Positions 1 through 64,000 of a DNA stretch of 64,000 nucleotides are shown piece by piece. The notes beneath the pieces are model-generated. The model saw only the letters and a program-made list of their open reading frames with translations, made no database searches and was not told the DNA's origin. The position numbers and the translations under genes were made by a program. The stretch is from Rhytidiadelphus loreus. Lineage: Eukaryota > Streptophyta > Bryopsida > Hypnales > Hylocomiaceae. Location: the NCBI GenBank assembly GCA_947034895.1, contig OX344762.1, forward strand, positions 436,501 to 500,500, in the 5' to 3' direction. Within the stretch, counting starts at the first letter, position 1. Each line of letters opens with the position of its first letter.

Positions 1-448
1 CAAGAAATGGATCTTTTCTACAATTCCTAATTTTTGCAAGTAACAACAGAGTTGCCCTGATGGCAAGGAGATAGCTCGGGCTGACTGCCCTTTAACCCTT
101 AAAGGACCAGACTGCGTTTTCTGGCTATATAGAAATTTTGGGCAGGTACATGTGACTAGAGATTTCCATATTTCAGGCTGAAATTTTAATAGAAGGTGGA
201 AACGAGGAATATCTTCATATGCATCAATTTTCATGACATTTGAAAATACGAGTCAAAAGTTATGGCCTAATGTGTCAATGGTTTCTCAACTCGGGCAGTC
301 CGGGCAGATCTGGAAAAAAAACTTTTTACAAAAAAAAGAAATTGAAATTGGTTGTCTAGAGTTATACAAATGTAGAAAGCTTTGAATCATTCCATTTTGA
401 TCAATGAGTCAAAAGTTATGAGGAGTTTTAGTTTGCGGGCAATTATGG
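1..448. repeat. Left flank of the giant insertion (target repeat, left half)
   Basis: No gene is visible. The last 100 or so bases, ending gggcaattatgg, match the reverse complement of about 44607-44760, and the sequence resumes at 39965 on the other side of the insertion. The stretch therefore belongs to a dispersed repeat that served as the insertion target. A small reading frame that crosses into the insertion at about 387-578 is not supported as coding. Confidence 0.75.
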
Positions 449-480
449 CACTACAAGGAATTTGGGGTATAAATGACTGG
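449..480 (+). repeat. Left terminal inverted repeat of the giant CACTA element
   Basis: The terminus begins CACTACAAGG and is followed inward by repeated TGACT/AATGACT motifs, the sub-terminal motif clustering typical of CACTA ends. It pairs with 39933-39964 with small mismatches and one-base gaps. TGG at 446-448 is the target duplication. Confidence 0.85.
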
Positions 481-1671
481 GCACAAATGACTACTTGTCC
501 GCTTTGACTAAAGAATGACTGATTACTCTGTAATTGCACCATCCGGGAGTTGGTCTGAAGGTCTAAGTTGTGTTGCAATCATGGCTACGACTCCAAGATG
601 ATGTAGTCACTAAGAACGACCTTCGTTGATGCATTTTCTGTTGACTTTGTCATGTCTCTGTTGGAGGTTTGTGCTTTATTTAGGATGTGGCCACTGGAGT
701 CATTAAGAAGACGTACGAATGTCAAACATTACGACTGCGGCCTATCGGCTGAGTCTTCTATTACTACTAAATGACTCAATGGTTTAGGCTCGGGCAAGCT
801 TAAATTTGCTAGGGAAACGACGGGCCGAGCATTTTTTTAAACAACGACGGTAGTCATTTTTTATAGTAACTCAGTTGCGATAGTACCCTCTCCAGTGTTG
901 TTTAAGGTTTACCTAGAAATGACATATCAAGTGTTACAAGCCGTTTAGGTATCTCTGAAGACAGGTCTACTACCACTAGCACATTTTAGAAGTCTTCGAT
1001 TGAAGACCTTGAATTTATAAGCAGTTTAGGGTTCATTGTATTTGGGGTATTTATGATAGCCATGCAGGAACCTTGAACCCTTAATCCAAATGGTTTCAAA
1101 ATTTCCAGCTAAAGAGACAGCTTCTGGATACCCAGTGCCCTTCTTTGATTATTTGAAATTAAAGAAGGTGCAAATTCTGCTGCTTTCATCATTAGGATTG
1201 GGAGTAATGAACAGTGGGTAGCATTATAAGGTTGCTAAACGGTGAACACATGCAAGGAGAGTAATGGAGTTATCAGTATTGAGTCTCCATTGCAAAAGGT
1301 AGGGCTGTAGGGCTGAAGTTAGATATGCAAGTTCATCTCAATGCTGCATCATGCTATCTAAAATGATTGTTTGCCAACCTTTCTGTTCCCTCATTAGTTT
1401 GCAAGGCACATGCACCTATTGTAGTTGTCCATGACATTAAACCGTGAAGATTGAGGACTTTCTCAAAATGTTAGAATTTCTTCTACATATCAGTACCTAG
1501 CCCTATCTAATTTTGAATATGGTCTTTCGTGCATAACTGTAACTCCAGTTTCCGGGCACTCTTCTGCAACTCTTCTACAACTCCTCTACTACTCCGGTTT
1601 GAAGCAACCTCAAATCCAGAATGTGCAACTCCGGCAAAACTTTTCTTCTACTTCTTTGCAACTTACCCTAA
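481..1671. other. Left sub-terminal region of the CACTA element
   Basis: There is no gene here. The first part is rich in TGACT and AGTCAT motifs. The last part (about 1530-1670) has clustered TGCAACT / TACAACTCC motifs, which reappear just beyond the nested unit at 25560-25680. That supports continuity of the CACTA sequence across the nested insertion. Confidence 0.6.
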
Positions 1672-1697
1672 AAACATCATATTCATTAAAATGGGAG
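1672..1697 (+). repeat. Left copy of the 26-bp inverted repeat
   Basis: The sequence begins AAACATCATATTCATTAAAA and ends TGGGAG. It is identical to the reverse complement of 25521-25546. A shorter second copy of its inner part (cattaaaatgggagttt) lies at about 1799-1815. Confidence 0.8.
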
Positions 1698-1904
1698 ATT
1701 GGGAGCCTCCCAAAATAATGTTGTCTTTTTTTAGGCTTCACAATTCATGTCGAGTTAAGTTGATGGAAACTCAATTCTTTAGTTGTAAGTTGTAATTTTC
1801 ATTAAAATGGGAGTTTACAGTGTCACAGTACAATGTATAGTAGAAAGAGAGGAAAGTGATTTTTCATATAAGAGCCTAGAGTTTCTAGAGTTGAACATCA
1901 AGTC

Positions 1905-2110
1905 ATGAGCCGAACGGTTGGTTGGAAGGGGCTGTTTATCTCATTCAGGTGGTCCGAGTTCGATTCTCATTGAACTCGTATGAGCGACTTGAAGAAATAC
2001 ATGACTTGGTACTGCTAAGTGAGCTTTGCAGGCAGGAAAGTTGTAACAACCAACCAGCCTCCTATCCGAAATTGTGACAAGTGCTTTACACGTTAACAGA
2101 ATAAAAAGTG
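1905..2110 (+). mobile_element. tRNA-derived SINE-like sequence
   Basis: A Pol III A-box-like stretch (gagccgaacggttggt, 1907-1922) is followed about 45 bp later by a B-box-like stretch (gagttcgattctc, 1956-1968). The spacing and sequence resemble a tRNA-Ser/Leu-type head. A tRNA-unrelated body follows and ends in an A-rich tail near 2100-2108 (acagaataaaaag). A full cloverleaf does not fold by eye, so this is more likely a SINE or tRNA-derived retroposon than a working tRNA gene. I see no clear target duplication. Confidence 0.45.
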
Positions 2111-5100
2111 GTCTTATCCACTACCACCTTTTCTCAATTTTAATTCTTTTTCAAATGACATATACAAAGTCAATAAATATGGAAATTGAATTGAAACATA
2201 AAGAGTAGAGAGAACTTTATAAATAAAGTAATAAAAGATATATTGAATAGAATTTAAAAAGACACTTGTTGCACATGTGACTTCATACTACAAAATCAAA
2301 TCATAAAACTACAATCTATATATCTAATCTAGATCAAGTACAATCGATTATTTAAAATCCTTCTTAGTTATGCAAGAACAAAACAAAACAATAGCACATG
2401 TAATAAGAATAGTGAATACAATAAATAAAAACCTGAATGCCGTGTATGCCAAGTCGTCTATCTTCAATTGGAATTGTACGCAGACAAACTACCATTGATA
2501 ACGTCGATCTAAGCAGACGGTATTTTAAGGACACATTCAATTGTGTCCTTCTTCACCCTCGACTTCCAAGCCGTCACCAGTGAATTTGTTTCTTCCCAAA
2601 TTCGGTTTTGGGTGTCATCCACTTTCCAACGCAATCCTTTAGTGGAATCCCACCCAGTATAGTATTCTTGAATAGTTCGCTCACGTGACGTAGGCCGGAA
2701 GTATTGAATCAATACACAGTTAGGATGATTTGGGTTTGCAAAAGGGTCAGACAAAGTTCGCGCAATCCATATCGGCTTTGCATCTCCATCCGCTGGCCGA
2801 ACGGACACGAAATACCCTTCGAAAACATCACGGGCCACACGAAAAGATGGTAATGGACGATTGCAGAGTTGCCCTACGAAAGCATCATCTTCAGCAAACT
2901 CTTCACGCACCTCATCATCGTCATCAAGTTCATCCTCCTCTATCGTCTCCACGTGAATAGAAGGCCAAAAGCCGTCCTTCAACACAGCTGACGGTTCAAT
3001 TGGATCCTTCAAGGCTGCATTCACCGCCCGCCAATAGAACACTAAGTGTTCAAACCTTCTCCAGTATTCTCCACTGCCATCTTCATTGCACAATGCCTCC
3101 CAATACTTGATGAAGCCTGATAACCCTTTGTAGATCTCATCCAAACTTCGCATTGGGAGATGGACTACAGGCACTAGCTCCCCTCGAGGCCAAAGACTAC
3201 GTCCTTCAGTGTCCTCTCGCCATAATTTGATCCCTCCACCTTCCTCAGGGAGCCAATCACTATCAGTGTAATAGTGCTTGTATTTCATAACCAGAACCCC
3301 TGCGGAGTTCAGATAAAACTTGAATTGTTGTGCCTTCGTATGGCCAACAAGTGCCTCCTCTCCATCCAAAATGGAACCTTCTATGAAGGCTTTAAAATCT
3401 GGCACCTCCTCAATAAGGTGAGGAATTGTAGGTACAGAATCCACATCCATGAAGGACTTCATGAGAGATGGAATGGTAGGGAAGTTCTCTTTTTTCAACT
3501 GCATACTCCACCTCCCAAACAAGGCATCTATGTCATCATGCGTGTGCCCAACCAACATGAAACTAACATAGACCTCACGGAAGACCTTCTTAGCAACAAG
3601 AAGGGACCAAAACGCAAACACAAATCTATTCTTGTTGTCTCCAGTGGCGTTGTCCATTTGCACATTTAGAATCGGAGGAAGAGAAGTGGGAAGAATTGGA
3701 ACTTTGGGTTGTGGACAAAGCGAAGATTTGCAAACATCTGATCCTTGTAGCACAGCACAGAATAGAGGAGCGGAGCCGGATCCAACAAACAATTCCCGCG
3801 AGGAATACTTCGGTGGAAGCTCAAGATCTCGAAAGAGTTTTGCTAATGACCCCACCGTGTAGTTTGAGTCGTGAAGGAAAATGTCTAAACCATAATGAGC
3901 ATAACGCACATCATCGTGTCCATGGGCAATCATATCTGTCACAGAAACCAGTAACTTCATGAGCCCGTCCAGTTGTTTACTTTTGTGAGAGAACATAGGG
4001 GATGCCGTTTTTGCATGATCCATTTTGTCATGCATGATTGTCAAGCATTCGTGAGGATACGCGCTTGACTTGTAGCGATTTGCGTAATACTGATCTCGAT
4101 GTGCTCGAGCCTTTGCCAGATGCTTGTCTAATAGATGAGTCCACTTCCTCTGTAAACCATGAACAACGGTCCTCCTCAAAGTTTGTAGTTGATCACACTT
4201 AGAACACCTAGCAAAATTGTCCCCCGGCTTTTTGGCACTGAATTCAGGAAAGTTCAGTTTCCTAATCTTACTCACATTAGAAGCTGAAACTTCTTTAAGT
4301 CCGAACATTGCATTTGCTGCATTGACCTCTGGAATAGTTTCCTTCCATGTGAAAGTAGCCGGCAAGATCATGGACACCTTCTTTTCTCCAGATGGAAGAG
4401 TGTATGTGCGATGTGGCATGTGATCCGCCGACTTATCAAGTAGGCACTTCAACGTCGCGGTGGCTTGCACAGTATGTCTCCTAGGCTTTTGCGTACCGAA
4501 GTTTCCATGAGGTTGAGCTTGATCACCTCTCGTAGAGAATCCTTGGAAACGATGGAATGTTGTCTCCGAGACACCAGCAATATGTCGCCATGCTGCCAGG
4601 TAAACATCAATTCCTTCGATAGTGACCACTCTCTTCCCTTGGGCATCATGATGGACTTGATAATAAACATCTAGTTTCATGTGGTACCGGAACTCGAACG
4701 TTGAGTTGTGGTACATGCATTCACGGAACGCACGAATCTTCTCCCTTGGAAAAGGTTGAATGCAATTGCTGGAGCAGCAAGTTTTGCTCGACACCAAATT
4801 GATTGACTCTTGAGTGAGCAAGTCCCTGGCCTTCACACACGTCTCCAGACGAGGATTCCTGATAGTAGATGTATATGGTCTCGAGCTTGTAGAGGAAGTT
4901 TGTGCACGACTAGCTTCCCGACGATTGTATTCATCACGAACTTCATGATCGCGAAGACTTGATCCATTCAAGAACACACGTTCGATTGGCCAAGCACGGA
5001 GAGAATACCTCCAATCCACTAGAACATCTTCAGGACGCAGCAATTTAGAGATGTGTACGGCGATAAGAGAATCTCCAAGGGGGCCATCAGAACCAAGGAC

Positions 5101-7074
5101 AAGGTCGGAATTCACATTGTGGCAAAGACCCTCCGCTACAGGCAAACCATCCACATTGTGAAGGATGACCACCTACGTCATCCAAAGCCTCCAAGGGATA
5201 CCTGTGAGCCCCAAATTCGTCACTTGGGACTCATTGTTTTCTTTTTTTTAGTTTATTACAAATTAAGGTATAAAGTAGTACAAAAAGCCCAAAAAAGAGT
5301 GTAGAACCAAAATAGGTATGTCACGTACCAGTATAGCATTTGGTCATAAATAGCCTTTTATCCATAGATTACCCATAAAACCCACTTGTATATAGGTTAG
5401 AACCCGTAATTAGTGGGAAACAATAGGGCTACTAGGAACTTACCCAAAATAGCCCAAAACCTAGTGCATGTGACCATGATAGGCTAAATTAAGTCTTAGG
5501 AGAGTGGGGGAGGTCTCCACATAAATCTCCAAAGATAGGTTCTAGTTTCCCCATTCCACCGACGAAACATTAGGAATCCAAATTGTTAGCTTGCAGGTGT
5601 TACTTGTCCCAGACAGGCCGCATGGAGGAATCCACAGCCGACGGATAGTGTTCTCGGATCTGGAGCATGTCGGGACATCTACGGCAAAACCCATTCGCCA
5701 AGATTCCCTCACATGTAAAAGATTCCCTGACTGCCGGTGATTCAACCGAAGTCAGTTTTCACCACGCCACCAATTGTGTGCCAGAATAGCCTAAGACTTG
5801 GCACATGGCTTGGGGGACTCTATGAGAGGTTCCCCAAAAAGTCTCGGTTTTTTCTGATCTCCAAAGGATCTTTTTCCGAGCAGTCAACCGCCAAAGGCCA
5901 CGTTGGGAAATTCATGGAAAATACCCAGGCCGCGGTAAAATCTCACTAAAAATTAGACTAGCATCTTTTATGTTAATAACGCGCCCCGACAAATTTCATG
6001 GTGTTCCAATAGCGGGAAGCAGCCGAAACTGACAACATCCCCCCAATTAATATTTACGGCAAGATCCTTGCGGGGTTGACCGGCGTCCCGGGAGCGTACG
6101 AAGTTGGAACGAAGACATCAAGGAGCCTTTTCTTACTCCCTAGAGCCTCCCCAACAACCCTAGCTAGTTACCCAAGCCAAAAGAGGTAAACCCCAAAAGT
6201 TAGGTTTTTACCCTTTTAATTGGCTCCAGTTGGCACTAGTTTCCGAGGGGTTTTTTGTGATAGAAATAGGGGGTAGGGAGTCCTTTAGGCTAAAAATGGC
6301 ATTCTGAGGCCATTGGCGCAATCCATTTGCAATTCCGAGCTAAACTCCAAAAGTTAGAGACTAGGACCAGCGTAAAACCCAAAATTAGGTGAAAATCTCA
6401 AATTTGGATGAAAATCCGGATGGATGAGGTTACTCGTCGAGGGGGGGAGTGGGCCCTTGGAAACCTATAAAAGGGGGCCCTTCTCTCTCCCAAAACACCC
6501 CCAATACTTGTTTTGGGTCCGTGGGTCCAAGTTATCTTGGCATTTTTGGCATTTAGGCCAAAAAACCTCTACGGTGTTTTCGGAGCACTTTTTGCTCCCG
6601 TTGTTGTTCTATTTACAGCTTTTGTAGGTTCTTGGAGTCCTTCTCGTTCACTTGTACTTCGTGTGTCTTCTTTAAACATCTTTTGGTCACATTTGGAGAG
6701 TTCTTGTAAGTTGTCTTGTGTCGTGCATTAACCCCGGAGTAACCCCCCACCGTACCTTGGCGATGCCGCTTTGGAGGGCCTTTGGTGCATAAGTCCTTTC
6801 ACGTTATCATCTTGCGTGTACGTGTGCCTTGGAAGTAAGTTCTAACCATAGTAAACCCCTTCTTTGTTGTTGACAAGTGGACCCACCTTTCGGGGGACGG
6901 CGAAGCTTTGACCCTATGACCCCTTAGTCCTAAAGAGTGTGTTAAAACGAGTCCTAGACGGCGGAGCTTTGAACCCCAATCCATTGCAAGTCCTAAAGTC
7001 GGTGTTAAAACCGATTCTACGGCGAAGCTTTGGACCCCGGTAGGTCTAAATTCCAAAGTTTAGTTCCCAAGACC

Positions 7075-7145
7075 TTCTTGGGAAAAATTAAAGTTTAGTT
7101 CCCAAGACCTTCTTGGGAAAAATTAAAGTTTAGTTCCCAAGATAC
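7075..7145 (+). repeat. Short tandem repeat inside the LTR
   Basis: The phrase built on gttcccaagaccttcttggg and aaaaattaaagttta occurs about two and a half times in direct succession. The core ccaagaccttcttgg is itself palindromic. A diverged equivalent lies in the inverted relative near 42565-42615. Confidence 0.6.
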
Positions 7146-8040
7146 CCCTAGGTGGTAGAAACGCGGAAGAAACCCCCCGCCATGAGATAGATTGGTCAAC
7201 ATCCAAGTTCTTTCCCCCACGGCGAAGCTTTGACTTCAAACACATCAAAATTAGTCTAGCCTCTTGTTTTACCTCGACCATAATCCGTAACGTCCGGTTT
7301 AGTTTTTAGTTAAGTGGGTTCCCATACGGGAACCCAAGGTTAGGAAAGGAGTAAAGACCAGGGCCAGCCAACCAGGGCTAGCCAGTCAGGACCCCAGCAG
7401 CGGGCAACCCAGCCAGCCGGGCGACCCAGCAGCGGGGATCCAGACAGCGGGCACCCAGACAGTGGGCTTCGGGGGAGGGGGGCCAGAGCTTCGGGGAAGT
7501 TGGGCCAGGGCTTTGGGGGGGGGTCCAAGGGTTTCGGGGGGGAGGGGGAAGAGAAATCAAAAGAAGGGGGATCAAAACAAAACATACAAAAGGGAGGGGG
7601 AAGAGAAATCAAAAGGGGGGGGGGAAAGAAAAAGACAAACTCCAAGCGGCGCCCTGCAAACCACATCCTCAACCTCTCAAACCAAACCTCACACAATGAT
7701 GACAAAATTAGGAGGGGGGTAGTTATAGGAGAGGAAGAAGGGAGAGACGATAAATAGTGTTGCGTCATAGGATTAGGTAGGAAATCTCCAAAGCTTCTTG
7801 CAACCATTAGGAAAGAGATTAGGATGACACCAAAATGACGACGTAAGAGAATAGGTGACTCTTCCATTAGATTAGCGTCATACGGTGTAAGGCCTCATTT
7901 AAGGGGTTGGTAGGAATAGTGTTGAAGGAAAAGAAAAAGAGATAAGGAGAAAGGAAGGGCCCATTACGGGTCTTTAGAGTGTACTACTTCGCCAAAGACT
8001 AAGCCGTAGGCAGTTTACTACTTCAACCTACGTGTCGACT

Positions 8041-8103
8041 ATGGAATACGAGCACGCGGCCGGAGGTATGGAGGAAAAAGTCGCGCATGCCAACTTCGAT
8101 CAG
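8041..8103 (+). other. Conserved 21-codon mini-exon with splice donor inside the LTR
   Basis: ATG opens a 21-codon frame beginning MEYEHAAGGME, which runs straight into a consensus donor (CAG|GTGAGT at 8104). The inverted relative at 41596-41534 has an equivalent frame (MEYEHAARGME...) ending CAA|GTAAGT. Conservation of the start, the length and the donor between diverged copies suggests a leader exon of the parent retroelement, spliced over the AT-rich array into an internal exon absent here. Confidence 0.45.
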
Positions 8104-8394
8104 GTGAGTCAGTAAATTAATCCCCAGTGCTTTTTTCTTTTGATTTGTGCTAAATTCTGTTAAGAGGTGGTCAATGTCGATTAGCAATTAGGAATTAGAC
8201 TACAAAACAAAGTAGAACAGGATAGGATAGGACTAGGGATTAGTAAACCGTTAGGGTCAAAATTCAACCAAGAAGTTAAACATTAGATGAGGACAAAATA
8301 ATCCAATTAGGAGTTAAGGTTAAAATAGCCAATTAAAATTACCTTAAGTAATAACGACATAGGGTCAAGGGTAGAACATAAAAAGATAATTTAA

Positions 8395-8800
8395 ATTGGA
8401 AAAACTAAATTAGATTAGAGGATTAAATTAGAAAGATAAATTAAATTAGGAGATAAATTAGGAGAAAAGATAAATTAATTTAGAGGATTAAATTAGGAGA
8501 TAAATTAGATAAATTAAATTAGGAGATAAATTAGATAAATTAAATTAGGAGATAAATTAGGAAAAAAGATAAATTAATTTAGAAGATTAAATTAGGAGAT
8601 AAATTAGATAGATTAAATTAGGAGATAAATCAGATAAATTAAATTAGGAAAAAAAAGATAAATTAATTTAGAGGATTAAATTAGGAGATAAATTAGATAA
8701 ATTAAATTAGGAGATAAATTAGGAAAAAAGATAAATTAATTTAGAAGATTAAATTAGGAGATAAATTAGATAAATTAAATTAGGGAAAAAGATAACTTAG
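8395..8800 (+). repeat. AT-rich tandem array
   Basis: Phrases such as attaggagataaattagataaatt recur many times with small length changes, making an irregular array of roughly 25-75-bp units. It lies downstream of the mini-exon donor, in what would be an intron or leader. Confidence 0.8.
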
Positions 8801-9337
8801 ATTAGGAAAAAAGCCCAATCAACTTAGGAAACCATGGAAGGGACTTAGGTAATCCCTCCTCAGTCTTAGGAAGGGTCAATTAGCCTCAGATTTCCATAGA
8901 TTAGAATAGATTCGGTAGTAGTTCGCATAGGCTGCCGTTAGGGGACGGTTAGCCCGAACTATTCCCTCGCCAATTGGGGCAACCCCATTGTCACCTGCGG
9001 AAACTAGGAACTTAGTAAAGAAGATCCATTGCTTGGAAGGCACAATGGACCGACGCTTAGTCACCCGTTAGGTTAGAATTTAGTTAACCCCTAGAACCTG
9101 GTTGTGTCCGATTAATTACCAAGGGTGGGTAATTAAGTGCCCACAATACCCTCACAGTTAGAAATGTTGATAGTTTCCTCTGGATCATTGTGAATCTCGC
9201 CTTCATCGGAAGAGTACTCAAGCACCACCACCATTCCGTTCTCCATTACGTCTGTCAGAGAACCACAAACAACTGAGTGGAAGAAAACAAGACATACCAG
9301 AAATAATTTGGAAGAAGGAAGGAACCAAAGTATCCGT

Positions 9338-10160
9338 AATTCAACTCGGCCCGAGTTGAATTACCAAACAATAATGAAACCATATAGACCACTGAATTTC
9401 AGGACACCAGTTCATAACATCTAACACAATTCCTTGTACAGAAGAAGAAGACAATAAACACCGGAATTCACTGGGAAAAAAAGAACTAACCTCAACCAAA
9501 AAACACTTCTACTCTAGATTTGCAGGTACATAAAAACAATAATAATGTTAATCATTTATATTGTGTCCATTCATTCCTGAACCACTGAAGTTTCATTGTT
9601 CTCGATTATTATTTTCATATTAAAAGATCCCTGTGAAATTAATTAGGAATTCAAGATTCAACTCGCATCGACTTAAAAATCATTTGATATGAATAAATTA
9701 CTCGTAGGCACATTAATCGTAAAAAGAAAAGTTAGAGTTGCCTAAAACCATGATCACCATGACATCCAGTGATAATAAATCAATTCAGAGAGGTCATGAG
9801 ATCCATCCAAAGAATCTTCATTGAAGAAGTATTGTAAACAAATACCAATCACTGTTGACCATCACTGCATCATAGTATACAGTCCAGCCTTTTAACTCGA
9901 GTCAAGTTGAAAGACGACAGCTCATTAACATATATCAAGAATTTCCAACGAAAACAAAACAGAACGCTACATCGTATCTATTCAACTCGAGCCGAGTTAA
10001 ATAATAGGTAAAGAGCGGTGAAATTATTTTACATTAATTATAATTACCATGTGAATTTCATTACGTGATGCGATATTTAACTCGAGCCGAGTTGAACAGT
10101 ATACACAGTTATTCTTTAATGTTTTTGTGGTTATGTCGTTAACTCGAGTCGAGTTGAATT
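9338..10160. repeat. Palindrome cluster upstream of the DUF7869-like gene (6 copies)
   Basis: Copies of the palindrome aattcaactcgagYcgagttgaatt lie at about 9338-9362 (perfect 12-bp arms around one base), 9656-9677 (degenerate), 9891-9912, 9981-10001, 10075-10096 and 10139-10160. They lie between the probable 5' splice-acceptor region of the minus-strand gene and the inter-gene region. The same family recurs around and within the ParB-like gene from 18.1 to 22.9 kb. Confidence 0.85.
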
Positions 10161-11060
10161 TTTGGATTCAATTTGTATGATTTACATTTAATAATCATTC
10201 TTCCGGAAAACCCGGAGTAATTATCGGAGGACTATGGACAACTTTGTGAGTATTACGTGAAGTCCACAGAACACACAATGACAAGGATTGCAACCATACA
10301 ATGCAAATGGAGGAATTTTTCAGTGCAATGACCATTTAGAGGCTTCGTCACAGTATTCCGAAACTATAGAGTTCACTCAAGCATTGCGAAACAAGAGTGC
10401 GATACGATGCGTAGAAAACTGTGAGAAGGATGGGAAAAAGGCAATGAGAATAAAGGAACTTCTACGCTGCAATCTCCCATTCCGACACCAGATCAGAGCA
10501 CTCAAAAACTAAAATGTTCAATCACGCAACGCGAAACCTGTGGGTGGTACAATGCATTCACTTCTTCATCAGAAAACCTATCTAATTCCCGACCTGAGAA
10601 TGAACAGTCATTAAGTCAAACCCCATACACTACTGTGTCAATGAGAACTACAGAAATGTCCGACAATCAACAAAATAAAAGGCGACGTTAGAACAAGGCA
10701 GTGAACCTCGATGAACGGCATGAAGAATACTAGGTGGAGACACAAATGCAGAACTGAAAAATGGCATGGAAAAATTTCGCTGCTGAGGAGACGCAACATC
10801 GCACTTGGGCAGGATATCCTCAGCGGGAAAACTTGAAATACATTTGAAACGGCTACCGCTGAAAGTTGCGGGCCAAATTTGGAGAGGAATCTCTTTTCCC
10901 GATAAGACGCTGTTGAATAGTGCCGGAAAGTAAACGCATTCCTGGTTTAGGATCTGTATATTTCACGTGGACTACCATTAGGAAAAGCGACTGTTAAGTC
11001 CTTTTCAGAATGCAAGTTTAGTCCTTTTTGACCTTACGGAGTTACGGAGTGCCGAAAATG
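10161..11060. other. Inter-gene stretch, no gene supported
   Basis: I see no supported coding frame. The stretch is less AT-rich than what follows and could hold the 5' exon and promoter of the minus-strand DUF7869-like gene, but no promoter element or splice site is convincing. Confidence 0.4.
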
Positions 11061-12828
11061 CTGGTCCTTTTTTTAATAGATGATCTTAGGGTTTAGGCAA
11101 CCCAGGTGGGTGGGAGGGACATCCTCATAACAAGGCCTTTCCTAAGCTTTTTATAAAAGAAAAATCCCAGACTAATCAAGACAGGTACATACATAAAATA
11201 GCTTCTAAGATAGAGACATCTCACATCCATCTATCTTGCTATCCCAAACCTCACATCAAAGTCTTACAACCTCTTATAGAAGTCACATCAAACTGATAAG
11301 ATGGCTCAAGTAAAAAATCTTTTTAGAACAACCAAACTCATGGTGGTACAGTTTCCAGTTAAGTACAATGTCACATCTCCTAAGCTTACTTTAGACTACA
11401 TATGTAATATACTAAAGCCTATAACCAATAGGAATTAGTATCCCAAATAACAATTGTGCCTCCAAAAACTATGGATAGAGTATTTTGCAGATTGGTAAAT
11501 TAACCCAAAAGGTTGTGAACCTCACCTGCACCCATGCAATCCAACGAACAAAAAGTTAGTTAGAGAACGTATGTCAGGTGTCTTCAGTTCACAGCAGTGT
11601 GTTATAGCAATCATAAGAAGAAAAAGCACCATGCAAAATCTCATTAACAATTCACATAAGAAAATGGGGCAATCATATTAGTCTCAAAAACTTGCAGATC
11701 AACATCAATCACATAAGGCAAAGAACAAAGGACCTGAGAGGATGCCATCTGTGCTTGCTTTCTCTCCACACACCCTAACTTCCTCTAAATCCAATGCAGA
11801 AAGTAAATACCACCCAAAAGTGAGAGGGCTCATCCATGGTTTAGGCCCTCTATTTATACTATGAGCTTCAAGTTAGGGCACAGAGCCACCATAACTAGAG
11901 AAAACCCTAGCTCTTAAGAAAAGAGAGGGAAAAAACCACCAACTCGATTCAAATTAGGTCATTTATGCCAAACGTTACTTCCTTGGAGAACTAAAACCCA
12001 CTAACATGACTACTTAACTAGTTGTCATGGAATGGTAATTAAAATACTTAGTATCTCTGGCATGGAGAGAATTGCTCAAAAACCATGGCCAATAGTGACT
12101 TTAGAAGGGAAAAATTAGGCCACCTAAACTTGTACCATATCTGAAAATCAACTTCAATCATAGTCTAATTTTCCAACTGATTGAATTTTGGTACCAATTT
12201 TCTACTTGTCATCCCTTCATAATTTAGGGAACAAGTATGTGGTGTTCCAACTTCCTCCAATAAACCTAGAACATAGACATCTCCATCCAAGGCTAGGCAA
12301 TAGAATTTATGCTATTAATAAGGTTTTAGTAACATCCAAATTGTGGCTAAATTAATTTTCAACATTTTCTAATCTAGAGGGTAAAGGAAGGGAAGGGTGG
12401 GAGGGGCCTTATAAAATAGTAACTTGGATATGTAATTAACATATTTTACCATCCAAGTTTGCTGAAATATAAGTAACTAGTTCTAAGAATAGAAAACTAC
12501 TTACTTTTATTTGAAAAACCATGAATATTTACTTGTCATGATTTTAGCAAAATATAAAGGGGACATTTAACATTCTCCTTTACTTTATCAAAAATTGATA
12601 TGCAATTAGACTAAAACTAGAGCTTTGAGTGAATTACTCCAAAGAATTTTTTTAAAAACCTTTAAGCCTGTTAAACAAATTGTTTAAAATTGATTGGTTT
12701 CAAAATAGACAACCATACAAATTTTAAAAAACCAAAACCATGGCTACATAACCTCCATGATTACATTTATTTATAAAGGGGCTATTCAACTTCCACCCTT
12801 ACATTATCAAAATGAATTGCAACTAGAC

Positions 12829-12852
12829 TTAGGGTTTAGGGTTTAGGGTTTA
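12829..12852 (+). repeat. Interstitial telomere-type repeat (TTTAGGG)n
   Basis: Three perfect tandem copies of TTAGGGT plus a partial copy match the canonical plant telomere repeat. The tract is short, followed by diverged copies (tttatgttttatgg), and lies inside transposon-derived sequence rather than at a chromosome end. Confidence 0.8.
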
Positions 12853-14885
12853 TGTTTTATGGTATAGGATTTACGGGTCTGGTTTTCGGATTGAAGGTCT
12901 CCATAATTTAGAATACACATGTTCTTGGTAATAAGAAATTGTAATATAGACTTTGTAGCAATTTCTTAATATTCATGCAAATATTTTGGAGAATTGAAAT
13001 GATCTAAGAGACTTAAAAAATGATGAACTCATAGAATTTGTATATGAATGAACGAAAACGATTTGGAAGAAACAAAAATCCTAAGGATTTTAGGATTGTT
13101 GGAATCATTTGGTTGTGGGTCGTATACGTACTTGACAATACATAAATAGTGAATTATAAGTATTCCACAATCTATATAGGTTTCATATTTTTTTTGTAGT
13201 CAACACATTTCCAGGTATTGAAAATCCTCATTTTACTTTAAAAGAGTCATGATCCTCTATACTTTTCCTTCTTTTTTCATATTAATATGATAGAATGTAG
13301 AATACTTGGAGTACCTTAAAACATAAGTGATGGCTTTCTTAAATCATGTTTGATTTCTATTTAGGCTTCAATTTTTTATGCACAATCCAATCGAACAAGT
13401 ACCATATACCAAAGGTCTTTAGATGGTTTTTAACTTCTACAAATTGTCCTTTTTTTTCTTTCACATATTCATTTGTTGGAATTAAAAAATTTAGGCACTT
13501 CAAAATACAGAGCATCATAGGTCTTTTAAAAGAAAGTTTTTTCGTGTCTATGTACTCTTCAATTTCCTTGATTTCCATAGAATTATTGAAACATATATGG
13601 GAATACAAAAAAATTATTCTAAACCATGCCTTATACTCATTCATTTTCACTACAAGAGAGAAGGGTGTTTTAAGTATAGTCCTAGAGATAACATTTTAAT
13701 TAATGACCTTCTGAGGGGATTTTCAGTAAGAATTTACAAGATATTTGTGTCTTTCATTGTAAAAAATTGTGTGATAATAAAATAATTGAATTATTTAGGT
13801 ATGTGAGTCTAGTATTTGAAAACTCCTTATTTAGGTATGTGAATCTAGTATTTCTACGTTATAGAATGCAAAAAAAGATGTAAGAGTTGCAAGTATTCCA
13901 AATACTTTAATCACTACATTAACCTATAATACCGAATTAAAATATTTGAGGTTCACGGAAGAATCATACTGTACATGTACTTTTAACATGTAGAACGACA
14001 ACAATATACTATAAAATGAATCATTGCAGTATATGAAATGCTTTTAAAAAAAAAAAATGTTGTGAAATTTATGTTCTTCGATGGCAATACCATTATTGGA
14101 ACACTAAAAACAATGGAAGCACTCATACAAAATTTATATGATTGCTCATGAATACGTACTCGTAGTTACTTGGAATACAATACTAGGCCATGCTTTCAAA
14201 TAATCCTCATTGGGCTTTCACTAACACAAATGTAGCACTTGAGTTCAATGAGTGTTTGGAAAACCCCATTATGATGTACCCCATGTGTCATTTACATTGA
14301 GGCACACTTCAATTCCTTGTAAGGGATACAATGAAAATCAATCGAAAGGTTGAATGTGAAACCTTTAAAGAGTCTACGGATTTATATTTCCATGAAATGT
14401 AGGATTCTTAATATTTCACATATAGTCATGACTATTGTGAAGGTATGACAAAAATCATTTTTAAAATTTTATGATTATGACGTTACCAATCCATAAACCT
14501 TCCCTATCCCTATCATAGTTTACAAGATTTTCTCCATTGCTTTTGAATACTCTTGAATGTTCATTTATTTACTTCTTAAGAGTACTTAGTACTACAGTAT
14601 ATTAATAATGGAAGAGATAAAATCTAAGATTAAAAATGTGAATAGTGCTATTCAAGTACACCAAGTAATTATTGAATAAAAAATGTGCATAAAATCAGTA
14701 ATCTTAGAGTGCTACATTTCAAACCATCACAGAACTAGTTGTTTGGTGTAATTCATTTAACGGTTTTTTAAATTCTAGCGTTTTTGATGTTGAATTTATT
14801 ATTGTTATGGTATTAGCATATATTATGTGTAACATTAATTATTTTAGAGAACACTAACTGCGCCTCGGTTATCAGGTGTGCCTCC

Positions 14886-14915
14886 GGTTAGGGAGTGCTT
14901 TTGCACTCCCTAACC
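14886..14915. repeat. Perfect hairpin, first of two
   Basis: ggttagggagtgc and its exact complement surround a tttt loop. Downstream comes a block (aaaatgtataattg...gtgctgga) that is repeated after the second hairpin at 15023-15052, so hairpin and block were duplicated together. Confidence 0.7.
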
Positions 14916-15022
14916 CAAAAAAAATGTATAATTGTGTGTGCTGGATCCATTCAACTCCAAACTCTTTTGGAGAAATGGTGCTAGGGAACAGTAATTCGGC
15001 CTCCATTATTAGGGATCCATCC

Positions 15023-15052
15023 GGTTAGGGAGCGCGAAAACTCTCCCTAACC
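15023..15052. repeat. Related hairpin, second copy
   Basis: ggttagggagcgcgaaaactctccctaacc is a slightly diverged form of the hairpin at 14886-14915 and is followed by the same atgtataattgc...gtgctgga block. Confidence 0.6.
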
Positions 15053-15479
15053 CCCCCAAAATGTATAATTGCATGTGCTGGACCCATTCAACTCCAATTA
15101 TTCAAAAAGTCAAGAATCCCAAAAAATTACTTAATCAATTGAATGACATTGTACGTGAAATTAATAATTACTTAGAACACAAAGTTCGCCTTGTACTTTA
15201 ATGTCCCCCAAATTACAAAGTCATGAATTACACATAAAAAGAAAATGGAAAACCTATGGTGCAAGTTCCAATTATTAATAAACTAAAGAATCCCCAAAAA
15301 TTACTTAATCAATTGAATGACGTTGCACGTGAAATTAAAAATTAGAACTCAAAGCTGGCCATGTACTTCAATGTACCCCCAATTATTCATGTATTCCATT
15401 AAAAAAAATATGGGAAACATATGGTGCAAGTTTCAATTTTCATGTTTTCAGCTTATTGAAAACTACTCTAAATTGAACA

Positions 15480-15990
15480 AAATGCCAACCTTTTGATAAA
15501 ATGTTACAATTTTTTAGAAATTGTAACCGTACAAATTCAAATTAAACTTGTTAGAGATTGCCTAGGAAAAGAAAGCACAACAATTTGACTTAATATGGAG
15601 TGAAAGATTATAACGTTTGATTATGAAGGTGCTAAAATTGCAAAAAAGAATTGAAGTCTTATTTGCAAGTCAAATCTAAAAAAGTTGATGACCCTAAAAT
15701 ATATGAGGTTAACGGGCCTAACTTGAATATTAACCCAAATCAATTTACAACTTCTCCAAATTCACTGTACAACTTTTTCAAATGAATTTAGAATGTGATT
15801 TTTTCTCGAAGATCTAGTGTATTTGAGGCTCATTTTCAAAAGCTCAAAACACTTAGTTTCCCTAAATCAAGAAGAACATTTAAAAAGTATAAACTACTAA
15901 AAATAGCAAATTGGCTAGGATTTAGGTAACTAAAAAGTTTTGGAAACAAGGAGTTCTTGTGCCTCGGGCATTTAGGGGTTAATACTCATT
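15480..15990 (+). repeat. Dispersed AT-rich repeat, copy A
   Basis: The stretch is similar along its length to about 50860-51450 in the same orientation. Shared landmarks are an aattgtaa.cgtacaaattcaa block, a gttagagatt block, a tgaggttaa block and a closing gggcatttaggggttaat block. No coding frame or terminal repeat is visible. Confidence 0.6.
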
Positions 15991-17394
15991 AGTACACTAG
16001 TACATTTATACCATTTTGTTTTGTCCTTTTTACCTACATTAAAAAAGAAGTATGTAGAATTTTTTTTCAAAAAAATAAGACTTCAGTTTAAATAAATTAT
16101 TTATGACATATAAATACACTACGTAAGAGGTACAATTGTTTAGATCGTGAATCAAAAATTTAAAAATAACCATTAAAACTTTACGTGCCCTAATTGAAAA
16201 TGTTCCAAAAAAGTACATAAAAAAATGAATTTATGGAATTTACGTAAAGAAACCTGTAGAAACCTGTGGTGGAAGTTGCAATTTTTCCTAAACTCACGAA
16301 TCCCAAAAAATATGCTATTGGTGGTCACTTTGAATGACCTTTAATTTGAAATGAAGTATTCGGGCAAGGACCTTGCCCTGTACTTGAATGTCCCAAAAAA
16401 TATGAAGTCATGAAATTCACGTAAAAATAAACAAACATCACATGGAGCAAGTTGCAATTATTCCTAAACTTAGGGATCTAAAAAATACTCTTAAAGACAA
16501 AATACTCCAAAGAATATTATTAAAGACAATTTTCTTTACTACAAAGCATGAAAGTGCATTTGTGGATCTTTTCTCTTTTGACTAGCCTTAGGGGAACCAT
16601 TGTATACAACACTTTGATATATAATGTATTCTTTTAGTTTTTAAGAAAGACATGGACTATGTTAAACAATTAAAAAAAGGAATAATATCATTGTCAATAG
16701 TGAGAAAAAAAAAGATGTTTTCAATCCAACGCTTGTTTGAGCATCTTTCTACCTAGTGGGAGTAAAGTGCTATGATTATTCATTGTAATTGTTTTTGCCA
16801 AATTGGGAGATCTTATTAGTTAGAAGTTAGTACACAAATGAATGTTAATTTTTTACTATTTTAGAAGTCACTAATTCAATGGGTAAAGGAAAGAATAAAT
16901 TGCATGGCACTAGTGTGTACTTAAAACAATGAAGAGTAAAATAATGATTCATTTTCAATCCCTCTTCAAAAATGAAGAAATTCAACATGGAATTGCACGT
17001 GAGGAAGGTTTAAGATATCAAGTGATATCAACCTACTAAAGTGACTGCAGTTATCAACATAAATAATTAGTTCATGAAAAGAAGTTTTGTGGTATTCGAG
17101 TTTGGATACAAACTTTTTTAGTATTTCTTCCTCTATAAACAAACAGGACTACTAGTGAAGGTTATCAATAATGGGCTGAGTATATGATGAGAGAAGTTTT
17201 TAAATTAGGGCTAGGACAGGCTTGGGTGAGGGGTGGGTATCTGGTGACGTTCGGATATCTGGGGAGCACAGAAGTGTGTCGTCAGGCTAGGGTTTGGTGC
17301 GCAGGGTTTGGATTTAGTCTTTATTTTTTCGTCGCTACTTTGTTTCCGTTTATTCATCGTGCATTCTTGTTGTAGACTGTCTGCGTTTGTGAGG

Positions 17395-17700
17395 GCTTCC
17401 ATCTCGTCGAGGCGCGCTCTCCAATTCTGCAAATTCCTAGTTCCATCTCCGTTTTGCATGGCCGTCAGCAAGTGAGTGATCTTTTTGCGTGTGTGCGTGA
17501 TGAACCTCTTCAAGGCACGCTCTCCTTCCTGCTTTGATTTCCGTTTTCCGTCGGCGTGAGCGATCTCCATGTGTGTGCGTGAGTGAGTGAGTGAGAGAGA
17601 TCAACCTCGTCGGGGCGTGACTCCAGTTCTGTAGTTTCCTCCTCGTCGGGCGCGACTCCAGTTTTGCAGCTCATCGTGGCGCGACTCCAGTTCGGAATTC
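17395..17700 (+). repeat. GC-rich degenerate tandem repeats in a probable 5' leader
   Basis: Four to five imperfect units of about 33 bp share cctcgtcgggGCGcGactccag.tttgcag. They begin near 17400, 17505, 17606, 17640 and 17674. The tract ends at a plausible splice donor (ttcttcag|gtgcgg near 17705), with a plausible acceptor just before the ATG at 18699. It may therefore be the non-coding first exon of the ParB-like gene. This is inference only. Confidence 0.5.
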
Positions 17701-18098
17701 TTCAGGTGCGGTTCTTTATTCCCACGTCATTGGAATGCTTTCATTTTTGTTGCGTTGAAGTTTTTGGTTGAAGTTTTTGCGTTGAGTTTGGCAAAAATTC
17801 ATTGTTTGTGTAGATCTTGGCTTTGTGGCTTCTATGTGAATGATCAAGTATGCATTGATTAGTATGCATTGATTGCTTTAAGTTCTGTTCTCTTGTGGTT
17901 TCGGATTTAGTTTGTGGTGTCGGATGCACTTTGTAGTTTTGGATTCAGTTTGTGGTTTTGGATTCAGTTTGTGGTTTGCAGTTTTCAAGTAAGGAACACA
18001 TTCCATATTTGCCTTGTTGTTTTTTGGGAAACCCTAAATCAATTCCAAAGTGCACCACAAATTCCACGTTGATGAGGATTGTAACTTGTGCTCCATGT

Positions 18099-18658
18099 CA
18101 GTTCAACTCGATGTCAATTCAACTCGATAGTACCCCCGAAGAGGCGAAAGAACACTACAAAAACCAGACCCCACACTGAAATTCAACTCGAGCCGAGTTG
18201 AATTGCAGGATCGATTGGAAGATCCAGCCTCCAGAACACAATTATATAGATAAAAATGTAATGCAGGACTATGACATTCACCAAGAATAAAAATTAATAG
18301 AGAAATAATCTAAATTTGTTGTAAAAATAGGGTACACTATTGACGCAATTCAACTCGGGTCGAGTTAAATCACAAAAAACAAGAAATAAAATTCTGGTAC
18401 CCACGCAGTTCGTGGTAATTCAACTCGAGCCGAGTTGAACTACCACCACAAACTGCAATCCGATAACGTCGGGAACATATATCAGGTAGAGTAATATCAA
18501 TTTGTGAAGACATCCACAATCATTCTCAGTCAAATTCAACTTGACCTGAGTTGACATTACAAATCCGAATCAGATAAATCAAAACAAAGACAAAGAATTA
18601 CAAAAATTGTAGAGTGAAATATGTAGATGAAGAAATTCAACTCGACTCGAGTTAAATA
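18099..18658. repeat. Palindrome cluster in the 5' intron of the ParB-like gene
   Basis: Copies lie at about 18181-18203 (perfect), 18347-18370, 18417-18440 (perfect), 18534-18555 (degenerate) and 18633-18658, with two half-sites at 18102-18128. They are the same family as at 9338-10160. The copy at 18633 overlaps an in-frame upstream ATG at 18627, but a better start lies at 18699 after a probable splice acceptor. Confidence 0.85.
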
Positions 18659-20126
18659 TACTAGGACTGACATAATTGCTGTTGATAAAATTGCAGACAT
18701 GGAAGGCCAAAAGTCAAAGCTCCAAGCCACATACAACCACTATGACATCCCCCCAGAACAAGTCAATGATCTTATCGATGACACGATTCTGGGAGAGTGT
18801 TGGGAGTGGCAGGACCCCCATGAAGTCGAGTACTGGACTGTCATCCTAGTTCCGATGACCAATCACTTGGCATTCAGGATGAAGTTCAAGAAATCTGATG
18901 CAACCCTTCCTATTTCTCTGACGGAGTCAATAACAGAGTTCAGTAGTGGACCGGGTGGTGTAATTTTTGTGTCCTGCAAGACGGTGGACCCCGAGCAGGA
19001 GAAACCCTACATATTCTCCTACAAGGTTGATGCGCGGAAGACAATCTTCAGCATCTCCAAGTATCTCCGTAGTCTAATGAACACTGATTATGAAGACCTC
19101 ATAGCCCCAATTCAAACCGCCATCGACCAGAAGAAGTGGGTGACAAATAATGGCGCGCCCCTGGCACCCAAAACTCTGCTGTCCTGCCTGAACCATCTCA
19201 AGCTGGACTTCGAGAGGGGTCACGTGTTGTCAATGCAAAAAAAGAAGGACATGAGACCTACTTCCGTGGTCAGGGACTACAATAGTCAGAACCCAAGTAC
19301 TAGTTCTCTGGCCATTGGTACACCAGGAACGGGACGGAGTCACACGAGGTTAAAGCAAATTGAGAAGTTTGCCAGAGGAAATCCATCACCGGCCCCTCCA
19401 TCTGGAAGCAAGAGAGCCGCCGCCAAGGCCGGAACATCTCATCAACCTGATGAGAGTATGGTTTCGGACCTCACAGACATACCGAAGGACCTGGGAGGGG
19501 ACATCAAGGAAATAGACTTTGAGGACTCCAACCGGACATACGAGGCATATTGGAAAGAGTGCACTGACTCGTATGTGCCGGCAATCGGAATGAAGTTCGT
19601 CAATCCGCTTGAGCAGTTGGAGACGCCCCCCGAGAATTTGAATATCCGGTGCCTTGAGGAGCAGGGAATCATGAGGTCTCTGAACTTCTTGTTGAACATG
19701 CTTGACCCCGACAAGAAGATGACGTTGTGCGTCATGCCCCAGAACCTGAGGAGCAAGCCGCAGACCTTTGAGGAAATCAAGGATATGCATTTTTGGATGG
19801 TGAATGGGCAGCACACTGTAGCTGCATCGAAGCGCATGCAGGTGATGCCCGCGATTAAAGCGAAGGCGGAGAAGTTTAAAACATGGGAGTGCTTCGTAGT
19901 TTGGAACAAGGACGACCATGTAATTAGAAAAATCTCCGCGTACTACAACCGGGTGAATCATTTCCAAAGTTTCATGCCGATATGGGCCATAAACATCATG
20001 GGAGCCAGATTTGTCTGGGAGAAGATGGGTTGCCCTCCTCTTGAAAAAGAGCCCACCGAGTTGGGCAGGGCCGCAGATAGGCCTCGCAAGTCTATAAAAG
20101 ATATGAACAACCAAAAACGGTTCAGG

Positions 20127-20355
20127 GTAAGTAATGCAATTCAACTCGGGTCGACTTGAATCTCCCCTCTGTTAATAATTTTGAAATTATTTACCTCGTC
20201 TAATCATTCAATTAGTTGGATTTTATTGAATCCTGAAATCCAGTTGAACTTCCTCTCTATTGAATACCTTTTTCATATTACCTTCGTGCTTGCATTCAAC
20301 TCGGGTCGAGTTGATTGAACCCTGATTGATGGTATTTCACTGAATGTACCTGCAG
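20127..20355 (+). other. Intron 1 of the ParB-like gene, carrying two palindromes
   Basis: The donor AGG|GTAAGT and acceptor CTGCAG|GAT are phase 0 on both sides. Palindrome copies sit at 20138-20161, only about 10 bp from the donor, and at 20293-20317. A hairpin so close to the donor could affect splicing. Confidence 0.75.
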
Positions 20356-21705
20356 GATTTTACAGACGCAGTACGGCTAAGGTTTGCTATGATTGATGTG
20401 AAGAAGTCCCAAGGAGCATTGAGCAGAAAGAAGGAGAAGGACTTGGACATACATAACGAACTGAAGATTATCACTGCTTCGAAGGAAGTTTATGACCTTT
20501 GGAGCGAAGTCATATCCATGAATTCCCAGGGGCAGCTCACAGATCCCAACACCTTGCTGAAGTTCAAGCAGACCAAGGGATGGGATCAAGAACGTGATGG
20601 GGTCATGTCCCGGGTGTTTTTCAAGTGGCTCAGCAACTGTAGTGAGGGGGATCTCAAGAGGTTGGCCTTGCATCTCCTCGGCAGGACCCTGAACAAAGAG
20701 TTAGCGCACTCGAAGGTGACGATGAAGAAGTCAACCGGGGTTCTCGAGGACTGCTACACCGCCAAGGAGTGGCTCGAGAGGTGCAAGAGGAAGCAGATCA
20801 TCTGGAGGCAGATTTTCTTCCTCAGAAAAAGTCTGAGCTTGTACAATAACGAAGGCAGTTTTCGAAGGGACAAGTGGAAGGATTTCAAGAGGACGTACAA
20901 TGTGACGAGGGCCACGAAGAATACCCTCATTTCAAGTTCGCCGGATGAATTCTATTCCCTTGCAAAAATGCCTTGCAATAAAAATAAGAGCATTGAAGAG
21001 CTCTCACCGATGGCTGCCCAGTTTTTCAAGATTTTTATGGGCAGCAAGGGCAAGTTTGCCAAGCCCGAGGGGAGGGCCTTCTATCGGCCATATAATATGA
21101 GCGACGACGAGCTCGTGGGGTGGGACACCAATGTATGGGAAGAGGATGTCGGCCAGAGTATCAAATTGGCAGTGATGGACTTCCGTAACATTCCTGGATC
21201 CATCAATTGGGAGAGGACAAGGGACTCTGATCTGTACTTCGAGCCCTTTATGGGTATTCTCTCGACGATGGACCAGCCGACGGTGAAGGATCTTAATGTC
21301 TGGTTGTGTATTTGCGGAGAGATGGACCTTCAGGTCGATCTCAGGTCGCACATCCGGACCTCAACCTACGACGAGGTGTACACGGTACATTTTGTTGAGT
21401 ACGTTCCTTCAGTTTGGGAGCGGATTTGCGATGCTCCCGAGAAATCAAACAAAACGAAGGAGTCCGTGCACATGATCTTCTTGATCAAGAAGGGGGTTAA
21501 GCTTAGCAAGAAGATTCCCAAGAAATTTGAGGCCCTCCTAGACGGACGGTATTCCAGGTCAAGGGCCATAAACGACTTGGATTACAGAATCTACAACACC
21601 GAATTGCGCATGGATTTTTATTTGTAGGTGTTGAGTCTGTTTGCTGGGCTACAGGAGAATGTTCTCTCCATTTTTGCTGGGGGGAAAATAATATGTGCCG
21701 CGTTG

Positions 21706-21834
21706 GTGAGTTTCTATGGACAGTCCTGTAATTTATCTCGATGCGAGTTGAATTGCGTAGTTGCTTTGTGAATCCTTTTCATCTCGAGTCGAGTTGAAGG
21801 GCATTTGACCTCATTGTCTGCTTGATCATTTTAG
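21706..21834 (+). other. Intron 2 of the ParB-like gene, carrying two palindromes
   Basis: The donor TTG|GTGAGT and acceptor TTTTAG|ATG are phase 0. Degenerate palindrome copies lie at 21735-21753 and 21779-21799. Confidence 0.7.
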
Positions 21835-22876
21835 ATGCTGTCACTAGAGCACTACATCATTGGAGACTCCAAGTACAATGAGAAGTTCTTGAAGTTGGCT
21901 TTATCTTCTGAGTACCTTGACAAGGATGACTTCCTTGATTCAAATTACCTCGTGGATCAAAGAGTTCATCCAAGGAAGTTCAGCAAAGATGCCTCCAGTT
22001 CAGCCAAAGGCAAGGAGAGGATGACGGATGCCGAGGAAGCCGCCATCCAGGGATCTCGAAGAGATGTCGCCATTAACCTCGGTGTGGATGAAGGCGACGA
22101 CATCGAGAGGGAAGAGGAATGGAAGGATCCGGCAGCCGAAATCATTGGGGACTTGCTTCCCTAGGGTATAGGCTTGTCGGAGGGGGTCCCCGCCTCTAGC
22201 GACATGAGGGGTTCCTCGGACACCTCGGTGCAGAAGCATGGCACCCCTCTTTCCACTCAGCCGGAAGGGACTCCTGTATCTAGTAGGCGCACGTCCAAGA
22301 AGAGGAAGAATCCCGAGCCTGCATCAGTCCCCGATAACCAAAAATCGGTGTATGATGAGATACGGGAGGAAAACCGAATTGCGAGGGAGGAGATGCGGGA
22401 GGAAAATAGAAGGGCCAGAGAGGATAGTGTGCAGTTCTTTAAGGACATCGTCTCCACCCTCCCGCAGTTGGTGGTGTCAACTGTGAGGCAGATCCACCTG
22501 GAGCTTCTGCTAGCGGTTGCGCCATTGCAACAAATGTCTCCGGCTGAGACATCTTCCCGGCTCATGCTCGGCAACCGGCCTCACACATCAGCCGACAATG
22601 CCAGGCAACAGCCGACGTCGTCCCCGAATCCGTCATATAATACGACAGCATCCGAGGGTGTGTTGCCAACGCCAACTCCATCCTCCGCCGCCACAGACCC
22701 AGAAGATGATGCGGCTGAGCAGGATCAAGAGGTCGAGGATGAAGGTCAGCCAGACATGGCAGAGGACTCAGCCGACATCCCTTTCGATCTTGAGACCGAG
22801 GATGTAGTGGACAGGACGCCGGCGGAAGGGGTACATGCGGAGCAGTCACGGGACCTTGTGACTGATGCTCCTCCAG

Positions 22877-23087
22877 GTTGTTCCTCGTGACTCTCTTAGC
22901 ATGTATTTCAACTTGACTCGAGTTGAAGCTCCTTCCCGCTGTGCGTGTATTAGTTTGACTAGCACTGACACTTTCAGTTAGTTCTAGGATAGGCCAACTA
23001 CACGCATTTGTATCATTCTCTCCCTTCGTGAGACATTGTAATATATATTTTTTCTTACCGCAGCATTGTTGTGTTCAATTTCTACAG
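22877..23087 (+). other. Intron 3 of the ParB-like gene, carrying one palindrome
   Basis: The donor CCAG|GTTGTT and acceptor TCTACAG|TCG are phase 1 on both sides, so the flanking exons join in frame. A palindrome copy lies at 22905-22928. The reading frame without splicing would end at TGA 22888-22890. Confidence 0.6.
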
Positions 23088-23553
23088 TCGCAAGGTCTGA
23101 ATGTCTCGACTTTGTTGCTCCATGTCTTGGGCCTGTTGTGGATGACTCTCCACCAGAGGCGTCTCCTTCGTGTTCTGCGGCTGATCAGGTTCACGATGAT
23201 CCTCTCCCTCAACACGATGCAGAGGTTCTCGAAGTCATCCCCGATGTCGTGGAGATGCTCGAAGTCATACCCAAAGTGGCGGAGGTTTCGATTGATGATG
23301 TTCCTTGCGGTGAACCAGAAGATCTTCAAATATCTCCTCAAAATGCTTCGCTGGAAGATGCGATAAGTACTCTGCCATTTTTGTATTGCTGTGGGTGTTG
23401 TGGTGGCTCACCTTGGTTCGATCTTCACAACATTGATTTTTTGTTCGCCTCATCGATGTGTTCTCTAGTCTGTAATGCCCCACTTCGGTGTACCCTTCGC
23501 ATTTGAGTTTGACCCAGTGTAATTTTGGATGTGTCTTTGTTCCTTATGAGTAG

Positions 23554-24500
23554 GGGACCAGTGAGGGAGTCGTAGTTGATATTGTGGCGGATGTGCATAT
23601 TCGTAGTCCGTTCACATCCAGATTCAATAAGAAGTGGTTGAATGTCGTTCTAGATCTGAATGGACTTCTTTGCTTTTGTGATGATATGAGATATCACATA
23701 AAAGAAAGGAGAGTGTGCTCTCTTCATGAAGTAGTCCCGAGAGCGGAGAGGTTCATCATCCCAATGGAAAGGGTCACTTTCCGACCCCATGTAAGAAGGT
23801 TCCTGCGGGAGTTGACCTCCTTCGCAAACGTCGTAATATGGAGCTCCATGGATCAATCGTACGCCCAGCTCGCTGTTAATTTTCTCTTCCATGGCCTGAC
23901 GCCCTCCTCCAATGTCCTGGGCCAAGAACAATGTACCGCCATGAAATCTAGAGACGGGAATGACATGCTAAAGAACTACAGGTTGAGGGGATCGCGCAAG
24001 GACCTGTTTCTCAAGCCATTGGAGAGGTTGTACAAACTAAAGGGGTCCATCTTCACGCAGGAGAACACTATAATAGTGGACGACAACCCCGAGAAACACT
24101 TCATGAATGATCCCTCGAACGTAGTGCTCTTAGACTTGTGGTGTTTTGACGGACATGGGTTGAGAGATGGGGTTCTCATATTTGAACTCTTGCCTTGGAT
24201 TAGGAGACTGCATGTAGAGAGGCCGTGGGAATTTTTTTCTTTCCGTAGAGACAATGCTGTGGGGGGGATTCACCTCAAGCATCATCTCGACCAATCCAAG
24301 TACAAGGAACTTCAGAGGGCACTCACGGTTTCTAATAGACTTCATAGAGAACGGAAAGTGGATGATTTCGGGCGTGTCATTCCTAGCAGAAACCATGCAC
24401 GACGTGCGCAACGAAGCGCAAGGAGCTCACCAAAGAAGACATCTATTTCCGTCCTTGTCCGCCTCCTGAACGAACTTGTCTATAGGACATCTAGAAATTT
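23554..24500 (+). CDS. FCP1/NIF-like HAD phosphatase domain exon of the ParB-like gene
   Basis: The exon probably begins after the acceptor gttccttatgagtag and ends at a GTAGGC donor (24501), which splices in phase 2 to 24594. It shows HAD motif I as VLDLNGLL near 23650 (the second acid is Asn instead of Asp), motif II as VIWSS near 23838, a KPLERLYK lysine segment near 24015, and motif IV as IIVDDNPEKHF near 24070. This order is that of the FCP1/SCP (NLI-interacting factor-like) family, which dephosphorylates RNA polymerase II CTD or similar targets. Plant members with an Asn in motif I exist. Loss of the general acid/base Asp suggests weak or no catalysis, so binding may be the function. 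Confidence 0.7.
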
Positions 24501-25257
24501 GTAGGCGACGTAGTTGTGTTGAGAGGGTACGCCTTAAAATGTAATTATTATTATCAAATAAAATAAAATGAAATTCATCATTCATATTTGCAGTGGAATA
24601 TCTCTATGTTGTGCCCAAGAGTTAAGGAATGTTGTGGCTCCAGTAATTTGGCATGTCATGTACTCCGAGGCCACTGCACAGTCGACAATGGATTTTTCAA
24701 TGATGGACATAGACGATGGTGTTGTTGATAGTCCTCCCAATGGAGGGAAGCGCCCCAAAGTAATGCACTTTCCATCTCCTCTAAAATCTCGTTCACAAAC
24801 AACCCGAGATCGGCCTGTTGTCAATTTGGAAATGCAGAGGAAGCTCTACGATGAAGTAGCGGGTGTGGTGGCCTTTATGGAGGTGTGTTATCTGTGATTG
24901 AGTGAAATGTTTCAGCAATTGTGTCTGTCTTTATGGTTCGCATTGTAGACATTGTGGGTAATGAATGTCTTATTTTCTTGGTTTTGGTAGGTGGAGGATT
25001 CAATGCCTATATCTGTTGCCATGACGGGCAACACTTCCAAAAGCGTGAAGAGTATACAATTGGAGAAGCAGAATGCAATAGCTGAAGACGCATTGCCTCG
25101 TTTGTCTTCTTTGGATATTGTAAAACGAAAATGCAAAAGAAATGATGAATTGCCTCCTCTTCATTGTAGGACTCCTACGTGGGATGCTTGGGAGCGGAGG
25201 TCCTTAAAGAAACAACGGCGAGAGATTGTGCAACAATTATCTGCTAGGAGTACATGA

Positions 25258-25520
25258 TATAGTCGAGGGCCTGAAATATTAAAGGCAATGCAAATATTGA
25301 AGAGTAGGTCATAGTCATAGCATGTACAGTTAGCATCATCGTTATCGCATTCATAGTATATATAGATAGCATTATGTTCAGGCCTCCATAATACTAAATA
25401 CATTGCTATAATAATTTTACTTCTGAACATATTGTCTATGTTTTTCTATTAATGTATTTTATTCTTGTGGTGGTGGGCTTGAAATTCTTATTGCATTCTT
25501 AGTTTATGAAGCTCGTAGAA
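25258..25520 (+). other. 3' end of the nested unit, no gene
   Basis: The stretch is AT-rich after the TGA of the last exon and runs to the 26-bp inverted repeat. No clear polyadenylation signal was chosen, although aataaa-like sequences are frequent. Confidence 0.5.
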
Positions 25521-25546
25521 CTCCCATTTTAATGAATATGATGTTT
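25521..25546 (-). repeat. Right copy of the 26-bp inverted repeat
   Basis: It is the exact reverse complement of 1672-1697. Outside it, CACTA-type TGCAACTTC / TACAACTAC motifs resume at 25565-25660. Confidence 0.8.
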
Positions 25547-25921
25547 AAACTGATACGACACTTATATGCAACTTCTGGCCAACTAATACAGTACTTCTCT
25601 GCAATTAGAAGCAGAAGTGGTTTTCAACTTCTTTACAACTACTGTGGAACTTTTTGGTGACTCCTCTATACACAGAGGTTTCTATTATAGGAGGACATTT
25701 CATGGTCTTCAATTCAGTATGAATTTGGGGAATCAAAGTCTAAGGTTAATGTGAAGATGGACGTACAATTGCTGCCATAACTCCAGAGGCAATCCTCATC
25801 CAGTGTTACAAGGGCCTCAAGTTCGTCACTTTAGCATTCATTCAAATTCAGGGTATAACAAACCAAACCACAGTGGAAGTCTACATGGGCACTCATGCCA
25901 GTTACTTGTGCCGCTCACAAC

Positions 25922-28900
25922 CTAGTAACCTTCTTGAGCTAGTAAGTTATCCTCCTCTGATAATTCTATAGCTCCGACTAGATTAACTATGTGCGGTGGA
26001 ATCGGCAATTGTAGAGGAGCTCTGAGGCCTGTGCTCTCCATTGTAGTGGTAATGAATGCGTCCGCACTGTCCACGACTTCCCATCTCGCTCTTGCTTCTT
26101 TGCGTAAGACCACTTTCTAGCCAGGTCTTTCCACAACATCGGAAAAGAATACTTGCGTGGCCTGGCTTGGAAATATGAAGGGATCTGCCATACGAGCTAG
26201 TTTGTGGCGGAAGTTCACCAAAAGGAATCCAGAATCGTCCCTAATATATGTCGAGTTACCTCAACTATCGTGGGTCTTAATACACTCACAACGCAATAAA
26301 ATGATGGGTGTACTCAAAGCATCATAATCCAACTCCAAAACATCTTTTAATACTCCCACATAATTCACTGCTGACTCCTCGGAATTTTCAGTTGAATGCT
26401 GAAAAATAGAAGCTATTTTGCTATTGTAGCTGACCAAGTGTACGCTGCTTGAATCTTCAACATGAAAGTGGTTTCCAAATGCGATGACCCTCGTGTACCA
26501 GGTGGCTCTTTGTGATGGTTTCGTGCTAAGGAGAAAGTGGTCCATGTCCTCTGGGTTCCCCAAATTGCTGTCAACATCTCGCATCGTCCTTTGCATCCAC
26601 TTTGCCAATGCTGGAGTACTCGAATTTTCTTCTGATTCAATTTTCCACTACCTGCACATTCACCAAAAGTTCTGTGATGAGCACGGGATGGGACAAGGAC
26701 ACCAAGTCACAACAAGCTTAGGAGAGTACTTGTTTAGGTCCAGACTAAAAATATGACTTGCACCTCATTTTCTGACTTGTACGTGACTTCCACCAGTCAC
26801 AATTAAGTCACTACAAAGACATTCATGGGGGACATGACTCATGAATGACTTGGTAAAATCCATTGTGTTGCTACAAGGCAAGATTCACTTATGGATGCAT
26901 GAAGAACACTACTTGAGGAGGTTAAGCATAATTGAATATGATCATTTCACACAGAAGGGTTAAAGGTACAACTTACGCGACAAAAGGCTGCAAAATCAAG
27001 ACATTGGACAACACATACTGGTGTGCCATGTCTCTCATCTCTACGCTCATCACATGTAGCTTTCCAGCTCCTTGTAGAACCTCTTCGACATCTCTGTACT
27101 CTTCATCTTCGTCCCATACACGTCTCTGGGTGGGCTCAAATCTGTGGAGGTACTCCGTGATGAATCCAATGCACTCATCCTTTAAGTATCCCTCTGCCAT
27201 GCAAGCCTCCGGTCGTGCTAAATTGCAAACATGGTTTTTTAGCACTTTCATGTACCGTTCCACCAGATACATCCACCGTGCACTCACTGGTCCACACAAG
27301 TCCAGCTCCTTCGCAAGATGGTATGGGAGATGCATCATGATGTCAAAAAAGGATGGTGGAAACTCAATTTCCACCAATGCCATGCTCTCTACCACGTCAG
27401 CCTCTAGTAAAAGAAAGTTTGCAGGATTGTATACCTTTGTGCAAAGACGCCTAAATACTTTGCACATCCTCATGACAGCCATGCGAGGGCCAGGTTGCAG
27501 TATTCCACGGAGAGCTAAGGGCATCACTTGCTGCATTAGAACGTGGTAATCATGAGACTTCAACCCCCCAAAGTTTTTCTTGTGGATGCACTTCCCAAGG
27601 TCAGATGAATATCCACTGGGTGTCTTCAATGACTCTATGCACTTGGCAAACTTCTCAAACTCTAGATCTGTCATAACATATGATGCCTTTAGCTTCACCA
27701 TCTTCCCTGCCTTTCGTGGGTGCGAAGTTAGCTACAAGTGCTTCCTGACATTTCTCCTTTGCAAGTCTCTGCGGACTTTGACAGTGTCTTTCTTCCCGGT
27801 AATTGTTTTCAAGAAGTTCTTTGCCAAGTTGAGTTCGCAGTGCATAACATCAAGCGTGTTTCGAATGAGGAGATACTAAAAATGCAGACAGAGATGCGGT
27901 ATTAGTTTCTACTCATAACGAGGTCATAAACTAGTCATTGTTGAGTCAAGAAACATGACTACCTCTATTCTACGACTGGTAAATTACTAACTTGCTACTT
28001 TTATATACCATAGTAGTTGCATTTAGGTTACCTATCAGTCATTTCCTCCAATTAAGGGAAGGACTTATAAAACTCACCTTCCAATATGGCAATCTGAAAA
28101 GAATGCTCAGACGCTTCAAGCCATGTAATTTAGATGGGTCTCCAGCAGCACCATCTCTGTTTCCAGCAGCTCTCCAAGCTTCGCACTCCAATGCATGCTG
28201 GATTTGTTCCTCCACTGCCACTGCGTGCGGTTTTGGGCGGTTTTCCAAGCACCCATCAAAGTAGTCCTTCATTTCTACTGACCGGTACGGATGATCTTCA
28301 GGGAGCCAACGACGCATTCCAGCATAAGTTTGTTTACTGAGTTCTGTAGAATGTTCAGCGCCTAAATCCTTGCCGCACCATGGGCAAGCCGCATACCCCT
28401 AATGTGAAAATCCGCCAACTGTGCCGTAACCTAGGAAATCATGGATAGTCCACAACAACATGGCTCGTAATTGGAAAACCCTGTTGCCAGCATCTTTAGA
28501 TACGTCATATGCCGGAACTCCAAACCATAATTCTAGCAATTCATCCACGAGTGGCTCTAAATATACATCAAATACTTCAATTGTGACGGATTTTCTCCCA
28601 GGAATCAACAAGGCCAGTAACATAAAAAACTTCTTCATTGTCAACCACGGCGGTAAGTTGTAATTCAATAGCAAGACAGGCCATGTGGACCATGACGAGC
28701 AATTTTGCTTAAAAGGATTCACTCCGTCAGTTGCCAACGCAAAATGAACATTTCGGGGATCATTTCCAAATGATGGATCCACATTCTCTTCAAAGTGCTT
28801 CCAAGCTTTTGAGTCACATGGATGCCTCACAAGGCCATCACCTCCTTCTTTGTCACTGCGATTTTCCGCATGCCAGACTATGAGCTGTGAGATCTTGGGA

Positions 28901-29873
28901 CTCATGAACATTCTTTGCAGATGGGGGATGATGGGAAAGTGACGGAGCACCTTCACTGGAAATGCGCGCTTCTCTTCGTCTTTGTATCTGCGTCCGCCGC
29001 ACTTAGGACAACAAATGGCATTCTCATGAGTGCCACGGAATAGTACACACCCATGCTCACACGCATAGATCGTGTTATATATGTCAACCCCAATTTTTTA
29101 GTCAAGGTATTCGCTGCATGATAGGTCTTTGGTAGGGTGTTGTTCTCTGGTAGCAGATGAGCATGCAAAATGTTGAACAATTCGTTGGCGCAGTGGTTGC
29201 TGATGCCATGTACTGTGCATAGGTTCATAAGGAGTATAGTAGCTGCAAGCTTGCTGGATTTAGCCCCATCATACAACTGTTGTAGGGACTCCTCAAGTAC
29301 TCTGGCGTCAAAGTCTGAATTCTCGTCGCCTCCATCCCTAGGTTGTTGTCCAGCTTGCTCTTCGTCACGACATTCTGCAGTATCTGCTACGTCCCCTACT
29401 AAGCCTTCCATACAGTCTTCGTGGACAGAGTCTGCAGTGGCAAAGGCATCCCTCACTTCCTCAGCCAATCTCTCTGTTGAACAAGTTTCCTCTTGTTGAT
29501 CCTCTGCTGAAAAAGTGTCCTCGAGCGGTGGAGTCATAGCTTGGTCGACCATCCCACGAGTATCAACTATAGCATCCAAATTTTGTGATTCCTCTGTAAG
29601 AGGTTCCCAAAATTGTTGTTCCCATTCTTCATCTAAGGAGTCTCGAATGCCTGGACCTCTCCAAGTCCGACAAGTTGAATCCCTGCCATTGTGAATGAGG
29701 TGCTCTCGTACGTTGCGAACAAATAGAACCTTGTGGCCTCAACATTTTGTACATGGGCAATGCAAGTGTTTCACATTGTACTCAGTCGCCCTCTGCAACT
29801 CACAAATCCACAAGCGGTCATCTCGTAGTCTTTGTCTCCGACTATCGGTTAATGGAAATCGTGCAGATATCAT
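25922..29873 (-). pseudogene. TNP2-type CACTA transposase pseudogene (Transposase_21, DUF4218, DUF4216)
   Basis: The start ATG is at 29873-29871. The best exons are 29873-28078 (donor AAG|GTGAGT), 27875-26977 (donor CGC|GTAAGT) and 26647-25922. The N-terminus has the HCPCTKC zinc motif of transposase-associated domains, then a CxxC pair, then the tnp2 core (YNLPPWL...LLIPGRKS, VYLEPLVDELLELW, LLWTIHDF) at about 28.4-28.7 kb. DUF4218 follows (FPPSFFDIMMHLPYHL, GPVSARWMYLVERYMKVLK) at about 27.2-27.4 kb, and a DUF4216-like C-terminus (YVGVLKDVLELDY, PFIFPSQATQVFF) at about 26.1-26.4 kb. These are the standard parts of the CACTA transposase that cuts at the TIRs. Defects are a one-base frameshift in the T6/A6 run at 29094-29099, TGA at 29741-29739 and 26263-26261, and TAG at 28401-28399, 27734-27732 and 26119-26117. 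It is divergent from the plus-strand gene, as is usual in this superfamily. Confidence 0.85.
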
Positions 29874-30082
29874 GGCGTTGCAGAATTGAAATAATAACAA
29901 GCCTTCTGTTGGAAATACTTGATAGAAACAACTTTCTCGAGGGACAAGATGGAGAGTAGGAAATTAGCATCAAAACTGGAAGAACTGGACCTCCTTTGCT
30001 ATAAGATTGAAGTCATTGTTACATAACTTATATATGTCTTCAGTCACTCTTCAATGACTGACACATGTCTTCTACGACTGTT

Positions 30083-30593
30083 AGGGTTGTCTATCCGGAC
30101 GTGACGTGGGCTTTTCACGTCCGGATGTCATGACGCGTCCGTCCTGACGCGTCGATATTGCCGTCAGCCCAAAAAAAAAAAAAAAAAAAAATTTTTTTTT
30201 TTTTTTTGACAGCCAGTTTGGCACCCTGGAGCAAACCAGTGAACAGCTAGGTCGTCAAAAAAAAAAAAAAAAATTTTTTTTGGACGGCCTGTTCGTCGAC
30301 CTGGATAGCCAGTCCATCCACCGTTCAAGTCGACAATTTGACCGTCCAGGTGACAGCCCGACTGTCCCAGTGGACGGACTACCCGACTGTCCCAGTGGAC
30401 GGACTACCCGTCAAGGTGGATAGACCACCCGTCCAGGTCGACGGACGGACCGTCAGGATTAAAAAAAGAAATTTTTATTTTTTATTTTTTTTATTTTTTT
30501 TTATTTTTTTTAATCCTGACGGACGCCAGGGTTGAATCCTGACGTCCGTCTGGACATCCTGACGAACGGACAGGACGTGACGGTGACAACCTT
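30083..30593. mobile_element. GC-rich foldback element with A/T palindromes
   Basis: The ends are AGGGTTGTC and the near-complement GACAACCTT. The interior is packed with both orientations of GACGGAC / GTCCGTC. It contains a run of 21 A then 16 T at 30171-30207, a run of 17 A then 8 T at 30257-30281, and a T/A-rich spacer at 30462-30512 flanked by attaaaaa and tttttaat arms and by cgtcaggatt / aatcctgacg. The whole could fold into a long imperfect stem. It is probably a MITE-like insertion between the two CACTA genes, although I found no clean target duplication. Confidence 0.6.
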
Positions 30594-30969
30594 GGCGACT
30601 GCATTGTCACTGCAATACGTACAACACAGTTGCACTCAATTATGAGCACAACATTCTTCCAAACTCTATACATCTTTATGGAAGGGAATTGACGGACAAA
30701 AATGGTGGTCCTACAATTTAGAATTGCATGTAATCTTCTAAGTCTAATCACTCATAACCAACAGAAGCAATGAAGACAGCCAATGCCACAACGTACAACA
30801 GGAAAGAATTGTGAAGGAATAAGTTTTTGGTACTAAAATATTCATGAAAGAGAAAATTGGACAAAGCCAGAATTCCTGTCTAACTTCCATTAGTATGGAC
30901 TCATTTACAACTTTGGCTACTGTACATCCTTGCTCTTAGAAGAAGACGCACTTCCAATAGGAGTGGACA

Positions 30970-31398
30970 TTAAGAAGCTCCTTCAATCAAGGCTTCCGTG
31001 CTAACGTCTCCATTTTCTCCTTCTACTATTGTAGTATGGCCTAGTGCTAGTTCTAACCAAAAATGGAAGCGACGGTCTAGCTCTCTGTTTTTTTGAGATG
31101 TACTATCTTCTATTAGGCCTCCTTCAGAGGAACATGTGACCACTGGGTGTACATAACTCTCTTTGGAGTCTGGTGTTGCATTTTGTTTTAAGCCCCCCTG
31201 TGCAATTGTAGCCTTCAAAATGGACAGACGTGAGGAACAATTGCAATCTGGGACGTGGATGTCTTCATTTGAATCCAGGCTAGGCAGTCTACGTCTTTGA
31301 CGACGGAACAATGGGGCAGCTCTGAGAACCCTACGCTTCGGCATTGCTAAGTAGTTTACAGGAGTTTCGGGTGGGACACTTTTGTGGCAGTAGCTCAC
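30970..31398 (-). CDS. 142-codon frame between the CACTA genes, function unknown
   Basis: The frame is open from a probable splice acceptor (cacgtag at 31404-31398) to TAA. An internal ATG starts MPKRRVLRAAPLFRRQRRR, a strongly basic patch that could bind nucleic acid or act as a nuclear signal. The rest is unremarkable and I recognise no family. It may be a 5' exon of the minus-strand transposase gene, a small third CACTA protein, or chance. Confidence 0.3.
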   Translation of the reverse strand: MSYCHKSVPPETPVNYLAMPKRRVLRAAPLFRRQRRRLPSLDSNEDIHVPDCNCSSRLSILKATIAQGGLKQNATPDSKESYVHPVVTCSSEGGLIEDSTSQKNRELDRRFHFWLELALGHTTIVEGENGDVSTEALIEGAS

Positions 31399-31727
31399 CT
31401 ACGTGTATACATGGTTTAGGGTAGTGAATTGGATTGAATACCTGACAATACGTCATGGTTTCAGCCTTGGGAGGAATGTCTTCTGCACTTGGGGGTTCAA
31501 ATTAGGCCTGCACATCAACGGACCAAAGGCGGGTCTCGTGTTATTGAACTCACAAAGACACTTACAGTGTTTCAGATAGAAAGTGCTATTCTAAGAGGAG
31601 GCCCAAAAAAAATGGGGAATAGAAGTGCACTTCCCCTTTAAAATTTACAATGTAGTCAATAGTCCGTACTCATAGAAAAGAAAGAAATCAAAGTCTTACA
31701 CGTCCATTTGCACAACAATTCTAGGTA

Positions 31728-31848
31728 ATGGATGCACAAGCTTTAAAAAACTTGTTGTGCAGGAAGTTATCCTTCGCAGACGAGGTAGCTCGGGATAAGC
31801 TTCGTAGAGTTGAGAAGTCCTTTCTGAAGCTTCCAATGACAAAAGAGG
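31728..31848 (+). CDS. Candidate first coding exon of the plus-strand CACTA gene
   Basis: ATG at 31728 opens a charged, helical-looking 40-codon segment (MDAQALKNLLCRKLSFADEV...) that ends at a possible but weak donor (GAG|GTTAGC). It lies upstream of the better supported exons beginning at 33475. I assign it only tentatively. Confidence 0.3.
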
Positions 31849-33474
31849 TTAGCCTTCTAATTTTTGGTAGGTAAGAGTACAATCTTTACGAGTAGTTTCA
31901 GTACAAGGCAGTGGTGAAGCGGACCCAAATTAGCATTGAAATCTCTTCCCATTGCGTGGTGAAACGGACCCAAATTTACATGACTACAGAAACAAAATGA
32001 CTACTTCAGAACTTAGTTTTGTGCTAGGAGCCTCATATTCTATATAACCCTGTGACTTCAAAATGACTTCTACAAGTGATGTTTTAGTCATGCTAATTTT
32101 CGTACTACAACATCACTGAACAATGACTTTTTCAAGTAATTAACTTTGAAAAAGACTTTAAGCATGTTTGGTAAATGGTAAGCCACCATTTTAAAAACCA
32201 AGTTTTTTGGATAGTATAAGACTCATTAGAGACATATATGACTTTGTGTAAAAACATATAGTTTAGTAATGATTACCTGCATAGCCTACTTGTCATTTCT
32301 ATTGCAATACATGCACTCAAATCCACATTAGAGGCTGAATGTGCCAATCCACGCTGTCTTACAGTCACATCACTAATTACTGAAATAAGCACTTAATTAC
32401 AGGCCGCCAAAACCAGCCTCATTCATCATGCAACGCCCAGTTCCACCGCCACTTCCTCAAGCTCTGGGAGCCTATACGTTTCATTTGCACTGCATCCTTG
32501 TTGTGAAAACAAGTGCATGGGACCAACTGTAGCTTTTAGCGATGTGTCCAGGTGACCGAGCTTCATGAAGTTCGTGTCCAATGCGTGAGGACATACAATC
32601 AGGACGGAGTGCGTTGATCTAGAGAATTCTGAGCGTTGATACTACAGGTTAGCAAGAAGAGAACGAGGTGTTGGATTGGCGGCGACTTACTGATGTCAGC
32701 AGATTCCGCGATGGAGAGTCCGCCGCCCGAGAAGGGTGACTACGAGCTTGCACGAGATTGAAATGTTGCGGAGAATTTGAAAAAGCTTGGGCCCGCTTTA
32801 GCATTGAGACAGGAGATGTAAAATCTCTTACCTTCTATACACTCAATTCAAGCACTGCTCATGATACGAACTTCTAGTGTAAGGAAAGTAGCAAAAACCA
32901 GTAGAGTATGGAGAGGGCTGAATGTCAGGAGTCTCTTTTGCATGCTTGGTCGAAGGCCTTGGAAATAGACTAAGAGCAGTTTTGGGGGCGCCTCTGTTTG
33001 ACCGTTGTTTTTGTAATTAACTCTTGTACGCATTCCAATGCAGAATGAAGGCGATACCCTAGGGTTTTGGTGGACTTTGAAATGGTTGAGGCATTGCACG
33101 GTGCATGAGTTGTTCTGTAGTTGACCGTGTGTGACCTCTAAGTCACATTAAATGTCTTCAGACAGTTTTGCAACTGCCTTACAATAATTTTCTAGTCGCA
33201 TACTAGTGCAGTCACAATCACGCATGCCAAAACTCCAGAAGTCGTCATTAATAGTTGCTATGGCCACATGGAAGCCTTCTGCGTCTTGCTTGTAGAAGCA
33301 ACCTACCTCATAGATGTCTAGGAAACCCTACCCATTGTCACATTTCCGGTTAGGAGATTAGCAGCACTCCAATTTGGTCTCACAACCCCTCTGCCATACC
33401 ATCTCTGCGCTCATATGTGCAATCTAGAATTAAGCCTTTCATGTAAACTAAGGCTTCCAATTATTGCGCTATAG

Positions 33475-36400
33475 GGACAACGACGAAGCCAAGCGGAAGC
33501 AGCAGAAGTCTCCTGTGAAGAAGAAGCAGGAATTAGGTCCCTTGCGGCGGAGTTCGAGGCGAAAGGGAGATTCAGGACGTGAGGCAGGAAACAAGCGTGC
33601 AAGCCAGCGGCGTCAAGGAGCTACTACAAATCCAGACATGAGTAGCGAGCACGGTTCAAAGTCAGAGGCGACAAAGTCCAGTGAGGAAGAAATCGCGAAA
33701 GGTATGATGAATCTCACAATTGCTTGTAAACTAGTTGAGCGGGAATCGAACTCCAAGGCAACTACTGCAGGTACATTGGCATAACGCTTCTTTGTACTGT
33801 GGTTCGTGTTAGGGTTCGATGGATTGGCATAGCGCTTTTTTCTACTCTGGTTCATGTTAAGGTTTTCTAAATTGGTACTGGATAGGGCAACAGGTTTATG
33901 CACTTAGCGTCCATGTGTACCGCCAAAGCATTCAATTGCCGACAATTTAGGGGGTCATATGTCGCAGGTGGGTACTATGCAAACTGCACTTGCCCAATCT
34001 CACTCATTGCATGTTGGTCATATTTGATTTGTAGATGCTCAGCTCCCAATAGTAGACTCATCCGACGATGAATTCAATGGAGTAGATGAAGAACCACTGA
34101 TCGATCCGAGGGCAAAGCGAACAAGACAGGTGCCGCAGTCGCCATCATCAACTCGGATACTAGCCGAACCACTTCCTCAACCACCGAAACCGCTCGCAGA
34201 AAGGAATTTTTACGGTCAACCTTAATGGAATTGGGTCCCAGGGCACTACATGCCAAGTTAGGCGCCATCAAGTGGTCCTTGGTGTAGCGGCCCCCATCGG
34301 CATTGCCAGGGGTGTGGCCGGGCCAACCATCAACAATGCAGGAGCAATTTTCAGCAGCCATGTCCTACGAAACTGAAGAACGCTTGTCGTGGCGCAAGAA
34401 GAAAACAACATATGACCAAGGCAGTCGGGAGCGGACCTACTCTGGAATCAAACCAAACCGAGTGACTGTGCTGCCAAGCGGGGAAGTGGACGGGAACTAC
34501 GAGGGAAAGAATGCATGGGACGAAGCCCTTAGGGACTTAGTCCCAAAGACTCTAGACATGAGCATTGTGGACTAGAAGGAGCAGTTGCCTCACACTGTGA
34601 AGAAACTGAGAGAAGCCCTTGATGCGGAATTTGAGTACGTGGGCACCCCCTTGAGCATGAGTGCTTTTCGAGGGATAGTGACAAGGCATCTGAAGGCCGA
34701 AAGATCTCAGCTTAAAACACGGTACTTGAAGATGGTTGAAAAGGGAGCAGTGAAAGCTCCTCTTTGCGTGGATCCAAAGCAGTGGGACCGACTCATTGAG
34801 TATTGGAATACTCCAGCCCAACAGGAAAAGGCACAAAAGATGGCCGCAGCACGTCAGAGCGTCAAGAATTATGACCTCATAGGGAGGAAAGGCAAGGCCG
34901 GAAAAGATGTACAAGCAGTAAGTGTTCCATGCAAATTGGTTGAGTTCCTTAATGGTTTTCAAAGTATGCCTTATTGTAGCTTGGCATAGCTTGATTGTAA
35001 TCATAAATGCGGTCCCAAGTAATGTTTGTCTTCTGTATACTTTGTAGAGGGCAGGAGGAAATCTGAACCCGAGCATCACAGATATAGCTGAGGGGAGGCG
35101 GTCAACAGTAGGGCTTGGATCTACAGACACGATAAGATCCTTCGTTGAAGTTGGTTGTCTTTGGTGTCACCTTAGTTATGTTCGGTTCAATCAATTCCGT
35201 GGTGTTGGAAGTCCACGCTTTTGTATACTTCTTACAATTCAAAAGTAAAGCGAAGGTCATAGGGAACAAAAGGTCTCTTGTTTCATTCACGTACTTGAAT
35301 TTGTCATGTATGAGTATGGGGCTGACGAAGTAATGTAGTAGTTGTTTTTCTGATTGACGATTGAAAGAAAGTCTTCTTTCAGTAGATTGCATTGGCCAAA
35401 CTAGGTAGACCCTTAAGCGTTCCATAGTCACAACATTCCTTATTGTCTACTTTAGCCACAAGTGCGCTTAGGCAAGTTGTACCTCAAGTATTATTCACAC
35501 AACGTCAGGTAAATCAAGCACTTTCCATCTTCTTTTCTATGCGGAAAGTGTACTACGTGGAAGGGCCACATCCATGGCGGTCTGCATCTATGTCTTCTTC
35601 ACGCATGTTGTCCCAAGTCATATATAAGTCGCCCTAAGTTGTGATGTATGACTTGCACTTTAGGAAGTCGCACCTTTGTTACGCAGAAGTCACGTGTCAG
35701 TCATCTTGTACATTGTGGTGACTTGTACCTAACATTGAAATGACTGATAATATTTTCATCTACGGTTGTGGGTTACAAGATGGTGGGGGCAGATGATTCG
35801 GGTCGGTGGCTGGTGATGGAGGCTTGGAAGGTAGATGTGGACGTTAAGTTTGACAAATTGGTCTCCAGCAGTACAGCCCAAGGCAAGGCAATAGATGAGC
35901 TGCGGTTCATGTTCCAGGAGTATATGGGCAACAAAAAACATAGGGACGATGCCAACCCATCCATCACACAATAGGTGCTAGAAAATGAAGAGACGCGCGC
36001 ACATCAAGAGGGTCGAGCTGGCAGATTTCTACCTCATCCACCAAAAAAAGGTATAGCCATGGATGCCATCACTCACAAAGACAGTGGGGCCTTCAAAGAG
36101 AAACGTCGAAGCAGCCAACCACCTGTGAAGAAAGTGGACGACCATACCATTGCAAAAGCTTCAAACATTACCCTTGATTCCTCAAACTCTGAGCTACCTA
36201 AGACACAGAGGACGGCATTACAGAAGAAGTCAGGCAAGCAACAGGGGAAGGGAGTGAACACCAAATCTGTGATTGAAGAGGAGAAGTCCTCACTGAAAGA
36301 AGTTACTCCTCCGGCATCAATAGCTGAAAATCCGGCTCCTGCACCATAGTAGAAGTCCGTTGTGGACATCACCCCTAATGAAGATGAAACACCAGTAAAA

Positions 36401-38878
36401 GTAACTACAACTGCTGGAATGGAAGTATTGGCGGAGAATAATGACACCGCCGAGGAAAATATTGCAGCGGAGGATTCCTCCGGACAGGACACAGTGAAGC
36501 CTGTAGACAACACAAACATTCTTCCCTCGACCAATGAACTGAACTCGGGCAGCCCGGCTGATGAAGAAGATGTGGGCGTTGAAGTTGAGGCTGTGGACAA
36601 AGCCGAAGTCGACGTTGAAGGCTCCAAAGGAAATGCCGAAGAAGAAGCCGCACTAGAGGTCCCGCAGAAAAAGTCCAAGAAACCACCGAAGTCACCGATA
36701 AAGGTAAATTCACGGACCGACGTTTCTCCGGTAACGTTGAGGGAGGTGAGTCCTTCCGGTGCACCTGATCCCATTTTCGAAACAACGACCTTCCAAATTA
36801 GTAATCTTTAATGTCCATGGTACGCTTCTAGATTGTAGTTTATTGGTTGCGGAAAATCCAAACACTAAAATCAGGATTAGCATCAAACTGAGTTGAGGAG
36901 AGTGGTTTTCAGGCCTTGGTTGAAACCATTTCTATTCAAATGCTTCCAAAAAATTTATGTTGCTTTTTGGGGTAGCAAGAGTCAAGCATATATGGATGAT
37001 GTTGTTCCAGCAGTACTTGCTGGCTTCAGCGGTATAGGTGCAGCCCCACTGTTTACTTGGTCTAGTAAACGTTGTGAGTGGCAAGATGTACAAGATGGGT
37101 CAGGTAGTGAACTTGTGAAGAATTTATCGACAGTTTATGCAACATGGCCCACGTTTAGTTGTGAAAACACTTTAGTAGTAGATAGTAGGCATAATAGGGT
37201 GGCTACCAACCCAGATGCTAATGTGATCATCAGCCCTCCTTTCTATGTGGAATGGATTTCCACATTGGCAGAGGACAAGGAGTAGTTGAAACGGTCCTTG
37301 TGGCCACTATTGGAGGCTTGGCAAGAATGCCCAAACATGGCAAGCTTTCGATCCAAATTTCCAGAATTTGTCAACGAATCCATGTCAGAAATGCTACAGA
37401 GACGACGAATTGGAAAAGCATATGAATTTCGGGACATTGAGGAAGGTGAGGGGACTGTCCAAGTAGTGGGTTGCAAATGTCACGGCGTCCCCTCGCCTTC
37501 CTTTGAAGTTTGTATCTAACAATTAGCTTCTGCCTTCTGCACATGTAGGGAAAGGCACAGAAGCGAGAACCAAAGAACAAGGCAGCATCGGCAGCGGACA
37601 AGAAAGGTTTCGGACCATCCGTGAAGAAGGTATGTTGAATTCAAAGCCTGTAGAGCGTTTCGGTTTCCTATTTGAAGAAGTAGTATTGTAGTTATTGTAA
37701 AGTCATTTTCCAGAGTTTGTGAAGTCATTTTAAAATTTTGTGAAGTCAGAACACTATGAACTAGCAAGTATGCAACTGTGGAAGTCGCTCATCAGTGATG
37801 TGTGCATCGTAAGTTGTATTTCAGCAGAATTAAATCATCCTTCAAAGGAAGGCAATGGCCCGTTTCAATAGCAAGTCCTACTAACAAAATCCCTCTTTTA
37901 AGAAATGGTTGTCAGCAACACGTGTAGGCAATCTTCTTTGTCAACGTGTTTGTTGAACCTATATAGGACTAACCAAATTTTCCGTTCTTGTCTTCACGTC
38001 ATAGCAGTCTCCATTAGACGTAAGTGAGAGTTCTGAAGAAGATTTTGGTATAGCACTGCCTTCTATAAATGAAACATTTTAGGACCAATGTCTACTTAAA
38101 ATACGGGAAGTCTTCAAATGGACACTAAAGGTAAGTTATGAGCTCACATTGGTGGATCCTAACCCCTCTTCAAGCATCCTTTCAGCCAGGCATGTAAAGC
38201 GCCTGACTTACAAGCTTGTTGTATAGTATTTGTTTTCTTATGCACATGTAGACTCTACCAAACCTCTGTTGTGCATAACTATATGCATGCCGTGTTGTGG
38301 TGACATGAACAGTGTGATTTATAGGTCCATTTTGGTACTACGTAAAGCTATGCATCCGAATTTTGTTCCTTGTATGCATAGACTTCCGTACGGGTTGAAT
38401 GCAAGTTAGGGTAGTGGACTAGTTACATAGAAGTAAAAACAAAGTGACGTAGAAGCGACATGCCAACTCTTCAAAGTCACATGTAAGTCAAGTGAAAGTC
38501 GTGTAGAAGTCACGTGGAAGTCACGTATAAGTCCAATATTGGCCATGTCTTTGTTACATTAGCTTGAAATGTCCATAATGACAGGTTCTTTAATTCTTGA
38601 CTTCTGTGCAGTATAAGGTCGGCGACAAAGTGTTTCTCATGAACCCACGTTTGATCAGGCAGAAAGTGGCGATGGGAAACATTAGTGGATTGCCTGGCCA
38701 ACACAAATTCCACTTTCGGGAGATTCTGGAGACATGGTTGAAGGTGGACATTCGGGAGGTCATGCACGCAGGTGTGGCGTTTATGTACCCCGATTCCACA
38801 AACGAGCAAACACATATAGAACATGTGAAAGGGACAAGTACAGTGTGGGACCAGAAATACTTGAAGCTAAGTAGTTGA
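33475..38878 (+). pseudogene. CACTA second gene (PF03004 / TnpA-type) with HAD-like domain, decayed
   Basis: Likely exons are 33475-33770 (basic Lys/Arg/Gln-rich), 34035-34917, 35048-about 35200, 35768-36745, 36802-about 37506, 37549-37629 and 38612-38878. Phase matches at 33770/34035 and 34917/35048. The second exon contains the plant Ptta/En-Spm transposase domain (Transposase_24): RRS..L-type basic segment, HLKAERSQLKTRYLKM, then WDRLIEYWNTPAQQEKAQKM followed by an NYDLIGRKG turn. The last exon (VFLMNPRLIRQKVAMGNI...EVMHAGVAF...VWDQKYL) resembles the C-terminal tail of these proteins. The middle is acidic and Pro/Ser/Lys-rich. In-frame TAGs lie at 34573, 35972, 36347, 36350 and 37283, and at least two frameshifts are needed (34.2-34.35 kb and near 36.89 kb). 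Proteins of this type bind CACTA sub-terminal motifs and assist the TNP2 transposase. Confidence 0.7.
36802..37519 (+). pseudogene. Degenerate FCP1-like HAD domain inside the CACTA plus-strand gene
   Basis: Motif I position reads IFNVHGTLLD near 36804 (both catalytic acids replaced, by Asn and His). After a one-base shift near 36890 comes FRPWLKPFLFKCF, then motif II-like YVAFWGSKSQ near 36955, and motif IV-like ENTLVVDSRHNRVATNP near 37160 followed by a PLLEAW helix. The order and spacing match plant FCP1-like proteins (RPGFLEFL, VGVWSS, NTLLLDDSPYKA). One TAG at 37283 interrupts it. The domain is almost certainly inactive as an enzyme. It is distinct in sequence from the HAD exon at 23.55-24.5 kb. 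Confidence 0.55.
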
Positions 38879-39932
38879 GTTTGCCTTCTTGGTGAAGCAT
38901 CTGTACAGAGAGGCCCAAATTTTTGGATCTTCAGAGTCTTTGAATATTGTGAAAAGACTATAGATGGTAGGTCAGAATTGTCTGCACCCATGTCCTGCCA
39001 CCTCTTTGCTGTGAATTCTATGACTACTAGGGTGCTTCAGTGCTTTTTAATACATGTTTCATATGCCTCCTACGTCAATACGTGCATTATTGTGTCTGTG
39101 AATCCTACTGCATGCCAATGTTTTCAAGACGTCCATTTAGTGCCAAATAATGATGTTGAATGCAAAAGTCATGTTATCTATGCGAGTTGTGTTACAGTGA
39201 AGTATATCCATTCAGTGTAGTCATCAGGTGTTACATGAGGGAGTCATTGAGAAGTGAAGATATATTGCTCTGTGAACATCCGGATGCATTGGGAAGCCCA
39301 GAACCCCTACACTCGCAAGACAAGCATTAGGCAATCACTTTGGAATGAGCCTAGTAGTCCAATTTATGACTCCGAAGGAACTGAAGAATGACTACATCGA
39401 GTAGTGGCATCCATGTTGTCAGTCGCAACTAAGAATTCCAAACTGACTCAAAAATGTCTTAGCAATGACTAGTATTGAAAACAATTTTCAGTGCCCATAT
39501 CAGCACTTCAGGGACACTAGCACGACTAAAAAATGACTCCATAATTATCTCTTGACAACATCCACGTCATCACAGCGTTGACTTCAAGTCAACTGGAAAA
39601 TGACTCCATAATTGGGTGACTTGGATGTCCACGTCACCATGTCGTTGACTCAATTGCGACTAGAAAATGACTGCAAAAATGGCTGAGTTCTATAATGTAG
39701 CATCCAAAATTTAATGAAAAAATGGTCTTCTACCTGACCGAGTGCTCAAAAATTCCCTGACCTTGCCGTGCCACATAGACACTACCATCCATGCCTTCAT
39801 CCTTCCTCCCAACTGGATGGTGATAATAAAACTAGAGTCATTTAAAGAATGACTTGTCCGGAATGACTTCACGGGTCTGAAGTCATTTTACAGTCATTGT
39901 GGTCCGAAATGACAGTTTTGCAGTCATTTCGG
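38879..39932. other. Right sub-terminal region of the CACTA element
   Basis: There is no gene. Dense AATGACT / AGTCATT motifs run from about 39350 to the terminus, mirroring the left end. Related aagtcacgt motifs are also packed into the introns at 37680-37760 and 38440-38530. Such arrays are the expected binding sites of the TnpA-type protein. Confidence 0.65.
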
Positions 39933-39964
39933 ACAGTCATTTATACCCCCAAATCCTTGTCGTG
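39933..39964 (-). repeat. Right terminal inverted repeat of the giant CACTA element
   Basis: Read inward on the minus strand it begins CACGACAAGGATTTGGGGG. It pairs with 449-480 and differs at the fourth base (G instead of T) and by one-base gaps. TGG at 39965-39967 completes the target duplication. Confidence 0.85.
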
Positions 39965-40510
39965 TGGAATCTTTACTCTAAAATAAACTTTGAAGTCCTT
40001 TATCTTACTCAATTTTCAATATTTTTTGAAAAAAACAAAATCATAGTGTAGATTGTTTATTACAACATTTCAACCATTGGGATTGGCATTTTTCAATTTC
40101 ATAATTAAATTCTTAACAATTTTGAAATTTGAATCATTATCTACTTCTTTCTACTTACTATTTTTTTTCTATATATTGTACGATTTCAAATGATCTAAAA
40201 TTTTTTTAGCATATATCCAACTTGCCTTGAAGAATGATTCTAAAGAGTTGCAACCATTTTGGACATTTTTTCATAATGATCTGACCTTGTGAAGTGTAGC
40301 TGTCTGGAGTTTTGCAGTGGCAAAAAAAAGAATTTTGTCACTTCAAACATTAATATCTTGCAATCTACAAGGCAGAATTTTTTTTCACATCTTCTCAAAC
40401 TAGCATACTACAAGATCCTATAGTTGCATGTGCCAAAATTTATTTTTTTTCAAAAATTTGGTACTTGTACTAGAAATGGCAATTTTGGAGCGTTTTTAGT
40501 GAGAATATAG
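39965..40510. repeat. Right flank of the giant insertion (target repeat, right half)
   Basis: This stretch, beginning tggaatctttactctaaaat, continues the sequence interrupted after position 448. It matches the reverse complement of about 44050-44609 over most of its length. No gene was found. Confidence 0.75.
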
Positions 40511-40519
40511 TCACGGTCT

Positions 40520-43080
40520 TTTAAGGGTTAATAGTAACCTATGCAAACTACCACCGAATCTCCTTTAACCTATAGAAAATTAAGGCCAGATGGCCCCTCT
40601 ACTATCGGGAAAGATTTCCTATGTTCCTTCCATGGTTTTCTACGTTAATTTGATTTTCCCTTTCTAATGCTGAGTTTCTAAGTTAATTCCTACTTTCTAA
40701 AGGAATCTCTTTTTACTTAGATTTTACCGCCCTAATTGACTTGTAATTCTTGCTTAATTTGTGCCTAATTACTTCCTAGTGGTAATATTCGTAATTTGTT
40801 TTTTGAGATTTCACCTCTACTTTAATTGATTTCTCTAATTAGGTCACTTTTTCCTTTCTACCCTATCTAGGCGTATTTCCTAATTTTTATCCTAATTTCC
40901 TAATTAAATTTTCGACTTAATTTCTTGATGTAATTAACTAACCTAACTTCCTATTTAATTTTTTCCTGCTTTAATTTTTATTATCTAATTTAATATTCCT
41001 TCCTAACTTAATTTCCACTCCTAATTTGGTTTAACTCCTAATTTAAATTTACCTTAAATTTAATTATTTTTCTCTTAGGTTAATTTTAACTTCTACTTTA
41101 GGAGTTTGTGTTTCTAATTCACTTTTTTCCTACTCTAATTTTAATAACCTATTGCAATCTTTTGCCACTAATTTAATCTTCATTTCTAATTTGATTATGT
41201 TCCTAGGTTAATTTTAGCTTCTAATTTGGTTTTCTAATTTTTCCATCACCTTGGACTCTAACCATTAGCCAATACCTAAATTTACTCCTTTTTGTTCCTA
41301 ATTCTAAGTTTTCTTCGTAATTTAATTCCTGGCCTAACTTATCCTAACGTGGTCGATTTAAAGCCAAATTCTACGTATGGTATGTTTTCGGAAACCTCTC
41401 TACCTATTCTATGATCTTTTCCGCCTAAACTTGTAATTCTTGCTAAGTCCAACTTGTTAATCCGGATTAACCACTAATTACCAGAATTAGTGCAAATTAG
41501 GGAAAAACATGAAGAATTAGTTTAATGACTTACTTGATTGTTGCCAACATTCGCAACGTCTCCCTCCATACCTCTGGCCGCGTGCTCATACTCCATAGTA
41601 GAACGTGGTTGAGATTGTTTCAATGCCTATGGCTTATTTTTAGAAAAATAACACACGGTTAGATGGACTAAAGGTTTCTTCCTTCCTTTTTCTTTATCTT
41701 TCCTTCCCTCTTCTTCTACTTTAGCACTATTCCACCAACCATTTAATGGAGTCTTACATCTATAGTGCTAACTTGCAAATAATTGAAGGGCTAACTATCC
41801 TCTTACGCCGTCATCTTTTGTGTCATTCTAATCCTCTTTCTAATGGCCACAAAGGACTCTTGAGATCTCCCTACACTTTTAAGACTAGGTCACTATTGAT
41901 CATCTCTCTCCTTCCTCTTCCTATTTAGTCCCTTTCTATTCTAAACTCCTTCCATTATGTGTGATTGCCCTTGTCGTGGTGGAGAGTGTCGAGATTTTAG
42001 AGTGGTGGTGTGCAAGGCTTGGCACGTGGAGCTTATTCTTCCTTTTCTCCTCCTTCCCTCGTTTCTTCTTTCCTCGTTTTTCTTCCTTCCTCGTTTTTAA
42101 ATTGGTTTAAAAGGAGATTCAAAACTAGATTTTCTTCCTCCCTCCCTCCTTTTCTATTTTCTAATCTTTTCCTCTTGAATTTTTCCTCCAACCCCCCCAA
42201 ACTTCCGTAGCCTCTAAAATGCAAACAAACCCCCGACCTATGCCTTGACTACAAACCCTCCAGCCCTTGCCTTGACTGCAAACCCCCCGGCCTTTGCTTT
42301 GACTACAAATTGACCCTGCCTTGATTGCAACCCCTTGACCTCCAACCCTTGACTGGACTTCAATCTTTCAAAAATCCACTTTTTGGGTTCCCTAAAGGGA
42401 ATCCATCCACACAAAATCTAAATTGGATTTTTTCCTCTTTGGTGCTAGGAGTAAAGTGTTGCCCTTCGGGGGTTGGAACAAGACCATTGGGGTGAGATGT
42501 TAAACTAGGCATTATGGGACGGTCACCCTTTCCCTCTAAACTTATGATTAATCTTAGAAGCTAAACTTTGAACTTTTCCAAGAATTTCTTGGAAACTATA
42601 CTTCGGAACTAAACGCTATGGGGGTTCAAAGCTTCGCCATAAGGTTGGTTTTAACACCAACTATAGGACTTTGCAACGCCTAGAGGTTCAAAGCTCCTCC
42701 ATATAGGACAATTTTAACACACGCTATAGGACTTTAGTAAGTAACATAGGTTCAAAGCTTCGCCACCCCCAAGGGAGGGCCTACTCAACAAAAGGATAAT
42801 AACAACAATGGTTAGAACATACTTAGACAAGACACACACGAAGATAGCCTCAAAAGGGGAACATACAATACCACACAATTATATTGGTTAAAAGACTTGT
42901 GCACTAAAGGCCCCCCAAAGCGGCATCACCAAGGTACAGTGGGGGATGACTGTAGAGTTAATGCACAAACAAAAAGACTAAAATACTCTACACGAAGCAT
43001 ACAAGCACCCACAACACATTCAAACGTATACAAGAACAAAAAGAACACTAGAAGAAACTTGTGTTTTTTCAGACATGCCA
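40520..43080 (-). repeat. Inverted, truncated relative of the LTR at 5203-9145
   Basis: The reverse complement aligns with about 6640-8945. Shared landmarks are a gatgccgctttggrgggccttt block (42897-42930), the ttcaaagcttcgcc blocks (42610-42765), the MEYEHA mini-exon with its donor (41596-41534), AT-rich leader sequence (40650-41350), and a closing ttcggtggtagtttgcatagg block (about 40530-40555). It lacks the outer part of the LTR and stops abruptly against the target repeat. Its AT-rich part is not the regular array seen in the other copy. Confidence 0.7.
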
Positions 43081-43454
43081 ATGAACATGGTTACGTGTTT
43101 AGTTTAACATCAAGCATGTCCACTGTGGATGTCTAGGAAAATCCGTCAAGATTGACGGGACAAAAACACGAAGAATTTAAAAAAACATGTCGTGTTTTTA
43201 AAGCGACATCACAACAAACATGGTTAAAAAAGGAGACAGAAATGTGCTATGTGGCAGCCACATAAGCGCCACGTATACAGGCGGGCAGTGCCCCATGGAA
43301 TTTCTTAAACCTGACTTGCTACTGATGTGGCACTTGACGTCATACTGTTTGAAAAAATTAATACTGTTTTCAGCAACGGCAACGTAGATTTCTAAAAGAA
43401 TTTGAATATTGTTTTTGCGATGTCCAATTAGACATCTAAACATTTTTTTAAACG

Positions 43455-43715
43455 TCAGCTTAGACATATACTATACACAATACACCATACAAAAAAAGAC
43501 ATATAAAATACACCATATAGAATATATTGTATATCATACACAATACAAAATAGGCCATACACAATATATTATACACCATATACAATACTTTACATCATAC
43601 ATTATATACCATATATAATACGCAATATACTATACATCATACACAATATGTCATACATTGTACACCATATATAATACGCAATATATTATACAACATACAC
43701 AATATACCGTATTGG
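43455..43715 (+). repeat. ATACACAATATACCAT-type simple repeat
   Basis: Short phrases such as atacaccatataca and acaatatattatacacc alternate for about 260 bp with no coding sense. It is an AT-rich degenerate microsatellite or minisatellite. Confidence 0.8.
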
Positions 43716-43859
43716 CAATTATGTCAAATGGCCTAAAAAGCCACTTATTATAAGTACATTGACATGACAAGACAACCTACTTATACAGATGTAGTGATAG
43801 GAGCAAAGACAAAGCATATGGGATATGTGAAACTTAGAGATTGTATTTTATGAGAAAAC

Positions 43860-44045
43860 ATTTGGACATCTCAATTGACGCATTAGTTGACATTGCAAAA
43901 AATATGTAGACATCCTCTAAGACGTCTTAGTTGATGTGCTAGTTGACATCACAAAAAACATCTAGATGTTTTAGAAGATGTCTTAGTTGACGTTTTAGTT
44001 GATGTCTTCAAAAATAGTGTTAATCTAAATGTTTTTGACTATGCT
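43860..44045 (+). repeat. Short irregular repeats
   Basis: Phrases such as gatgtcttagttgacgt and acatctagatgt recur four to five times in both orientations. No gene is present. Confidence 0.4.
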
Positions 44046-44760
44046 TTCACCAAAAATGCTCCAAAAATGCCATTTCTAGGACAAGTACTAATTACTAAAG
44101 TTTAGAGAAAAAACAACATTTGTACACATGTAACCTTAGGATCTTGCAATACACTAATTTGAGAAGATGTAGGAAAAAATTCAAAAATTTCCATTGTATA
44201 GATTGCAAGATATTAGTGTTTGAATTAACAGTAATTCTTTAATTGGCTTTCCAAAAAAATAGGCAGCTACACTTCACAAGGCCACATTTATATACAAAAA
44301 TGCCCATATTGATGGTACTTCTTTGGATTCATTCTTCAAGGAATCAAGGCAAGTTGGCTACATGCTTGAAAAATTTATAATCCTTTGGAATTGTACAACA
44401 TATAGGAAAAAAATAGTAAGTAGAAAAAAAAATAATGATTGAAAATATTAAACTGTCAAGAATTTAGTTATAAAATTGAAAAATGTCAATTCCAATGATT
44501 GCAATGTTGCAATAAATAATCTACATCCTACAATTTTATTTTTTTACAAAAAAATTGAAAATTGAGTTAAATAAATGACTTCAAAGTTTATTTTAGAGTA
44601 GCAAATCCATAATTGCCCGTAAACTAAAACTCCTCATAACTTTCATCTCATCGATCAAAATGAAATGACTAAAAGCTTTTTACGCATATATAAATCCAGA
44701 AAACCAATTTCAAATTTTTATTTTAGAAATTAAGAATTTTCTGAGTAGCTTGTTAAGCAA
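44046..44760 (-). repeat. Inverted paralogue of the insertion target (empty site)
   Basis: The reverse complement runs continuously through gggcaattatgg and then through tactctaaaataaactttgaag, with no insertion at the point (44607-44609) where the 39.5-kb element interrupts the other copy (446-448 / 39965). It therefore serves as an internal empty-site reference. No gene was found. Confidence 0.8.
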
Positions 44761-47732
44761 TGAAAATTACATACCATGTAGTCAAAATTTATGAAAATTA
44801 TTGTGCCTTAAAGGTACCCTTTGGCACATGTTGTGTGAAAATTTCAAAGAAAATAAAAATAAAAATTCAATTCAGAGTGAACTGTCCAAAATCACAAAAA
44901 AAGTGTTTGGGCATTTAGAGATTAAAATTTTCAAACAGTGGCAACGTGTATTGAAGTGGCATGCCACTTCAGCTTCATTGGATGCCATATTATTGAAATG
45001 CCACGTCAAATACCATTTTTTTAAAACCATGCGATGTAGCTGTCCTTCTTATGTCTTTTTCATATGTAATCAACATTTCACCTCAGCCCCCAATAATTTT
45101 TAGAAACTTATCCATAGTCAAATCGTAAGCCCATGCGGCCATGCAAGTCATTTCTACTCTATAAAGTATAAATCTTATGAAAATGAATATCTATTGTGAT
45201 TTTTCCTCTAAGATGTATTGTTCTTGATGCTAATTTTGAAGAGTCCTCAACAATAGAAAATGAAGATTTGCAGTGGACTCCCTTGTACAAAATGTTGAAT
45301 TGAAAAATCATAATCATTCATTATAAAAATCAAATGTTTGATGCTAAAACTACACTTCAAGAAGACATCATTCTTAAAAAAAAATTAATTAGAATAATGA
45401 ATAGTTTTAATAAGGATTTCATTCACTTCAAAGTTCAATCAATACCAAAATGTAGTGCCTTTTGCGTTTCTAGTTTAAATGTTGTTAAAGTAATAGTAGA
45501 AGGTTAATACCTACTTTTACAATACTATTACTTTACTACACCGTCAAGATAAATTTTGATTAACAAAATAATGAAATGGAACAAAATCTCAATTTATAAA
45601 AGAAGAGTTGCCTCATAAAATTCCAAATTGATAGCAATATTGTTTTGAACATGTAAACAAGAATTTGCACTGGGAGTATTGAATTTGAGTATTGAACATA
45701 TGAACTATGAAGATTGCAATGTCTTCTAATATATTTGCAATCCAATTATTTTGAAGCCTTTAATGGAGAAAGGAAAAAGTGCAACACATAATGGAAGTGA
45801 GTGCAAAGTCATTGTTTTGTTTCCAATATTCTTTGTTGTTTGAGAAAAGATATGAATAATAACTTTAGCAGAAAAATAATTTTATTTGCAATGCAGTCAA
45901 AAAATGAATCTTCAAAAATTGACAACAAAATATGTTTTATTATGAAGTATTTGGGAGCATAAAGACAAATATTTACATATAGTATATATACTATAACGCA
46001 TTATACTAATTTTTTAGGACTTGTTAATACAATGAAGCTAGTATACGAGCGTCGAGCATGAGCATGGAGCATAGAGCGTAGAATTCAGAGCGTGGAGCTT
46101 CTATATTAAACAAAAAGGAAGAAAAAAATTGATGAAATGGGTTGTAGGATTGAAAAAATTATTGTATAAATTGGATGAATGAAGATGATAAAATTTGATT
46201 CAATATATTATAGGAAAAAAATGAAAAAAATAATTCAAGAAATGGATGGAGGTGGACGAAAACATTTGATGATAGTTTTTTAGGGAAAGAGAGGAGAATT
46301 CTTGGCAAAATTGCAAATGGTTTGGGTGAAGGAAATTTTAGATAGTAGATGAAGGTTGATGCAAGTGTTGTGAAGAATAGATTTTAGGAAAATGATGGAA
46401 GTATATAAATTTTGTGGCATTCAATTCGATCTCGCGAAGTGGATGAAATTGTATGTTAAAATCAATGAATGTCATTGGAAAAAGGAATGAAAGTAGATGG
46501 ACTTATTATCCATGTAATCGACTGAGTTGTAATCGACTTATTGAACCTAATGTCCAAGTTGCAATATAATTTCTAATATATGTTTTTCAAATTCTTTTTT
46601 TGATCCAATCCATTCAATTTAGTTTTTTCCATTTTCAAAGGACATTAATCCTTTAACGCCCAAGCATTTGGTTGCATACAATATTATAAATTGTCCATGC
46701 AATATGTGTTGTGACTTAGAGATTTGTTGGATGAGGGTTTTGGTGGACGAACAACCCACACAACCTTGATGTCAATCTAGACACTAAATATCAAAAATGA
46801 ATTGTACATTTTTTTTTCAACTATGCCAAACCTTTGCACTCCCATCTGAACTACCAAACGTTTGTCAAGCAACCTCCAATTTGTTCCAACGGTTTCTTCT
46901 CAATTTGCCTCGATGGACTTGATTTGACTAACTTGGGATAGCCAACCAACAATTCCCTACGGAAAACTTTTGTCCATATCTCTCTCTCTTACACAACCGA
47001 TTCTTCTCTACTTTGTTGCTCTTGGATTTCAATCAAGCTAAGTGCCATGTTTGTAACTTAGTTGGAAGCTCCATCTTTACAAGTTAGTTAGCCTTTATTG
47101 TCTATGAAGAAAGAAGGAGAGTGCTTAAAGAAGCGACTCTAAAGAAGATGGGAGGATCATTCTGACATGTAAAGCTTGAGCATTTTTTTCCAAAGGAATT
47201 GAAGTCGTTGCCAATTCAATTAATGGTGATGATTTAGGTTTAGGTTGCTAGTTTGGTATGTGGCTAATCAAGTATCAACGAGAAAAACAAACCATCAATG
47301 CTTTGAGAATTATGGCCTCAACTAGCATGTTATTCGTTGGGCATCAAGAATCTTCGAACTACATTAGCTCCCTCCCAAAATATCGAAGAAGACTTTGGAA
47401 ATTTTGACGTCGAGAATGCGACAATGCTATGAAAGAATTCAAACACCACAACAAAACAAGCTAAATTCCAAGCTGCAAACCCTACACCAAAGAATGCATG
47501 TGTCCTTCTCACCTTTGTCAAACAAAACCCTCAACCGACAATCCTCCGTATCACAACACATACTATATGTGCATGGATACCAACCCACACCAACGCCCTC
47601 GGATACATGCCCACAGCATCATACCCACGAACACCAGCACTTGACTTGGAAAATTTGTGTAATATTACATTGCATGCTTACAATAAAACCCTGGGCATTG
47701 ACGTTGCAGCTACAGACAAGAAACTAATCAAA
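44761..47732. other. AT-rich gene-free stretch downstream of LHCB4
   Basis: I see no supported gene. At 46047-46100 there is a gagcgtggagcatggagc-type low-complexity repeat, which also occurs at 54645-54715. The small frames present are short and AT-driven. Confidence 0.6.
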
Positions 47733-48989
47733 TCACTTCGAGAACGTGTCGAAGATGGTGGTGTGCAGGGGATCCGCAAGGTGGGTGGCCCAGTTGTCCA
47801 GGGGTCCCTTGCCCGTGGCGGCGGCCTGGACGGCGAACCCGAAGGCGGCAACCATGGCCAACCTCGCGTGCTTAATTTCGGCTAATTTCAGAACCTCCTT
47901 CTTCTCGGGGTCGTCGGCCAACTTCAGTGGGTCGAAGTACTTGCCACCCGGGTACAGACGCTTCTCGGGGTTCAACTCCCCGTTCCTGTAGAACTCGATC
48001 AGTCCCACCAGAAGGACTTCGATGTAAACCAGACTCGTGATGCTGAACGGCAGGGGCAGACCGAAGTACGAAGCACCGTCCACCAGCTCCACCTGCCAAC
48101 ACACGGAGCAACGCAATCCCACACTCCCGTGTCACAACTCCAATGCAATCTTACAAGCCTCAACTACGGCACCCACACCATCCATCCCTTTCGGTCAGAA
48201 GAGGCAGCTTCGTGACCACCACCCACTAACATTCTTTACTATTTTCTGCACCGTACTGGCGGATAGGGATCGTCACCAGAAAAACTCCGAGAACCACCAA
48301 GCACGACTCCGAGCCTCACGAAAGCGCAGGATACACATCGCATTGCTATACCGAGCGGACGACCTTAGCATTCAATCGAACGCAAACACCGCAGGCGGGT
48401 TATACTCCACGCAATTTAGCAATACAATCACCAGCAGAAAAAACCTCACCTTTCCGGCGTCTTGCCAAGTGACCCCCGTGAGCGCCTCCACGGACAGAGC
48501 TCCCAAGATGGCCAGCATCGCCCACCGGCCGTGGATGAGCTCGCATTCCCTGAACCTCTGGAGCCCGAACACCTCGCTGTAGGGCTGGAACGGAGTCGGG
48601 TTGATGTCCGCCTTCTTTGACACTCGGCTCCCGATCACGTCGCCGGCCAGGTTCTTTGCCAGGTTCTGGTTCAGCGAGTCCAACTCTACCTGCAAGTACT
48701 CGGGGCTCTTGCCCAGCGCCAGCGGGTCGAATCCATAGTCGCCCACCAGAGACCCGTCCAGCCACTCCGGCGCCTTCGCCCCTGGAAACCACAGCGGCCT
48801 GTCGGCGCCGGATCCCGAGAACTTCTTCTGCGCGCTCCTCGCCGCCTGCTTCACCTTCCTCGTGCCGGCCGCGAACTTGGCCACCACGCGGGCGCCATTC
48901 GACCTCCCCAGGCGCTCCACGGAGCCCACGAACTCGCTCGTTCCGCAGAACGACGATGCGATGCTGGCGCTCCTCAACGCTTGAGCCAT
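47733..48989 (-). CDS. LHCB4: Light-harvesting chlorophyll a/b-binding protein CP29 (Lhcb4)
   Basis: CP29 is a minor monomeric antenna of photosystem II in the thylakoid membrane. It links trimeric LHCII to the core and takes part in light harvesting and photoprotection. There are two exons, 48989-48450 and 48092-47733, joined by a phase-0 intron (AAG|GTGAGG ... GGCAG|GTG), giving 299 codons and a TGA stop. The first 40 or so residues are rich in Ser, Ala and Arg and act as a plastid transit peptide. Visible family marks are [28 protein letters not shown], helix B with E150-LI-H153-G-R155, helix C ending in the CP29-type [10 protein letters not shown], helix A with E252-IK-H255-A-R257, and the C-terminal [15 protein letters not shown]. 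Length and motif order match the family. The gene is markedly more GC-rich than its surroundings, has no in-frame stops, and looks functional. Confidence 0.97.
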
Positions 48990-49400
48990 GGCTGCAGCCG
49001 CGGTGGGGTCGAGTCGGACTCGAAGCTTATCTCACGACGCGATCGCTCTCGCTCGCTGCCCGGTGATTCCCACGCTCAGTCTCAGACTACACTGGCTGGC
49101 TGCCTGCCTGCTGGTCCCTTCCTTCCCCTCTCAATGTGGCGCGCCTGTGTTTTGTGGGTGCTGCTGCTGCCGGGATGAAGTGGAGGCCAGGCGGATATCT
49201 ACAGCAGCCACGCGAGTGGAGGAGACGCGCCCGTCGCGCTGCGATGAGCCCTCATCCACCCTCGATCCCGGCCCGTTCCGGATGAAAAGCTTCCCACTCG
49301 CGAAGATAAAGCGGACGATCCCGATGGCCACACGGCGCCTGCCATTGGCCCATCCGCGCATGCCCCCGCCAGGATTATCCACTAGGACGCCTCCCTAGGC
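48990..49400 (-). promoter_or_regulatory. Probable LHCB4 upstream region
   Basis: This GC-rich stretch lies immediately upstream of the ATG. On the gene's strand it contains a CCAAT box (complement of 49344-49348) and GATA-type cores (GGATAATCC at about 49372-49380, TTATCTTC at about 49301-49308) of the kind found in light-regulated LHC promoters. No TATA box or transcription start could be placed with confidence. Confidence 0.4.
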
Positions 49401-50330
49401 CCTGGCCCCTTTCGGATAATGAAAATCCCGGCACCATTTCTCCCGTCCCCGTCGCACCAAGGTTCCTGTCATCACTCGTCGAGTTTTTTTTTGTGGATTA
49501 AGATATCGGTAATCTCTCTACCATCCTACTGCGGTGCCCTTTAAACAGAAATTGCTTTATGCATATATATACTTTATAAAGTTTGAAAATCGTCTGTTCT
49601 GTTCCCAGACGAAAGAGAATTCTGAGTATGGTATAGGTCTCACTTATGCCAGCAGGATGCTACACTAATAATGAAATTTTGTGTTGTAGATCATTTCCTA
49701 TTAATCACTCTAATTCTCATTTAGTTCATAATTAGTGACCATTTTGACAAATGGTGTTCATGTTGGATACTGATTTAGTAAAGGGTGAACTATCATGGTC
49801 CTAATTAAAAAAAATTCTATGGGAAATTTTAGTCAACAATTTGTGTTGATGTTGACATTTATTGTTGCTAATGTGAGCAGCGTTGATACCTTTTACTGTC
49901 AGAGTTTGTAATTAGCATAGCAAATACTAAATTCACAACAGTACGATTGATGGACGGACTGCAACTTAGTGGCAAGAGCTTTGGCATTGAAGTCTGAGCA
50001 GAATTGCATAATGCTTGGACTCATTGATATCTTGGTCTGCCGCGATTCTGTTCGCAGACAGAGAATTCCCATCCTTCTTTCTTTTCTCCATTTTTGCTGT
50101 TCAACTAGCAGATTCGGTTGATGCTACGAATGTTTTGCAAATTGGGGCAGATTTCAGCACATTTGCTGCAATGTTTGTCTACTGCAATGCGTTTTCCTTA
50201 AAATTCCTGTACACAAATAGCTGACCACCAAATTATTTGTTGTTATATGGGGATGACCCAAAAAATTACAATTGGATGGATGTGTCCAATTGGTATCTTC
50301 AGATTATGTCCAACAATACATGGGGAAAAA
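49401..50330. other. Gene-free stretch upstream of LHCB4
   Basis: The sequence is AT-rich beyond about 49490. The open frame at 50015-50224 has no recognisable features and I do not support it as a gene. Confidence 0.5.
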
Positions 50331-50542
50331 GCCCCTCATTGTTTCATTATTGTTTCAAACTTTTCATAGTAGAGTATTGAAAGTATATTGTTTACAACAG
50401 TATAGTTTAGATGCAAATGCAATCCCCCCAATGCAACAGTAATGTTGCATATTGTTCGCAGTTTTGACACAATATACTTTCAATACTCTACTGTGAACAG
50501 TTTGAAACAATATTGAATCAATATTGTTGCAATGGGGGGTTA
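50331..50542. mobile_element. Foldback (MITE-like) element
   Basis: A left arm of about 63 bp (50331-50393) pairs with a right arm at about 50468-50542. Both contain attgtttcaaac, cagtagagtattgaaagtatattgt and their complements, around an unpaired middle of about 75 bp. There is no coding capacity. The outer ends are gccccTCATTG and CAATGgggggtt. No target duplication is evident. Confidence 0.65.
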
Positions 50543-50859
50543 CTTTCCTGATGTAACCCTAGGCGTGGAGTATTTCATGTGCTCGTCACAGGCGAGGCAG
50601 TGTGGAAGACATACGCACTTACGCAGTACGAAGAAGTCCGCTTTCCAGGGGCCCAATGATCCGCTTCCTGCGACCTTGAACTTGACTTTGGCATCTTCCT
50701 GTTGAAGTACTCGGCAGGTGTAACCGATTATCAGTAGCACATTCAAAAACTTTAGATCAAGTACGCACCAATGTGACGTGGTAGGGATGGTCGCGCTTAT
50801 AACCCTTAAATGCCAAAGGTTTTTTTGAACTTCGTGGAATTTGCTCTCAATTGAGCAAA

Positions 50860-51450
50860 AGGACAACATTTTGATAAATTTTATCATTTTTTTTTTAATT
50901 GTAATTGTACAAATTCAATCTAGAAATGTTAGAGATTACATGGGAAAAAAAACTAACAATACCACTTACAGATTGAAAGATTATGATGTTTGATCATGAG
51001 GGTGTTAGAACTGTGAAAGTGATTTGAAGTCTTTCAATCATCTTTCCAAATGTCAAATCTAATAGTTTGGTCACCAAAAAAATATGAGGTTAAAGGAGAT
51101 AACATGCATAATCCCAATCAATTTATAGTTTCTCAAAATCTACTCTACAATTTTTTTTAAATGAATTTCTAATGTGTTTTTTTCTCCAACATCTAGTGTA
51201 TTTGAAACTCATTTCCAAGAGCCCACAACACTAGAAAATCAAAGATTTGCAATGGACACCCTTGCACAAAACCTTGAATAGGAAAATCATAATCATTCAT
51301 TTTCAAAATCAGATTTTTGATGCTAAAATTAGACTTAAAAAAGAATTTTTCAAAAATATAAAACAATAAAACTAATCATTTGGTTAGATTTTATTTAACT
51401 TCAAATTATTGTCAACACTAAAATTATTGCCTTGGGCATTTAGGGGATAA
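50860..51450 (+). repeat. Dispersed AT-rich repeat, copy B
   Basis: It is the direct-orientation relative of 15480-15990, ending with the gggcatttaggggataat block. No gene was found. Confidence 0.6.
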
Positions 51451-51496
51451 TTGTGCAATGAGTTGAATATGGGGACCTTTTTTCCTCGCATTTTAT

Positions 51497-51716
51497 CACT
51501 AGAAGAAAAAAGGGGGTTCTGCGACTACAAGTTTTGAGTCACTGTGGACACAAATTACAATAGTTGCAGTGTAGTTGTTTTCTAGTTGCATCGTAGTTGT
51601 TTTCTAGTGAAAACAACTACGATGCAACTAGAAAACAACTACACTGCAACTATTGTAATTTGTGTCCACAGTGACTCAAAACTTGTAGTCGCAGAACCCC
51701 CTTTTTTCTTCTAGTG
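51497..51716. mobile_element. 220-bp near-perfect palindromic CACTA MITE, TSD TAT
   Basis: The element begins CACTAGAAGAAAAAAGGGGG and ends with its complement. The two arms of about 107 bp are virtually identical and separated by only about 6 bases (ctagtg) near 51606. TAT precedes (51494-51496) and follows (51717-51719) it, the 3-bp duplication expected for CACTA transposition. It has no coding capacity. The near identity of the arms implies recent formation or continued gene conversion. Confidence 0.9.
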
Positions 51717-51719
51717 TAT

Positions 51720-53120
51720 CCTTGGTGAAAACACAAGAACTTTTAATTTGTCACACATGATCAAATTTGCAAATTTTGAGTTCACATTTGCAATCAAAGG
51801 CCCCAAATTAACTTAGAGAAGTGTAGAAAATAGATTAATCAAGAACAAAATAGGGGGGCTTTTTTCTTACATTCACCCTTAGTTGAACCCCTACATTTGG
51901 CTCATTGCACAACTATAAGCACGACCACTAGGGATGCCCCAAAGTGCCAATTTTCTACTTTTCACAATTACTACAATTATATTGGTTAAATTTTTATATT
52001 TTCTTGTTAGAAATTGAAATGACGTTTTAATGCACTCAAGAATGGGACATTTGGATATTGTATGCAAAAGTTATGAAGGGTCAAAGGTTTTTTGGTAGAT
52101 GTTCTAAAATCGTTTTTCCAAAAATAGGTTTGGAATTATTGATTTACAAGATGTATACATAGTGACAATATGTTGAAGTGACACTTTTAGACACAATGCA
52201 ATTTTGGGAGTACCTACTTTAGTTTATGTGGAAGAATGAAAACAAGTGATGACTTGAATATTATTTTATTGCAAATTTAGTCTAATTGAGGTTGAATTGT
52301 TCCTTGAATTGGCCTAAAATGATACAATTAAATTATCTTCTTTTCATGCATTAAGAAATCTCCCAATCATAAAGATCTTTATAAAGTCCAAATTTGTTAA
52401 AATAGTCAATAAAAAGACATTTTATTTGCATTTAAAATTTGGAATGTGTATAAATAACAAGAATAGATGTAGAATTCAATGGTATATTCTTAAATTTGAA
52501 TCGAGGATGAAACTTTATTCCAAAAAGGCTGAAAGTTTGTTGCCTTGCTTTAAAAGGTCCAAAATCATTTATTTTCTCACTTCAAAGTTATAATGTTTTA
52601 ATCCAAGGTGTCAAATGGATTGAATTTATCCCATACATTATCTTGATGATGTACGTACAATTCATATTTAAGAAATGCTTTTAATGTTTAAGTTTGAAAA
52701 AATGAAAATTGTCCATTTTCTATCATGTCTCTTTAAAAACACCCTCAATCTTATAAGAATTAATTCATGGGACCTACATTAAATTCATTACAAATATGTT
52801 AAACTACAACTAAGTTTGGATTTCAACTCCTCTTTTTAAATGGGTCTTGCTTACAAAATTAAAAAAAGATAGTAAATATTTAGATCAAGAAGTTTCAAAA
52901 TGCATTAAAAAAGTTATTGTTGTAATTCACAGATTCAACATCTTTTTGGTAGAAAACTAATACTACTTCAATGAGAAGATTTCCACCTCCATCTACTAAA
53001 AATATACTCAAAGAACTCTCTAAAAAATGTAGTCCTCCTTCAAGTGTCAATCATTCAAATCATTCATGATCTCAAGGAGTTTACATGGTTCACTACATGA
53101 TCATCTCCTTCTTCCCAATA
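51720..53120. other. AT-rich gene-free stretch
   Basis: I see no gene, clear repeat or terminal structure in this stretch. Confidence 0.5.
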
Positions 53121-53122
53121 CA

Positions 53123-54640
53123 ACAAAAGCAATGTTTTATGATTGCAAAATATAACTGCAATGAGTTATAAAATCAAAAAGTATGATTAACACAAAAATC
53201 ATTGTAGATGATTCGCGATATGACTGGATCTAGTCATTATCGACGAGTCGCTTCAAACATGAGTCATATTGGTAGTCATATGGATTTGTGGGGTATAATT
53301 AGCCATATTTTGCCAATGTGGCGTATACGTTGACTATCCTTATGGGCTTGACTTTTTCTTGAGCTACCTGGGCAAAGAAAAAAAATTATATGTGACATAC
53401 AACTCCGTGTAGTCATATTTTTGGTTGACATGAAATATGATTGTGGTGGGTTATGTTTTGGCTGATGTGGAATATGATTGCAATGAATCATATTTTGGCT
53501 AACATCGAATGTGATTGCGATGAGTCATATTTTTGCTAATGTAGAATATGACTTCAATAAGTCATATTTTTTGTTGAAGTGGATTGTAGAATATGACTTT
53601 TGAGCGTCATAATTTTTACTGTGTGAAAATGACTCTTATGAGTCATATTATTTGCTGATGTGAAATATGACTTTTGTGAGCCATATTTTTGGTTGACATG
53701 ATAGTTCATGTAGATGCTATTAATAATTTTATGACTAACTGCAATCATATTTTGGGATGTACAAGGTTCCATTTTGATACACATAACTAAGAGTATTATA
53801 TGACTATAACTAGTTATATTTTGGCATGTATATATTGTAAAATGTAACTCAAGCAAGTGATATTTTGGATAATTGAGAGTCATATTTTTAAAAGTTGTGT
53901 GTAATTTGTGATTGGGATGACTAAGGTCCAAAATAGCTTTAATTACAAACTACAATTACATTTTCATACATTTTAAATGAACATGATACATTGCAATCAT
54001 ACATCAAGATGATTTAAGAATTGAATAAAAAACTTTATGTAGTTAAAAACAAATACACATGATTTTAGAAATATACAAGAGACGATTATATTGAAGAAAG
54101 AGAATGCAAGAAGGAATGCACCTCTCTCCATTGATATTTATTAGTCAACAATATAAAACATAGATATTACAATGAATCATTCACACAATCCAATAGGGCT
54201 TATATTCTTTACAATAATGTGAAAATGGCTCTATTGGGTTGCAAGTAGTCTCCAACAACTTTGTTTCAACTTTTCGTACCTACATATACAATTAAAGAAA
54301 TGGGAGGTTAATTTTTAGTGAATGATAAAAAAAGCTCAACCTTCAAAGGCTTTCAACAACACAAAATATGTAACACAAGTTTAGAGTAGGAAGAATAAAA
54401 ATAGTGATGAAGGAAACAAGAAAAAAAAGCGGCAAGTAACAACAAACAAGAGTTAAGATGCAACAACTAAGAGGCAACAAGAAACAATAAGAAACAAGAG
54501 TTAAGAGGTAACAAAAGTAATAAGAGGAAACAAAAAGCAAGAATTAAAAAGAAGAAAGAGTTAAAATGCAAGAAGAAACAAGATTCATAAACTAAAAAAC
54601 AACAAGAAGCAAGAACTAAGATGTAACAAAAAACAATGAT
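53123..54640 (+). mobile_element. Truncated copy of the small CACTA family
   Basis: From acaacaaaagcaatgtttta at about 53123, the sequence follows the CACTA element at 59608-61356 through the same landmarks. These are repeated aatatgactgn...gagtcatattt modules (53260-53720), a tttaagaattgaataaaa block near 54012 and an AAC/AAG-rich low-complexity tail (54400-54640). The terminal CACTA and the right end are missing or diverged. Confidence 0.65.
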
Positions 54641-54644
54641 GCTA

Positions 54645-54715
54645 GCGTGCGAGCTTGGAGCCGTGAGCCTGTGAGCGTGGAGCATGGAGCTTGTGAGCCT
54701 CGAGCCTGGAACCAA
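54645..54715 (+). repeat. gagcctggagc / gagcgtggagcatggagc low-complexity repeat
   Basis: Several imperfect 8-11-bp units built on GAGCxTGGAGC lie here and are related to 46047-46100. Confidence 0.55.
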
Positions 54716-54895
54716 AAAAATCCCATTTTTGTGTCCAAAAAATGTTTTTTTGCTAAAAAAATTCAAAAAGTTGAATTTTATTTTCTATTAATGGTAAATT
54801 TGAGACCTATAATCGTATATCCTATTACCATGGATTAGTAAATATTTTAGGTGGTGTTTGAATTCTTTGTAGTAGAAAGAACCCAACAGATAGTG

Positions 54896-55330
54896 AGACC
54901 GAGAGTCATTTCTTATGGAGGCTAAGGTTTAGGGTAACCTGAGCTCCCAATAAAATTAAGAAGTGTGGTGGTGACCACGGCGGTGTCTCCAAAAATATAA
55001 AAAAGGATGAGGGGTCAATTTGACAGTGGGAGTCATTTCTCATTGAGGCTAAAGTTTTTAAGGTTTAGAGTAAAAATAAAATAGAAAAGTGAAGTGGTGC
55101 CCATGGTGTTGTCTACAAAAATATAGAAAAAGAAAGGAGGGGTCAAGTTGAGACCATGAGTCATTTCTTGTTGAGGCTTAGGTTTAGGAGAAACCTTAGC
55201 CAAAAAAAAATTAGAAAAGTGAGGTGGTGCCTGTAGTGTTGTCCAAAAAAATATAGAAAAAGAAATAAAGGGTCAAGTTGAGAGTGGGAGTCCTTCCTCA
55301 TTGAAGCTAAGGATTTAGGGTTTAGAGTCT
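54896..55330 (+). repeat. Tandem repeat of about 120-bp units
   Basis: Between three and four diverged copies share the order gtcaagttgagannnngagtcatttct, ttgaggctaaggtttagg, aaaattagaaaagtg.ggtggtgcc and gttgtccaaaaaaatatagaaaaag. It has no coding sense. Confidence 0.75.
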
Positions 55331-56146
55331 GAACGGTCTTATAGTGGCGTGTTCCAGAATGCCAATCATTATAGGACATATGAATAGGAACCATGGAACA
55401 TTGGACTTCTCCATTTTTAGCACTCATCAGTACTCTACGCTCACGTACTAGCATTGTTGTGTGCAACATCTCCCATACCGATTGTAGTTGGCTACATGAG
55501 ATGCTATAAAATGACTGAGTTCAAATGAACAGACATTTATAGAACCAATGGAAAGTCAACTATCACAATTCAATGCATCCATTGGGCCAATGACAATTAA
55601 TTGTGATTGGAGCTTTCCATTTGGCCATGTAGTTTTAACATGGTAAAATATACATAATTCAAATCAATGTCATCATCATACAAACACAGCCATATGTTTA
55701 TCATTATTGCATAGATTGTTAGGGTGACATGATTATTTTAAATCATAGTGGTAGGCATGTCACTGGCATCTTAAAGTGCATTCGTTCATTTGATTTTATA
55801 GGATTTATAATAACTATGAGGTGCATTTTATGGGTTTCATTAGAGTAATGGATTGGCCAATTTTGATATTTTGGAAGACCTTGTAGAAAATAAGATAAAT
55901 AAATAGTAAAGGATGGCCTGAATCTCAAAAGAAAAATGAAGAAAAGGTGGGCAATGGAGGGCCGTAATGAAGAATAGAAGTGCAACTTAAAAATGGAGAG
56001 TTTTTTGGAGAAAAGGGACAAAATGGATACCCGATTGGAAATGAAAATGGAAATTCAATGAAAAAAGTATTCATCAAATCATTTCAATTGTAATATATAA
56101 AAATGATTGCATTACAATTGAAGTACATTGGAAAATGTGGCCATGC
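55331..56146. other. Gene-free stretch
   Basis: Only short frames without recognisable features are present. The sequence is AT-rich, and I found no clear element ends. Confidence 0.5.
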
Positions 56147-59100
56147 CTATTCTGGAAGTGTGATCATTCCAGCTCGAACTAGCAGTAGCTTCAATTCATT
56201 GAAGCTATAACTTGGTGCATGAATGAAATTGTCTTTGTTGACATCCATCTTGCAGAAGTACCTGTACAAATAGTACAAGTGTTTGCAATTCACATACTGC
56301 TGCCGACCTCCAATAGCGAAAATTGCCATATTCACAAAGTCTAGGCATGTGCACGTTGGGAATTGGTCCACTGTAACTTGATATGCATTTTTGTTAGGGT
56401 CTAACCTTGTCTCTAATTCCACTATTGCACCAAGGCCTAGGAAAGGGAGCAATGTTACTCCTAGAATTTGCCCTCTAACATTACCTGCACTTTCTCATTT
56501 GTTCCGTTGTTCTGCAATAGGTGCGTTTGCAATCCTACAAATGGCTTTGCTGTTCCTCACAGTTGGATACACAAATTTGTATTCTTTGATGGAGGGTGGT
56601 CATACAAAGCAAGTTTGGAAATCTTTAATATGTTGAACAATTGATGTGGCGACAATATTGGTCGTTCTTGGAGGCGAAATCCTGCATGCTGTAGCAACAA
56701 TGTCTCTTTTCAGTTTAGGTTAGTTCTTGACAAAATAGGTCAAACCTTTGGTACCTCCGGCCAATCAAGAACCTACTTCCGCTTTGTACATTTCACGCAT
56801 CGTTCGATGTCATTCCAATAGAACCAAAAATCAACCACCACCTGTTGCTTACTCCCATACTCTTCTTTTCTACCACGGTAGATAGGAGCTAGAGTTTCCT
56901 TCTTCCCTTTTGCAATCTTGCTGGTGCACTTGATGTTTGAACTTTATTGTTGAGCTTGACATTTGGTGGCAGATCTGTAGCTGATTCTCGCAATGTGCCA
57001 TTTTGATGTATCACAGTCGTTTTCAAATGCTACTGTAACATGTCCAAAAGTATTTGCCTAAGGGTGTTTACCTTTGTCTCTAGAAGATTCAAAAACACTT
57101 GTGTTGGACCTTGTTCTCACACGGGGTTGAGAAAAATTGATCTTGTCCAGCCTATGTGAATCTCCTGCATCACCAATGGGCACGTCCAACTTCTTCTTTG
57201 TATTGCCAAAAATTTCTTCTCCTTCCAAATGCGGTACTCTGGTTCCTACCTCCTCTGCTCCAAGCAATGTGTTTAGCGCCTCTACAATCTTTTTGGGATC
57301 TCCACTTCTTCTGGTAGCTCTCAATCTCAGCTCCCCTTTTGACGGCCCTAATCCCGATGCGTATCCTTTCAGATATGCACGGTAGTTTGTCATTTGCATC
57401 CAAGCATGGATACTGTCATCACATGTGGCGTCAAATAAGTTACAAGTTTCCTCACTTTCCAGACATTTGTAGCCACTTGTTATGCACCGTTTCGGATAAA
57501 TTGCACGATGGCAAGTCCAACATCTCTTTCGAATTCAATTTCTAAAAATTGTTGACAAGATAATAAAATAGTTAGTAATGGACATTCACAAACATAGTAA
57601 CTTGCAACTTATTAATAATTTATCTTCATTCACTTTGTAGTTTCATAAGGTGAAGGACTTGCAATGACTTCTATTTCTACTCCCTAAACCCTTACCTATT
57701 AAAAAAAGAAATGACATTTAACATTTTGTACTACCAACATTGGATTTTTTATATCCAAGAATAAAAATCAAGGGGTCATGATGACAACAAAAATACATCC
57801 GTCGGATCCGAGGCATGTTATTCTAGTGTTCCCAGGACCCTTTATTTTTGGTACCGCGGAGGAAAAAGGGCCCAATATTTTAACAAAATTAAAAAAAACT
57901 AAAAAATTACTTCAAGTAAGTACAACTTCCAATTAGAAAATGAGCCTTACAACCCTAAACACTTTTACAAATTCAATTTCAATATTCACTCACCATGTCC
58001 ATGAAGTCCCCCCATTGGCGATACCAGAAATGTCAGAAAGCTAACCACTGTTGTAAGTGATGTAGAGCTTCTTCGTTGGCAGCTCCAGACGATAACCACC
58101 AAGATTGTATTGCAAGGTAATGGACCTCGGCTTGGTCCATATTCTTTGAATCTTTGTATTGTTTGCACAAAGTAATATGTTGCTGTTGAAATGCTTCTTT
58201 TATGTACTTCTGTGTATGCTTGTGAAGAGAGGTACTCCAGTGCAACAAACATGTCGTCTCGCGATTCTCCATTTCAACATTGGCAGAACCATTGCCGTGC
58301 CGTAGACGATGCGAACCGCATTCCAATTGGCCATAGCATTGTTTGCCATAAATCCCTTGAAGTTAGGGTTTGCCACTCTGTGGCGATGGATGATTGCGTT
58401 CAAGCTTCTCCCAAATTGTACTTGAACTTCGGTATCTTCGGATTGCATGTCGCACATGGCAATAGTCATCACCTTCTTGTACTCAATATCATACACGTGG
58501 TAGGCCATTGTAGTCCACTCCTTTATGCGCTTCACGTGGTCGAACATCAACTACGCATTCTGTAGATCTCCTTCCGATTGCATACGCCTTACAAGGTTGA
58601 CTCCACTTCCTGGTCCCTCAATAAGCATCTTAAAAATGTATATCTTTTCCTTGCCTTGACTTGGGAAGACGCTGTCATGTATGAACTCAAACTTCAACTC
58701 TTTCTTCATGGTCATAATGTTGTCGATTATCCCTCCTCGGTTGTTAGAATGGAAAGAGGAGATGACTTTGCAAATACTTGGACTACTCAAATATTGGAAG
58801 CGGTTCATGACTTCCTCCATTTCTTCCACTTTTAACATTTCTTTTTCCCCCTCTCCATCGTGAAATAGGTAGCTTGCAAGAAAGTCTTTACTAGCAAAGA
58901 GAGTGATTGCAGAGTTTGTGGCCATGGGTGTTTTGGCCATTTGCTCCGCAATGAGTCTACAAATCATTTTAGTAGAATCTCTATACATGCCTTTAGCAAT
59001 AGGGTGGCCATGCTCTCCAAAGTGAATAGCGGCCCTAGTCATTTCTGGCTGATTAGTGTATACAAAGTATATCCTAGCCTTGCATGTGTCAAGACACGTA

Positions 59101-61733
59101 GGTGCCATCTTGCAGACCTTGCAAACTAAGGTATATTTTTTGGGGGGACATCCACCAGCATTAAAATGAAACACAGTATAGCCACTCCACTAAGTTTCGT
59201 TTCGCTTTGAAGCTTTCTTTAAATACTCACAATTGTCATTTTGACAAGCAAGATGGCCAATACAATACAACTTACGGATTTTGAGGTTGTCCGAGTTGTG
59301 AATGTTTGTGGTCACCAACTTGCACCATGGATGTCCATCATAGCACTTGTCCATTCCTTCCAAGTTCTTGGCCCCCGATGAAGATGAAGATGACCCACAA
59401 GGAGGCAATTCGAAGATGACATCCCCGTTGAATACATGTGGAAGAAATGGAACCTGTTGGTGCTTCACGGTGTTCAGATCCATTGTTGACAATTCGTTTC
59501 GAGAATGATGCATAGTGGCAAGTCTCTTCAGACACTCCATTATGCTTTCTTTCGCTACTACATTTTGTTGCGGTGGAGGTAGTGATAGTGAGGAATTAGA
59601 GAGACTTCACTACAACAAAAGCAATGTTTTATGACTGCAAAAAATGACTGCAGTGAGTTGTAAAATCAAAAAATATGACTGACTGCAGTCGTTTAGAAGT
59701 AGTCGCTTCAGACATCAATTATATTGGCTGTCATATAAGTTGAGGGGTATAAATACCCATAATTAGCCATAGTATGCCAACAAGGCATATATATTGACTT
59801 TTTTTGACTTTTTCTTGAGCTGCCCGGATAAATGAAAAATCCTACGTGGAATATGACTACATTCAGTCATATTTTTTAATGACGTAGAATATGACTGTAG
59901 TCAGTCATATTTTGTGAAATATGTCTGTGTTGAGTCATATTTTTTGATGACGTGGAATATGACTATGGTGAGTCATATTTTTTGTTTTTATGGAATATAA
60001 CTGCGATGAGTTATATTTTTTGATGACGTGGAATATGATTGCGGTGAGTTATATATTTGCAATCATACATTAAAATGATTTAACAATTGAATAAAAGATT
60101 TCATGTAGTTAAAAGCAAATACATATGATTTTAAAGATATACAAGAAACAATTATATTGGAGAGGGAATATATAAGAAGGAATGTGACTCCTTTCAATGA
60201 CATTTATAATTTATTAGTCACAAATACAAAATATGTATATCACAATGAATTATTTACACAAGTCAATAGAGACTATATTTCTTACAATAATATGAAGTGA
60301 GTTGTAAGTAGCCTTCAACGACTTTGTTCCAATTTTGTTGCCTGCATATTAAAGAAATAGGAGGTTAATTTTTAATGAATATACAACAAAGCTCAATCTT
60401 CAAAAGTTTACAACAATAGAAAATATGTAATACAAATTTAGGATAAGAAGAAAAACAATGGTGATGCAAGGAACAAGAAGAAAAAAGGCAACAAATGCTA
60501 AAAGATAACAACAAATACAAGTTAAGATGTACAAGAAACAATTAGGAGCAACTATTAAGAGGTAACAAGAAACAACAAAAAAGAGTTAAGATGCAACAAA
60601 AAGAAACAAGAAACAAAAAGAGAGAACAAAAAGTAAGAAATAAGAAATAAGAAGAAGAAAGAATTAAGATGCAAGAAGAAAAAAACAAAAAGTAAGAGTG
60701 AAGATGCAACAAAAGACAACAATTTTAAGGAATAAGAGTAATTCAAGATGCAACAAAAAACAACAACTAAGAAGTAAGAATGAATTCAAGTTGCAACAAA
60801 AGACAACAATTAAGAAACAAGAGTGAACTCAAAATGCAACAAAACACAACAACTAAAAAACAAGAATGAACTCAAAGAGATAAGAGTCAAGAGACAAGAG
60901 ACAAAAGACAACAAAAAGTAAGGAAGAAGAGTCAAAAAAAGAAGTGGCTAGGATTTCAAAACCCTAAAAAATGACGGCTAGGGTTTCAAAATCCTTAAAA
61001 AGTGGTAATTAGGTTTCAAAATTATAAACAATGGCTTGTCTATATTTTTTTTGATTGCCCATGTTTTTCTTAGGTTGCCCAAAAACAAAAAAATGTTACT
61101 ACCATAAAAATATGACTAATAATATAACTCAATGTTCTCAAACGAGTTCTCTACCATTCCCTATGAAATACTTTGGTGTTCCCAATGAATGTATAATATA
61201 TGTCCATGAAGTACAAGGCCCAAAAACGACTGGCAATTATATTTTGCAGTCATATTTCTCCCCAAGGTATTGACCTCTAAGAATATGACTGTGAATAGTC
61301 GCTAGTCATCCTCAGTCATATTTTTGCAGTCATAAAACATTGCCGTTGTTGTAGTGCTTCTAGGTGGGTCCTTGCAAGATAGTGATTTCACAATATTTGT
61401 CTCGTCAAATGCAATCCGGAAAGAACAACTTTGCTTTTCAGCATTGACATTGGGAGACTCTCCTTCAGATTCGGTAGACAACTCTATAATTGAATCTAAT
61501 CTCTTCTCTTTCATGATAGGAAGTATTGTAGGCATGTGTAGGACCGACAGAGCTTCTCTAGGTGTATTGGGTGACACGGCATGAGGACTACACGACATAT
61601 CAACTGTAGAGCCATTTGATTGGCGACTTTGGATTTCTATACATGCACCTAGCATAGAGAGTAGAAGTCCGTATGCTTTGAAGTTACCAGGGCTAAGGTA
61701 CCAGCAATGCATCCCATCCTCCACCGACCTCAC
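56147..61733 (-). pseudogene. Mutator-like (MULE) transposase pseudogene with SWIM zinc finger
   Basis: The gene is read leftward from at least 61733. Its upstream coding segment (61733-61357) is continuous with 59604 onward once the CACTA insertion and one CTT copy are removed. The core at about 58.55-58.0 kb includes a cysteine pair, MFDHVKRIKEWTTMAYHVYD, MTIAMCDMQSED, NPNFKGFMA and ANWNAVRIVYG, followed after a frameshift near 58305 by CLLHWSTSLHKHTQKYIK and SWWLSSGAA. I associate this arrangement with MULE-type transposases of non-seed plants. The 56452-56147 segment has the CxC...CxH pattern (CTC, VNCKHLY) of a SWIM zinc finger, the usual MULE C-terminal DNA-binding part. In-frame stops are TAG at 59192-59190, 58553-58551, 57060-57058 and 56775-56773, TGA at 58035-58033 and 56742-56740, and TAA at 56946-56944. 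A donor near 58005 (ATG|GTGAGT) marks one intron. Confidence 0.7.
59608..61356 (+). mobile_element. 1.75-kb non-autonomous CACTA element, TSD CTT, inserted in the MULE gene
   Basis: The ends are CACTACAACAAAAGCAATG...TTATGACTGCA and, inward from 61356, CACTACAACAACGGCAATG...TTATGACTGCA. CTT lies on both sides (59605-59607 and 61357-61359). The sub-terminal regions carry repeated AATATGACT...GAGTCATATT modules, and the middle is AAC/AAG-rich low complexity (60420-60920). I see no transposase. Removing the element and one CTT rejoins the MULE frame (CKDPPRS|LSNSS). Confidence 0.92.
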
Positions 61734-62895
61734 AACCGAGACAGACTGTAGCTCTTCACCTTATTTCGACTTTTTCTCTTCCTCAACATAGATGGAGGTT
61801 TCTACAAATCTAAAACGGACGTGCAGAAGGTGACAAAGAACTCTAGCGCGTCCACCGTCTACTACTGGAAGTGGGAACACAAGAGAAATGTCATGACCAT
61901 CAACTCTAAGCCAAGCTTTGCTAAACCCTACACAGACACTTCAACAACATTGAAAATCCAATCCAACACAAGAAATAAGGTAAAGAATAACCAAACTTCG
62001 GGTCCTATATGATTGGGGTTCTTCTTGGCCTTCTATTTGGCTAGACTTATGTATTCATTGTTCATCCAATACCATGCGCCGTATTTTTGTTGTTTAAATA
62101 TTTATTACAATAATACTGCAATCATTATGAAAACAATAATATCATTTTGGAAATTGAATTGAATTCATTACATGACAATAGAAGATAATCAAACCTCCCT
62201 CCACATTAGTAATTTAGAAAAGAATGCTTTACAAAGAATTAATGTTGATGGCGGATTAGGGATTTCTATCTACATTCTTCTCAATTAATGTGAATGCTTA
62301 TTACACGGGCAAATGAAAACTATGCTTAACCTAAGTAGGTAGAAACACATCCATAAAAGTCCATTCCATATTTTAGGACATGACCTGTAGTCTTGTACGT
62401 TTTTTTCAATTAATCTTGTAGAATTTCATTGTGGTATATAAAAGGAAATTGGTTTAAATTTTCACAATTTTGCAATTACAATTATTGTATTTCATAGATC
62501 ATCAAGTAAGTATAATAAATGTGAGTCCATTTTTTTAATCTATGATTTGTATGTTTTGAAATCATAGTGAGTTAAAAAGAACCCAATGAACTTGGTCTGC
62601 GGCATTCAATTTTGGTACAACATTGAAGTCATTTCAACAAACGGCATTTTGAATAAGCATTGGTATTTGTGAATCTTAGAACTTGAACATGTAGGACTGC
62701 ACGTATCCTTAATTTCTTCATCTTTGTACCGGAGTACATTCCTAAGAACTGACACAGCTTCCAATGCCAGGGCCTCCTTTGTGCATATTATTTTGACGGC
62801 ACACCTATGAACCTGCTAGAAGCATGTACTATTAGAAACTATTTGCCTGCATCTCATTATTGGTGAATTAAATGTGATGGCTCTTTTTTGACGGC
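61734..62895. other. Gene-free stretch at the MULE 5' side
   Basis: This probably includes the 5' exon or leader of the MULE and AT-rich sequence, but no exon could be assigned. Small frames (for example near 61821-62012) have no recognisable content. Confidence 0.45.
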
Positions 62896-63393
62896 TTGAC
62901 CTACTCTGCCAAACATACAAAGGTCCACTTGTGTCCATCATCCTCATTCTCTAGGTCTTTACAAGATGTAGTTGAGAGCCTCAAGGTTTATGCATTTTCT
63001 TCCCCCTTCATGCTTGTAGACAACCTAGTTGTTGATTTGATTAGTTTGAAGCCAAGAAGAAGAAGAAAGAGACGTGGGTCCTTGTATTTTTCATCTGCCA
63101 AGGCATTGAGACAATCTAGGATGACAAGAGGGAGATTGTTGCTAAAGATTGCGGAGCCAACACTTGTAGATCTCTGGAGAGTACTTTGCTATGAAACTGG
63201 GAGTACAGTCGAAGAAGAGGATGCTATTGCCAACGGTGTAGAGGCACCTGAAGAGGCGTTGACGGACAACATAAGTTCACAACACAGCAGAAGGGCAGTG
63301 GACATCTCAATTGTAAGCACATTTGAGATTGCTTTCCAAAGATTCATTCACCTTCTCCGTTTGATATTCATGAAAGGGCCTTGCAGACAATGA
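62896..63393 (+). CDS. 165-codon open frame, unknown
   Basis: A continuous frame runs from about 62896 (no convincing ATG at that point) to TGA at 63393. It contains a basic run (KPRRRRKRRG) near residue 52, which could be a nuclear signal, then a mixed hydrophobic and acidic C-terminal half. I recognise no family. It may be an exon of a transposon gene, since the surrounding sequence is transposon-rich, or chance. Confidence 0.25.
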   Translation: MTYSAKHTKVHLCPSSSFSRSLQDVVESLKVYAFSSPFMLVDNLVVDLISLKPRRRRKRRGSLYFSSAKALRQSRMTRGRLLLKIAEPTLVDLWRVLCYETGSTVEEEDAIANGVEAPEEALTDNISSQHSRRAVDISIVSTFEIAFQRFIHLLRLIFMKGPCRQ

Positions 63394-64000
63394 TTTTGTC
63401 AACAAAGTTGATGGAGTCATTTCATTTCTACTTTTCTTTTAGGAGTATGGTTATGGGTGATTGCAAGAAAGACCGGTCCTATGAGGCGTCACAATTGAAG
63501 TGACGAAGTTTGTTTTGGCTGTAACTTTTGGAAATTGAAGCCAATGGACTTGAAATTTTTATAGAAGATTGCTAACTCAGAAATCATGAGATTTGTCATT
63601 TCTCAAAAAATTGAAAAATAATGTTATAATTAAATATCAATTTAGCTAATTTGTCACACTTTGCGGTTTAGGAGTTTTTAGTATTGTGAAGTATCCAAAA
63701 AACATGATGTTCACTTTACTTTTTTGTGGCCTATTCCCACACTAGATGGGCATGTGCCCACCAAAAGGAATTGAAAAAAACACAATTCTTTGTCCTCAAC
63801 ATGCATGCAAATAGGGGTCCCTTGTGTATAGCACTCCAAACTTTCATGATGGTTTCAACTTTTAGTTTTGGTGAAATGTAATCACTATCAAGTCTTTATA
63901 AATGGCCATGTAGTCACTTGATTTTTTTCTTACTTCTTGACAATTCGTCTTTTGTAGTGTAAATAGAACAAATTGTCAAGTTGATTTCATGCTGTTAGGA
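63394..64000. other. Gene-free right edge
   Basis: The sequence is AT-rich with no supported gene or element end. Confidence 0.45.

Follow-up and report, generated by a model that had tools for sequence, protein, structure and literature searches.

What does this moss locus (Rhytidiadelphus loreus) hold between two CACTA-type ends that lie 39.5 kb apart: one very long transposon, or several lodged in one another? The window analysed is a 64-kb stretch of a single contig, and positions are counted from its first letter. We consider it probable that 449-39964 is a CACTA-ended insertion in a 0.9-kb TTAA-flanked repeat, likely a CACTA element of about 15.6 kb invaded by a 23.9-kb transposon, here called N. 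A single 39.5-kb transposition is possible. The locus reads as a five-deep nest of transposons, and the single event that the first-pass annotation saw across 60 percent of the window gives way, on the nested reading, to at least three insertions (the CACTA, N, and an LTR-like insert in N). The locus carries a caution: CACTA ends can lie far apart without a single long transposon between them.

Ends and genes of the CACTA element

449..479, plus strand: left terminal inverted repeat, matching the right end at 28/31 positions
39934..39964, minus strand: right terminal inverted repeat
446..448 (left) and 39965..39967 (right): TGG target duplication
449..1671: left arm of the CACTA proper, with subterminal AATGACT motifs
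25547..39964: right part of the CACTA proper
26976..29738, minus strand: Tnp2 transposase gene (Transposase_21 in 28042-29097, DUF4218 in 26976-27731; TAG at 28399-28401)
34576..37282, plus strand: possible TnpA-like region (weak Transposase_24 match at 34576-34986; second NIF domain at 36881-37282)

The left end (CACTACAAGGAATTTGGGGTATAAATGACTG) and the reverse complement of the right end (CACGACAAGGATTTGGGGGTATAAATGACTG) are reciprocal matches; the runner-up to the left end, across the whole window and both strands, reaches 20/31. A pattern search allowing up to 3 mismatches finds the end motif at these two sites only, and two or more sites arise in 3 of 100 shuffles. The inward match over about 30 bp and the TGG at both borders had been claimed beforehand, and both hold. 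AATGACT occurs 19 times in 2.3 kb near the two ends against 1.1 expected from the rest, the motif having been chosen from the ends themselves.

The Tnp2 assignment comes from PF02992 (E 6.4e-51) and DUF4218 (E 6e-32); 459 relatives pass an E-value of 0.001 (120 of them listed), and the reading frame is broken by the in-frame TAG. The Transposase_24 (PF03004) match is weak (E 3.1e-4; 21.4 bits against a Pfam cut-off of 28.7), and the NIF domain beside it scores E 5.7e-9. A scan of viral contigs with Tnp2 returned no relative, and when the window was scanned for Rfam families and for tRNAs there were 0 matches.

The element resembles plant CACTA (En/Spm) transposons in its inverted ends, 3-bp duplication, subterminal repeats and Tnp2 with Transposase_21 plus DUF4218. 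It differs from them in a right end that starts with CACGA, a variant of the CACTA at the left, in carrying Tnp2 and the possible TnpA-like region on opposite strands, and in housing a likely 23.9-kb element. The claimed CACTA insertion at 449..39964 stands on reciprocal ends, a 3-bp duplication, a related empty site and an internal Tnp2. Tnp2, reading the AATGACT-type subterminal repeats, would excise the CACTA and insert it at TGG.

The likely nested element N and its DUF7869 gene

1672..1697, plus strand: left arm of a perfect inverted repeat of 26 bp, where N likely begins (about 1673)
25521..25546, minus strand: right member of this repeat, likely the right end of N at about 25545
2512..5202, minus strand: main part of the DUF7869 gene (887-aa ORF at 2512-5172; in-frame TAG at 5173-5175)
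9146..9246, minus strand: N-terminal piece of the DUF7869 gene, reading MENGMVVVLEYSSDEGEIHNDPEETINISNCEG
5203..9145, minus strand: 3.94-kb LTR-like insert in the DUF7869 gene, with TG...CA ends and ATACC at 5198-5202 and 9146-9150

N (about 1673-25545, about 23.9 kb) is likely a second transposon nested in the CACTA, its borders being read from one inverted repeat. The 26-bp repeat is the longest among 6 groups of perfect inverted repeats in the window (at least 20 bp long and more than 1 kb apart), and a possible 4-bp TAAA duplication lies at the borders. CAACTY motifs occur on both sides of N (4 and 2 in 150 bp, against a window mean of 0.14 per 150 bp), as if one tract had been split. Without N the CACTA measures 15,643 bp, in keeping with the earlier proposal of a nested unit that accounts for the length beyond 10-15 kb. 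Around the DUF7869 ORF alone, a search seeded with 10 bases turned up no terminal inverted repeats. A nested CACTA beginning at CACTACAA (18153) was also considered and set aside, as no partner end was found among the exact 8-mers searched.

DUF7869 is a multicopy gene family in mosses. Its model suggests an RNase-H-like core followed, at the C-terminus, by a barrel of the SH3/chromo type, a predicted integrase/transposase-like arrangement, albeit a weak match, that may recall DDE integrases and transposases such as Mos1, retroviral integrases and TnsB. Foldseek alone matches DUF7869 to nothing within an E-value of 0.001, solved structures searched by sequence with the DUF7869 profile yield nothing at E 0.1 or better, and viral contigs scanned with the DUF7869 alignment contain no relative. 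The family is not named in the literature searched. N is the most useful lead from this locus, in that DUF7869 gains a predicted transposase function. The DUF7869 protein would be the DDE-type transposase of N, and N, bounded by the 26-bp repeat, would have moved separately from the CACTA.

The LTR-like insert interrupts the DUF7869 gene, whose N-terminal piece was matched by eye to the N-termini of aligned relatives. Its TG...CA ends and 5-bp ATACC duplication are those of an LTR retrotransposon. No internal LTR pair was found in 5203-9145 (3942 bp tested, low-complexity filter on), and from its sequence the insert appears to be at most a solo LTR. It would have arrived after N.

The ParB-fold gene, its palindromes and the status of N

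18627..20156, plus strand: ORF (g510) with a ParB/sulfiredoxin-fold domain at about residues 320-450 (23 relatives; model and fold matches)
20344-21624, 21835-22161, 22165-22887 and 23554-24501, plus strand: downstream ORFs, the last with a NIF phosphatase domain
9340..10158: six copies of a 21-bp palindrome, upstream of the DUF7869 gene
18182..18656: five copies of the palindrome, either upstream of the ParB-fold gene or at its start
20140..22927: five more copies, four in stretches reading as GT...AG introns (borders read by eye)

The downstream ORFs (20344..24501) are likely further exons of the g510 gene, with an in-frame TAG between 21835-22161 and 22165-22887. ParB-type CTPases carry GxRR as their CTP-binding motif. 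The g510 model has the ParB/sulfiredoxin fold, and N393, G394, Q395 and H396 take the place of GxRR, each with a conservation of 90% or more in the 24-row g510 alignment, so that g510 is assigned to the ParB/Srx fold only. Solved structures searched by sequence with g510 alone and with its profile yield nothing at E 0.1 or better.

With up to 4 mismatches allowed, the palindrome has 16 copies in N and none elsewhere in the window. It has 0 exact matches in prokaryote genome contigs, and viral contigs scanned with g510, its alignment and the palindrome contain no relative. The palindromes were also considered as subterminal repeats of the CACTA, an idea not supported by their positions, which lie inside N and away from the CACTA ends.

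The arrangement recalls the ParB, Noc and KorB proteins of bacteria and plasmids in the predicted fold of one domain and in palindromic sites clustered near the gene itself. It departs from them in having NGQH at the place of GxRR, in belonging to a moss gene apparently with introns, and in lacking a ParA partner among the Pfam hits. The ParB-fold protein is predicted to bind the palindromes, which are crowded into the 5' region of each N gene, and once bound might act as a repressor or assembly factor. A bolder proposal, which we rather doubt but consider worth stating, is that N represents a new class of large DNA transposons in plants, of which it would be the first member seen, and in which a DUF7869 DDE transposase is paired with a ParB-fold protein that loads on a parS-like array of 21-bp palindromes, spread over both genes' control regions and its own introns, as a plasmid-style partition or repression system. 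A ParB fold linked to an array of palindromes within a mobile element of a eukaryote would pose a testable question: by what means do large transposons of plants control or retain their copies? In-frame stops in all three genes examined (Tnp2, DUF7869 and the ParB-fold gene) suggest that this copy no longer moves itself.

The proposed separate origin of N bears on the strongest alternative, namely that all 39.5 kb form a single giant CACTA with the DUF7869, ParB-fold and NIF genes as captured cargo, moved jointly. Both ends flank the entire block, NIF domains occur in both N and the CACTA part, N is without an empty site, and a precedent is reported from the red alga Chondrus crispus, whose enlarged En/Spm families measure 16-20 kb and carry 4-5 ORFs (PMC6431247). 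Those families share extra coding capacity with the present CACTA, although the extra DNA here is likely a nested transposon. Set against joint movement are N's own 26-bp inverted repeat and own palindromes, a DUF7869 gene whose family is multicopy in mosses and whose model is transposase-like, and the CAACTY motifs on both sides of N, all of which make the giant CACTA an improbable reading.

The landing site and its relatives

92..448, plus strand: left part of the host MITE (TTAA at 92-95, then CCCTTAAAGGACC)
39968..40531, plus strand: right part of the host MITE, with GGTCTTTTAAGGG at its end and TTAA following at 40528-40531
44020..44925, minus strand: second MITE copy without the CACTA, with TTAA at both ends
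1..91, plus strand: left-flank part of repeat X (LTR-like), which resumes right of the MITE and runs to about 42990

Joining 1-448 to 39968 onward gives a sequence that BLAST aligns to 44724-44036 (minus strand) at 78% over 692 columns, with no more than about 118 bp from the left flank included. The junction is gap-free, and the relative has a single TGG; the first-pass annotation had proposed an uninterrupted, inverted relative near 44 kb. Identity beside the junction is 54/60 on the left and 51/60 on the right, whereas the best of 20,000 random 60-mer pairs reaches 32/60. Given this uninterrupted relative, all DNA between 448 and 39968 is inserted; the relative alone does not establish a single insertion event.

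Described earlier as an "internal empty-site copy", the 44-kb sequence is indeed an uninterrupted relative of the landing site, but as another copy of the approximately 0.9-kb TTAA-flanked repeat (MITE) that the CACTA entered. It was also weighed as an unoccupied allele or duplicated locus and rejected, the aligned stretch being a 0.9-kb TTAA-ended repeat. Origin by locus duplication or ectopic recombination is very unlikely: the relative is inverted, is separated from the right end by only 4 kb and conserves the outer left part of the host repeat poorly (204/311 identical left of the junction, 436/556 right), but the aligned stretch is about as long as the MITE, has TTAA at both ends and is only 74% identical (640/867 aligned bases). 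The end repeats of the 44-kb copy are degenerate.

TTAA duplication and CCC...GGG inverted ends characterize piggyBac-type MITEs. The host repeat shares both, its ends being CCCTTAAAGGACC and CCCTTAAAAGACC, as well as a length under 1 kb. It differs in that no transposase is seen, so that the piggyBac link is drawn from the ends alone. In passages of one moss genome paper, the word occurs only in "piggybacking" (PMC10619864).

That 448 and 39965 were never a junction, through assembly artefact or chance similarity, is scarcely credible: the locus is read here from a single assembly, but the ends, the duplication and the gap-free related empty site are concordant, and a second, independent related empty site, that of the MITE, fits the same left and right flanks. 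Joining 1-92 to 40529 onward gives an alignment of 2664 columns (430 of them gaps), 60.2% identical, to a minus-strand copy at about 6694-9035, and this copy within the CACTA is, judged by its alignment, the related empty site of the MITE itself. Because this one nest preserves two related empty sites in readable form, sequence alone tells in what order several of the insertions occurred. The MITE's own related empty site within the CACTA had been missed in the first reading.

The CACTA insertion and the repeat that it split

Insertion of a CACTA element at 449-39964 is confirmed. Read inward, its two ends share 28 of 31 bases (no other site in the window matches the left end at more than 20/31), TGG lies on either side, and the terminal bases are CACTA at the left end and CACGA at the right. 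The rejoined flanks (1-448 plus 39968 onward) align to the minus strand of 44724-44036 at 78% over 692 columns. Their junction is gap-free in this relative, with a single TGG there, and identity adjoining it is 54/60 on the left and 51/60 on the right (best of 20,000 random control pairs, 32/60). The matching ends, the TGG borders and the uninterrupted inverted relative at about 44 kb that the first-pass annotation described are thus borne out. Its "internal empty-site copy" is indeed an uninterrupted relative, and is better named another copy of the host MITE, the repeat split by the CACTA element.

92-95 and 40528-40531: TTAA flanks of the host MITE
44020-44925, minus strand: MITE relative, TTAA at both ends, end repeats degenerate

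Minus the CACTA element, the host MITE spans 913 bp between its TTAAs, begins CCCTTAAAGGACC and terminates in a near-perfect inverse of CCCTTAAAGGACC. Over the full repeat, 640 of 867 aligned bases are identical in the 44-kb relative (204/311 left of the junction, 436/556 right). With TTAA at both ends and similarity along the whole repeat, the CACTA element landed in a TTAA-type MITE of which the relative is a second copy; the MITE would thus have arrived before the CACTA element. The MITE's own landing site is also readable: joined to the sequence from 40529, 1-92 matches, right through the TTAA, an unbroken copy of repeat X, the LTR-like repeat around the MITE. This repeat X copy lies within the CACTA element (about 6694-9035, minus strand) and matches at 60.2% across 2664 columns, including 430 gap columns.

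Gene content and a likely nested element

26976-29738, minus strand, within: Tnp2, the CACTA transposase gene (Transposase_21 and DUF4218)
34576-37282, plus strand: weak Transposase_24 match, under the curated cut-off, and NIF phosphatase domain

Tnp2 would have moved the CACTA element. AATGACT, a motif chosen from the CACTA ends themselves, is clustered at both (19 in 2.3 kb, where its frequency elsewhere in the window predicts 1.1). The Transposase_21 domain is interrupted by TAG at 28399-28401; with in-frame stops also in the DUF7869 and ParB-fold genes, three genes are broken, and the present copy is therefore likely a relic. Adjoining the Tnp2 exons, 26809-26870 holds CACTACAAAG followed by AATGACT-type motifs and may be what is left of a further CACTA end. 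NIF (CTD-phosphatase-like) domains occur at 23554-24501 (plus strand), in the likely nested element N, and at 36881-37282 (plus strand), in the CACTA part; the two are weakly alike (24.6% over 126 columns, E 9e-5).

N is probably bounded by a perfect 26-bp inverted repeat (1672-1697 and 25521-25546), the longest of six perfect inverted-repeat groups in the window (at least 20 bp, more than 1 kb apart). Its best frame has a 4-bp TAAA duplication and scores 20, while nine offset controls score 14-16; most of that 20 comes from the 26-bp match itself. Two observations speak against these borders: the 26-bp motif recurs in part, in direct orientation, at 1795-1815, and no uninterrupted site for N turned up. 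Just outside N, CAACTY motifs are crowded on both sides (4 and 2 per 150 bp; window mean 0.14), as if a single tract had been split. N measures 23,873 bp and the CACTA element without it 15,643 bp, which supports the proposal that the excess over 10-15 kb is a nested unit. The proposed single 39.5-kb event is not supported: the span probably combines at least three insertions (the CACTA element, N and the LTR-like insert). One jump of that length is no more than possible, because the sequence fits entry of N either before or after the CACTA landing. The DUF7869 protein, a predicted DDE-type transposase, may be the mover of N, and the LTR-like insert (5203-9145) would have followed N. Inside N, 12829-12878 holds seven degenerate copies of TTAGGGT, which resembles the plant telomere repeat.

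A palindrome near the N genes

9340-10158: palindrome cluster, six copies
18182-22927: palindrome cluster, ten copies

The 21-bp palindrome (consensus TTCAACTCGAGTCGAGTTGAA) has 16 copies at up to 4 mismatches, within the 64-kb window only in these clusters, and none in three first-order Markov controls. Up to 6 mismatches, there are 20, the four extra at 1744, 18102, 20135 and 40810 (controls 4, 5 and 2). Four copies fall within stretches readable as GT...AG introns. The predicted role of the ParB-fold protein (g510) is to bind the palindrome copies that lie upstream of the two N genes, repressing these genes or organising the element. Under patterns written after some such peptides had been noticed, 4 of 23 g510 relatives carry palindrome-like peptides close to the C-terminus (mean of 0.05 in shuffles), and 1 of 107 DUF7869 relatives has one at its N-terminus (mean of 0.2 in shuffles); a second DUF7869 relative matches mid-protein under another pattern, at chance level, and none of 120 listed Tnp2 relatives matches. 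These sequences hint at a palindrome common to the two families in other mosses, the DUF7869 side being one protein. A moss origin for the window is indicated by its protein relatives.

Known elements and the rest of the window

The composite CACTA element is a variant of an already known kind. In a red alga, enlarged CACTA families are reported to reach 16-20 kb and to carry 4-5 ORFs (PMC6431247); for wheat chromosome 3B, 140 cases of gene capture by CACTA elements are reported (PMC4290129). Full-text search returned no mention of DUF7869. Among the titles and abstract openings of matches listed for ParB with transposon and moss, and of those for ParB, sulfiredoxin and eukaryotic transposition, no title describes an N-like element.

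A separate 1.75-kb CACTA-like element lies at 59608-61356 (ends 34/40 identical, CTT on both sides). The direct repeat at 53116-54636, matching 59608-60719 in pieces at 67-73% identity, is likely its decayed relative. About 8 kb from the CACTA insertion, an ORF at 48372-49031 (minus strand) that encodes a chlorophyll a/b-binding domain (PF00504 at E 8.6e-19) is likely a host gene or fragment. A hairpin-type repeat of 220 bp, self-inverse at 98%, occupies 51497-51716.
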